Origin: Cephalotus follicularis
Taxonomy: Eukaryota; Streptophyta; Magnoliopsida; Oxalidales; Cephalotaceae
DNA: 64,000 bases
Direction: 5' to 3'
Assembly: GCA_001972305.1 (NCBI GenBank)
Contig: BDDD01002300.1
Coordinates: 1 to 64,000, forward strand
In this document: positions 1 through 64,000 of the stretch, one piece after another
Layout of the letters: every line of letters starts with the position of its first letter
How positions within the stretch are numbered: position 1 is the stretch's first letter
The notes under the pieces: model-generated
Told to the model about the DNA's origin: nothing
What the model saw: the letters and a program-made list of their open reading frames with translations, nothing else
Database searches by the model: none
Translations under genes and position numbers: made by a program

Positions 1-1
1 A

Positions 2-307
2 AGTTGTTGTGCTCAAGTCTTGTGGCTTAAGCAACAACTTTGTGATTTCGGAATTAGCATTAGCAATGTGTGTATTAAATGTGATAATACTAGTGCTATT
101 AATTTAAGTAGAAATCCCGTTCAACACTCTAAGTCTAAACACATTGAGATTAGACATCACTTTCTTAGAGATCATGTTGAAAAGGGTGATATAATTCTTG
201 AATATATTGACACTTTAAATCAAGTTGCAGATATATTCACAAAGCCGCTGGACAACGAACGTTTCTGCACTTTACGGAGAGAGCTAGGTATGCAAAATCC
301 TTCCTAA
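2..307 (+). CDS. Ty1/copia polyprotein, C-terminal RNase H end (5'-truncated by window edge)
   Basis: This is the last ~100 residues of a copia Pol. The frame is open from base 2 and stops at 305-307. Visible copia RNase H signatures are CDNTSAINLSRNP, the block KSKHIEIRHHFLRDHV and the terminal ADIFTKPL. In an intact element this domain degrades the RNA strand of the RNA/DNA hybrid during reverse transcription in virus-like particles. The ORF at 709-1866, the G-rich polypurine tracts and the LTR at 2471 lie downstream, which is the layout of SIRE/Maximus-type copia elements. No stop or frameshift is seen in the visible part. The copia assignment is firm; the SIRE lineage is inferred from layout and polypurine tract. 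Confidence 0.93.
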   Translation, partial: SCCAQVLWLKQQLCDFGISISNVCIKCDNTSAINLSRNPVQHSKSKHIEIRHHFLRDHVEKGDIILEYIDTLNQVADIFTKPLDNERFCTLRRELGMQNPS

Positions 308-708
308 CTCATTTTATGTGTATTAGTGATGCTTAATTGAGTTTTGATTGAATTGTGTGAAAAATGTTTTCAAAATTCATCATGCATTTATACATTGAGC
401 TTGTAACTCAATGACAAATATTAGCTCACTTGCCTTGGTTGCTATTAGTCTATAATAGTATACCAAAAGCTTACATTTCAATTGGATTGGCAAATTTTCT
501 GCATTTCCTTTTCTGCAGAAAACAGCCGACTGGACAACTAGTCCAGTCGACTGCGTGCTAATCCAGTCGACTGCCATTAGTGGTCAGTCGACTGGAAATT
601 CGACAGACAGGGTTTAAAACACTCGATTTTCACTGTCTCTCTCACTTCTCTCAATTTCTAAAACACCAAAAACCCTAAAAACACCCATATCCGAACCTGC
701 AATCACAA
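308..708 (+). other. Spacer between pol and the env-position ORF, with CAG(T/C)CGACTG motifs
   Basis: There is no coding signal. Four GTCGACTG/CCGACTGG motifs lie at about 528-595, outside the LTR, and match the motif arrayed in the downstream LTR (2636-3149). The stretch just before the ATG at 709 is C/A-rich and looks like a leader. The spacer may hold the splice acceptor for a subgenomic RNA, but no specific site can be defended. Confidence 0.6.
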
Positions 709-1866
709 ATGGGACCTAAGAGACAAAAGCACATGGCTTCAAGGCTTCCTAGGGGTTCACAAGTGGAGGATGATTTCAACAATGATCTCTTTCTCTCCAA
801 GGAGAAAGAAAATAGGTATAACTCCTACTTTAGCTCAGTTAAGCTACACTGTGAAAAATGGCTAAGTAGGGATGTATTAGTGAGTAATCTTGCTGTGGTA
901 ATTACTTGGTTTGATGCTATGGGTTGGCTAGACTATATTTGCTCATCACATACCATTTACCCTAGGCTTGTCAAAATGTTTTATGCAAATTTAGCAACCT
1001 CCACTACTTGCATTGCAAATTCGTTTGTACTAGGCACTCCCATTTGTATCACTCCCGACCTAGTTGCCGAAACATTAGGAATTCCCAATGAGGGAATTAC
1101 TAATTTTCATGACATAGGAAAAACCGAGGCACTAGGGATTTGTCTTGAGCAACCAAATGTGAATCCAATCATGAATGTGACTAGTAGTCACTTACCTATT
1201 GCCTCTAGGATTGTTCTACTCCTTGTTACCAACACTTTTCTTCCAAAACAAGGATCACACACCCTCCCCTCCGAGTGCGATCTTAAATTCGTCGCTTGTG
1301 TTAAAAATGGAACCCAAATTAACCTTCCATACCTTATTGTAAACCACTTATTGTCTAGGCCAAATCATACTCCATATCCTATGCTTCTTAGTAGGATTAT
1401 TTCGACTGTCCTAGCTTCCTTTAACATAGATATACCAGATGATGAGCAAAGTGTTAAGCCTTCCCATAAGCATTTGGTGAATAAGGTGGGTCTTAGACAA
1501 TTAAATCTTGCATTTGAGGAAGGAGAGTGGGTCAAGGTGAGAGGGAGAGGTAGAGAGCAGGTTAGAGAGCAAGCAAATGTAGAAGGTGGGGATGATGATG
1601 ATGAGGAGGAGGACGATCCACAGCAGTTTGAGATGCATCCGAATGTTGGTACTAGCAGTGGTAGCAGCAGCAGGCCTACTCTTGATTCTCTTATGGCCAG
1701 AATGGATATTGCCCAAGCTGATATGGAGTTCATCAAAGGTGAAATGCATCAATTTCGTGAGGGGCAAGCAAACATTCTTCAAGGACAGGCCGATATTCGA
1801 CAGGGACAAGCTGACATCCTCCAGTGGCTTCAAAACTCTTTCCCACAGCACCCTCCTCCATCCTGA
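709..1866 (+). CDS. Intact 385-aa ORF in the env position of the SIRE-like element (plant transposon-protein-like domain plus coiled coil)
   Basis: ATG at 709, stop at 1864-1866, no internal break. Residues ~35-250 have the pattern of the 'putative plant transposon protein' (Transposase_32-like) family: a W-rich start, the block PRLVKMFYANLA, then SFVLGTPICITPD followed by LGIPNEG. Residues ~275-310 are charged, with an acidic run. Residues ~325-375 are Q/G/A-rich heptad-like repeats (ILQGQADIRQGQADILQ) expected to form a coiled coil. I see no signal peptide and no hydrophobic membrane segment, so Env function is not supported despite the position. In SIRE elements an extra ORF follows pol; this one may be a captured or lineage-specific gene. 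Antisense frames at 1365-1851 are shadows of its low-complexity tail. Family assignment is by pattern only. Confidence 0.75.
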   Translation: MGPKRQKHMASRLPRGSQVEDDFNNDLFLSKEKENRYNSYFSSVKLHCEKWLSRDVLVSNLAVVITWFDAMGWLDYICSSHTIYPRLVKMFYANLATSTTCIANSFVLGTPICITPDLVAETLGIPNEGITNFHDIGKTEALGICLEQPNVNPIMNVTSSHLPIASRIVLLLVTNTFLPKQGSHTLPSECDLKFVACVKNGTQINLPYLIVNHLLSRPNHTPYPMLLSRIISTVLASFNIDIPDDEQSVKPSHKHLVNKVGLRQLNLAFEEGEWVKVRGRGREQVREQANVEGGDDDDEEEDDPQQFEMHPNVGTSSGSSSRPTLDSLMARMDIAQADMEFIKGEMHQFREGQANILQGQADIRQGQADILQWLQNSFPQHPPPS

Positions 1867-2456
1867 GCTTATATTTGCATCATCATGATTTTTCTACTTG
1901 TATTTTCGAACTTGGCATTTGTAATGTCTTTAGTTGTTTTTAGAATGTGAAAGACAATGTGTTTATGTTCCTAATGTTTTTAAGCTTTTAAATGACAATA
2001 TGTATTTTGATTATGTGTTGAATGCAAAAGTATTTCATATTATTACTTTGATTTGTTTACTTCAAATGTCTAATAGAATTGTGCTTCAATCTTAATGGAT
2101 ATCTCTTATTGCATTGGTTTTATTGATAACATTGTATAGGAATGCATAAGTTGAGGGGGAGCTCTTCAATCCATGCTATGATTGAGGGGGAGCTTCCACT
2201 TCTCTTTTTGTTGTTTGACAAAAAGGGGCAGAGAATAGTTTTGCACATTGCATTGAAGTTGCATATTGAAATGATATTACATGCATTTGGTGAAAATATA
2301 AATTTTGATGAAAAAGGTTGTACTCTTGCATTGAGCAAGTGTACTTTGCTATGTCAAATACATTGGATATGCCTAATTGATAAATTTGGACTTTGAACTA
2401 AAATTGAGTATAATTTGTCAAGATTTTTGCAAAATATGCATGTTTTGTCAATCATC
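1867..2456 (+). other. 3' untranslated part of the SIRE-like element with two PPT-like G-runs
   Basis: This is non-coding and A/T-rich. Two almost identical purine tracts, TTGAGGGGGAGCT at 2151-2163 and TTGAGGGGGAGCTT at 2182-2195, lie upstream of the real polypurine tract. Repeated purine tracts upstream of the 3' LTR are typical of SIRE-type copia elements. Confidence 0.6.
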
Positions 2457-2470
2457 AAAAAGGGGGAGAT
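2457..2470 (+). promoter_or_regulatory. Polypurine tract (plus-strand primer) of the SIRE-like element
   Basis: AAAAAGGGGGAGAT directly abuts the 3' LTR start TGTTGGCC at 2471. The RNase H-resistant purine primer starts plus-strand DNA synthesis here. The sequence is the usual SIRE/Maximus form. Confidence 0.9.
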
Positions 2471-3528
2471 TGTTGGCCTTTGCCACCCAGATTAAATGTT
2501 TACCATGAGTTATTTTGATGATTAACAAATGAAGATTACTTGTTTGCATAATTCTTTAAGTTATAAATGCATATACTCACTTAATCTTGTGTCCAAAGTT
2601 GTGCCAAGGATGTTTATGCAGGTACAGGCAATTCCAGCCGACTGGAGGCAATTCCAGTCGACTGCCAAGGCTAGGAGTCGACTTCCAAAGTCATGTAGTC
2701 GACTGCATCTTCAACCTAAACCCAGAATCTGCAGAAACCACAGTCCAGTCGACTGCCACCAGAGTCCAGTCGACTGCCAGGCAAATCCAGTCGACTGCCA
2801 CAAGGCATTAGTCGACTGCCAGGGGTACAAAATCAGGCAGAAGCTTCTGTATCATTTTACACTCAATCCAGCCGACTGCAGCAGGGGACCAGTCGACTGC
2901 CAGGGGGTCCAGTCGACTGCCAAGGGTGTCCAGCCGAATGTCTTCAATTGTGCAAAATCTGGCAGTAGGTTTTGTAACTTCTAAAATAGCCTCAACAGCC
3001 GACTGAAGCAGGGGATCAGTCGACTGCCCAGACATCCAGCCGACTGCCTACATGATCTAGCCGACTGCCCACTCCCAACGGCTATATTCAAATAAACGCG
3101 CCATAAATCCAGTTGACTGCCGTCCAAATCCAGCCGACTGGATTTGTATCAGACAGTTAAAAATAGATCCGTTGGAGGCTCAACTATAAGAGGAAAATTG
3201 GACATCTTGCACAAGTGATCAAGCTTTCAAGTCTTACATTCTCACAAGTTATCTCAAGCTCAATACTAAGCATTCACAAAATCAAAAGAGATCAAATCCA
3301 AAAGCAATCACCTACATTTATAAAGCTTTATTCTTACACTACATACACACTTGTAGCTTTGTATAAATTGTGCTTCATTGTAAACAAATTCACTACGAAT
3401 TTGTAAACACTTAAACTATACTTTCACTCATACAAGAGAGGTTGTCTCTTGTATTGCTCGGTGGGAGCAAAGTGTAATTCGCTTGGTTGGAGCGAAAGTT
3501 TGTTGGAGCTCGGTTGGAGTTTCAAGCC
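2471..3528 (+). repeat. 3' LTR of the SIRE-like copia element
   Basis: It starts with TGTTGGCC just after the polypurine tract. A TATA-like CAACTATAAGAGG lies at about 3182. Polyadenylation-type and CTCTTGTATTGC sequence follows near 3430-3460. The right end is uncertain because a single N sits at 3529, apparently at a sequence joint, and the next recognisable sequence is the F1 LTR. Most of the left half is an array of CAG(T/C)CGACTG motifs. Confidence 0.8.
2636..3149 (+). repeat. CAG(T/C)CGACTG motif array in the SIRE-like LTR
   Basis: About 18 copies of a 10-bp motif, CAGTCGACTG (a perfect palindrome with a SalI core) or CAGCCGACTG, usually as CCAGTCGACTGCC. They are irregularly spaced, mostly 15-40 bp apart. 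Spacers differ in length and sequence, so this is neither a simple tandem repeat nor a CRISPR array. The same motif is arrayed in gypsy-type LTRs B and C. Confidence 0.9.
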
Positions 3529-3529
3529 N

Positions 3530-4916
3530 TGGTTCTAGACAATCATATTAGAACACAAACTCTTATCCTATCATGCTAAGGGTTTCCTAATGCATTCAGG
3601 ATTCTTCCTTAGATAGTCTTTCTCTCTTTTTTAACTTCTACTTTCCTTAATCTCATTAAGGATAATTAATCTCATTAATTATATTTATATATTTAATCTC
3701 ATTAAATATATTTATATATATTTAATCTCATTAAATATAATTAGGAAATAACATCCCAATTATTTTTCTCTCATCGCGTGTTAGAAATCTCAAGCTGTAT
3801 TGTGTGTGACCCTATGGGTTCACTATTACGCTGGCTGTAGGATTAAATTATGACGTGCACAATTTATCCAATTAAATATTTATTATCTCATAAAAAATAT
3901 TCTCTTGAATATATCAAATTAAAACTCTTTTAATTCTTTTTCTTCGAAAATTAATTTATCAATTTAATCTCAAGCATCCTATTGGTCGACATCGACATCT
4001 AGCAATGCATAACGACCCCCAGGTAATATGAACATTTGTGAACCACTATTTACAGGTACATGCCCGTACAGTCCTTCCATTGACAATGCTCTAATTAAAT
4101 CTAGGGTACGGATTATGTCAGACCCCAATAATTTAATCTTTAGCCTCATGACTATCTTTCATTAGCTTTAATAATATTTGAGGTGCCCCTCTAATATTCA
4201 ACCAATGATATCACACTATTGATATCGTGGCTAGCCTGGCCAGGAGTTTAATCGCTAACGAAATTCATCCTGAGCATAATCTTCTTTTACTATAAGCAAT
4301 GGATTCATTGTTGCCAGTTCACATGCCTCCATACATAAGAGTACTATGTCAAACTAATGCATGTATACACTTCATAGAATATGTATTTAAGCATCATCAA
4401 AACACAGCACCCTATGCACAAGACATCTAGTGACGGCTCATGTCCAAGGACCACATGCACTGCTGTAAAACTAGAATTCTGTCTGACATGTAAGTAACAC
4501 TCCATACAGATATTCTATCAACAGTCACCTTTAGTGAACTCATTAAATGAGCACCGACATAGTTGTCATAGCATCATCCATCCGAGTGAGTGTGAGATCA
4601 ATCGCCCTCTGCTTACCAATCCGACAGTACGTGTTGGTCTATCCGGATTGATCATGCCCTGAGTGTCAATCCTATGATCAGGAAGATTCGAAATAAAGTA
4701 CACCGAGATTCCAACTCTCACATCATGATCTCATCATGAACTTGGTTCTCTAACTTTATTCCAGGACATTCATTTACAATTAATAAAGCATGTATTAATG
4801 AAACGAACTCATAGCCATTGATAAAACATAAACATCTTTATTGAATTTATAAATTGCTTATACAAGATAAAGTAAATACAAGCTTGACACTAGCTCGCAG
4901 CACTTTATCTCTAACA
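3530..4916 (-). repeat. F1: solo or partial copia LTR (F family), reverse orientation
   Basis: Read on the minus strand it starts TGTTAGAGATAAAGTGC at 4916 and shares blocks with F2 (34829-36405) and F3 (58272-60010): the Met-start-like 'cattgataa...ttattgaat' block, GACCCCCAGGTAATATGAA, and TGTGTGACCCTATGGGTTC. It interrupts the G reverse transcriptase reading frame at the codons for its GHV motif, so it inserted into G. The outer end falls at the N at 3529, so the left target-site duplication cannot be checked; the right flank is CACAT. A/T-rich near-repeats of TTTAATCTCATTAAATATA occupy 3655-3745. Confidence 0.8.
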
Positions 4917-5669
4917 CACATGCCCCAAAAATACAAATCTATCAAGCCAAAATTTGCATTTACTAAGTTTTGCATATAACCGATGACCTCTCAGATTTTG
5001 TAGAACAATCCTCAAATGCTCACGATGATCGGCCTTACAACGAAAATATACCATCACATCATCAATGAATACCACTTGGAAATTGTCTAGGGAAGGCTGA
5101 AAAACTTGATTCATTAAATCCATAAATGCAGCCGGTGCATTGGTCAGCCTAAATGGCGTTACCAAAAGCTCATAGTGACCATATCAAGTTCTAAAAGCTA
5201 TTTTTGGTATATCCTGTTCCCGTATCCTCAACTGATGATACCCAGATCGAAGATCTATCTTCGAGAATACACGGGCCCCTTGTAACTGATCAAATAAGTC
5301 ATCGATGCGCGGTAAAGGATATTTATTCTGTACCTTGACCTTATTAAGTTGCATGTAGTGAATACATAACTAGAGGGTACCATCCTTCTTTTTAACGAAC
5401 AAAACAGAAGCACCCCAGGGAAAACTACTGGGTCTTATAAATCCCTTCTCTAGTAATTCCTGCAATTTCACCTTCAGTTCTTTCAGCTCAACTGGTGCCA
5501 TCCTGTACAGTATGAGGGATATAGGGACTATAGTAGGGATTTGCTCTATAGAAAAACCAATCTCCCTCTCTGGGGATAGTCCTGGAAACTCTTCCGGAAA
5601 TACGTCCGAAAATTCACAAACTACAGGTATATCCTCCAATCTCGGCTCAGACATCCCAGTGTCTACCAC
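4917..5669 (-). pseudogene. G: gypsy (chromovirus-type) reverse transcriptase, broken and truncated
   Basis: On the minus strand, 5669-5370 encodes the RT lead-in (VVCEFSDVFPEEFPGL, then [34 protein letters not shown]). 5165-4917 encodes the catalytic palm, with [14 protein letters not shown] and [11 protein letters not shown], where FIDD is the gypsy form of YxDD, and then [11 protein letters not shown]. The two parts are in different frames with stops between (5170-5369). The 3' side of pol (rest of RT, RNase H, integrase) is missing because F1 was inserted and the N at 3529 follows. Close in type to the Tekay/Del chromovirus B. Confidence 0.9.
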
Positions 5670-5696
5670 ATGAGCCAGATATCCCTGTCCACCTAC

Positions 5697-6329
5697 CTAC
5701 AAAATCATGTGTGCTACCATAGCTGAGATTACCCTGATTGGCATAGTGCTCCATTCGTACACTAGCTCCATACTTGACCTGTCGGGCATACGAAAAGTAA
5801 CTACTCTTCTAAAACAATCCAGTAACGCCCGATGAGCTGTCAGCCAGTCCATACCGAGGATAACATCGAAATCCTTGATATGAAAGGGTATGAGATCTGC
5901 AGGGAATCTCTGTCCTCCAATTACAACATCACAACTCTGATACACCTGATCTACTTGATAAGCTTGTCCCGTAGGGACTGATACTACTACGCTGATATCT
6001 GAGGGACTCAGCTGCCGGTCAGCGTGAACACCAGATGTTTGAGCAATAAAAGATAAAGTATATCCTGTATCAAATATCACTACAACATCCTTTCCAAATA
6101 TAGTGGTCATACCTATTGCTACATCAGGAGCCGCCAAAGCCTCTTCTCGGGACAAAGCATATACTTTGGCTGTCGCTACAGGCCTACCAGGCTGTCTGTC
6201 ACTGCCAACTCTGGATGTACTAGCCTGTGGTGCCATAGTCCCGCTCCTCGGCACGCCTGACTGCTGCCCTGCACGAACTGTCCCTTTGCCCGCAGGCTGT
6301 CTATCCATAGGGTCTGGTTCCAGTGCCAC
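5697..6329 (-). pseudogene. G: gypsy aspartic protease region
   Basis: A 210-codon open frame. It holds the retropepsin segment with a degraded active site, IFDTGYTLSF where the family has D(S/T)GA; later DFDVILGMDWL marks the conserved flap-distal segment. This protease cleaves Gag-Pol. The altered residues after DTG argue that it is inactive. The frame upstream (6330-6550) still carries the remains of a CCHC knuckle ending in TGHISRDCP on the minus strand. Confidence 0.88.
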
Positions 6330-7503
6330 TGCTGAGCTCTACGGTGCAAGTTACGGACAATCTCTACTAATATGTCCAGTCTGACCACACCGGTAATATA
6401 CTCGCATCCCACTACGATACTCTTGAAAATGAAACCAGCCACATGTCTGACATTGAGGTGGCTATGAGGAAACTGCTTCACTCTGAGTACCAGTCTGCCT
6501 TCCACCCTGATGAAACCTCTCTCGCATACCACTGGTAACTGAGGTTTGCATCTGCTGCTGGGAGACTACTCTTCTTCCTTCTAACCTGGTTGGTCTGCGG
6601 CTCTCCCCGCTAGCAGATATGCTAAAAAGCAAGAGTCTCCGTCATCTTTGACCCCAGGAAGAACTCTCCCCCTGCTCAAAACATGATGCAGGTCCTTTCA
6701 TACTCTGTTCCTGTCGAAGTCTCTAATAAGAGATGCTTAGCTCTACTCTCTTCGCGGACTCCACTAAATCACTAAAGACAGTCCAATGTGTGACTGCTAC
6801 TGTGTGTCTAATCTCTAGTCTCAGTCCATCTAGGAATTTCTAGCATCTTTCGGACTGGTCTGCTACTAAAGCAGAAGCATAATGGGATAGCTCATATTAC
6901 CTTGAAGCATATGAATAAACTCTCTTCGTTTCTCTTGATGATATATGGGGGAAAGAAATGTCGACCAAACTCTTGTCTAAACACTTCCCCCGTAGTCTCT
7001 GTTGGGTCCTCATATCTTGCCCTAAGGGCCTCCCACCAGCGAAGAGCACCATTTTCCATCAACAAAGATGCATGCCAAACTCTCGAATCATCGGCAATCC
7101 CAAGATGCTCAAATATCCGCTCTAAACCGCTCAACCATGACTTTGCATCAGCGGGATCTCTTGTCCATTCAAAAGTTGTAGCTCCTAAGCACTGCATGCA
7201 CTATATCGGTAAAGGCTGGGATCTAGTAGTGCCTAACACCTGAGCTAGTAATGAGACTGCTTGCATCAACTTTTACCGACTACCTTTACCTACTGGTGGA
7301 GGAGGAGGAGGTGGTGATATACGTACTACAGGCTGCGCTTTTGGAATATCGGCTGCTACCGCCTATTGAGCCTCATGTCCCTGCATTCTAGGGTCTGCCT
7401 GCACTTCAGGCTCCATAAGAGGTTCTTCCTGATCCATATGTGGCCTAGGGGCTACTCTACTCATGCCTTGGCCACGTTCTGTACCACGACCACGGGGCAC
7501 CAT
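6330..7503 (-). pseudogene. G: gypsy gag, multiply frameshifted
   Basis: Likely start at 7503 (MVPRGRGT...). The capsid-like core is at 7197-6892, with ATTFEWTRDPADAKSWL, then MENGALRWWEALRARY and FRQEFGRHFFPP, which match the Retrotrans_gag fold of plant chromoviruses. A zinc-knuckle remnant lies near 6370-6480. Stops and shifts separate the pieces. Gag forms the virus-like particle and binds the RNA. Confidence 0.85.
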
Positions 7504-7594
7504 TTCCTTCACAAGCAATAACAGGATATCAATATACATCATATAATCTATATCCAATGCATGTAATGCATATCCTGTAGAATCCCAAACCTAC

Positions 7595-7606
7595 GCTCTG
7601 ACACCA
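7595..7606 (-). promoter_or_regulatory. G: primer binding site
   Basis: Minus-strand TGGTGTCAGAGC, one base from the common plant PBS TGGTATCAGAGC that pairs with the 3' end of initiator tRNA-Met. It lies about 10 bases inside the proposed LTR end and about 90 bases upstream of gag. Confidence 0.85.
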
Positions 7607-7616
7607 AAAACTAACA

Positions 7617-9812
7617 TGACCCATCCCCTAAGCCTTAACCTCACCAAACGAGTCGTGCCATACAAAACCTAACCTTAATTCTTCCTAACTTATATCATAT
7701 CTTGGGTCTCTACCAAACTACGTGTTTAGCAGAGAACAAGGCGCTAAGCGCCAAGGTCTACCTTCGCTTTCTGAGTTCTACCTTAACTTCTTTACTATGA
7801 GGTCTGACCTTTACCTCTGACGTCTGCCTTTAGACTCAGAGGTCTGACTTTGAGCTTTATGCTTTGATTTCTACCTCTGGTCTCTACCTCCGAGGTCTGC
7901 CTTTAGACACAGTGGTCTAACTATGAGCTTTGAGCTCTGACCTCTTCCTCCGAGGTCTACTCTGTCATTCGGAGCTCTACCTACCATAGTCTGAGCTCTA
8001 CCTTCAATAGTCTGAGCTCTGACTTCCATTATCCGAGCTCTGTCTTATCATTTTGAGCTCTTCCTTCAGCTCTTCGGGCTTTGACTAACATAACATCAGA
8101 ATCAACTACTAAAAATCTACAGTTCAACCACAATATATATACTTCCATACTCTTGAAGGAGGAATCAACTGTTAATTTACTTAAATCCATCACAAAGATA
8201 CCATAATCAATTTGAGAAACTCTATTTCAACATATTAACCATCCAAAACCATTAATACCCCAAATATATCAATGTCTCATAATAATCCAGTTATTAAACA
8301 TGAACATAATAATAATTTCAGTATGTCCCCATGCATGCATGTGTTATTGGCCAACTCTGCCAGTGAAAGGTGCCTGTACTCCCATGGTCAACCTTTAGTA
8401 AATTCAAGTTTTACTGGACTGGTAGACCAGGTGGATCCTCCTCTGTCGCCTCAACTAAAAAATGTAAATAAGAGTGGGTTAGTCCAAGTGACTATGTGAG
8501 TTGGAACAAGTCATTCCCTACCGCATCCATACCAAAACAGGATGGGCTAAAGAAAAATGGTATGGCATGATCAAGAATAAAGTGGAATAAATATAAAGCC
8601 ATAAACAAAGTGAAATAAATCCAGGGAATGAATAGAACATCAGTGACACTCGAAATGAAAGGAACTCATAACTCAACAGTGAAGTTTACCGAACAAATCT
8701 CAATAAACATCAGGATACAACAAAATATCAAGAATTACGAATATGAACCATGATCAAGAAATGTGCCCAAATAATCATATAAATCTAGGGATGCTGGTAC
8801 AACTATACTGTCATCATCTCATATCATTGTCACATATCATGCAACATCATATCTCATATCATCATAATACAGCTGCTACAGTAATAATATCAGGTAAGGC
8901 TACAGGATGTGTACATCATCCTTCATACACCGGTGTAGAGTGCTAATACCTCTGCCTAGTCCCAGGGGCTTGCATACACCGTAAGGACCTAGTCCTCGCC
9001 TGATAATCAAACACCGTCTAACGGGTGAGTAACGGAGCTCTGCTACACTCACACTCAGCATACCATCATAGACCAATGATATGCCGTAGATCCAGGCTAT
9101 GGATACCCAGGGGCAGTTCCCATATAACACCACATCATAGACAATGAGCATGTTAAGGAGAGTTGAGCGTCGTACGTACACCTCACCCTTGACCAAAATT
9201 ACATGTGACACATCATAGGGTACCAGCATCATAGTACAAAGTACGATATCATAATCACAATGATGCATAAAATAGAATGGTGAAATTGTCACCCAGAGCC
9301 CGAGCCTCATATGCTCGTAAATCACATCACAATCGAGGACCATGCACAACATGTGGCATACGGGATTCAAATCCCAATCAAATCATCATATAATACAAAT
9401 ACAACAGGGCACATATCAAGTAGGAGTCTTAAGAAATAAAAGGAAAGGAATGTCCCACTCACAGTTTTACCGAAAGCAACTACCGCAGACTAATCCTTGA
9501 ACGCTTCGGATCAGCTACTGGATCCAAGTCTACAAAGTCATCACATTACAGATTCAATAAGCATATTTCCTATGCTTATACGAGAAGATAGTGGATATAT
9601 AGGCCATACAAAGGCTACATTCCCATGTTACCCTTTGGTGCTAGATAGCATTAATGCTAACTTAATATTCAATACTTTACACTTTCTAATACCTCCACCA
9701 TTATTAATTATTATCCAAACCCATCACTATATCATAACTTACTTTAGACAACTTCAATATCACACCATTTCACGCAAAGCTGACATCCTTCTAGCCCTAA
9801 GAAGATTAAATG
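7617..9812 (-). repeat. G: inner part of the 5' LTR (reverse orientation)
   Basis: In element orientation this is the PBS-proximal part, ending ...GGGGATGGGTCA at 7617. The outer part is at 37526-38528 because CACTA element T inserted here (ATG duplication at 9810-9812 and 38526-38528) and the region was later inverted. The combined LTR is about 3.2 kb. 7740-8090 is a degenerate repeat of GAGGTCTGAC/GAGCTCTGAC-type units. No coding signal is present; ORFs at 8900-9370 and 9497-9955 are incidental. Confidence 0.7.
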
Positions 9813-10190
9813 CACTACTAAAAAACAAGTCAACGGCGAGGGCACTTCCCCTCGCCGTTGAGTCAACAGCGAGGGGAAGAAACCCTCACCATCCACTTCA
9901 CGAGGGCATGGAGAGGGTCAGGTCCCCTCGTCATATATTACCCTTACCACGGTGAGGGTATGTCTAGGGATGGATCCCCTTGCCATCATGCCCTCACCCC
10001 GGCGAGGGTTGGCTCCCCCTCACAGTCATGCCCTCGCAATGGCGAGGGTATAGCTAGGGCAGGCGCCCCCTCGTCGTCATCTGCTCATACATGCATATAC
10101 CCTCGCAAACCCTCGCCGTGTATATTTGTTACAGAATGGCGAGGGCATTACCCTCGCAATGCCCTCGCCATGCCCTCACAATTCTGCAGT
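9813..10190. repeat. T: terminal inverted repeat and subterminal GGCGAGGGCA repeats
   Basis: After the CACTACTAAAAAA terminus come more than ten copies of GGCGAGGG(C/T)A or its complement TGCCCTCGCC, in both orientations. The same motif fills 38550-38730 at the other terminus. In CACTA elements such subterminal repeats are the binding sites for the element's DNA-binding protein. ORFs at 9858-10297 arise only from this repetition. Confidence 0.9.
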
Positions 10191-10657
10191 TTGTGCTGGT
10201 GGTTATATCAGCACAATCCATTCCCTATATCCAAGCGAAACCTGCAATTCATTTCAGTAGCAGCCACAATAACAATTTATATTTCATAATTGTGTAATTG
10301 ATTCCATCCATAACTACTAAATGACACATTTCATTCACATTAAGCTAACAAAACAATGTAAATGAGCTTTATAGCATATTTGTAAAAAGTGTAATACGTT
10401 AACAAATAGTCTTAAAATGTGTCAAACTCAAAAAACTACGACTCATTATTGCTATCGTCTGAGTCTAGAGATGGCTGGAAGGGGGGGTACCGAGTCCGTG
10501 GTGAACTCTGATCAAACGGTGTGCGTCTGGACTGAGACCCCATCATCTGCGTCATTTGAGCCATAAAACTCTCCAACGTCGTCTGCACCCGGTCCACCTG
10601 CTGGCGAAACTCTGAGACCTCCTCATGAACACCTGTGTGCGTCCCTGGCCTAGCTTC

Positions 10658-11693
10658 TTATGGCTGTGAAGTGAATGCGCAACTCTGACTTCCCACTTTT
10701 GACTGAGTACCTCGAAGTGCTTGTGGTAGCATCTTCGTGGAAGTCATGTAGTTCCCCAATCCATGGATCTTTCCCTTTTGCGGACCTCCAGTCGCCTCTG
10801 TCCATGCCAGGATGTCAAAGGGAGCCGGCCTACTAGTAACATCAGGCCCTTCCACAGTATCTGCCCTGGCAGCAGTCCAGTACTTCTAGTATAAAAAAAT
10901 ACAAGATTAATCAGTTAAGTGAATGACATATAAAGGGTAATTGACATATTCATTTCAGTTTGTGATTCACCATCCTTTCCATTATAATAGGAGGCGAAGA
11001 GTATCATTCCACGCCCTCCAATGGGTGTCGTAAAATACATCCACAGTAGGTTTCCCCTTGGCCTCCTACAAGTCAAATACAATTTCAAATTAGTTTGAAA
11101 CACAAATTAAGTTTATTAAGCACCGTAATTATAAATTAAGTTTATTACTTACCCGAATCTGAAGTTGTCTTTCCATCGCGTAACTACCACCACTGTAGGT
11201 GGTGTGTGCTTCGTTCGCCCTATTGGCGGCATTTGTTCTTGCCCGCTTCTGAAAATCCTCGGACATCCACATGTTCACCATTTCATCCCACACTGGTTGT
11301 GGTATCTCTGCAAGGCCATGCTGTCTGTACTCAGGGCTCATCTGACGCACACCAGTGCCCGTCATTGCCTTTTTCCTATAGTTACGCATCCCCTTTGGGT
11401 AATTCTCCTGCATGTAACTATGGCATGCAAGCCTACTGTGTGCATTAGATGGATGAAAGTGGAAGTAGTCCTACAAAACATCAATATCAAACAATGAGTT
11501 TAAAAAATATCTTGAATAAATCGGTATTGTTAACTGCAATAGTTTTACTCACCTGTAGCTTCTCCCACAGTAGTTCCTTCTCTGAATCGATCGACTGGCT
11601 CCACGTGGTCCATGGTTGTAGTTTTCTGCTCTTGATGATGGATGCTATGGTGTTCTTCACGTCCATCTCCTTAAAACACATGCAATTAAACAA
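10658..11693 (-). pseudogene. T: second CACTA gene, Transposase_24-like protein remnant
   Basis: Minus-strand segments 11693-11487, 11413-11129 and 10855-10658 together read like the plant Transposase_24 (Ptta/En/Spm, PF03004) family: TTWSQSIDSEKELLWEKLQ, then WDEMVNMWMSEDFQKRARTNAANR followed by TYSGGSYAMERQ, then a C-terminal part with GPDVTSRPAPFDILAW. Spacing between segments suggests small introns or losses: splice-like boundaries are visible near 11487 and 11129, but not tested. The family is the second product of many plant CACTA elements and is thought to bind element ends. Confidence 0.75.
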
Positions 11694-12247
11694 ATATTCG
11701 CACCAACATGATAGGTTAGTTTTTAAAAAAAATGTACTTAAATTACTATTTACTTACCCATTGGCACTGATATGTTGAATAGGCCTAGAATCCTCCACCC
11801 CCTACGGGGGTAAGTCTGCCCCCCTACTAGCTCCCCTCATCCGTCGCTGATGGGAGTCTGATTCAAAAACATGGTTACGTTTCACTGCAAACATATATAA
11901 CAAAAAAGCTTCGACAATACGAAAAATAGTTTAAGGTCAAATATCGTGACTTAACAAATTTCTTTACTCGTACTGGGAACATTGGTATCCTACTCCCGTG
12001 TGTCTAACTCCATGGAGTCCGACTCAAGACGCGTAGATCCGGAGGGTGTGGTGGAATCTCTAGGAATAGAGGAACGCGTGACTCTGTGTGGCATATCTGC
12101 AAGAACTCACTGTATTTAAAAATGATACAAACTACATACAGTTGTCCTACTATATATTATCAAACTACAATGTCGTGCCAAATTAGAAGATTAAGAATAC
12201 TATTGCAAATAGTATTTACTACATATACTACACTATTAACTTACAGT

Positions 12248-13042
12248 TTAATATATGCTATTAATATCCATGTCGTCTTGACTATCAGAATCATATTCCA
12301 TCACTTCGTCCTCCTCATCCGTGTCAGAAACATCGTCTTCCCATTCATCTTTCTCGTCATCCCTGTTGTCCTGGTCTGACGTAGGATCCCTTATTCGAAT
12401 ATTTGGAGGCAATACTACCTCCTCCCATTCCCCATCTTCTTGAAGGGAATCTTCACTTTCAGGTCTTAAATCAGCTGCAAATGATCGTAGTGGATTGGTG
12501 GCGACATCTTCTTGCAATGTCATATCCATACCCAAATCGTCGCCATCTTCTTCTTCATAATCAGGAAGGCTATAGGCATTTCTAGGTTTCATTTTTATCA
12601 CAGTCACCCACCATTTGTACCTATAATTGTTGGAAACGCTTGGTGCGTACAACACCTACACAGCTTGACTTGCTAGCATGAACGGCTTGTATGTGGGGAG
12701 TTCCTTTTCTGGGTTCGGACAAACAATCCCAAACTCATCCACTCTGGTACCTCTCTCCGAAGTGTCAACCCAATCACACTTCCATAAAACAACTTTGTTG
12801 TCTTTTCCATAGAAATTAAGCTCCACAACGTCGACCAAGGCTCCATACAAGTCACTACAACTATCATTCCAAGTGCTTCCCTTGATCATTACACCCCAAT
12901 TTTGAGTTGTTGAGGTCCTCGATGCATCTTTAGTGTAAAACGTTTACCCGTTGATGACATACCCCTTCCACAACCTCACTTTTGTAGCTGGTGCACTTGC
13001 TAAATTTCGTACACAGGCGTTAACTTCCTTATCGTTCTTAAC
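12248..13042 (-). pseudogene. T: C-terminal exon of TNP2-type transposase with DUF4216
   Basis: Minus-strand exon beginning near 13042 after a TAG acceptor. It encodes KNDKEVNACVRNLA, then the DUF4216 block GALVDVVELNFYGKDNKVVLWKCDW, LPTYKPFMLASQAV, then NNYRYKWWVTVIKMKPR and a strongly acidic tail. An in-frame TAG at 12654-12656 and a TAA near 12944 interrupt it; the first stands where related proteins carry Q. DUF4216 is the usual C-terminal domain of plant TNP2 transposases. Confidence 0.85.
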
Positions 13043-13145
13043 CTATTAAGTGTGCAATGTACACACGTAACATAGAAATCAACATCAACAATTAAAAATT
13101 ATGAAACTTATAAATGCTTTGTAGACATATTCTGGCATTACTTAC

Positions 13146-13245
13146 ACGGCTTTGAAACCGTTTCAAAAAGTGTGCATCACGTTCTTCTTCAATTTTTTTG
13201 GAGCTAATGATATGGTTTAATTCGCCGACTAGTTGTTCGTACTCA
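13146..13245 (-). pseudogene. T: small internal transposase exon
   Basis: A 100-bp open segment (EYEQLVGELNHIISS...LKRFQSR) with a TTTAG acceptor at 13246-13247 and a GTAAGTAA donor at 13145, between the DUF4218-side exon and the DUF4216 exon. Coding potential and splice signals agree, but splicing is inferred. Confidence 0.65.
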
Positions 13246-13335
13246 CTAAAACAAAGAATATAAGCGATATACTTTCAAATTGCACTATTCGTATAAATAG
13301 AGTATAAACTTAGTACAATATATATGTATACTTAC

Positions 13336-13527
13336 TCAACCAGAGGGCTGACTTCATCGTAGTTCAGAAGGATGTACAAATATACATATTCTTTGTCTGT
13401 CATATGTCTGTTCTCTGTCATGCCCATTGCTTTACCGGGATGAGTAAATATGGATAGCAATTTGTTACTTGCAACGGCGCCCCCATCCCAGTTTCTCTCA
13501 GGTCTATTCAGCCTCGTTGGGACATCA
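13336..13527 (-). pseudogene. T: transposase exon continuing from DUF4218 across the C1 insertion
   Basis: On the minus strand it starts at the C1 junction with DVPTRLNRPERNWDGG and runs to SPLVE, then a GTAAGT donor at 13335. The same protein segment, DVPGRLNRPKRN with a stop at the W codon, is present in the other T half at 42318-42350 as one unit of a 108-bp tandem duplication. This exon is therefore the completion of the second unit, whose 5' part ends at 42420. Confidence 0.9.
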
Positions 13528-14244
13528 TGTAATAACCGCAAATTTTAATTAATGTATATTGTACCCAATGACGAATAAAATATGCATTGTATTGAGTTTT
13601 AATATCCAATTACTATATAAATTGTGGTTGTCGAATTGTTGGACTTGATTTAAAATGCAAATGTGGTGAAATACACTTAACAAACCAAAACCAGCCTCAA
13701 ACAGCCGACTGTCACAGGGTAACAGCTGACTGCTTTGATTCAAGAGTGACTGTCGACTGCCACAGGACAACAGTCGACTGGTCTGGCACAGACAGGCGTC
13801 TGTGCATGGCATGTAAGAACAGAGCAGTGGCAGCCTAAATGTGTCTTGCTTCTGAGATGTGTGCCAGCAGGTGTACAACATGCAAGAGTGGTGCCTTGCA
13901 TGTTCTCTATTCATTCTGCAAGACCTGCACACCTGCAAACCTGGAATCACAGCAGAAAAGTGAGAAAGAAATTGAAAGAAGAGATGCATGTGAGAGAGAG
14001 AATAGAAAATGTGGAAACAAGAGTAATGACTGAAACGGGATTGAATTTCCCTATAAACAGAGGCTGCATGAGTGATTAGAGAGTTAGAAACACTGGGGAT
14101 AGAGGAACTCTTACTGGAGAAATTCTTGGATGGAAGTTGAAGGATTGGAGTTCAAAGGAGGAGTTGAAGCTTTGATTTCTTCGTAAGCTCCAAGTTCTGT
14201 TATCATTGAAGTTATAGTTAAACAGTAGCATGTTCGTTCTACAA
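13528..14244 (+). repeat. C1: first part of a C-family gypsy-type solo LTR
   Basis: It starts TGTAATAACCGCAAATT and is collinear with C2 at 62792 onward. CAG(T/C)CGACTG motifs lie at 13700-13780. At about 14,244 it stops matching C and becomes D-family sequence in reverse. The rest of C1 is at 42421-44257, reversed. The combined length is about 2.5 kb with TGATG/TGATG target duplications (13523-13527 as CATCA; 42416-42420). ORFs at 13549-14079 are not genes. Confidence 0.88.
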
Positions 14245-15274
14245 TAGCATATTATGGCATCAATCCAGTAACAATATTATTCCAAGAATCATGCATTTTA
14301 TACAACCAAAATCATAGACCATGCATGAGCATCAAACTCGAAATTATAGTATGACTTTCCCCTACCTTTTGTTCCAAGTTAAGAACTGGAAGGTCCACCT
14401 CTTTTCGTTTCCAACAGGTCACAGCAGCCCCTCTAGGTCCGTCCCGTAGCCGCACTAGTGGCTCCAAGATCCAAGCTCCAAGCAATGGTGGAAACGTTTT
14501 CTTCTCCTTTACTTTCTATTTCTTACCCTCACTGTGTCTCTCTCAAGTGTATGGTTTTTCCCAAACAGTAGCAGTCGAAGGTAAGCACTCACCCTTGTTT
14601 CTTCTTCCTTTGTGCTTGTTTGCAGGTCACATGTGTCTAGGGTAAATCCCCATCTCCGCATGCAGCAGCTGGGTTCGTTTCCCAGTCTTTCGTGACAGAC
14701 AGTGCCCCATTCATTCTATCCATCCCTTGCATGCACACCTGTTCCATTCTTCTTGCATTTGTTGCATGTACACACACAAGCCACACTTGTCCACATAATC
14801 TCAGCCATGCAGGTTAGGGAGTAAGGTGCATGCCCACCACGTCCTAACCCATGCCCCAAGGTGTCTGAGAAAGGTTCTAAAAAGACTCCCCTTCGCACGT
14901 TGTTTGTCAGCAGAGTAACATGCATGGCATTCGAAGTTAAGGCATCGACGTCTTTCCAAAGACGTCGATGTCTTTCATCAATTTCACACAAGGACGTCGA
15001 CATCTTTGCCAGCATCGATGTGCATGTGCATGCAGCTACGTGCGCCCTTTTGCGTCAAAGGCGTTGACGTGATTCTAAAGGCGTCGACGTGTTTTCCCTA
15101 GAACAGCGTTGTTTTAGCCCTTTTTACATTCTTTTAGCATTTAACACAGCAATTCAACATAATAGAGATGGAAAAACATGACCAAATTCGGAAAATCCAT
15201 CCTGTTATTAATTTCACAATTAAAGGTACAAATACATTGTGAAATTATAATACATGAAAATCTCGGGCGTTACA
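14245..15274 (-). repeat. D1: first part of a D-family solo LTR, inverted
   Basis: The reverse complement starts TGTAACGCCCGAGATTTTC at 15274, as in D2 at 47732, and follows D2 to its TGGATTGATGCCAT block (14255-14270 in reverse). GACGTCGACGTC-type motifs occur at 14938-15085. The continuation of D1 is at 44258-46028. Flanking duplications are CGAAA (15275-15279 in reverse, 46029-46033). Confidence 0.88.
14945..15085 (-). repeat. GACGTCGAC motif cluster in D1
   Basis: Five to six variants of (A/G)(A/G)AGACGTCGACG or GGCGTCGACGTG within 140 bp. One, AAAGACGTCGATGTCTTTC, is nearly self-complementary. The same cluster is found twice in D2. Confidence 0.8.
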
Positions 15275-16737
15275 TTTCGGGTCCCGCCTGATTATTGAAA
15301 AAGTGACGCATGCTGCACAGATGCTCGCTTGGTGGTATACCTAGTTTTAACTAGTAAATATTAATTAGGCATTTGTGGTTTGTTTCTCTCTCCACAATTT
15401 GCCTTATTGATATATTAAGAGATTTATTGTTCAAGCATGATTTAATTTTATTAAATCAAATTAAAGAGAGAGTCTTTAATTTATAAAGGGAGAAATAATT
15501 TAATTAAAACTGTAAGAGCCATTTTTGATAAAACGAGATAGGAGAAATATAGGAGGGAGAGGGAGAGAGAGAGAGACTTAATTAACTTAAGTCAATTTTC
15601 AATCTCTCTCACACTCTCTCCCATTTGTTCTCTCCCAGCGCCTGGTACCTACAACGCGAGAGAGAGAAGCGCAGTGGGTGCGTTAGCGCGAGGGGAGCGA
15701 GTTTTGGCTGGTGGTGATGTCAGCGCTTAGCACCAGTGGCCGTTTGGTGGCGTCCGTCCTTCTCTGGTATGCCTCATTCTCTCTCTCTCCCTCTTTCTCC
15801 TTTTTTCTTCTCCCTGGTGACAATTGCTGTTTTTGTGCGCCGCTTGCTCTCGGCGTCTCTTCCGCCGCCGATAATCACTGTGGGTGGAGCCAATCAATGG
15901 CTCTATCCATTTTGATCTTTGTTTTGTGTTTCCCGTGCATTTTGCCAAGGGTTTGCGTCTGGTGAGTCAATTCTGGCGAGTTGATGCGTCGACCGTTGTG
16001 ACTTAGTGTTTCGTACCGAGTCAAGGCGAGTCTTTGTTACCTGTATGTTGATCGGGGTATTTTGTGGTTGGTGCTGGCTTGGCCGGCTTTGGTTTGGTCG
16101 AGCGAGTTGACTCAGTGAGTCCGACTCACTGATTCTCTATGAACATCCATTCCATGGCGAGTCACAACGAGTCCTCCCCTCCACGGTGAAGATCGGGTGT
16201 TTTGGAGAACAATCTTGACGCGACCGGTACATGTGGCATCGGATTGGAACTCGCTAAGTCCAATTCAGTGAGTCACCGCCACTGCCAATGGCGTCAGGGC
16301 GTTCTGGGGTGCTTATGGTCGTGTCTCCGCTACCAGTGGATAGACCGGTGCATCTGGAGTCCGTTGGTGTTGTGGTTGGTTGTTGGCGTGCTCGCCGGAC
16401 TCCAGGCAGTGGATCCCATGGCGGGCAGTGGGTCCGGTGATGGGATGTGATTACTGCAAGCGTGTAGCGGTAAAGTGGTGGAGCCTCCAACGTTTGTATG
16501 GTTGCTTCCCTTTTACATTTATTGTTTCCGATATGGTTTCGAATTATTTTTATGTGCATGCTTGATATATGTTTTAGTTTGATTGTTAATTAAACGGAGA
16601 TCCTAGGCTTATTTATTTGGTACTAAGATGTTAGTGTGAACCTTGACTTGCTGTCTTGGTGTTTTTAAAAAATTAAAATTATACACACTAGCGTCCTATG
16701 ACCAAATCGACCAGGAACCCTTGCCAGGTTTCTAACA
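15275..16737 (+). repeat. A: inner part of the 5' LTR of a long-LTR copia element
   Basis: Matches 22640-22934 plus 33658-34828 of the 3' LTR and ends ...TTTCTAACA just before the primer binding site. A purine/pyrimidine microsatellite (GA)n lies at 15560-15576. Its outer part was separated by the inversion and is now at 46029-47003 and 57547-57694 in reverse. The reassembled 5' LTR is about 2.57 kb, equal to the 3' LTR. The serine-rich ORF at 15711-15965 is not supported as a gene. Confidence 0.88.
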
Positions 16738-16739
16738 AG

Positions 16740-16751
16740 TGGTATCAGAGA
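16740..16751 (+). promoter_or_regulatory. A: primer binding site
   Basis: TGGTATCAGAGA, two bases after the LTR end, complementary to the 3' end of initiator tRNA-Met except for the last base. Confidence 0.9.
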
Positions 16752-18213
16752 CATCCGTTTTAATTTCAATTGGACTTTAATTTCGGTTTTGGTGACTATT
16801 TTGGGATAATTAAAGTATTTGAAATTCTAGTTTAGTTCCCATTCCATGGTTGTTTTATAAAATCAAATATTATTTTTCAGAAAATTAGGTTTTAAATAAT
16901 CTAGTGGGAGGTTTATTGGAATATCAGTGGACTTGTGGAATTATTTAGATTGGTCATCGAAAATTGAAAATACTTGTGTTTATTTAAAGTCTATAGTGGA
17001 TGTAGATTTTAAATGTCTCGTGCATGATGGCTGGTTATGGAACTGGACCTAGCTTTTGATTTCTTTTGTGGATGGTTTAATTTGCTTTATTAACTTGTGC
17101 TTTATTTGGTCTGTAATATGGTTGCCTGCGAGCACCATAAATTCCTTGTTTGTTTTATTCTCTCTCACTCCATTTTGTATTCTATTCTTTATTTTTGAAA
17201 TGTATTTGAGAAATTTCATTTTGTAAACAAAGAAGATACGAATCGCAAAAGAGCGAGAAGAGGAAGATCAAAGGATTTGCAAGACCAAGTGAAGGCCATG
17301 TATTCGTGGTGCATTTTGTTATAAAGTAGTTTTAAATAGTTAACCTAGGAGATCGACTGATCACATTGGCTCGTGTGATCACTCATAGATTTAGTCCCTG
17401 CCAAACCATATTTATTTCTAAGAAGGAAATAGGTTGCATGAGATGTATGTTTTCTTTTTGCAAACAATCCAAACACGTCAAGCATGCTAAGCCGTCCAAA
17501 TGGATTGGAAGATAATTAAAATTATCTAAAACGGCTTTTTGGTAATATTTAAAATTTGATGAGACCAAATTCCTCCAACTTGTTGAATAATAAGTCCATA
17601 AGCGGTGGGACATAAGGCTGTCCCATCGTTCGCCTTCAACGATTTGCGTTGAATGGTGTGGACATATTGGGGATAGCGCTGTACACTGCAGAGGTCTCTC
17701 GTATGACCATTTCTATTCAATTTCACTGTGAGGTGCATTGGAAGGAAAAAAAAATATGTCTTGGCACTCTGATAGGCCACAGCCTGTGGGTGTCAAAACG
17801 GGTTCATTTCCTTGAGGATTATGGGTTCAGACTTATACTGGGTTCATACTATTGGCATGGCCACAGCTGTGGATTGTATGGTCCGAGAGGCCGAAACTTG
17901 TATCGGATCTTACATTTCAAGGGCAAGAGGCCCTAATGCAAATATGATACTTTAAGCCTAACTATTCGCTATTGTGGTTTGTCATGCAACAGCTGAGACC
18001 ATGATAGGGTGGGATAGATTTTGATCCCAACTAGGAGGCAAGAGGCTTCCCGAGTTCCACATGGAGGTGTGGGATACAATTAGAATAGTGGGAGGAGCCA
18101 TAATTACAAAAGACTAAGGATTATGGCAATAACATAAATGGAATGATCTGTTAATATTCTCTCTCTTTCATCTTATAGGTTGCTAGTTTTCACATACTCG
18201 ATTAAATACTCAA
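16752..18213 (+). other. A: untranslated leader, no gene seen
   Basis: About 1.46 kb of A/T-rich DNA between the PBS and the gag start. No frame shows protein-family similarity. The short ORFs at 17383-17936 appear accidental. Confidence 0.6.
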
Positions 18214-18620
18214 ATGGCAGACAGCACGAACAAATCCAAACACATTTGGAACTCCTAACTTGAACATCCGATTTTCAATGAATGGAAATGCGTTTAGCGC
18301 AACATTCTCATGAGCATGAGAGGCGCTCATGTCATGACTGAGATAACCCCGAGCTAGTGAACGATGTATCCGACCATCATAAGGCTATAGGGGCTAAGTG
18401 GTGGGACGACGATTATCGAGCTCGTACCCTATCAATTATTGGCATGCTGCCACAATTCCACATGATCGGGTTACACACTCACAGGCTTTACGCGCCATGC
18501 TTACACAACTCGAGGAGTTGTATGGCACCCAGTCGAGGACTGTAAAGGTAGATTTTGACCAAGAGATTTTGAGATCGTCTGTGATGCCTCGATTTTCTAC
18601 TTGAATAATCTCAATGGGAG
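18214..18620 (+). pseudogene. A: copia gag remnant
   Basis: Probable start MADSTNKSK at 18214. Several frames then share copia Gag similarity: DVSDHHKAIGAKWWDDD and, in another frame, MLTQLEELYGTQSRTVKV, the typical 'LEELYG' end of the UBN2-type Gag domain. At least three frame changes are needed, so this is a dead gene. Gag would build the virus-like particle. Confidence 0.85.
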
Positions 18621-19660
18621 ATAGATCAAGTGAATCTAAGTTCCAAGGGTGAAAACCCAAGGAAGAGGCATCTAGTGCAAAGGGAATTTCATTCTAGAAA
18701 GGATCAAAAGTTTTATTTAGAGTTTGCCTACTTCCTTCGTGGAAAGCTAAGGCAATTGGAAGAGATATAATCTGTTCCTATAGTCCAAAACACGAAATAC
18801 CTTGTGTTTAGGTATTTTCATGTTTTATCTAGTTTACAATGTAAGTTCAACTTGAGTAGTTGGCTCAGGTTGTAAGACTAACATTTGTAACTAATTGCAG
18901 GTTGCTGAGAGATGCTAGACAGCTGAGAGAGTTGGTAAAGCTATGGACTAGCGCCATGGTGATGCATCGACGATTCACACCTATGTAGTTGGCGTTTATG
19001 AGTTGTATATATTTTGTAAATGGTTATGTAATAAAGATTTGATCTCTGTATATAAATAACATTGTAAGGGGTTTTGTTTCTATGTATATATGTATAAGAT
19101 GAGTTGAAAGCTCAATTTTTTTATATAAATTCATAGTCTTATACATTTCAATGTTCTAGTTAGTGCAAGAGGCACATGGACTGAAGAGATCTACGTCTTA
19201 TACAATTACCATTACATTATATTAACAATTCAAGGAACTACATAATAAAAGACTATGAGAAATGAGGTTTTCACTACTTCACCTTCATCGATGATTTTTC
19301 ACGGTTTAGGTATGTGTTTAATGTTGAAACACAAGTCTAAAATCCTACGAAAGAGTCATGGATTTATGACAAGGAGTAGTTAATGGTAAGGTCCATTATG
19401 ACTTTTTATAAATCTTCCAAATCTTATTATGGGGTTATGCACTGCAGTCAGAAGAGCATATCCTATTCCGGATTCCTTTGAAATTCATCCCTTCCATATC
19501 TAGTGAGGTATTTAAATGAAGGAAACCCAGCCTAAACCGTTTGAGGGTTAAAGACTGTCCAGCTTATGTAAGAAGGCAGAAACCTTCTAAGTTGTAGGCA
19601 CGATCGGGACGTTGTTGGTTTGTGGGATATCTTAAGAAGTGCTTAGGATATTATTTCTAA
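18621..19660 (+). other. A: decayed gag-pol middle section
   Basis: Position predicts protease and integrase, but I see no conserved motif in any frame. The A/T-rich stretch near 19000-19250 may be a deletion scar or small insertion. A deletion of most of integrase is likely because only ~1 kb separates gag from RT-proximal sequence. Confidence 0.5.
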
Positions 19661-19667
19661 CATCCCA

Positions 19668-21500
19668 GTGAACAAATATGGTTTTGTTTCATGTACTAAA
19701 AAATTCCTAAGAGAAGGAATACCTAATTGCAGAGAGTTTCCACCAGGCAGAAACCCACAGGATGATAAGGAACTAGAGGTTTATTCCTCTAAAGACATAA
19801 TTGGGAAAGGATCCCAATTTAAGATAGAGTCTCTGTTAGGCACTCCTCTAGCGAGGAGATCAGGCAAGGTTTTTGATAGCGCCTGAGAAATAGGGTTTTC
19901 TCATGAAGGCACTAACGAACCTAACGTCAACGAGATGATGAGCCTGTCAGCTTCCAGGGAGAAATGAAATGCACTGATTCCAGGACATGGTAAGAGACCA
20001 TGAAATCCGAAAAGGGCTCCATGTACACCTACCAAGTGAGGGACTTGGTATACGCACCCAAAGGCTTAAAATCCTATCGGATGCTAGTAGATCTTCAAGA
20101 GGAAGATTGGCATTAATGGAAAAGGTTAAAACCTTTAAAGCGCAATTGATCACAAAAGGGTATACACGTAAGACAATAGGTATGCATATACCGAGAACTT
20201 TCTCATCAGTTGCAATGCTTAAGTCCATTCGGATACTGCTCGCTAATTGTTGCTCATTGTGATAATGAGCTATGGTAAATGGATGTCAAGACAGTCTGCA
20301 AGAGTGACTATCTTGAAGAGGACATCTTTATGTCCCAAACCTGAGGGGTTTACATCCAAAGAGCATTAGCACAAGAGGTGCAATCTCCAAAGGTCTACGA
20401 CCTTAAGCAAGCATCCCATAGCTGAAATATCTATTTTGATTTTATCAAATATATGGATAAGCCTAATGTTTACCAGAAACAGGATAACCCAGAAATCACT
20501 TTCTTGGCACTGTATGTAGAAGACATACTACACATAGAGGATGTTGTAGGTATGTTGAAGTACAATTAAGCAAGAACTTCCCCGTAAAGGAATTGGGAAG
20601 GGCTTCCTACATTTTGAGAATGAAGATCTATAAGAGATAGATCAAGTAGATTGTTTGGACTTTACCAAAGTCAGTACATCAGCGGGTAGCTGAAATGGTA
20701 TGGAAGGAATTCCATATATGGCTTACTACAAATTAGCCAAGGAATTGACCTTTCCAAGAGGATGTCTTCTAAGAATTATGAGGAGAGGACACACGTGAGT
20801 AGGCAGTATTAAGCTTCGGCTGAAAGCTCCATCATGTATGCCATACTTTGTACTAGGACTGATGTCGATATGCCTAAGGGTCTGGCTAGTCAATTTTAGT
20901 CCAGTACCTGTAAGAGACATTTGGACATTGTCAAGAGGACATAATGCCTGTGAAAGACTCAGGATTATTTCTTGATACATGGAGAATATAGTGAATTGAG
21001 ACGTAAGAGTTAGGTTAACTCTATTTTCAATTGTGATCCGGATGATCAAAAATCCATTTCAGGTTATGTGTTGGTCCTAAATGGAAGTGCTGAGTGAATG
21101 GGAGGAGTTTGTGGTAGTCGAGGACTGCAGACTCCACCATGGCATAAGAGTATGTTGCAACCTGCGATATCGGTTATGGTAGCTGGTTCTGTAGCAGAAG
21201 TTCATTGTAGAACTTTATGTGGTTCCATCCATCGCTTGTCCAGTTGTGCATCATACGGACGACGATGGGGCTTTGCACAAACCAAGGAACCTGGGTCTTA
21301 TTACCGCCCAAACATATACAACAACGGTATCATTTGATCATGGAAATCATAGATGAATGTAATGTTTTGAAAGATATGTTATTGAGGAAACAGAGGAGAC
21401 ATCATGAGAGTAGATGTCACCACAGAGAGAGTTGTGTGGGAAGAGAACTTAGCAGACCCACTGACCAAGGCCATGAGCAGTGCTAGAGTGCGATATGCTT
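19668..21500 (+). pseudogene. A: copia reverse transcriptase and RNase H remnant
   Basis: Order of similarity: the RT entry MYTYQVRDLVYAPKG (19991-20060); MDVKT followed by LEEDIFMSQ (20280-20340); a YDLKQASHS block (20395-20425); ALYVEDIL (20510-20535), the copia YVDD catalytic box with D changed to E; then the RNase H block NCDPDDQKSISGYVLVLNG (21020-21080). The frame changes many times and stops are frequent. The purine tract and 3' LTR follow at 21520-21541. The ordering RT-RNase H-LTR identifies Ty1/copia; the lineage is not resolved. Confidence 0.88.
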
Positions 21501-21540
21501 AGGCTGTAGGTCTTCATGGCTGGAGGGCCAAGTGGGTGAT

Positions 21541-22934
21541 TGTTAGATTAGGGTGTCCTTGCAAGCCACGAGAAGGCTGCAAACATATGTTGTTGACATA
21601 TGACACACTCTTGAATCATACATTCTTAGATCCATTTGTGTTCTATTCTGCATATTTTATAAACATTGGCATCTGGCTATATGTATTATCCCAAACCGTC
21701 TCAACGGATCATTTGATCACCATGTCAATTGAATATACATATAGCGCCATGTCCTTAAAGGGTTGGCTCTCGTGCCTGAGAGGTTATGAGAATGAGATCC
21801 TTACTCTCTTGTGACAAAAGTTCCAAGTCATAGGTTCACTTTCTTAGGGAAATTGATGAACCGCAAAGACTTTCCGTGTTATGCTTGTCTGAATGGTAAA
21901 GGAGGATGGATCATCTCATAGCCATTTGGGTTTTACCCTAAAGCTGATACGGGGTGTGTACAGATGCATGACACTGAACCAACCCACCATAGGTTATCTA
22001 TTTGGAGAGTCAACACCTTTGTCAATAGAGTTCCTATTGTCGCGGTAGTGTTTAGTCAAAGGTGACCAGTTGATCATACGTGATTTACGTTGTGTCCTTA
22101 GACCTGAGCGGCTGCATTGTACAGTAATTGCTTGGCTTTGATTTTCGCCTTCCCCAGCACTAGCCACATGCTGACAAAAGGGATGTCTTTGGGCCTTATG
22201 GGAGTTGCATAGAGATGTATGGGCGAGTGCGTAAAATGGGATCGTCACACCCGTGTTGAGGGTTATAGGCTATATAACATCTATGACCGTTGCAGACTTA
22301 AAATTCCCGGCTGGGTACTGGGAGATTAGGAACAAAAGGTTTTCGGGGATATCTCCCATAGTCTCAGTGCATTCATAGAATTATAGTTATCGCGGTTTTA
22401 CCTAGGGGTGACATTAATCCAATCCCTAGTCCGCGGTCAGAGCCGATATGATGAAGGATATGCGGCACACAAACCAATGACAGTGATAAAGCACTAGGGA
22501 ACCGACTAACGAATGATAGACGTGGTACTTTGTGGTCCACGGATCCGGGGGTGATTAAAGATCACATCGGAGCTATTAGCTGGATAGTCGTACCAGAACT
22601 TAGGGATGTTTTGAGAAATTTATCATCGTACTGGAAATCCACCGGGCTTTCGAGTCCCGTATGATTATTGGAAAAGTGACGCATGCTGCATGGATGCTCG
22701 CTTGGTGGTAAATCTAGTTTTTAACTAGTATATATTAATTAAACATTTATGGTTTGTTTCTCTCTCCACAATTTGCCTTATTGATATATTAAGAGATTTA
22801 ATGTCAGAGCATTATTTAATTTTATTAATTCAAATTAAAGAGAGAGTCTTTAATTTATAAAGCGAGAAATAATTTAATTAAAAATGTAAGAGGCATTTTT
22901 GATAAAAGAGATAGGAGAAATATAACAGAGAGAG
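21541..22934 (+). repeat. A: 3' LTR, first part
   Basis: It starts TGTTAGATTAGGGTGTCC after the purine-rich GGAGGGCCAAGTGGGTGAT. It is interrupted at 22934 by element B, with GAGAG on both sides, and continues at 33658. Its mirror image in the 5' LTR is at 57694-57547 and 47003-46029. Confidence 0.92.
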
Positions 22935-25029
22935 TGTAACGCCCGGGGTTTTCATTATGGTGTAATATTGTATTCCCAATGTAATTTACGCTTGAATTAA
23001 TGAGAACTATGTTTTTCCCTCTTTTGTGAGTTGAAAGTTGCAAGAAAAGTGTGTTGGTGTGTTTTCTGTATAGGGGGCAGCCGACTGCCACAGGGAGGCA
23101 GCCAACTGGACCCCTTGTGGAGGGACAGTAGCCAGCTGCTGTGAGGGAACAGCCGACTGGTGTGGGTGTCGGCAGAAACAATCGACTGCCAAGTCAAGGT
23201 AGTCGACTGCCAGCGCCAGACAGCCCACGTGTTGTCAGGTTTTAAGTGACAAAAAGGGGGTGTTGGCTTTATTTGGGGAGATGGCAGAGAGAGGGGTCGG
23301 GTTCCTCTCTTAAAAACACAAGCTTTCCTCTCCAAATCTCCATCTTTCTCAGTGAATTCAAGAGTGTTTGGGAGTAGAGAGAATGGAGTGAAAGTGTGTG
23401 TGTTGAGGATCTAAGGAGCTTCGTGTTGAACCGTGGACTTGGAGGCTTGGACAGTGGAGGAACCGGACCAATGGGGGTTGCTGAACGGGTTGAGGAGTGC
23501 AAAAGCCTCGGATTTGGACTTAAAGAGGTGGATTGCAGCTCCTAACTTGGAGTTCTAAGGTAGGGGGAAAGTCGTTTTTGCACTTAATTTCAACTGTAAA
23601 TGTTTTCCATGAAACGAAATGCATGTTTATGTTGTATTGTGAGCCTGGAAAGTGTTGTTGCATAAGTGTACTGTTTTGGGTTGAGTTGGGTGTGTGTTGT
23701 GGCTTGTGTAGCTGCTGTTTTTCTGCATTTTCTGTATAATCCAGCCGACTGTTGAGTGTGAGCAGCCGATTGTCGAGAGTGACAGCCGACTGTTTGCCGT
23801 GGGTAGCCGACTGCCAGGGTTAGGCAGCCGACTGCTTTAAGGGGGACAGCCGACTGTCAGTGGGGAACAACTGACTTCAGGGCCTGTTTTGCCTTGTGAA
23901 CGTGTGTGTGTATCGTGTAATGTGATATTTTGCTTCGTGAGCTTTATAAACTGCCTTGGACAATGAAATGACTGATTGTGAACTACTTTTTGGAAGTGCA
24001 TTGTTGATTATGAAAATCATTACTTTATACGAAAACGTATGTTTTGAGGAAATATATTTTTTCGAACCGTGAAAATGACTTCCAAAACACCGTGAACCGA
24101 GTTTTGTGATATTGTGAACCGAGAACCGTGACATCGTGAAAATGAGTTTGCTTTCAAGTATTTTGTTTTATAAATTTACTTGGAAAACTGTTTTGAGCAT
24201 TGAGATGACTGTGATTGTGATTGAGTTGACTGTGGTTTGCTGATTGTGACCGTACTAGTTGAGTGGCGGAGATGCCAGCGATGACTAGTGGTCGGGTTGA
24301 CTCAGGGGCCAGGAGTTGGCTGGGTGACTCATTGTACCGTGACCTGCTTCGTGCCGTCCCGAGTCGGGGCCGATGACAGGAGTACGACGTCGGGGCCAGG
24401 AGTTGGCGACGCTCTTCGTTCCCACCGTGAACCGAGTATTGTGTAGTCCTTTGGACTTGTTTGAGACCATGAATTGTGACATTGTGATACTGTGACATCG
24501 TGGTTGGCATATATACGTGTGTGTATGTATGTATGCATCGAGATATAGTATGTACTGCATCATGTTGCATTCATGCTTGGTTTTTGTTGATCTTATGTTG
24601 CTTTTATGACTTTGGCCGATTGAGGACAAAGGCTAACCCCCTACTGTTACAGATTGAAGCAGCGTTTTGGATATCGCCGGGCAAGGCTATGCCGGGATGT
24701 GATGTGACAGAGTTTATTTTGCTTTGATGTTTGGTAAAGCAGTGTACTTAAAACATGATGTACCTTGGATTATTGTACTAATGTTTTACTGTTGTTAATC
24801 GACTTTTTGATCACGCTCCGTTGTGTGCTTTTTAACAATGCTTTTCAGTTAGTGTATTCGGGAATCATGTAGTATGGGATGCATGGTTTCGTTTGCTTTC
24901 AGCTTATAGTTAAATGCTTCCGCAAGATTGATGTTTAATCAAAAGTTTTAAGTTTTACCTTTTTCTGTATAAGCTGGATGTTTGTTAAATTGTCATGTTG
25001 TATGTTGTTAATGCAAGTGGGGTGTGACA
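22935..25029 (+). repeat. B: 5' LTR
   Basis: TGTAACGCCCGGGG...GGGTGTGACA, 2095 bp. CAG(T/C)CGACTG-type motifs cluster at 23078-23215 and 23742-23880. A block GAGGACAAAGGCTAACCCCC at 24622, shared with LTRs C and D, precedes a TTACAG. Relative to the 3' LTR it lacks a 174-bp stretch of the second motif cluster. Small ORFs on both strands are LTR shadows. Confidence 0.95.
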
Positions 25030-25033
25030 ACAG

Positions 25034-25045
25034 TGGTATCAGAGC
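25034..25045 (+). promoter_or_regulatory. B: primer binding site
   Basis: TGGTATCAGAGC, the standard initiator tRNA-Met site, four bases after the LTR end. Confidence 0.95.
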
Positions 25046-25137
25046 ATATATCCATTTATATGCTTAGCTTGGATACTATCCTTGGCAATTAACATGTTTC
25101 CTCAAGAGGACTAACAACATCTTTCTTATCGGAACCT

Positions 25138-26348
25138 ATGAACGGTAGGAGAAGACGCGGAAGGCGTAGGGTTGTGAATGAGGGTGTTCCTGAGGGAGCG
25201 AATGTTGGGGAAGATCCGCTGAATAATGTTCCACCAGAGGCAGCACCTAATGTGAGGGATCCGATGGACCGCATCGCTGACTATATCCAGCAGCAGATAG
25301 CTGCTAATCAGCAACAGATGGCCGCTAATGCAGCAAACATGGAAGAGATGCGAAGATTGTATGTTCAAGCTCAGCCTCAGCCGATGGCTCCAGCTCAGGG
25401 TGTGCACGATGATGGTAACCGGTTTGGCAGGAACCTTGAGAGATTCATGAGGCAGAATCCACCAAGTTTCAGAGGGGAGCTTGATGCCACTATTGCAAAG
25501 AGTTGGTTACAGGATTTAGAGAAAATCTTTGAGGTGATGGAGTGTACCGACAGGAAAAAACTGAGGTTTGTTGTGTACCGATTATGGGGAGAAGCCACCC
25601 ACTGGTGGGAGGTGGTCAAACTAAATGGGAGGATACTGGAGTCACTAGCACTTGGGAGGGATTCCAGGAGGAGTTTCTGGCAGCATATGTGCCACGCATA
25701 GAGCGTGAGTGGAGGGAGACGGAGCTCTTGGAGCTGCGTCAAGGAGATATGACTGTGGCCGAGTACCAGGCCAGGTTTGTGGAGCTTGCCAGACATTCAG
25801 CTTATTTGGTGGCCGATGAGGAAAAGAAGGTTCGGAGGTTCCTGAGGGGCTTACGACCGGATCTTCGGTCTCGGATCAGAGTTATGGAGCTGGGTACTTT
25901 TGTGGAGGTCGCCCAGAAAGCGAGGTTAATGGAGAGTGTGTTGAATGAGGACTGGGCTGAGAGAGCCCGAGCACAATAGAGCAGGCAGACATCTAATAAG
26001 TCTAGACCGGCATCGTCAAAATGGCAGGGCAGTGGTTCCCCGACAAAGTCCCCAAGGAATAGATCTCAGCAGACAGCTTCACAGGGTGCTCCTAGTCAGG
26101 GGAGTGATGCGAGGACAGGGGTTTGTTACCACTGTGGCCGTGCAGGTCACCAGCAGAAAGACTGTTGGTTGAAGAAAGGGTTGTGTTTGATGTGTGGCAC
26201 AACGGGTCACTCTGTGAGGGATTGCCCGAGAGGGACAGTGACAGCGCCTACTGGGCCAGCGAGTGGTAGTGGTTCTGCAGTGGGACCCTCGCAGCGAAGA
26301 GATACTGGCAAAGGCATAGCGAAAGGTAGAGTTTTCATTCTCACTTAG
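25138..26348 (+). pseudogene. B: gag with two CCHC zinc knuckles, one frameshift and two amber stops
   Basis: Starts MNGRRRRGRR at 25138. The capsid region (25430-25850) contains FRGELDATIAKSWLQDLEKIF, then ATHWWEVVK and, after a net frameshift at about 25,620, STWEGFQEEFLAAYVP and GDMTVAEYQARFVELA. Stops: TAG at 25977-25979 and TAG at 26346-26348. Two CCHC knuckles follow: CYHCGRAGHQQKDC (26124-26165) and CLMCGTTGHSVRDC (26184-26225). Two knuckles in tandem are less common than one in plant gypsy Gag. Gag packages the RNA in virus-like particles. Confidence 0.93.
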
Positions 26349-26783
26349 ACAGAAGTTCCAGAGTCTACTTCTGTTGTGGGAGGTACTGTATATGTTTATG
26401 GATTCTCTGCTAGAGTACTGATGGATTCTGGAGCATCACATTCTTTTATTGCTTCCTGTTTTGCATCATGTTTAGATGTGTCTCCTGATTGCATGCATTA
26501 TGTCCTTGATGTGAGTACACCTACTGGGAGTTCTATGTGTGCAGACTCGGTGTATCGAGGTTGCGAGCATTCTATTGCGGGTGTTTCGTTGTATGCGGAC
26601 TTGATCGTACTACCCCTTCATGATTTTGATGTCATCTTGGGAATGGACTTGTTGTCAGCCTACCGTGCGCGTATGGACTGTTACAACAAGGTTGTGGATC
26701 TTTGCTTACCTGATGGGACTACCTTCCAGTTTCAGGGAGACAGAGGATTCTTGATACCGATTGTATCTTTTATTCGTGCATAG
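26349..26783 (+). pseudogene. B: aspartic protease domain
   Basis: In frame with gag and RT. The active site VLMDSGASHSF lies at about 26415-26447 and DFDVILGMDLLSAYRARMDC near 26620-26680. The active-site residues are intact. The domain ends at TAG 26781-26783. It would process the polyprotein. Confidence 0.93.
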
Positions 26784-28319
26784 AGGTATCTAGAAAAATG
26801 GTGTGAAGGGTTCCTTGCGCATGTGGTTGAGAAGAGAAAGGAGAAGGGCAAGAGTCTGGAGGAGGTTCCTGTCGTGTGTGAGTTTCTGGATGTGTTCCCT
26901 CCCAATTTGGTGTCCTTACCACCGAAGAGGAGCATGGAGTTTGTAATTGACCTGGTACAGGGTACGGCCCCTATTTCTAAGGTGCCTTACCGGATGGCTC
27001 CTGCGGAGTTGAGAGAGTTGAAGTTAGAGCTGCAAGACCTGATTGACAAGGGTTTTGTGCGGCCCAGAGTTTCTCCGTGGGGCGCACCTGAATTATTTGT
27101 AAAGAAGAAGGATGGGTCGATGAGGCTTTGCATCGACTACAGGATGTTGAATAAGGCTACTATCAAGAATAAGTAACCTCTTTCGCATATTGAGGATTTG
27201 TTTGACCAGTTACAAGGGTCAAGGGTGTTCTCCAAACTCGATCTAAAGTCAGGTTATCACCAGCTGAGAGTGAAGGAAGGAGATATTGAGAAGACTGCCT
27301 TCCGGACTAGGTATGGTCATTACGAGTTCTTGGAAATGCCGTTTGGCGTCACCAATGCACCGACAGCATTTATGTCACTGATGAATGATGTGTTCCGACT
27401 GTACCTGGATCAGTTTTTAGTAGTGTTTATTGATGACATACTGGTGTATTCAAGGAGCGAGGAGGAGCACGCCTATCATCTGAGATTAGTTTTGCAGATT
27501 CTCAGAGAGCATCAATTGTATGCCAAGTTCGGCAAGTGTAAGTTCTGGCTCGATCATGTGATTTTTCTGGGTCACATTGTATCCGGAGAGGGTTTGGCGG
27601 TGGATTCGTCGAAGACCGAGGAGGTGCGAGATTGGCCGCAACCGAAGAATGTGACTGAGGTGCGCAGTTTTCTTGGGTTGGCGGGTTATTATCGAAGGTT
27701 CATTCAGAATTTCTCAAGGATAGTTGTACCTTTGACAAGGTTGACTCAGAAGAAGACTTTTTTTTTAATCTCGGATGACGAATGTGAAGCCAGTTTTTGT
27801 GATCTAAAGGATCGGTTGGTTTCTGCTCCTGTTTTGGCGTTACCTGAGCGTAACGAGGGCTTCGCCGTCTATAGTGATGCTTCGGGTAAGGGATTGGGTT
27901 ACGTGTTGATGCAACGAGGCAGAGTGATCGCTTGTGCTTCGCGGAAGCTAAAGCCGTATGAGGAGAACTACCCGACGCATGATCTTGAAGTGGTCGCGAT
28001 TATCTTTGCTCTTCAGAAATGGAGACATTACTTATATGGGGCACAGTTTCAGATTTTCATTGACCACAAGAGTTTGAGGTATCTTTTCTGTCAAGATACA
28101 CTAAACATGAGACAACGGCGGTGGGTTGAGTTCTTTAATGATTATGACTGCAGTATTCGGTACCATCCCGGGAAAGCGAACGTGGTCGTTGATGCTTTAA
28201 GCCGTAAAGCTATGGTTGCTAACACGATGATATCTCAGTGGAAAATGTTAGAGGACTTCCAAGAGTGGTCTCCGTTTAATCAGTCACCAGGGATCTTTGT
28301 GGCTGATATGCGAGTGTAG
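26784..28319 (+). pseudogene. B: reverse transcriptase and RNase H, one ochre and one amber stop
   Basis: [44 protein letters not shown], stop TAA at 27174-27176, then [31 protein letters not shown] and [11 protein letters not shown] (FIDD at 27426-27437), so catalytic aspartates are kept. RNase [45 protein letters not shown] and [14 protein letters not shown], with acidic residues D, E, D, D kept. The frame ends with TAG at 28317-28319. Apart from stops the protein looks full length. Confidence 0.95.
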
Positions 28320-29747
28320 CCTGTGTTACTGGATCACATCAGGGATGCACAACCACATGATCCCGAGTTGCAACGAATTCGGGAGAACCTGGACTCAGAA
28401 TCTGATTTTCAAGTACATGCTGATGGTATTCTAAGATATCGGGGACGTGTGTGTCTTCCGAATGAACCAGGGTTGAAGAATGAGTTAGTTCGCGGGGCTC
28501 ATAAATCTTCATACAGTATTCATCCTGGTAGCACTAAAATGTATCAAGATATGAGGAAGACTTACTGGTGGCCTGGCATGAAACGAGAGATCGCCAAATA
28601 TGTGGCGAAGTGTTATACTTGTCAAACAGTTAAAGCCAAACATTAGAGGCCAGCGGGTTTGTTACAGCCGTTACTGATTCCAGAGTGGAAATGGGAGCAT
28701 GTGACGATGGATTTTGTTTCGGGTTTTCCTCTGACTCAGAACCGTCACAATGCGGTATGGGTCATTGTGGATCGGCTTACTAAATCGGCACACTTTCTAC
28801 CTACGCATGTCACAGATTCTGCGAGCAAGTTAGCTCGGTTATACATCAAGGAGATTGTGAGGTTACACGGTGTTCCTGTGAGTATAGTCTGTGACAGAGA
28901 CTCTATCTTCACTTCCAACTTTTGGAAGAGGTTTCAGACAGCATTTGGGACGAAGCTGAACCTGAGCACAACCTTCCACCCACAGACAGATGGCCAGTCA
29001 GAGCGTACTATCCAGACCCTGGAGGATATGCTCCGAGCTTGTGTTGTTGACTTTGCTGGTACTTGGGAGGACCATATTCCCATGATAGAGTTTTCTTATA
29101 ATAACAGCTATCATTCCAGCATCGGTATGGCTCCGTATGACGCTTTGTACGGAAGGAAGTGTAGGTCCCCTGTGTGTTGGGATGAGGTCGGTGAGCGACC
29201 TTTACTTGGATCAGAATTAGTGGAGGAGACTTCCGAGAAAGTCAAGTTCATAAGGGAGAAGCTGCTTGCTGCTCAGAGCCGGCATAAGAGCTATGTTGAC
29301 AGTGCCAAGAGAAGACCTTTAACCTTCAATGCCGGTGATCATGTGTTTCTGAAGGTTTCACCGTGGAAAGGTGTACAGTGGTTTGGGAAAAAGGGCAAGT
29401 TAGCTCCGTGCTACATTGGTCCTTTCGAGATTTTGGAGAGAGTTGGGGAGGTGGCTTACCAGCTTGCTTTACCTCATGCACTGTCAAATGTGCATGACGT
29501 CTTTCATGTGTCAATGCTGAGGAGGTATATTCGAGACCCATCACATGTCTTGGATTGTGATTCTGTTCCTGTGCGAGATGACCTATCTTGCGAGGAATTT
29601 CTGGTGCAGATTCTGGATCGGAAGACGCAAGAGTTGAGGAACCGAACCATTCCAATGGTGAAGGTTCAGTGGCAGTTTCACCGTACTAATGAAGCGATTT
29701 GGGAACGCGAAGAGGAGATAAGGGAGCGTTACCCTCACTTGTTGTAG
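28320..29747 (+). pseudogene. B: integrase with chromodomain-like C terminus, one amber stop
   Basis: Zinc-binding H-H-C-C: the YSIHPGSTKMYQDM and CYTCQTVKA segments (28500-28640), then TAG 28644-28646. The core (28659 onward) has DFVSGFP, VDRLTKSAHFLP, SIVCDRDSIF and FHPQTDGQSERTIQTLEDML, giving the DDE triad. A GPF-type module GPFEILERVGEVAYQLALP follows (29420-29475) and then a chromodomain-like tail, IPMVKVQWQFHRTNEAIWE (29650-29705), ending RYPHLL. The tail places B in chromoviruses, Tekay/Del type, whose chromodomain is thought to direct insertion into heterochromatin. Confidence 0.95.
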
Positions 29748-29763
29748 TACTGTTTTAATTTCG

Positions 29764-29792
29764 AGGACGAAATTCCTCGAAGGAGGGGTGGA
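29764..29792 (+). promoter_or_regulatory. B: polypurine tract region
   Basis: GAGGACGAAATTCCTCGAAGG followed by AGGGGTGGA immediately before the LTR. The GAGGACGAAATTC box is diagnostic of Tekay/Del and related chromoviruses. Confidence 0.92.
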
Positions 29793-30599
29793 TGTAACGC
29801 CCGGGGTTTTCATTAAGGTGTAATATTGTATTCCCAATGTAATTTACGCTTGAATTAATGAGAACTATGTTTTTCCCTCTTTTGTGAGTTGAAAGTTGCA
29901 AGAAAAGTGTGTTGGTGTGTTTTCTGTACAGGGGGCAGCCGACTGCCACAGGGAGGCAGCCGACTGGACCCCTTGTGGAGGGACAGCAGCCAGCTGCTGT
30001 GAGGGAGCAGTCGACTGGTGTGGGTGTCGACAGAAACAATCGACTGCCAAGTCAAGGCAGTCGACTGCCAACGCCAGACAGCCCACGTGCTGTCAGGTTT
30101 GAAGTGACAAAAAGGGGGTGTTGGCTTTATTTGGGGAGATGGCAGAGAGAGGGGCCGGGTTCCTCTCTTAAAAACACAAGCTTTCCTCTCCAAATCTCCA
30201 TCTTTCTCAGTGAATTCAAGAGTGTTTGGGAGTACAGAGAATGGAGTGAAAGTGTGTGTGTTGAGGATCTAAGGAGCTTCGTGTTGAACTGTGGACTTGG
30301 AGGCTTGGACAGTGGAGGAACCGGACCAGTGGGGGTTGCTGAACTGCTTGAGGAGTGCAAAAGCCTCGGATTTGGACTTAAAGAGGTGGATTGCAGCTCC
30401 TAACTTGGAGTTCTAAGGTAGGGGGAAAGTCGTTTTTGTACTTAATTTCAACTGTAAATGTTTTCCATGAAACGAAATGCATGTTTGTGTTGTATTGTGA
30501 GCCTGGAATGTGTTGTTGCATAAGTGTACTGTTTTGGGTTGAGTTGGGTGTGTGTTGTGGCTTGTGTAGCTTCTGTTTTTCTACATTTTCTGTATAATC

Positions 30600-30915
30600 C
30601 AGCCGACTACCCATGTTGGGCAGCCGACTGCTTAATGGTTCCTGCCGACTGCGCTTGAGGAGCCAGTCGACTGTCCATGTGTGTTTATGGGAAGTGCCTG
30701 CAGAGGTTGTGTAGTGGACTGCTGTAGGTCAGCAGCCGACTGTTGATTGTGGACAGCCGACTGTCCTGAAGGACAGCTGACTGTTGAGTGTGAGCAGCCG
30801 ACTGTCGAGAGTGACAGCCGACTGTTTGGTGTGGGTAGCCGACTGCCAGGGTTGGGCAGCCGACTTTTCTAAGGGGGACAGCCGACTGTCAGTGGGGGAG
30901 AGCCGACTGTCAGCG
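30600..30915 (+). repeat. CAG(T/C)CGACTG motif array in B 3' LTR
   Basis: About 14 copies of (A/G)GC(C/T)GACTG within 315 bp at 15-30 bp spacing. The first half (30609-30782) is absent from the 5' LTR at 23750. Its ends fall within motif copies, as expected from slippage or unequal exchange between copies. Confidence 0.88.
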
Positions 30916-31183
30916 CCTGTTTTGCCTTGTGAATGTGTGTGTGTATCGTGTAATGTGATATTTTGCTTCGTGAAGCTTTATAAACTATCTTGGACATTGA
31001 AATGACTGATCATGAACTGCTTTTTGGAAGTGCATTGTTGATTATGAAAATCAATACTTTATACGAAAATGTATGTTTTGTGGAAAGATATATTTTCGAA
31101 CCGTGAAAATGACTTCCAAAACACCGTGAACCGAGTTTTGTGATATTGTGAACTGAGAACCGTGACATCGTGAAAATGAGTTT

Positions 31184-32759
31184 TGTAAGGATCCATATTT
31201 CTATGTAAGATATTAAGTATGGAAATGATTTCTTTTGTGTTTTGGCAGATATTTCAGGGGACCCGTAGTATGACCCTACGCTCGGGGAGTACGGGGGTTC
31301 CGCTCCCCGGTGAGCGGACGGGGGGTCCCGCTGCCCGGACAGCGGGCGGGGGTTCAGGGGGCANNNNNNNNNNNNNNNNNNNNNNNNNAACTATAAAGTG
31401 TACTTTAATAAATAAAGGTCTCTTTTGAATTTTATTATTATAAAGTGACAAGTATATCGTCGTTTTGTATTCATCTTTTAAATTTATATCTTAAACCGTC
31501 GTTAAGTTGTATCTTAAATTCTTAAATGTATTTAAATTTTATCTGTAAAATGGTGCTTATAACCGTCTTAAAATTTTACGTCCTTGCATTATTAATATTT
31601 CCTATATATTTTTATTTAATAAATTTATAACTCGTATTTTAACGACTTAACTTTATAATTTAATTTTTAATTGAAGGAGGTGAGCCAGTCTGCCTACATG
31701 GCTAGTATAGCCACCCTTTCAATTTAATTTAACTTAACTATTTCATTTGTCAACGTTGCTCGTATTTTGACAATTAACTTTATTTTATTGAAGGAGGTGA
31801 GCCAGTCTGCCTATATGGCTAGCATAGCTACCCTTTCACTTTAATTTAACTCGACTTATTATTTTATGAAATTTTCTTATTCATCTTTATTTCATAGAAA
31901 TCTTTTTCTTATTTTTTTACAAATGTTTTACAAAATACTGTTTTAAACTCAGTTTTACAAATGTTTTACAAAAATTGTTTTTTATTAATACTTTGAGCTG
32001 ATCACTCGAAGTATTAAGAAATGATTATTTTTACAAATGAGAAAATGCAACATGCTGAGATGAACAACGACTGGATTGCGATCCAGGGTGGATTAATCTA
32101 GTAAAAGATTAATATGATTAATATGGAGCGGAGAGTGCTCTCGGGCTTGCAATGCTTAGTAATTATAGTAATCGGGGAGTGCACAATGCCCCGGTGAAGC
32201 GAAAGGTTCAACAGGGTTATTTATGTTTTTACAACCCCTCAGTATTTATTAAATATTCTGATTCATGAGATATGATCAGAAAAGCAATGATTGAATGTGA
32301 AATGTTTTATAAAAATTCCAGAAAATGAATTTCAACAATGTTTTATTACGATAATTCTTACTGAGCTATTTTGGTGCTCACTCCTTTCAATGTTTTTGTT
32401 TTCAACTAAAATTTTTCCAGGAAGAGATTGAACGGGGAAAGTCGAGCTTTGGCAGGAGCTCATATGTGATATTTCGGAAGGAAACTTTTTACGAATTATG
32501 TTACGAATATAGTTTGTGTAATAATTTATGACATTATAAACTAATATTTTCCGCTGTATTATGTCCTTTGATAGATCCTGTGAAGATGTATGATGATTTA
32601 AATAAGAGTATGAAATTTTAAGGTTTAATATATCAGGTTATTTATAGATATTAGAAATTAGTATGATTGTTAAAGAATTTGAGGTTTCACCCAACGTAAC
32701 GCACCGAATCCTCGATGTCCGCTTTGAGCATAAAATGGACTCGGATCTGGGGCGTTACA
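31184..32759 (+). repeat. H: solo LTR nested in B's 3' LTR
   Basis: TGTAAGGATCC...GGGGCGTTACA, 1576 bp (with a 25-N gap), flanked by perfect AGTTT at 31179-31183 and 32760-32764. The undisrupted site is visible in B's 5' LTR at 24150-24165. It contains a very G/C-rich minisatellite (31268-31363) running into the gap, and an imperfect internal duplication (31631-31733 and 31759-31850) sharing GAAGGAGGTGAGCCAGTCTG. No PBS, PPT or coding remains, so it is a solo LTR, gypsy type by its ends. Confidence 0.92.
31364..31388. other. Assembly gap (25 N)
   Basis: The run of N follows a G/C-rich minisatellite with CGGGGG(G)T(T/C)C units; true length is unknown. Confidence 0.99.
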
Positions 32760-33648
32760 AGTTTGCTTTCAAGTATTTTGTTTTATAAATTTACTTGGAA
32801 AACTGTTTGAGCATTGATGACTGTGATTGTGATTGAATTGACTGTGGTTTGCTGATTGTGATTTTGATTATGACCGTACTAGTTGCGTGGCAGAGATGCC
32901 AGTGATGACTAGTGGTCGGGTTGACTCAGCGGCCAGGAGTTGGCTGGGTGACTCATTGTACCGTGACCTGCTTCGTGCCGTCCGGAGTCGGGGCCGATGA
33001 CAGGAGTACGACGTCAGGGCCAAGAGTTGGCGACGCTCTTCGTACCCACCGTGAACCGTGAACCGAGTATTGTGTAGTCCTTTTGATTTTTTTGAGACCA
33101 TGAATTGTGACATTGTGATACTGTGACATCGTGCTTGGCATATATTTATATATGTATGCATCGAGATATAGTATGTACCGCATCATGTTGCATTCATGCT
33201 TGGTTTTTGTTGATCTTATGTTGCTTTTATGACTTTGGCCGAGTGAGGACAAAGGCTAACCCCCTACTGTTACAGATTGAAGCAGCGTTTTGGATATCGC
33301 CGGGCAAGGCTATGCCGGGATGTGATGTGATAGAGTTTATTTTGCTTTAATGTTTTGTAAAGCAGTGTACTTAAAACATGATGTACCTTGGATTATTGTA
33401 CTAATGTTTTATTGTTGTTAATCGACTTTTGGATCACGCTCCGTTGTGGGCTTTTTAACAATGCTTTTCAGTTAGTGTATTCGGGAATCATGTAGTATGG
33501 GATGCATGGTTCCGTTTGCTTTCAGCTTATAGTTAAATGCTTCCGAAAGATTGATGTTTAATCAAAAGTTTTAAGCTTTACCATTTTCTGTATAAGCTGG
33601 ATGTTTGTTAAATTGCCATGTTGTATATTGTTAATGCAAGCAGGGTGT

Positions 33649-33652
<4 letters not shown>

Positions 33653-33684
<32 letters not shown>
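33653..33684. repeat. (GA)16 microsatellite in A's 3' LTR
   Basis: 32 bases of pure GA immediately after B. It is shorter and impure in A's 5' LTR (15555-15576). B's GAGAG duplication lies in it. Confidence 0.95.
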
Positions 33685-33688
<4 letters not shown>

Positions 33689-34828
33689 ATTAACTTAAGT
33701 CAATTTTTAATCTCTCTCACACTCTCTCCCATTTGTCCTCTCCCAGTGCCTAGTGGGCGCAACGCGAGAGAAAGAAACGTCGTGGGTGCGGTAGTGTGTG
33801 GGGAGCGCGTTTCAGACGGTGGTGATGCCGGCCCTTAGCATCGGTGGCTATTTTGTGGCGTTCGTCCTTCTTTGGTATGCCTCCTCCTCCTCTCTCTCTC
33901 CCTCTTTCTCCCCTTTTCTGCTCCCTGGCGGCAGTTGCCCTCTCTGTGCGACGCTTGCTCCCGGTGTCTCTTCCGCCGCCGATGATCACTGTGGGTGGAG
34001 CCAATCAATGGCTCTATCCATTTTGATCTTTGTTTGGCATTTCCCGTGCGTTTTGGCTGGGGTTTCCATATGGTGAGTCAACTCTGGCGAGTTGACGTGT
34101 CGAACGCTGTGACTTGAAGTTTCGCGCCGAGTCAAGGCGAGTCTTGGTTGCCTATGTGTTGATCGGGGTATTTTGTGGTTGGTGTTGGCTTGGCAGGCTC
34201 TGGTTTGGTTGAGCAAGTCGACTCAACGAGTCTGTCTCGCCAATTCGCTGTGAACGGCTGTTCCATGGTGAGTCACTGTGAGTCCTCCCCTCCATGGAGA
34301 AGATCGGGTGTTTTGGAGACCGATCTTGGCGCGGCTGGTCCATGGGGCATCGGATTGGAACTCGCTGAGTCCAACTCAGTGAGTCACCGCCGCTGCCAGC
34401 CGCGTTAGGGCGTTCCGGGGTGCTTCTGGCCGTGTCTCCACCACCAGTGGATAGATCGGTGCATCTGGAGTCCGTTGGCATGGTGGCTGGTCACTGGAGT
34501 GCTCGCTGGATTCCAGGCAGTGGGTCCGGTGACGGGATGTGACTGTTGCAAGCGTGTAGCGCAAAGTGGTGGAGCCTCCAACGTCGGTATGGTTGCTTCC
34601 CTTTTATATTTATTGTTTCCGATGTGGTTTCGAATTATTTTTATGTGCATGCTTGATATATGTTTTAGTTAGATTGGTAATTAAACGGAGATCCTAGGCT
34701 TATTTATTTGGTACTAAGATGTTAGTGTGAACCTTGACTTGCTGTATTGGTGTTTTTGAAAAATTAAAATTATACACACTAGCGTCCTATGACCAAATCG
34801 ATCGGGAACCCTGGCCAGGTTTCCAACA
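33658..34828 (+). repeat. A: 3' LTR, second part
   Basis: Collinear with 15580-16737 of the 5' LTR and ends ...GGTTTCCAACA at 34828. The next five bases, AACCA (minus-strand TGGTT), match the five bases TGGTT at 57695-57699 after the other end of A. Confidence 0.93.
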
Positions 34829-36405
34829 AACCAATCCTTCTCCAATGATCATTGATGCTTAAGTAAGTTGTTAACATGCATTAGAAACAAAATATAACAA
34901 GAGAGTACGAGTAAAACTCACTCAAAGAAGACATTCCTTCCTTCAAGTCCCTTTTTTGATTCAAGATTAGCTTCCAAGTGTAGGATAGCCTCTAAGGTGT
35001 TACACACAAAGTGATCTCCTTCCTTCCTTCAAGTTCTAAGCCAAAGATAAGATGAGAACTCTTTCTTCTTTTCCTTTTTATTCAGGCCGAAACTCTCCTT
35101 GAGAAGAGACAAGTGTCTTCCTTTTAACTTATGCTAGTAAGTGTTACAAAAAGAAGATAAGGTTAAGGAAATATCTAACTTTCTTAACCTTTAAGAAATG
35201 GACCAAGTCAATTGACCTAGTCATAGCCGAATTTCCCTCTAAATAAATCATCTCATGGTTTATTTAGTGTGTAACCCTAATACACACCTTGTTATTGGAG
35301 ATCGACGCTTGTATTGTGTGTGACCCTATAGGTTCATTATTACGCTGGCCGTAGAATTAAATTGCGAATCCTACAATCAATCAATTAGACATTTTTCATC
35401 ACATGAAAATCATTCTAATTGGCATTCTCAATTTAAATTCCTCTATCAATCTGTCTCAGGCATTCTTCTGATCAGCATCGATATCTAGTAATGCATACTG
35501 ACCCCCAGGTAATATGAATTTACCTTGAACCATAAAATGCAGGTACATGCATGTTTATTCCTTCCATCGTACTTGCTCTAATCAAACCTAGGGCATGGAT
35601 TATGTCAAACCCTAATAGATTAATTAATAGGTACCATGATATAATGTCATTGGCCCCATCATATAAGAAGTTCCCCTCAAATATGAATCGGTGATATCTA
35701 AGCACTTCCTACATATCACTGCTCTTACCCTAGCCAGGGATTTCTGCCAATGACCAATCAATATGAGCATCTATCCCTTTTACTGGGAGCGAAGGATTCA
35801 ATCTTGCTCACTCACCTATCACTGCCATAAAGCTGCCATACCCAATTAATGCCTTTATACTCTCCGTGGTTAGGAGACATAAGTAAACATTATTAAATCA
35901 TAGCATTTTATGCATAGGATACAAGTAGTGGCTCATGTCTAAGGACCACTGTTGCACTGCTACTGTCAGGAATGTATGTTTGACGTACAATAAAAGTTCC
36001 ATATAGGTATTCCATCTTGCGAGTCAGCTTCAGTGAACTCAATCACCCACATGTGTTGCCCTTGTCTCCACAAGATGACTTATGAGATCAGTCACCATCT
36101 AAACGAGCTGACATACTATGTGCTAGTCTTATTGGATTAAGCATGCCCCGAGTACTTAATCCTATGACCACGAAGATTTAAGAATAAAGTTTACTGAGGT
36201 TCAAATTCTCACTTCTTGATCTCATCAAGAATTTCAGTTCCTCCAACTCTAATATTAGGACATTCATTTATAAATACATACATTAGTACGTTAAATGAAC
36301 TCATTGCCATTGATAATGAAATATACATTTTTATTGAATATCATTAAAGATAAGTTTAAATATTACAAGATATGGCAACTGCTTGCAGGACTTATCTCCA
36401 ATACA
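34829..36405 (-). repeat. F2: copia LTR of the F family, interrupted by A
   Basis: The minus strand starts TGTATTGGAGATAAGTCC at 36405 and matches F1 and F3 through the GACCCCCAGGTAATATGAA and TGTGTGACCCTATAGG blocks. A was inserted close to its end. After the inversion is undone the last ~80 bases are 57695-57779, ending ...AATCCAACA. No PBS or PPT is beside it, so it is probably a solo LTR. Its own target duplication could not be seen. Confidence 0.78.
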
Positions 36406-37525
36406 GGTATATACAGATATATGCATGGCATGTGAAACACATGAATGCCTATTGTGGACAACGTTAGTATATCAACCGTCCTTAAGCGGTGACATACTTA
36501 GCAAATCCTAATCATAGAAAAGACCATAGGTCTACAGACACTCCATAAGTCAAACCATAACCATCCATGGGTACAAAAAATCCATAAAGTCTTAGTACCA
36601 CTCTGGCCCTCTGGCTTGAGATAGTACTGCCACTGACTACCTACCTTTTTGGGGTCATAGCCGAGTGGGGTCGAGATAACACTGACCACATCAACTGTAT
36701 CATAATGCTAGTCCCTTATAGGTCCTAGCTCATAACCGATATTTATTCAGTAATTCCATCCACAATGCAGTGATCCACATAGGTCTACCCCTAAAGGGAT
36801 GTTTTCCCTCCATATGATGTGGTCTAACACCCATAACCTTCATGACGAAAATGAAGATTATGAATGTGTTATCTTATCAAGTCTCAAACAATAACTAACC
36901 ATTAATCCTAACCATATAAAGCCTGTAACCCATGACCGTAAATCCATTTAAATGATACAGACCTAATCATAAAGAATCACGTAGGATCCATCCGGCAAAA
37001 ACTATTTTTAAAACCATTTTTCATTACAATTTTCTTGGTCCCTATCGGAGTTAATAAAATAATAGAGATGATGACCAACTAGGATATTCGCATCCAAACA
37101 TCCCAATTGAACCGACCCAACCATTTATTGAAACCCTCTTTAAAATCCATTTGAAGATTGATTTGAAGATCAATTGGTATAAAGAAGGGTTCATATAGGT
37201 TGCATGGCTTTAGGGAGGCTTCCTATGGAACCCCATTTGAAGATAAAAGGGTTGGCAGTTGAAAAGAGGTTGAAATCATGTTGTTTTATGTAAAAACAGG
37301 GTACAAGACGCTGACTGTCTAGCCAAAGCGCCGATAGTTAATGCTACAAAGCGTCAACAGTCAAGGCGAAGCGTCGACGATTAGTGCGTTACAGCCAAAG
37401 CGTTGATCGCTTAATCAAAGAGTCGATAATTTTAAGGTTTAAGTAAAGCATCGCAAGTTTTCACAAAGCGTCGATGGTTTAAGATCATATCCAAAAGCGT
37501 CGACAGTTTGCACAAAAGCGTCAAC
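36406..37525. other. Unclassified segment with GCGTCGAC-type motif array
   Basis: 37310-37525 carries about ten AAAGCGTCGAC(A/G)-like motifs (AAAGCG(T/C)CGA variants), similar in style to D-family LTR arrays. 36490-36730 has a minus-strand open stretch (63 codons, containing YDPKKVGSQWQYYLKPEGQ) that looks protein-like but matches no family I recognise. In the un-inverted order this segment is joined through F2/A to 57780-58271. Confidence 0.4.
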
Positions 37526-38528
37526 TGTAATACCCCGTAGCATAATTTGGAGTATAATTATTAAGTTTGCATACTATTTATAAAATTCATACTTTTGGTG
37601 TCAGACCCAACCAGGCGTAGCACAGCAGACCAGACCAAGTGGAGCAGAGCAGACTAGGCTAGAGCGTAGCAGACCTGGTCTAGGAAGAGCAGACCTGGTC
37701 TAGGTTGGGCAGACCTGGTTAAGAAGACCTAGGAGTAGACCTGGTCTGGGAGGTGCAGACCTACTCAATGCCTCATTGAGCAGACTTCACATATGCGGAG
37801 CAGACTTGATGTATGTAGAGAGAGATCTAGGAGTCAACTAGGAAGCCTGTGGGATTGTAGGGATGCTTTGGAGTGGATTGACATAACCGACGGTAAAGTC
37901 ATGTACGATAAAGGATTTAAGCAGTCTTAAGGCCCAAGGCCCAAAAATTAGGCCCAATTACCTCCATAAGTCCCGAATTATCTGGAATTGTCTCTATATA
38001 TCTCAAAGTTTCTAGATTATTCCTCAGTAATGAATTTATAAGTTTTATAAAGAGAAAACGAACGGCATTCTCATTTTCTTACTTGGCCAAAGCATTTATC
38101 TCTTGCGAGCTCTCATTTTCTCCTCCATTTCTCCAAGAACTTCTTAAGGAATATAAGTGTGGAAGTGACTCATCTTTCACCCTTCTAACATAATATTATA
38201 AGTTCCCTAACTTTCTGGCAATAGAAGTTGAGATTTTATTAAGATCTTTATGCCATATAATTGATGGTGAAGTGATAAATTATATCCTCGTGAGGAATGG
38301 TAATTAGACTAAGAGTTGAGCATATTATCATAAATTGACTTCCATGATTATTCCTTGAAAAATATGGTTCCATGAAGAAGTGATAAAGTTGATAGTTCTA
38401 TGGTTTTAAGGAATGATAAATGGACGTTAGTAAACTTGTGAGATCATCACTTTTATGTTAAGAACATTTCGGTCTGTTGAGGGTTTAAGGAAAGTTGATA
38501 TTTATATTGAATTAAGGATTGAAGCCAT
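37526..38528 (+). repeat. G: outer part of the 5' LTR (now inverted)
   Basis: It starts TGTAATACCCCGTAGC at 37526 and runs into T at 38529, with ATG duplication (CAT at 38526-38528). A degenerate GAGCAGACCTGGTCTAGG-type repeat lies at 37615-37800. A TATA-like CTCTATATATCTC lies near 37990. Orientation and composition fit the missing start of the G LTR; assignment rests on the T insertion and the inversion. Confidence 0.7.
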
Positions 38529-38939
38529 CACTACTAAAAAACTGGGCAACGACGAGGGCAAATGGCAAGGGCATGGCGCGGACACATTGATACCCTCGCC
38601 GTTGAGTCGTTTTTTATTTTTATTTTTATTTTTATAAAGGCATGGCGAGGGCACTGTTGCCCTCGCTATACCCTCGCCATTTTTAAAATTACATGGCGAG
38701 GGCAATAATTGCCCTCGCCATGCCCTCGCCGTATTCTACCATAACACTACTCGGCCCTTTCTTTTTTTTTCCCCTATCTTTTTTTTTCCTCTCCCTTTTT
38801 ACCCTAATACTCACTGCCACTCGCCTTGCCGCCACTTTCTCCCCCTCTCTCACAGCCGCCGGTCTCCTTCTTTCCACTGCCGGTCTCCTTCTCAGGTATT
38901 AATTTCTTTCTCCCTCTCTCTCACTATCGGTTTGTAATT

Positions 38940-39385
38940 TTTTTGTATATATATAATTTATATATATAGTATATAGTATGTATAATTTAGTTATATATAT
39001 AATAGTTTATATATATATATATATATATTAGTTAGTATGTTTAATTTATTAGTAGTTTATATATATGTATGTGTAATTTATTAGTATATAATTTAGTTAG
39101 TATGTTAGTATATACGTATGTATATATATAATAGTTAGTAGTATATATGTATGTATAATTTAGTAGTATATATGTATAGTTAGTAGTATATGTGTATGTA
39201 TAATTTAGTTAGTATATAAGTATGTATAATTTCGTTAGTATGTATATATACAGTATATATGTATGTATAATTTAGTTATATATATAACAATATAGCGTAT
39301 ATATGTATGTATAATTTAGTTAGTATGTATATATATAATAGTTAGTAATATATATGTATATATGTATAATTTAGTTAGTATGTTA
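38940..39385. repeat. T: A/T-rich minisatellite in the transposase leader
   Basis: A degenerate tandem array of units close to GTATATATGTATGTATAATT followed by TAGTTAGTAT, about 30-60 bp apart with (TA)n runs. It lies between the pyrimidine-rich promoter-like stretch (38755-38930) and the first transposase exon. Confidence 0.85.
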
Positions 39386-39854
39386 GTATTATGTTTAGAT
39401 TTATTGTAGAGTTCAATTACCTATTATGATTAAAGTCGAGAGAAACCTTAGATTCACATTCATGATTCGTTTAATAGGAGTGAATCATGAATTGTCCAGT
39501 GCGGACAGTTTCACATACGTACGTCCGCCGTAGGATATGTCGTTATTTTGTGTACATAGTTTTCTTCAAGAAAGTTTCGGTTACACTCCTTAAACATGTT
39601 CCTATGATGGATAATTAAACAGATTAATTCAGTTTCATACGTGAATTTGAGGAACCGTGGGGAAATGCTACCAAAATTTTCTCAGAGTCAACTATGCACG
39701 TGGGATAACGATATCAGTGGAGGTACATAGTCGGGAATGGGATAGGGCCATACCTTTTAGAGTTAGGTGGTGAGATCCAGTTCAGATAATGCATTTTGAG
39801 AAAAGAATACTTGAATCTAACAATCTTCTACCCTACTTGTAGAAAAAAATTTCT

Positions 39855-42420
39855 ATGGACAGGAGTTGGATGAGTAGGCAGGTTGTCCAGGGGTTACTAA
39901 CGGAGGAATCTAATAGGGGTGTGCTTGCGTTCTTAGATTTTGCATTTTCAAACGAAGATTTTGTCTGGAACAGTACGATAAAATGTCCTTGTAGCCGTTG
40001 CAAGTTAAGGGCGTTTGGAACTCGATCTGTAGTGCGGTTACATTTGTTGAAGAACGGTTTCACCACCCCCATTACACGTTGTGGGATCAACATGAGGAAA
40101 GGAGGGAATGTTGTCGGGATGCAGTAGAGTAGCCAGACCCCTCGGATCCGAGCAATCCTTTTGTTGATCTCGTAATGGATGCTGGGGAGTTCGAGTTTGA
40201 TACTCGTGAACATGACGAGACGGTCGATGAACTTTCGAATCCCAATGCAAAGAAGTTCTATGACCTGCTTAAGGATGCGAATGAACCGTTGTGGAATGGG
40301 TATAAAAACACACCAAGCTGTCTATGATGATGCGACTCATGAATGTCAAGTCCAAGTATGGGATTCCTAACAAAGGGGCCAAGGAAATTCTTCAGATCGT
40401 TAAGAGCGGAATGCTTGAGGATGAGAAGTTTCCAGAGTCTTATAACAAGCTGAAACAAATTATGAAGACATTGGGATTAGGATACAAAAAGATAGATGCA
40501 TGTGTCAATGATTGCATGTTGTATTACGGGGATCAACACAAGTGTGCTACAGAGTGTCCAACATATAATCATCCTAGATTCAAACCTAGCGGAGGCGGAA
40601 AGAGAAAGAAACATGTACCTTAAAAGGTTTTGCCTCACTTTCCAGTGGCACCAAGACTTTAGAGGTTGTTTCAATCAGACAAAACATCTGCTGATATGAG
40701 GTGCATAGTAAGAAGATGAAGGATAACGATGGTGACGAAGAGGGAATGGTACACCCGGTTGACGGTGAAGATTGGAAGCACTTTGATATTACTTTTCAAT
40801 CTTTTGCTGCAGAGGTTGGCAATGTTAGAATAGGAATAGCAACGAACGAGTTTTGTCCTTTTGGGGTTAGTAGTAGTGTTTACTCTTGCTGACCTGTTTT
40901 TGTTTTCTAATACAATCTTCCACATTGGTTGTGAATGAAGAAGCCATTCATGTTCTTATCCTTGATTATACCTGGACCAAAAAGCCCAGGGAAAGATATT
41001 GATTTGTTTCTACGTCCACTCGTTGATGAGTTGAAGTTGTTGTGGGAAGCTGGAGTTGAAACCTATGATGCATCACGTAAGAAGAACTTTCAGATGAGGG
41101 CAGCTTTAATATGGATGATTAGTGACTTTCCTTCCTATGGAATGCTATCAGGGTGGAGTAGTCATGGTCATTTTGCATGCCCCTACTGCATGGGTCAGAC
41201 CAAGGGTTTCAGATTGAATCATAGTCGAAAATGTTCGTGGTTTGACTGTCATCGTCAATTGTTGCCCATAGACCACCATTTAGAAGAGACAATAAAAAAT
41301 TCTTGAAGGGTCGACGGGTGACCGAGGTGGGTGTGGAGAGGTTATTAGGGGAAGAGGTAGAGGATCAACTCCCTGAGTTGAATGAAGTTGTGTTTGGAAA
41401 AGGTGTACCAACTAGTAAGATTCCTGGGTTTGGGAGAGTACAGAATTTGACTAAGCGAAGTATCTTTTTTGAACTTCCTTATTGGAGTAAAGTACTAGTG
41501 AGACACATGTTGGACGTCATGCACATCGAGAAGAATGTGTTTGAAAATATAATCAACACGGTCATGAATGTGAAGGGAAAATCCAAGGACCACGTACACG
41601 CTCTACTTGATCTGAAAGAGTTGAAAATAAGACCTGAACTACATGCAGAAGTAGTGGATGGGCGGTTTATATTGCCACCAGCAAAATATTCACTGAACAG
41701 TGAACAGGTCAAACAAGTTTGTGAATGGATGACAAAGATCAGGTTTTTGGATGGATATGCCTCAAACATATCTCAGTGTGTGAATGTTTCAGAGTGTAAG
41801 GTTAAGGGATTGAAGAGCCATGATTTCCATGTCTTCATGCAGAGGCTTCTTCCGATTGCATTTTCTGAGTTCCTGCCGAGAAATATCATGGAGGTGTTGG
41901 CCGAGGTCAGTGATTTTTTTCCGAATATATGCTCAACATCGAACAGTGCTCCAAGATGGACTTACTCCAGAGTAACATTGTGCTAACAATTTACAAAATG
42001 GAGAAGATATTTCCTCCATCATTTTTTGATTCGATGGAACATCTTCTCGTCCACCTAGCTTACGAAGCAAAAGTATGTGGGCCAGTTCAGAATACATGGA
42101 TGTATCCCATTGAGAGGTACAGTTACTCATTGTTTCTCTTTCTGAAATTGTTCATCTCTTTGTCATGCATTCTAATTACATATTTAATTACAGAGAGCTG
42201 TTTGATCTAAAAAATATGATCAAGAACAAAGCTCGTGAGGAATGGTCGATTGCCGAGGAATAAATCATTCGCGAGTTGACAACGTTTTGTTCGTATTATT
42301 TCGAACCTGATGTCCCAGGGAGGCTGAATAGACCTAAGAGAAACTAGGATGGGGGCACCGTTGTAAGTAACATCATTCGCGAGTTGACAACGTTTTGTTC
42401 GTATTATTTTGAACCTGATG
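39855..42420 (+). pseudogene. T: TNP2-type CACTA transposase, N-terminal to DUF4218 part
   Basis: Order: Transpos_assoc domain (39855-40100, MDRSWMSRQV... CPCSRCKLRAFGTR); linker; TNP2 core (40324-41286) with MNVKSKYGIPNKGAKEIL, ACVNDCMLYYGDQHK, MVHPVDGEDWKHFD, FVLLGL/CPFG with the expected acidic residue changed (TNEFCPFG), FLSLIIPGPKSPGKDIDLFLRPL, GWSSHGHFACPYCM; then LDVMHIEKNVFENI (41505-41550), and DUF4218 (41790-42116; SHDFHVFMQRLLPIAF, SMEHLLVHLAYEAKVCGPVQ). A GT..AG intron fits 42117-42193. Frameshifts near 40130, 40620-40930 and 41290 and stops at 42262 and 42345 make it a pseudogene. The enzyme would cut the element ends. Confidence 0.92.
42264..42420 (+). repeat. T: 108-bp tandem duplication inside the transposase gene
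   Basis: The unit begins ATCATTCGCGAGTTGACAAC at 42264 and again at 42372. The second unit is cut by C1 at 42420 and resumes at 13527 on the minus strand with TGATGTCCCAACGAGG. The two units differ at several bases (for example CCTAAG versus CCTGAG). Confidence 0.92.
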
Positions 42421-44257
42421 TGTGACACCCCGCCTTCCGTTAGAGACAACATATGTGGTGATATCAGTTATAAATAATAATCCATCATTCAACATTTAAA
42501 CAATTTCATTAAACCATAAGCGGAAGCATTACAATTGCCGGATTATAAAGTTATCCGCACGCAGCCCATACTACGTGCTAATACAATACTAACAAAATCC
42601 TTTGACATATAGGAAAAGTAAAACAACAACAATGGAGTGTGAACGTTCATTTTAATACAAAACATAAAGAATAACAACCTTAACAAAATAGAAGCTCTCC
42701 AAAAGCTTCAGCAGCACTTCCCCGAACGCCTTCACTTAATCTGAAATTGTAGGGGGTTAGCCGTTGTCCTCACTTGGCTAACTAGGAATAAAGCATGATA
42801 AAGAATATATAAATGTAACATGCATGTCAGTTATCTGAAATAACATATATATAAGTATTCAAATATATATATATGCAATCATGCCAAGTGGCCATAGACA
42901 ATACAACTCAGGAATACCGCACAAGGGTAAAATCAATCAATACAGTGGTTTGGGCGTCACATGTCGCTAACTCCTAGCACCAACTGTGCACCACCTAACT
43001 ATCACCCTACACTCTGAAGATGATAGATCAGGTCAATTTTGCCGGCATTTAGCGAGCGAGTAACAATCAGGATCTGTATTGCAGATAAATGTGGTGGATG
43101 CTTTAGCCAACTCCTGGCACATAGGACCACCCCGTAGCCAGTGATGTCTCCTATCACTCGACTAACGGCAATAACATAGACAAACAATTCAATCAATTCA
43201 GTAGAAATTTTACATATCTATAATATGCAATATCAAGTTGTTTCATTTTGAAACATATAACAGTTCGATAATCGTACCTCTCGTTGGAGGAAACGATATT
43301 CAGTACAGTAGTTGTGCCTCTCAAATGAGGAAAATTCGATAATCATTAGACAATAAGTTTTTGTTTTGAAAACGATAAGGAAATCCATATGTGTGCTTAT
43401 AGCACAAGTTGGTTCAATCATTAATATTAAGTGTAACCATAGTATTTATGAACACTTAACAACTATACATTATGTATAACAGCATCACTAAACAGCAGCG
43501 GAACAATCAATTCAAGGGTTCAACAAGATGTTAGCATACCTTAGTCATTTTTGCACAACTTCTCACGATGAGTGCATAAGTTGTTTACTTTCTGTAATAT
43601 AACTACCTAAGGCCAGGATTGTCTGTTACAATCATCCCATGTGGAGGCCAGGGTAATTACACACAATTATAAGCCTAACAGCAGCTAATTTTTGTATTTT
43701 GTCACCTAACAGTCGGCTGTTCATAAGAATAGCCGGCTGTTTTAATTAGGTATTCGACTGTTTGTCCTTAACAGTCGACTGGTTACATTGAGTAGTCGAC
43801 TGTTGGGATTAACAGTCGACTATTCTTGTCCAGAATCGCCAGACAGCAGTTTAAAATAACAGAGCATGCATGCTCACAATCCAATTTCAATCAATCCATA
43901 ACATGCAATCATACAGAAAATATTCAGGCACGATATACATATCATATCTTCTAAAACATGTCAATACCCCTACCTCAAATGCTATCCCGGAATCAAATTG
44001 AGTCGATTCCTCTCTTTGAGTTCCAAGTTCTTCACCCAACTCAATCTTCCAAAATCCAGCAATTAATCTATATGGTTGCATGTTTACAGGTTTAGATACT
44101 AAACCGGTAAGTTTAACTAGTTATCTAATCATGATAACAAGAAAATCAGAACCAGAAGCTTACAATCAATTTTCTAAGTTCCATTCCATTTCCTAACTAA
44201 ATCTAAATTTCAATCTCCAATTTCGTGGTTTATTTGGTGCTCATGTTTAATCAGTAG
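42421..44257 (-). repeat. C1: remaining part of the C-family solo LTR, inverted
   Basis: Minus strand ends ...GGCGGGGTGTCACA at 42421. The part at 43870-44030 in reverse is collinear with 63840-63990 of C2 (shared GAGGTAGGGGTA(A/T)TGACATG), proving the family. CAGTCGACTG/CAGCCGGCTG motifs lie at 43706-43835. The GAGGACAACGGCTAACCCCC block is at 42750-42770 in reverse. ORFs here are not genes. Confidence 0.88.
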
Positions 44258-46028
44258 TAGATATGTTTCGAGTATTTGCATGTTAGTTCCTTGCCTCGAT
44301 TACTTGTCATTATGCATGATTATGGGTTGTTAAGGCCACTGTTTGTTAAGTCGTGAGGTAGAAGATGACTACTGTTGGAAAAGACATCGACGCCTTTTAA
44401 ATGAACATCGACATCTTTTTAGTTTTGCCTTGTTACTGATTGAAAGGTATCGACGTATATGGATAGACATCGACGCCCTAGACCACCTACCTGGACTTGA
44501 CGTGAAAGACGTCGACACCTAAGGTTCCTACCTTAACGCGTCGACGCCATCTAAAATACGCTGTAGTTTTAGGGTTCCAGACCCTGAGTGTCGACGCGTA
44601 TGAAATGGACATCGACGCCTTCTGTTGAGGAACGCGCTGACACTGAAACTTGTACATCGACGCCTGTTGGAAAAGACATCGACACCTTTTTGAAAGACAT
44701 CGACGTCTTTGTTACTGTTTGGGGTTTTCTTCATCTAATGATACGAAATGATCCTGATTCCTGTTAGAGTGCATTTGAGCATATGTATGCATTGCATATG
44801 CACTGTTTACTGCCTGATTGTATACTGTTTGTCAATTGTTTATGATTTCTAAAGTATTGATATTTAGGGATGTATATATGAACTCGAAACATGATATTTT
44901 GAGTATGAAAATATGTATTGGCTAAATAACGTGTTTTCACCCGAACTGATAAACAATTCACACTACTGAAACTGTTTATTGATATTTCTACTGAAAATGG
45001 CTATTTTCAAATGATGTCAATTTTGGAAACATTTTGGGAAACAACTGCCTGTTGTCGATCTAAACGATCATTATTGTTTACTGTACTGTTACTGTTAAAT
45101 TCACTGTTTGCTCTGTGAATTGCTATGTGTTTGTGTTTGCGCCACTAGTTGCATGGCGGAGGCTGCCAGCGCCGACTAGTGGTAGGGTTGTACCTAGGGG
45201 CCAGGAGCATGGCTAGGTGACTCATTGTACTGTTGCCTCGCTCGGTCGCCTGATGTAGGGGCCGGAGTGGGAGTGTATCGTGGGGCCAGGAGTTGGCGAC
45301 GCTATATACTGCCTGTTGTGGTCCTATGTGGACATACTGACTGTTGTTGTGGTCCTATGCGGACATACTGTACTGCCTGTTGGTCCTTCCCGGACATTAC
45401 TGTGTGTGTTGATGTAGCCCTGGCCAGGTTACTACTGTACTGTTACTGCATACGTATATTCCTTATATATGTAACACTGATATTTACTGTACTGTCAAAA
45501 TATATATATTTCTCATATATATATATGAACTGGTTTTCTACACTGCATCATTTATGCATTCATATCATGACATGCATTATGTTAATCCTGAACTACTGCT
45601 ATGACTTGGCCGAGTGAGGACAAAGGCTAACCCCCTACTTTGTAGATTGATGCAGTGGACCGGTCAGACTGACATGGGCGAAGACCAAGTTGTTGTATTC
45701 TTGATTTTACTTCTCCTACTGTGTATTAAACCTGCGTTGGTTATGGTTTTGGGATGTACTGTTATTATGGTTCTGTTTCTGAAGGAATTTAAACTTGTAC
45801 TGTACTTCACGCTCCGTTTTATGGGCGATTAACTTTGATGACTTGTATTTGGGTAGCGTGCGGTATGGGACGCACGTTACTAGTTACAGCTTATGAACCT
45901 GTTATGCTTCCGCAATTGACAGTTTGTTTAAAAGTTTTTATTTTTTTTATGGATTTTGCATGAGCTGTTTTTCATGTTAATTGCCTTTACCGCTTTTTAT
46001 GTTGCGTTTTCCTGAACGGGGTGTGACA
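44258..46028 (+). repeat. D1: remaining part of the D-family solo LTR
   Basis: Collinear with D2 49930-51640, starting at the TAGATATG block and ending GAACGGGGTGTGACA. GACATCGACGCC and GCGTCGACGCC motifs lie at 44389-44706. The GAGGACAAAGGCTAACCCCC block is at 45616. The flank CGAAA (46029) equals the reverse of 15275-15279. Confidence 0.9.
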
Positions 46029-47003
46029 CGAAAGCCTGGTGGATTTCTGGTACATTGATAAATTTTCCAGAACATCCCTAAGTTCTTGTACGACAATCCA
46101 GCTAATAGCCCCGATGTGATCTTTAATCACCCCCGGATCCGTGGACCACAAAGTACCACGTCTATCATTCGTTAGCCGGTTCCCCAGTGCTTTATCACTA
46201 TCATCGGTTTGTGTGCCACATATCCTTCATCATCATAACTCCTACTACAGACTAGGGTTTGGATTAATGTCACCCCTAGGTAAAACTGTGATAACTATAA
46301 TTCTATGAACGCACTAAGACTATGGGAGATATCCCTGGAAACCTCTTGTTCCCAATCTCCCAGTACTCGATCAGGAATTTTAAGTCTTCACCAGCCATAG
46401 ATGTTATAGAGCCTATAACCCTCAACATGAGTGTGATGATCCCATTTTGCGCACTCGCCCATACATCTTGATAAAGCTCCCCCAAGGCTCAAAGATAACC
46501 CTTTTTCCAACACGTGGCTAGTGCTGGGGAAGGCAGAAATAAAAGCCAAGCAGTTACTGCACAATGCATGCCAACCGATCAGGTCTAAGGACACAACATA
46601 AATCACGTATGATCTACTGGTCACCTTTGACTAAACACTACCGCGATAGTAGGAACTCTATTGACAGAGGAGTTGACTCTCCAAATAGATAATCTATGGT
46701 GGGTCAGTTCAGTGTCATGCATCTGCACGCACCCTGCATTAGCTTCAGGGTAAAACCCAAATGGCTATGAGATGATCCATCCTCCTTTGCCATTCGGAGC
46801 AAGCAAAACACGGCAAGTCTTTGCGGTTCATCAATTGCTGTAAGAAAGTGAACCTATGACTTGGAACTTTTTTCACAAGGGAGTAAGGATCTCATTCTCA
46901 TAAACTCTCAGGCATGAGATCCAACCCTTTAAGGACATGACGCTATATGTATATTCAGTTAACATGGTGATCAACTGATCCGTTAAGACGGTTTGGGATA
47001 ATA
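46029..47003 (-). repeat. A: middle part of the 5' LTR, displaced by inversion
   Basis: In reverse it matches 21690-22645 of the 3' LTR. It is cut at 47003 by E (TAATA duplication) and at 46028 by D1 (CGAAA duplication). Confidence 0.92.
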
Positions 47004-47731
47004 TGCTATACCTAGTGTTCAATTTTGGGGAATAACGTATTTTATCTATGTGCCTGTCATCCTTATGCTCGTGAGAATTGGTGGATTGCTTTAAAGAAAA
47101 TCTGGGTTGGGTAGTTTTTATATGTATAATTTCAGTGTGTGTTGAAGCCCAATTGTAAGGCCCAAGTTTCTATCACGCTTAGTAAGTCCCAATTCGCATT
47201 TCTCATATAATGCCTTGCCTGGGAGTTTTATTTTGGCCGGATGAGAAAAAAAAGGATATTATGAAATGCAGTGGTGGGCTCGGTAATGGGTGGCTATGGA
47301 CATAAAGGTTTGTAGAGTTTTTGTAAAAGCTTCTCAAGGAAGCTATATTCTACTCTTGTATTCTTTTTGAAAAAAAAGGGAAAAAGGAGAAGAAAGACAG
47401 ATGGGAAGAAGAGAGGAAAGGGACACGCAGTAAGAAGGCTACCTCGGCATTCTAAGTAGTTCCTTCTTCTTCATCTCTTTCCGTTATGACATTGAAGGTG
47501 TGACTTGAGCGTCTTAGTTGAGATAGCATTTCTTCTACTTCTCCATTTTCTCTGTTAGACTGTGGGTGATGCTGATCCTAATCTGGTCTCTGGATTCCTC
47601 GAATGGTAAGACAAGGTTGGTATTCCTTGATGTTCTGCGGTGAGTGTATATGGATCCAGACGTTTGATCCATAAGTTGCATGAGAGCGGTTTGCGATTCT
47701 GGTCGCAAGGCCCAGGTATGTGATGATTTAT

Positions 47732-50700
47732 TGTAACGCCCGAGATTTCCATGTATTATTATTTCACAAAGTATTGTACTTTTAATCGTGGAATTAATAA
47801 AAGGATGGATTTTCTGAATTTGGTGATGTTTTCCAATCCTTCTTATTTTGAAGCTTTGGTGTTAAATGTCCAAGGAATGTATAAAGGGCTAAAACGACAC
47901 TGTCTTGGAGGAATGACGTCGACTCCTTTATGAATCACGTCGATGCCTTTTTGACAGAGTGTTTCACGTAACTGCATGCACATGCACACGATCCGGACCA
48001 AAGACATCGACGTCTTTGGAAAGACGTCGACGTCTTAAGTTCGAATGTCTTGCATGTTACCTTCTGACAGAAAACATGCAAGGGGGTATCAAGTGGGGGT
48101 CTTTTGCAGGTGTCTTGATGCATGGGTTAGGACGTGTTGGGCATGCACCCTACTCCTAACCTGCATAACTGAACCCTTGTGGACAAGTGTGGCTAGTGAG
48201 GTTACATGCAAGAAAGACAAGAGGTATGGGACATGTGTGCTTGCATGGGGTAGATAGAAGGATGGGGTGACCGTCTGGCATGAAAGAACGGAAGAAACGG
48301 GCCTGCTGCTACATGCAGAGGTGGGAGTGAACCTAGGCACATATGACATGCAACATAAATGAAATGGAAGAATAGGGAGGATGAGTTACATAAATGACAG
48401 CCTCCACCTCCTGCCTTCGGCTACCACTGTTTGGGAAGGAACCAAACACTTGAAAGAGACGCTGTGACTGTCAAGAAACAGAAAGTAAAGAGTGAAAACA
48501 CTTCCTTCTTTGACCACCATTGTTGAGCTTGCTTGGAGCTTGGAAGCTTGGGGCCTAGTGGCTTGCAGCGACGGGAAGAATCTTGGAGCTGCTGTGACCT
48601 GTTTGGAAACGAAAAGGGGTGGACTTTCCTGTTCCTAACGTGGGACAAGAGGTAGGGGAAATCCATGACTGTATTTCAAGTTAATATCCATGCTTAGTCT
48701 ATGATTTTGGGTGTATATTATGCATGATCCTTGAACTGTTTTGGTTACTGGATTGATGCCATGACATGTTAGATATGAGCTAAGTATCTTCATGTTGGTT
48801 TCTTGCCATGATTACTTGTGGTTACGCATGTTTATGAGATGTTATGGCTACTGTGTGTTGAGACGCGACGAAGAAGACGACTTCTGTTTAAAAGACGTCG
48901 ACGCGTATTTTTGGACATCGACGCCTTTTGCTATCCTGCCTGGGTTTGGGCATGAATTAATAAAAGGATGGATTTTCCGAATTTGGTGATGTTTTCCAAT
49001 CCTTCTTATTTTGAAGCTTTGGTGTTAAATGTCCAAGGAATGTATAAAGGGCTAAAACGACACTGTCTTGGAGGAATGACGTCGACTCCTTTATGAATCA
49101 CGTCAACGCCTTTTTGACAGAGTGTTTCACGTAACTGCATGCACATGCACACGATCCGGACCAAAGACATCGACGTCTTTGGAAAGACGTCGACGTCTTA
49201 AGTTCGAATGTCTTGCATGTTACCTTCTGACAGAAAACGTGCAAGGGGGTATCAAGTGGGGTTCTTTTGCAGGTGCCTTGATGCATGGGTTAGGACGTGT
49301 TGGGCATGCACCCTACTCCTAACCTGCATAACTGAACCCTTGTGGACAAGTGTGGCTGGTGAGGTTACATGCAAGAAAGACAAGAGGTATGGTACATGTG
49401 TGCTTGCATAGGGTAGATAGAAGGATGGGGTGACCGTCTGGCATGAAAGAACGGAAGAAACGGACCTGCTGCTACATGCAGAGGTGGGAGTGAACCTAGG
49501 CACATGTGACATGCAACATAAATGAAATGGAAGAATAGGGAGGATGAGTTACATAAATGATAGCCTCCACCTCCTGCCTTCGGCTACCACTGTTTGGGAA
49601 GGAACCAAACACTTGAAAGAGACGCTGTGACTGTCAAGAAACAGAAAGTAAAGAGTGAAAACACTTCCTTCTTTGACCACCATTGATGAGCTTGCTTGGA
49701 GCTTGGAAGCTTGGGAGCTAGTGGCTTGCAGCGACGGGAAGAATCTTGGAGCTGCTGTGACCTGTTTGGAAACGAAAAGGGGTGGATTTTCCTGTTCCTA
49801 ACGTGGAACAAGAGGTAGGGGAAAGCCATGATTGTATTTCAAGTTAATATCCATGCTTAGTCTATGATTTTGGGTGTATATTATGCATGATCCTTGAACT
49901 GTTTTGGTTACTGGATTGATGCCATGACATGTTAGATATGAGCTAAATATCTTCATGTTGGTTTCTTGCCATGATTACTTGTGGTTACGCATGTTTATGA
50001 GATGTTATGGCTACTGTGTGTTGAGACGCGACGAAGAAGACGACTTCTGTTTAAAAGACGTCGACGCGTATTTTTGGACATCGACGCCTTTTGCTATCCT
50101 GCCTGGGTTTGGGCATGGATCACGTCGACGTCTAAGGTCCCTAACTTAGTGCGTCGACGCCATTCTCGGTACGCTGTCGTTTCGAGTTCCCAGACTTTGA
50201 ACGTCGACGCGTATTTTTGGACATCGACGCCTTCTTCTGTGAATCGCGCTGACTCTATGACTTGGACATCGACTTCTGTTAGAAATGACATCGACGCCAT
50301 TTTGAAAGACGTCGACGTCTTCTCTACTGTTTGGGGTTTTCTTCACCTTACGATACGGAACGATCCCGATTCCTGTTTGAGTGCATTTGCGCATTTGTGT
50401 GCATCGCATATGTACTGTTTTACTGTCTGGTCTTAACGGTTTGAAATTGGTTTATAATTTCTAAGTATTGTTACTTTAGAAATGCATATAGGAGCTGAGA
50501 ATATGTTGTATTAAGTATGAAATAAGTTTTGGTTAAACAAACATATTTTCGACCGAATTGGTAAACATTTTACACTACTGAAACTGATTGATGATATTTT
50601 CTATGGAAAATGTATATTTCAAATGTGTCACTTTTGTAAACATTTTGGAAATAACCTGACTGATGTGGATCAAATCGATCACTACTGTATACTGTACTGT

Positions 50701-51640
50701 ACTGCCTGAATTCATTGGTTGTTCTGTGAATTACTATGTGATTGTGCTTGAACCACTAGTTGCATGGCGGGGACTGCCAGTGCCGACTAGTGGAGGGTTG
50801 ACCTAGGGACCAGGAGTATGGCTGGGTAACTCACTGTCCTGTTGCCTCGCTCGGTTGCCTGATGTAGGGGCCGGAGTGGGAGTGTAGCGTGGGGCCAGGA
50901 GTTGGCGGCGCTGAACATACTGCCTGTTGTAGTCCTATGTGGACATCCTGCCTGTTGTAGTCCTATGTGGACATCCTGTACTGCTTGTCGGTCCTGCACG
51001 GACATTACTGTGATTGTGACGTAGCCCTGGCCGGGTTACTATTGTACTGTTACTGCTTACGTATAATTCTATATATGTGATACTGGTAAGTTACCGTACT
51101 GATAAACATATATAATGTTTTATATATGTATAAACTGGGTTCCACTGTACTGCATCATTTATGCATTCATATCATGACATGCATTGATTTTAATTCCGAA
51201 CTGCTGTTATGCTTTAGCCAAGTGAGGACAACGGCTAACCCCCTACCTTGCAGATTGAGGTCGTGGACCTGTTGGACCGACATGAAGGATGATCAAGTTG
51301 TTATGATCTTGTTTCTGCTTGTTTTCCTGCTTTGCTTTACACCGATGTTGGTTATGGCTCTCGGTTGTACTGTTGTAATAATCTTGCTTCTTTCAGAGTT
51401 TAAACTTGTATTGTTTTTCACACTCCGTTTTATGGACGGTTAACTGTATCGGACCTGTACTTGAGTAGCGTGTGGTATGGGACACACGTTACGGTTTACA
51501 GCTTATGGTTTTGTGCTTCCGCAACTGTTGTACCTTGTTAAAGGTTTAAGTTTTTAATTTTATGGTTTTGCATGAGCTGTATGTTTGTGTTAATTGCCTT
51601 TACCGCTTTAGTGCTGCGTTTTTGTAAACGGGGTGTGACA
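47732..51640 (+). repeat. D2: solo LTR of the D family with an internal 1163-bp tandem duplication
   Basis: TGTAACGCCCGAG...AACGGGGTGTGACA, flanked by TTTAT at 47727-47731 and 51641-51645; the empty site is in E's 3' LTR near 55876. No PBS, PPT or coding sequence. Two tandem 1163-bp copies occupy 47791-48953 and 48954-50116. Without one copy the LTR is 2746 bp. D-type GACGTCGACG motifs occur in both copies and at 50120-50315. The LTR block GAGGACAACGGCTAACC is at 51223. Confidence 0.95.
47791..50116 (+). repeat. D2: 1163-bp direct tandem duplication
   Basis: Unit 1 47791-48953, unit 2 48954-50116, both starting GAATTAATAAAAGGATGGAT. The units differ by only a scattering of substitutions, e.g. 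GGGGTCTTTTGCAGGTGTC versus GGGTTCTTTTGCAGGTGCC, so duplication is not brand new. Confidence 0.95.
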
Positions 51641-51894
51641 TTTATTGTGATTGAGTTTTATTGTTTTTGATGACTTAACCGTTTTTGTGTTGAGTTGTTT
51701 GTGAGCCTGTGTTATAGCACTCGAGATATCTGGGTTGACAAGGTCACCAAATTTTCATGTGTTATGCATGGTTCTTATTGCTCTAGAGGGATGAGTCGAG
51801 AGGTCTGGAAATCCAGTTGATGTGTGTATCCTGGTCGAGCATCCAAGGATCTGAGCAACCAGTTGATGTGTGTCCTGGCTGGGGATCCGAGGAA

Positions 51895-52105
51895 ACTTGT
51901 TGAGCAGTGATGTGCTGAGCAGTCCGAGGTGACATGCTGAGCAATGGTGCGCTGAGCAGTCCGAGGTGACTTGCCGAGCGGTGGTGTGCTGAGCAGTCTG
52001 AGCTGACTTGCCGAGCAGTGTTGTGCTGAGCAGTCCGAGCTGACACGCTGAGCAGTGTTGTGCTGAGCAGTCCGAGCTGACTTGCCGAGCGGTGATGTGT
52101 CTTAC
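51895..52105 (+). repeat. E 5' LTR: 37-bp tandem array, five units
   Basis: GCTGAGCAGTCCGAG anchors lie at 51914, 51951, 51988, 52025 and 52062, exactly 37 bp apart. The antisense ORF at 51783-52118 is produced by the repeat. Confidence 0.93.
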
Positions 52106-53351
52106 TAAGCAATGCCATGGATGAGCAGTACTTGATGTTTATCCTAGCTGAGTTGAGCAGTCATGTGGTAAGTTTCCTCCTCCAAGCCGAGGAGTGAAGT
52201 TGTATGTTTTATTGCCGAGCCGAGCAATGGATACATATTGCGCCCAAGCATTTCAATATATATTGCCTTGTATGCCTTCTTGGACTTCTTAGTCTAGCAT
52301 GAGCGTACTATAGCAAGCCTATTCTGGTATGTACTGGTCTGATGGTCTGACATCATGAGGCTTACGCATGCGTGGGTGGTCTGGTATGTGAAGTCTGTGA
52401 GTGGTTTCTCTGGCACTTTGGACATGCATTTTTGCAGAGGTTGTGGTTTGGTATTTTGCAGAGGCTGTGGTCTGCCATTTATGTAGTGGCATTTGATTTG
52501 GTACAGCTCCTCTGGCTATATGAAGTCCGGTGCGGCTTCTCTGCTATCTATGGCCTGTGAAGCTATTCTTCCATTTTCTGTTCTGGTATTTCTCTCGTCA
52601 TATACATATATATCTTCTCAGTGATTATAAGATATGCAGCAGATAGTTCCTCCTTCTCCAATCTTGTGATTGTTGGGACTGCTAGAGGAGGTCTGTAGAT
52701 GCTAACATTTATAGGAGCTGGCAGTTGAAATCCGACTTGTATTATATTGTAGTGAGTCTTTTGGGGAAATGGAATTTTCGTATTTTCTGAGCTATGTAAA
52801 TACCCTGTATGTAAAGAATTTCATGCTAGTGGAACCTCAAGGATGATTGAGGAAGTGGACGTAGGCATTTTCTATGTTGAACCAGTATAAAAGTTATTGT
52901 GTCTCATTCTAGCTTTCTTTTACTCTATGTTATGTGATGAATGATGCGTTATGTGGATACTTAGTATACCTATGAATTAATGTTAAGGCTTGGACTTGAT
53001 TCCTTGCCACTGAGGAAGGAGGTGGGTAGGATCTCGGTGTTAGGTGCTGGTCCTCTATAACAGTCCTGTTGTATAAGCAGATTTGTGCACAGTAGTGGGT
53101 TGGTTATTGCGTGCGTTACACCGTTGTTAGTTGGTAGTTACAGGTGGAGATCTTAACTACTATATATGTGTTTTGCCTTGGACAATAAATGATTTGAATT
53201 TTTTATATATATAATAATTCGTGCCATGGGGATGTGGCCAAAGTTATACGTATATCACGGCTCATGGATGTTTGAGCAACCAGTAACGGCTCGTTCGGAT
53301 AGGGGTATGTATGGAAATGTATAATGTTTTGGGAGTGGCTCGTTAGAAGAA

Positions 53352-53364
53352 TGGTATCAGAGCT
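53352..53364 (+). promoter_or_regulatory. E: primer binding site
   Basis: TGGTATCAGAGCT, four bases after the LTR end, complementary to initiator tRNA-Met. Confidence 0.93.
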
Positions 53365-55154
53365 GTAGTTTGAGATTCATCAGGTTTGGTATTACAAATG
53401 GAGTATGTGGTGGATATCAGTGGGTTTTGCTACCAGACTTGCTCGGATTTATGATGGCTCCTTTGTATTCGCACTGAGTGAGTGAGTATAGCCCAGATCT
53501 CTTCAGTTAGTCTGGCGCAGATTTTAGCTTCACTGTCTTCGAGTTATCCTGGAGTATGATTATGCTCGGATTTGATGATTGATCCAAAGTATTGTGAAGC
53601 AAGTACATGGTGGTACTGTGGTAAATTAGTAAGTGATTTCGTTATTGAAATTCTAATATATGTATGTATATATTATTGAGTTTCTGAATATTGTGACTTT
53701 TACTCTAATGATTCTTGTGTTGAGAATGTGTTGAGACATGTCCTGTGATACTGCTTTCGACGAGGGTGGAGCTGTGCGAGAATTCGTGGGCCCCTCAATG
53801 AAGGTTCTGATGTGTGATACATGAGTGTCCCTAATTGATGCTTTGACATGTGAGACTCGCATGGCTGAGGAGGAGTGTGGCGTTTGATCCCAATTCCATT
53901 CAACAGTTCTATTGTCTATGATGGAGTTGTTGAGTGTGACTGTCCCCGGGTTCCATTACCTGGATCTACTCATGAGGTTGGTCTATGACGACATGTTGTG
54001 TGAGTGCAGCCGATGGATCCGCTACTTCCTTGGTCAGACCGTGTTGAGTGCTCGGATATGAGATTGCCGACTAGAGATGGTTTGAGTTGCGATTCGCTTA
54101 CCTCTTGGTCGAAGTTCTCTTGTTGTTTCCGATAAGGGTGGAGCTGAGCGGTTGTCCGCGGGCCCCTTAGTCGATGATCGACCTACGTGATTGCTGACAG
54201 AGGAGATCTGGTGTAGCACTTTGATCGAAGTTCAAGTGGTGTTGTGCTCTGGAAGTGGGTATCTATATGCGTATATGAATGATGTGTACAATCCTGTAGC
54301 CCATGACCTCGCCGATGTGGCCTCCGGCGGAGCTCTTACTTGTGAGCGCAAATGTGGTTCCGGCATAGTGACTACGTGTGAGTATCGAGGTGGTTCTGGC
54401 AGAGCAGGGGATGGTATGGCCAATGTGGTTTCGACAGGGCTGTTGATAGTGTGGCAGAGATGAGCTGTTGATGTGAACGGGTACCAGTGTCCTCGAATCT
54501 TTGCGATTTCCAGAGTGGTGATCCTTGATGTTTGATCCCCCTGAGTAGATATTTCTGGATACCTTGCATTTGCATACATTATTTTGATGCTCATGTCATT
54601 AGTTGTTATATTACTAGTATTGTTATGCTGATATATTGCAGGTAATGTTATGTTGACATACGGTTGAATGCCTAGTATTGTCGAGGTAGTTCCGACATAG
54701 CAGATGTCTTATATTGCTGCTATATATATACATATATGTATTGCCGATGTGGTTCCAGCACAACTTACGATCATTTCCAATCTGTTGTTCGGTAGAGCTG
54801 ATATATCTGATGCAGATTATTTCTGATATTCTCATTGCCGATCTATTTTTCAACAGAGCTGATATATCTGTTGCAGGTTATGGTCGACAGTCTTTGTCTT
54901 ATCACCGATGTGTAATTCCTGAAAATCTTGTTATCTGTCGATGTGTATTTCCAGCATGGTTGGTTTATATATATGTCATGCAGAATTTTTGTTGTTTATT
55001 GTCGATGGGTGATTCCGGCATAGCATCTCTATTTGCTGATATATTATGGCCACTGAGTATGGCAATGTGTTGCTGATTTTACAGTATGGCTAGTTATTCT
55101 TCTTATGTGCAGACAGATGAATTTTGAGGACAAAATTCCTAAACATGGAGAGTT
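53365..55154 (+). other. E: internal region, non-coding, with degenerate repeats
   Basis: No Gag or Pol motif in any frame. 54330-55030 contains at least eight diverged units around GCCGATGTGGTTCCGGCATAG (GCAAATGTGGTTCC, GCCAATGTGGTTTC, GTCGAGGTAGTTCC, GCCGATGTGGTTCC, GTCGATGGGTGATTCC and others), about 55-90 bp apart. The PPT-like box lies at 55126-55154. ORFs at 54191-54463 and 54714-55076 follow the repeats and are not supported. Confidence 0.8.
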
Positions 55155-57546
55155 TGTAATACCCAATGTTCAATTTTGGGGAATAACGTATTTTATCTAT
55201 GTTCCTGCCATCCTTATGCTTGTGAGGATTAGAGGATTGTTTTAAAGCAAATCTGGGCTGGGCAGTTTTTATATGTATAATTTCAGTGTGTGTTGAAGCC
55301 CAATTATAAGGCCCAAGTTTCTATCACACTTAGTAAGGTCCAATTCGCATTTCTCATGTAGCACCTTGCCTGGGAGTTTTATTTTGGCCGGATGAGACAA
55401 AAAGGATATTATGAATTGCAGGGGTGGGCTCGACAATAGGTGGCTGTGGACATAAAGGTTGGTAGAGTTTTGGTAAAAGCTTCTCAAGGAAGCTATATTC
55501 TATTCCTGCTTTCTTTTTGAAAAAAAGGGAAAAAGGAGAAGAGAGACAGACGGGGAGAAGAGAGGAAAGGGACACGCAGTAAGAAGGCTACCTCGGCATT
55601 CTAAGTAGTTCCTTCTTCTTCATCTCTTTCCGTTATGACCTTGAAGGTGTGACCTGAGCGTCCTAGTTGAGATAGTATTTCTTCTACTTCTCCATTTTCT
55701 CTGTTAGACCATGGGTGATGGTGATCCTCATCTGGTCTCTGGATTCCTGGAATGGTAAGACAAGGTTGGTATTCCTTGATGTTCTGTGGTGAGTGTATAT
55801 GGATCCAGAGGTTTGATCCATAAGTTCCATGAGAGCGGTTTGTGATTCTGGTCGCAAGGCCCAGGTATGTGATGATTTATTGTGATTGAGTTTTATTGTT
55901 TTTGATGACTTAACCGTTTTTGTGTTGAGTTGTTTGTGATCCTGTGTTATAGCGCTCGAGCTTCTGGGTTAACAAGGTCCCCAAATTTTCATGCGTTAGA
56001 CATGGTTCTTAATGCTCTAGAGGGATGAGCTGAGAGGTCTGGCAATCCAGTTGATGTGTGTATCCAGGCCGAGCATCCAAGGATCTGAGCAACCAGTTGA
56101 TGTGTGTCCTGGCTGGGGATCCGAGGAGACTTGCTGAGCAGTGATGTGCTGAGCAGTCCGAGGTGACTTGCTGAGCAGTGGTGTGCTGAGCAGTCCGAGC
56201 TGACTTGCTGAGCAGTATTGTGCTGAGCAGTCCGAGTTGACTTGCTGAGCAGTGTTGTGCTGAGCAATCCGAGCTGACTTGCCGAGTAGTGATGTGTCTT
56301 ACCGAGCAATGCCATGGATGAGCAGTACTTGATTTTTATCCTGGCCGAGCTGAGCAGTCATGTGGTAAGTTTCCTCCTCCAAGCCGAGGAGTGACATTGT
56401 ATGTTTTATTTCCAAGCCGTGCAGTGGATGCATATTACGCCTGAGCATTTCAATATATATTGCCTTGTATGCCTTCTTGGACTTCTTAGTCTGGAATGAC
56501 CGTACTATAGCAAGCCTATTCTGGTATGTATTGGTCTGATGGCCTGACATCATGGGGCTTGCGCATGCGCTGCTGGTCTGGTATGTGAAGTCTGTGAGTG
56601 GTTTCTCTAGCACTTTGGTCTTGCATATTTGCAGATGTTGTGGTCTGGCATTTTGCAGAGGCTATGGTCTAGCATTTTTGCAGCGGCTTCTGATTTGGTA
56701 TAGCTCCTTCGGCTATATGAAGTCGGGTGCGGCTTCTCTGCTATCTATGGCCTGTGAAGCTATTCTTCCATTTTCTGTTCTGGTATTTCTCTCGTCATAA
56801 ACATATATATCTTCTCAGTGATTATGAGATATGCAACAGATAGTTCCTCCTTCTCCAATCTTGTGATCTTTGGGGCTGCTAGAGGAGGTCTGCAGATGCT
56901 GACATTTATATGGCGCTGGCAGTTGAAATCAGCCTTGTATTATGTTGCAATGAGGCTTTTGGGGAAATTGAATTTCTGTATTTTCTGAGCTATGTAAATA
57001 CCCTATATGTAAAGAATTTCATGCTAGTGGAACCTCAAGGATGATTGAGGAAGTGGTCGTAGGCATTTTCTATGCCGAACCATTATAAAAATTACTCTGT
57101 CTCATTCTACCTTTCTTTTACTCTATGTTATGTGATGAATGATGCACTGTGTGGATATTTAGTATACCTAAGAATTAATGTTAAGGACTGGACTTGATTC
57201 CTTGCCACTGAGGCAGCAGGTGGGCAGGATCTCGGTGTTAGGCGATGGTCCTCTACAACAGTCCTGTTGTATAAGCAGATTTGTGCACAGTAGTGGGTTG
57301 GCTATTGCGTGCGTTGCACCGTTATTAGTTGGCAGTTGCAAGTGTAGATCTTAACTGCTATATATGTGTTTTGCCTTGGACAATAAATTATTTGAAATTT
57401 TTTATATATATAACAATTCATGCCATGGGGTTGTGGAAAAAGTTATACCTATATCACAGCTCATGGATGTTTGAGCAACCAGTAACGGCTCGTTCGGATA
57501 GCGGTATGTATGGAAATGTATGATGTTTTGGGAGCTGGTCGTTACA
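55155..57546 (+). repeat. E: 3' LTR
   Basis: TGTAATACCCAATGTTC...GGTCGTTACA, 2392 bp, collinear with the 5' LTR. The 37-bp array has four anchor units (56148, 56185, 56222, 56259), one fewer than the 5' LTR. Confidence 0.95.
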
Positions 57547-57694
57547 TAATACATATAGCCAGATGTCAATGTTTATTAAATATGCACAATAGAACACGAA
57601 TGGAACTAAGAATGTATGATTCAAGAGTGTGTCATATGTCAACAACATATGTCTGTAGCCTTCTAATGGCTTGTCGGGACAGCCTAATCTAACA
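57547..57694 (-). repeat. A: outer end of the 5' LTR, displaced by inversion
   Basis: In reverse it reads TGTTAGATTAGGCTGTCC..., matching 21541-21690. TAATA (57547-57551) is E's duplication. TGGTT (57695-57699) is A's own target duplication, whose partner is at 34829-34833 in reverse. Confidence 0.93.
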
Positions 57695-57779
57695 TGGTTT
57701 TGTAGAGGAAAATTTTTGAAACACGATTTATCTTCTACTCAACTTTATGCTTATGTTTCTTTGCAAAACTAATCCAACA
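57695..57779 (+). repeat. F2: probable last ~80 bp of the LTR
   Basis: Follows A after the TGGTT duplication and ends ...AATCCAACA, like the F3 end ...AAACCAACA. Similarity to F3 is weak over this short part, so the end point is tentative. Confidence 0.5.
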
Positions 57780-58271
57780 ACCTATTCACTTCATTGCATA
57801 TAGTATTACCTACATAGTCGTGTTTGGCTGGTCAATTCTCAAAATGGGTACAACATTTTAGGGATGAGTGCTGAGGATGCCTCGACGTGAGATGGGACGG
57901 TTTTCAGAGCAGGATTTCTAGTTGTAGCGCAGTTTCCTTTATCTACCTTATTATATAAGAAACTTGTTGTATAATACTTTTGTATTTCAGTTGTGTTGAC
58001 CTGCCGACTTGAGGCATCACTTCTTGAAGAAAAATTTTGGTTCTCTCTTTAAGTTTCTGAGTTTGCAAAGAACAGCTTCTTAAGGGTTACAGACAGTCTT
58101 CTGCTCCCATACCTTTTTGACAAGGGGTATGAATTGAGGATGCCTGGCCCATAAGGAACTTGAAAGGTTTATTGATAGGGCCTCTACTGTCCGTGATATT
58201 TACCATGTAGGGGGAATGGTCATATACCCCTTAGTTATGGAATTGAGCCATGTTGTGGTTGAAGTATTTAT
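57780..58271. other. Unclassified DNA between F2 and F3
   Basis: An open stretch at 58146-58270 translates to AHKELERFIDRASTVRDIYH... and continues 42 codons. It is preceded by an intron-end-like TTTTGTATTTCAG at 57978-57990. It could be an exon remnant of a host or transposon gene, but I recognise no family. It belongs beside 36406-37525 in the un-inverted order. Confidence 0.35.
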
Positions 58272-60010
58272 TGTTAGAGATAGGTTTGCAAGCTAGGTTA
58301 TCATGTAATAACAATAGTTTGTAATAAACATTAAAGTTCAATAAAGGATTTTCTCTAATATAATCAATGGAAATTATTCATTTATACATATGCTTATATA
58401 TATATATAATGAATGTCCATGGAATAAAGTTTGATGACTAAGACCATGATGAGATCATGCCGTGAGACTTTGCACACCCGTAAGCTTTATTTTAGAACCT
58501 TCCTAGTCGTAAGATAAATTACTTGGACATATGTTATCCGGATATACTAGCGTGTAGTGTGCCAGCTCGTTGAAGAGGTTGACTGTTCTCACAAGTCATC
58601 ATGTAGTGACTACATGACATACACATGGGTGCTCATTATTTTATGAGTTCACTGAAGTGCGCTCAGTTGGAAGACCTGTATGGAGTTTTACTTATATGTC
58701 AGACATGCTTCTGGTATTGCAGTGGTGTGTGTGTCCATACACTTGAGCCACCACAAGATGTCTTGTGTACAAGATATCATACTTTAATGATACTTAAGTA
58801 CATCCTGTAACCATGATGAGTATACAGGTATTAGTAGGGTATGGTAGATTAATCAAGAAGATATGCGAGTGAGCAAGATGGAATCTACCACTCCCAGTAA
58901 AGGGAGTTTATGCTTAGGGATATTAGTTGTAAGATTTCCTGGTCAAGATGAAAAGGTATTGGAATGATGATTCCAATATCAGAGATCAGTTAATTAGAAA
59001 GGGTTTCTAATTTGATCAAGATAGCTAATTACCCACGATATCAATTGAATGAATAAACTATTAGGGCCTGACATGTTCATTGCCCTAGGTTTAATTCAAG
59101 CAATTCCGGTAGATGGATTATACGTGCATGTAACTGTAATTCGTGATTCGAGGTTATATTCATATTACCTAGGGGTCAATATGCATTGCTAATTGTCGAT
59201 GTTGATCGTTAGGATAACCGGGATTAATTGATTATTAATCACGTGTAATAAAGAATTAAAATAAGGTTTAATTGTTTTATTTTGATTATAAGTTTCTAAT
59301 GCGATTAGCAATGAATGATCGAAAAATCATAAGCGTTATGATTAATCCTATGTCCAGCGTAATAATGAACCCATAGAGTCACACACAAAACAAATGTGAG
59401 AATCCAAGAGAATTGGAGAGAGATAATTAATTGAAGAATTAATTGATTTTACTAATGCGATTAGTTTAATTAAATTAACTTATGAGATAAGGTTATGTGA
59501 TTAATGTGATTAATTACATATGACATTTACTTTACTTATCTACATTTGACTTGGTCTAGTCAAAGCTAGTAAGTCATTTAATGACTTAGTACATAAGCTA
59601 AGAGTTAGAAGTAAAATGTTAAGGCTTGTCATTTGCAAAGAGCATAAGAAATACTAAGTGAAAGACTAGCATATCCTAGCTTGGTTTTCTTCTCCTCCTT
59701 GGTCGAATTCATCAAGTCTCTCTCCCATGCACTCACTTGCTTCTCTCTTGGTGTACACATGCTTGGAGATAGCATATCCTTTGCTATTCAAGTGCCTTAA
59801 GTAAAATAGTGTTTTGAAAATATTTGGAGGAGTTAAAGAACTTTGAGTAAGTGTTACTTTGAACTTTTGTTCTCTTTTTCTTTTGATCTTTTGGTATGTC
59901 AAAGTGATCTTGGCATTAGGATTTTTTTCTAGCGAATCTATTCCTTTTTAGGGTTTGCTAGTTTGGGTTTGATTAAGTGTTAATCTAGACACTTTGTTAT
60001 AAAACCAACA
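58272..60010 (+). repeat. F3: 5' LTR of an F-family copia element
   Basis: TGTTAGAGATAGG...TTATAAAACCAACA, 1739 bp, followed two bases later by a PBS. It shares blocks with F1 and F2 (for example ACCTAGGGGTCAATATGC in opposite sense, and the GAACCCATAGAGTCACACAC block). Confidence 0.9.
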
Positions 60011-60012
60011 AA

Positions 60013-60024
60013 TGGTATCGAGCC
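60013..60024 (+). promoter_or_regulatory. F3: primer binding site
   Basis: TGGTATCGAGCC, a variant of the initiator tRNA-Met site TGGTATCAGAGCC with one base missing. Confidence 0.88.
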
Positions 60025-62323
60025 AACTTAAATCACACTTTGATATATTTTTGTGTTGTGATAACTGTATGAATAATGAGCTTTCCAGTAGTGTAAAAAA
60101 TTTTAGTTTTGGTGACCTAAATGTTAGGCTAAGGTTAAGTATTAAAATAATGAACAAAAGAGTTTTGTTTTGATTTTTAAGGGCACCAATTAGATTGTGC
60201 GCGTATTATGAACATTTTTCTCTCTTTAGACCTAATCCTAAAAATCAACTTAACCATGTACCAAAATCAACCTAGAAATTTCGGCCATGGAGTTTCACAG
60301 CTCCATTAATGGAGTTTGTTTGAAATTCTTAAGTCATCTTAATGAAGATGATGATAAAAGCACTTTATGACATTGATGTTTTATGTCTCTTAACCTAAAG
60401 TTTTTGGGCCCTACTCATCATTTAACCCATCTCACACACTAGTCACATTAATGTCATGTACTTTAATGTATGTGATATATTAAATGCTTATTATAAGGTT
60501 TTTATGAAAGTGTGACATTTAATGTGATATGTAAGAGTTATGAGTGATGTGAGATGGAGATTGAGCATGGGAAAGGACATAAAATTTTGGCCATGCATGT
60601 AATAAATGGGAGGTTGGAGTGTGGTGTAAGTGTTATGACACACTTCATTACATTTTTCTTGATTTAAGGAAGCTTGTCTTCACCTTTAATAAAGTAACTT
60701 TTATACAAGATTCAATGTTGACCCTTGGATCAATCCATGAGATGGATGGCTAGGATTTGATCTTGACTTTTAGGGTTGAATTACCTTCATGTGATGAAGG
60801 ATTGGATTGAGGGACAAGTGGCATGTGTGGATGGATGACACATTGCATTAGTTAGGGTTTTTACTAAACCCTAACAGCCCCAACCCTAACTTCTAACCCT
60901 AATTGAATAGTTGGACCATGAATAGTTTTTAATGGCCAATTCTTAGTGGGACCTAGTACCTCTTGTTCCAATGATAAATAGTAACCAGGCTCAATCCTTG
61001 GTGGGCCCATGTACCTCCCGGGCCTATGATGAATAGTGACTCGAGCTCAAAATTTTTTAAAATTTTTCCAAGAGTTGCTCATACATTTGTCTAATGTATC
61101 TATATTTAATAAGATTAAATTAAAATATGCATGATCGTAGTTCATGGGCTTTAGAATAGATGGATGGTTTTATTTATTCAACTGTTGAATGTATGGTAGA
61201 TTTATTGTTTTAATGGTGGGTGTTTGTAATATTCTTTTAATTAAGGCTTTCATGCATCTTCTCTCCTAATTTGCAATCCGTTTAAACATTCTCCCTCCTA
61301 ATTTGTAATCCGTTTAAACATTCTCCCTTCCTCATGTAAATCCCTCGATTTGAAATCGAGTTTCTTTTAATTTATAATTAGAAGTAGTTTGTTTAGTTAA
61401 CGAGAGTTGCAACAGAAAACTAGAGGAGAAGATAGAAGAATTTTAAAGTTGTAATATTTTTAACACTCATGGCTTGTATGGGATATTAGTATTATCGTAA
61501 TAATCTACCTAGGATAAGACCATTAGTTTTTAAGTCCATGACTACCATTAGGATAAGATGTATGAGATGCATGCTTAGTGTAAATGTGCCATGATAGATA
61601 TTCCAACGATCTCTCCATATTATGTCATCTACTTGTCAGTTGGACTAGTAATGGGATGGCTAAACATTATAGACCTTCAAACCCCTCAAATCAAATCAAT
61701 ATCAAGTGATGACGAACACGGACACAAGCACGTATCCGACCATTGCCTTCCATCATTGCTGTTGATGTGAGGAACCTTGTCAAGAGCTTATAACTTGTTG
61801 GATAAAGCCAAAGTTTGCTTAAGATAAGTTTTCTCATATCAATTGAATATGAGATATGCATTAGTGATGGGCTATTGATCGAGCCTTGTTGGTTAAACCC
61901 AAGGGTTATATCTTTAATCTATCATAACGGTCAACGATGGGCTCAACTTGAAATAGCATACTTATGTCTTGATGAGTAAATTCATGGGATATAGTACTAT
62001 AGGGTAAAACAAAGAGTGGGAATTTATGAGATGAAATTGACAAAGAGTTTTGTCTAACCATAAGGGACATCACACTTGTTGGGTAAACCCGAGGTGTTGA
62101 TGTAAATGTTATGGGATTCCAATCACCCCTAGGAAACAACTTATGATGAGATCATTCAATTTAAATGTTTCCCGTCTTCCATGCTTGAGGGTTGTGGAAT
62201 TCATGCAAATTAGTGGGAGGCTATACTTAATAATTTAAAGACTAACTCTTTAATGTTTTGAGAACATGACTTGAACAAAATACTAATTGTCTTTTCGTTT
62301 CTTTTATATCTGTAGATCTTGCA
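60025..62323 (+). other. F3: 2.3-kb leader, no gene seen
   Basis: A/T-rich, without long frames. A near-repeat, TCCTAATTTGCAATCCG / TCCTAATTTGTAATCCG with TTTAAACATTCTCCC, lies at 61264-61328. A TGTAG directly before ATCTTGCAATGGCAAC at the gag start could be a splice acceptor. No inserted element was recognised. Confidence 0.6.
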
Positions 62324-62791
62324 ATGGCAACAAACCCATTTTCTAGTATACTGGATACCAATAAGTTAACCAGTCCAAACTTTGTAGACTGGATACGCAA
62401 CCTACGATTGATACTCTCAATCGATCGTAGAGGCTACGTACTTGAGGCTAGCATCCCCACAAGTGTTGCTGAGGATGCTAGTGATGAGGAGAAAGCTACC
62501 CTTCACAGGTGGAAGGATGAAAATGAGATTATCAGATGCTACATGATAACAGCAATGAGCTATGACCTGCAACGTTAGCATGGGCACATGTTTGACTCAA
62601 GAGCATCTTGCTCAAGAGTTGTACGGTGAGAAAAGTAGGATTGGCTGGTATCAGCTCTCCAAAGAGCTATTCTGCAACAAGATGCCAGAAGGAGCATCTA
62701 TCAACGATCACTGTCTAAAAATGATCAACTCCATTAAGCAACTTACATCTTTGGGTTTCATCCAAGATGCAGAGTTGAGCATAGATGTGAT
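62324..62791 (+). pseudogene. F3: copia gag, interrupted by C2
   Basis: Begins MATNPFSSILDTNKL, followed by the UBN2-type copia Gag block FVDWIRNLRLILSID, then TAG at 62576-62578 where related proteins have Q. In another frame LYGEKSRIGWYQLSKELF and MPEGASINDHCLKMI, then LTSLGFIQDAELSIDV, which is cut by the C2 LTR at 62792. One amber stop and one frameshift (62,590-62,630) break it. Confidence 0.92.
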
Positions 62792-64000
62792 TGTAATAAC
62801 CGCAAATTCAATTCGTGTACATTGTAATATTGATGAATAAAATTTGCACTTATTTGAATTTAATGTCCAATTATTATACGATTTGTGGTTGCTAGTTTTA
62901 TTTGTGCAAAGGAACCTACAATAGCCATCGACAGCCGACTGTCACAGGGGAACAGTCGACTGTCTGAGGTGAAAGTGGATAGGTGACTGCCTGTTGCAGA
63001 CAGACGACTGGATTGGTACAGAACAGACATATGGCATGCGCAGAGACAAGGAGGACAGGTGTGCTAGTCGTGGCATGCATGAAGAATTCGTGTCACCACC
63101 TGCCATAACATGCAAGGGGAGTACCTTGCATGTCCTCTATTCCCTCTGCAAGAATCGCAGACCTGCAACCTGCAAAAATAGAAGAGAAAAGGTAAGAAAA
63201 GAAGTGCATGTGAGAGAGAGAAGGAGAGAAGGCTGAGTTAGGAGAATCTGGCGAATTCAAAGCTTTATATCAGCTGTCCATAAGCTGAATGTGAGTTAGA
63301 AAACACTAAAGTTGAGGAGAATTGCTGAAAATTTGGGAAAGCTTGCATTTGAGGATTTGGTGAGCTCAAAGAAAGACTTGGAAGCTTTGGATATCTCCTG
63401 GTAAGTTTCAAATTCGAGCTCCCTGCTGATGTTGTAATCTGTCAAGAATGTGACCAGGAATGTTTAATATCTTCTGTCCATAATGCTACAATTAGAAATG
63501 ATAATGAGAGGGATTAAGGAATAATGGATGTGAAGCTAACAAAATTGTTGGTAACTCTAACTTGGATTATAGATGTTGTTAGTTGTCAAGATAAATATAC
63601 ATTGATTCTCTTAAGTATCTATATACACCTTCTGTCCACACGTTAGAAACAAGGAATCTGGAATTGAAAGATATATTGACCAAGAGTTCAAGAGGAAGTT
63701 GTAAAATGGAAGTCTAAGACTTAAGGAATTGATAATAGGCTATTGTTGAAGTAGTAATTGTAACTGATAGTTAGTCAAACCTCCTGGTTAATGACTGAAC
63801 CTACATGCATGCACTGTATAGATTATATTCTGCTGGAATTAAAGAAGTGATTGGTGAAAGAGGCTTGGAAACTCAAAGAGAAAGATCAATTACAATTGAT
63901 CTTGGGATAGCAATTGAGGTAGGGGTAATGACATGTTTATGGAATATATTTTATGCATATCATGTATGTTATTTTCTGTATGATTGCATGTGTGGAATTG
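62792..64000 (+). repeat. C2: C-family gypsy-type LTR, start (runs off the window)
   Basis: Starts TGTAATAACCGCAAATTC and is collinear with C1. CAG(T/C)CGACTG motifs lie at 62930-63010. The left flank is GTGAT (62787-62791). Whether it is solo or part of a full element lies beyond the window. Confidence 0.9.

Follow-up and report, generated by a model that had tools for sequence, protein, structure and literature searches.

It was asked whether two repeats in this locus, each of which starts as one LTR family and ends as the reverse of another, mark the ends of a block of chromosome that has been turned around, and what kind of breakage and repair could have produced them. The window (the whole stretch of DNA analysed, 64,000 nucleotides) comprises bases 1-64000 of a contig of 263,908 bp (C2300), and the assembly to which it belongs (1.58 Gb in 9746 contigs) was searched for related copies. 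Its nested LTR elements and CACTA transposon suggest that the host is a plant. To judge from the sequence, the block at 14245-44257 is very probably a real chromosomal inversion which arose from two double-strand breaks repaired by classical non-homologous end joining. The features on which this reading draws are listed in Table 1.

Table 1. Positions of the inverted block, its joints and the transposable elements that they interrupt.
Feature	Position	Strand	Remarks
CACTA, part outside block	9813..13527	+	terminal repeat at 9813; flank ATG 9810-9812
Transposase_24	11132-11470	-	CACTA, outside block; weak, below Pfam cut-off
DUF4216	12659-12943	-	CACTA, outside block
C target duplication, copy 1	13523..13527	+	CATCA
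C solo LTR (Ty3/gypsy), left part	13528..14244	+	
Joint 1	14244..14245		C-left (...GTTCTACAA) then reversed D-left (TAGCATATT...); no microhomology
Inverted block	14245..44257	-	about 30.0 kb; contains 10.7-kb nested element B
D solo LTR (Ty3/gypsy), left part	14245..15274	-	inside block
D target duplication, copy 1	15275..15279	-	TTTCG on +
A first LTR, piece inside block	15275..16737	+	followed by primer site TGGTATCAGAGAC
A second LTR	21541..34828	+	gypsy element B nested at 22935-33652; AACCA duplication at 34829-34833
Empty site of D	22590..22705	-	equivalent segment in the other LTR of A, one CGAAA
CACTA, part carried into block	38529..42420	-	terminal repeat at 38529; flank CAT 38526-38528
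Transposase_21 (tnp2)	40935-41303	+	CACTA, inside block; E 2.3e-44
DUF4218	41914-42207	+	CACTA, inside block
Empty site of C	42261..42372	-	C-free tandem copy of CACTA target, one CATCA
C target duplication, copy 2	42416..42420	-	TGATG on +
C solo LTR, right part	42421..44257	-	inside block
Joint 2	44257..44258		reversed C-right (...AATCAGTAG) then D-right (TAGATATG...); no microhomology
D solo LTR, right part	44258..46028	+	
D target duplication, copy 2	46029..46033	+	CGAAA
A first LTR, piece outside block	46029..47003	-	resumes at 57547-57694 past nested element E
A first LTR, start	57547..57694	-	target duplication TGGTT at 57695-57699

Reversal of one block restores the ancestral order

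The repeat at 13528-15274 was found to consist of the left part of LTR C followed by that of LTR D in reverse, and that at 42421-46028 of the reversed right part of C followed by the right part of D. As they stand, neither is bounded by a target duplication, the flanks being CATCA/TTTCG and TGATG/CGAAA respectively. Flipping the block gave C flanked by CATCA/CATCA, D by CGAAA/CGAAA, a CACTA element by ATG/ATG and the copia-like element A by AACCA/AACCA (TGGTT on the other strand). Random k-mers of the window matched one another at empirical frequencies of 0.00126 (5-mers) and 0.0175 (3-mers), so that the four duplications would occur together by chance with a probability of ~3.5e-11, an arithmetic figure which assumes independence and is uncorrected for the choice of flip. 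With nested inserts removed, the LTRs of flipped A measured 2576 and 2565 bp. The preliminary description of this DNA, which had reported both chimeric repeats at these coordinates, the lack of a duplication at either, four duplications repaired by a flip and improbable as coincidences, and A LTRs of about 2.57 kb, was borne out on all of these points.

Both C and D are solo LTRs, each a single LTR with a 5-bp duplication from a family that also occurs in the form LTR-internal-LTR. One relative of C (L009) has a complete LTR, gag, protease and RT domains and an incomplete second LTR; in a relative of D (L011), Ty3/gypsy domains are enclosed by two whole LTRs that are 95% alike. Flipped C and D were 2553 and 2802 bp long with the joint as first placed, and by arithmetic are 2554 and 2801 bp with the joint corrected below.

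Two sites in the window correspond to the targets of C and D before insertion. The empty site of C aligned to the joined C flanks at 105/113 identical positions with one gap and one CATCA, and that of D (within the reverse complement of 22590-22705) aligned to the joined D flanks at 99/113 positions, ungapped and with one CGAAA. Since each empty site matches one flank inside the block and one outside it, the flanks adjoined before C and D were inserted, and as sequence evidence for the ancestral order the two empty sites are stronger support than the short duplications. A tandem duplication of ~110 bp within the CACTA element (42261-42420) preserved the C-free copy of the C target site. When the outer flank (57700-58300; 2201 first-look candidates) was searched for a second allele, one of the 40 scored matches covered the query and this was the window itself, so that the ancestral order is read from the elements and not seen directly.

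A single flip restored the target duplications, the flanks of the empty sites, a split LTR and a split tnp2 gene, leaving one reversed block with two joints and a recoverable ancestral order, as in a chromosomal inversion.

The CACTA element and copia-like element A

As observed, the CACTA ends at 9813 and 38529 lie in the same orientation, and after the flip they form a 14/14 inverted terminal repeat with ATG/ATG. All end pairs with at least 9/14 matching positions and 0.5-30 kb apart were compared, giving 236 pairs in the observed order and 244 in the flipped order. The pair 9813/38529 was the only perfect one (14/14) among the 244, while the best of the 236 reached 12/14 and had no duplication. 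A 3-bp duplication accompanied 3/236 observed and 2/244 flipped pairs, the perfect pair included, and the other such pairs had weaker ends. The flip also brought four domains together on a single strand, as Transposase_21, DUF4218, [C], DUF4216 and Transposase_24, which agrees with the order in which CACTA domains are listed in the excerpted text of PMC8978399 (Transposase_21, DUF4218, DUF4216, Transposase_24). The element can thus be placed among CACTA (En/Spm) transposons by its 14/14 ends, its ATG/ATG duplication and its Transposase_21, DUF4218 and DUF4216 domains, although the ends and the duplication match only after the flip. Within it, the fragment at 41246-41986 had no Pfam match even at E 10, while neighbouring frames did match, and a long AT-rich tandem array lies near one end (38933-39403).

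Because a CACTA element with matching ends spans one breakpoint, aberrant transposition using alternative ends was considered as a source of the inversion. The breaks, however, lie inside C and D, with the C break 4.4 kb and 5.7 kb (in the present sequence) from the ends at 9813 and 38529, and these ends retain their target duplication; such an origin is accordingly rated as exceedingly improbable.

In element A the match to RVT_2 is weak (E 0.0014) and falls below the Pfam cut-off; its primer site, TGGTATCAGAGAC, is typical of copia elements. Gypsy element B may have entered A before or after the inversion. Element E (47004-57546) lies in the first LTR of A with the target duplication TAATA; its LTRs differ by K2P 0.08 and contain a 37-bp tandem repeat whose copy number differs between them. 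Inside an LTR of E is a relative of D (47732-51640), LTR-like alone, with the target duplication TTTAT and a tandemly duplicated segment of 1164 bp (copies 98% alike). Immediately beyond A, the 245 bp at 57780-58024 are a common repeat.

Elsewhere in the window, an open frame of 395 aa (679-1866) matched Pfam Transposase_32 (E 1.8e-16), which stands for a putative plant transposon protein. A dispersed repeat is present in three diverged copies (71-81%), at 3796-4846, 35310-36339 and 58360-59392; two of them share a strand, the third is on the opposite one, and one copy lies inside the inverted block. A relative of C, diverged and directly oriented, occupies 62792-64000 and continues into L012:455-1355. 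A tRNA scan (bacterial settings) and an Rfam search gave no match.

Placement of the joints and repair footprint

Family copies were used to place the joints to the base. With bases 14000-14500 as query, matches to C stopped at or before 14244 (query base 245), while matches to D began at 14245 (query base 246), with one at 14244 (query base 245). With bases 44000-44510, the other matches either stopped at or before 44257 (C) or began at 44258 (D). The breaks therefore fall inside the two solo LTRs, as had been claimed, between 14244 and 14245 and between 44257 and 44258; of the block first given as 14,244-44,257 the right edge stands and the left edge was one base off.

Among the 40 matches scored in the assembly for each query (from 7774 first-look candidates for joint 1 and 7383 for joint 2), 0/39 others spanned joint 1 and 0/39 others spanned joint 2, and so the naturally occurring C/reversed-D chimera that had been named as a counter-indication was absent from these matches. 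C and D family copies ran across the break positions in loci L002-L008. These searches bear on the alternative that no inversion took place and that chimeric C/D retroelements were inserted ready-made, in keeping with which both chimeras start with TG and finish with CA. As neither has a target duplication, the two carry complementary halves of C and D, the empty sites join flanks which are now far apart, and the scored matches contain no other chimera, this alternative is scarcely credible.

The sequence across each break was compared in the 12 C copies and 13 D copies that a motif scan detected in the fetched loci, the window's own loci being left out. C copies read T(A/T)TAA-C(C/G)-CTACTG, with two bases between TAA and CTACTG in 12/12 (CC in 11/12 and CG in 1/12), and both of these bases are missing here. 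D copies read ATATGC-TA-GATA (GCTAGATA) in 13/13, and the TA of D is retained at both joints as a 2-bp duplication. Set against the family copies, the joints thus share 0 bases, with 2 bp lost in C and TA doubled in D. A diverged relative of D in the window aligns across the joint yet reads ATGTTAGATATG at the break, and the in-window relative of C is too diverged at that position for a judgement to be made. Base 14242, three bases from joint 1, is C here and T in 12/12 C copies, which may be a small filler or repair trace or a plain substitution.

Two candidate microhomologies were rejected. The motif CAGTAG (14223 and 44252), suggested earlier as a possible site of joining, is C sequence in both copies, and its first copy ends 16 bp before joint 1. 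A 2-bp AA match at joint 1 was dropped because D begins at 14245, D copies reading GCTA and then GATA at this point.

Similarity between C and D at the breaks was assessed with the relatives L009 and L011, and did not rise above that of shuffled sequence, 277/300 direct and 114/300 reverse shuffles being as good; in blastn the only similarity between these relatives was a 35-bp stretch far from the breaks. In the ancestral order C and D have the same orientation, in agreement with the preliminary description, so that exchange between them would delete and not invert. For homologous recombination between inverted repeats, the two breaks would have to lie in similar repeats that face opposite ways, while C and D are unlike at the breaks and ancestrally co-oriented. 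Although both breaks lie in LTRs of one superfamily, and although a ~40-kb inversion in Oryza minuta was ascribed to recombination between two MuLEs in the excerpts of PMC3890553, ectopic homologous recombination is contradicted for C and D, and its probability, whether between these or other inverted repeats, is judged to be minimal.

Replicative template switching or microhomology-mediated joining would likewise give an inversion with small base loss, and filler could account for the single deviating base at 14242. It is nevertheless very unlikely, given that microhomology is absent at both joints, that no templated insert was seen and that the loss is near nil. Classical end joining leaves no extended homology, little or no microhomology and a small gain or loss, and the joints have 0 bp shared, 2 lost and 2 doubled; the earlier proposal of two breaks and end joining is in line with this, and the footprint is that of classical end joining.

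No hairpin or cruciform tendency was detected at the breaks, the predicted DNA folding of the break windows being ordinary at widths of 40-120. Windows as stable as the break window numbered 246/508 (C) and 293/539 (D) at width 40, 243/504 and 253/535 at width 60, 313/500 and 331/531 at width 80, and 91/492 and 390/523 at width 120.

It is also conceivable, if unlikely, that the assembly is at fault and that a 30-kb contig terminating in two high-copy LTRs was put in the wrong way round. The candidate numbers given above indicate that each joint falls in a high-copy repeat, where a flipped contig is likely to arise, and a 25-N gap (31364-31388, in the second LTR region of element B) falls inside the block. 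At the joints themselves, however, there are 0 N, and the joined ends have no common overlap or repeat to mislead an assembler; with a flipped contig one would further expect losses or repetitions of arbitrary length, or none at all, as opposed to the 2 bp lost and 2 bp doubled here. The 25-N gap is a placeholder, and the contig is therefore a scaffold with imperfections; a single N also occurs at 3529.

Order of events and proposed mechanism

The nesting of the elements suggests that A was inserted first and then D in an LTR of A, that the CACTA element was followed by C inside it, that solo LTRs formed, and that the inversion came last. The LTR pair of A has a K2P divergence of 0.122, or about 4.7 million years at 1.3e-8, the rate used for rice in the text available from PMC3890553, which may not suit the host. 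Since A was in place before D, and D before the inversion, this age bounds the inversion from above only. C and D, at K2P 0.15 and 0.17 from the relatives compared, gave no close date.

An inversion by end joining would postdate all four insertions (A, D, the CACTA element and C) as well as the reduction of C and D to solo LTRs. The break in D could have been a two-nucleotide stagger at C^TAG with both ends filled in, and that in C would have lost two nucleotides; crosswise ligation of the broken ends would then have inverted the block. Going by the coordinates, much of the region is LTR DNA, so that breaks in LTRs would need no special cause. The breaks lie about one third into the LTR (734/2579 bases in L009 and 968/2732 in L011). 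Were this a site of transcription start or protein binding, breaks could occur preferentially in solo LTRs, and the inversions of repeat-rich plant genomes might be mined from a single genome, in the absence of a relative, by way of swapped target duplications and in-genome empty sites; this extension is unlikely to hold.

Comparison with known inversions

A small inversion embedded in repeats is difficult to detect, since its joints both fall in high-copy DNA. In this locus the nested elements serve as a record: the ancestral order is fixed from a single genome by the two empty sites and the four target duplications, and family copies place the joints to the base, which gives a clean natural end-joining footprint for comparison with those induced by Cas9. 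Applied to whole genomes, this way of reading could reveal inversions hidden in repeats or flag contigs that have been flipped. The inversion is an individual instance of an already known type of event, unusually well resolved. In the portions available from PMC2773423 (maize megabase inversions) and PMC4902974 (sugarcane haplotype inversions), no comparable joint was found.

The ~40-kb inversion in the CC subgenome of O. minuta, in which target duplications and terminal repeats were exchanged between two MuLEs and homologous recombination was inferred (PMC3890553, in part), resembles the present one in its size, in its plant host and in having been recognised via target duplications swapped between two transposable elements. 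It differs in that the breaks there lie in two alike elements, whereas the LTRs here are unlike at the breaks, co-oriented and joined without homology.

For Drosophila inversions formed by non-homologous end joining, cut-and-paste and staggered-break types are distinguished, and overhangs of 58 and 534 nt are discussed, in the passages at hand from PMC7584159. In those inversions, as here, the ancestral ends need no repeats and one end bears a duplication made by the event; the duplication here, however, is 2 bp (TA) as against 58- and 534-nt overhangs, and the other end has lost 2 bp. The present inversion would thus combine one end of each Drosophila type, at a tiny scale.

In Arabidopsis, Cas9-induced inversions had 10/14 junctions without loss, and the others included a deletion of 2 bp and an insertion of 1 bp (excerpts of PMC7474074); the present footprint is similar in size. 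The heritable Cas9-induced reversion of hk4S, as presented there, is similar in that two breaks were joined crosswise, mostly without loss and with changes of 1-2 bp elsewhere; that reversion was induced and spans 1.1 Mb, whereas the inversion described here is natural and spans 30 kb.
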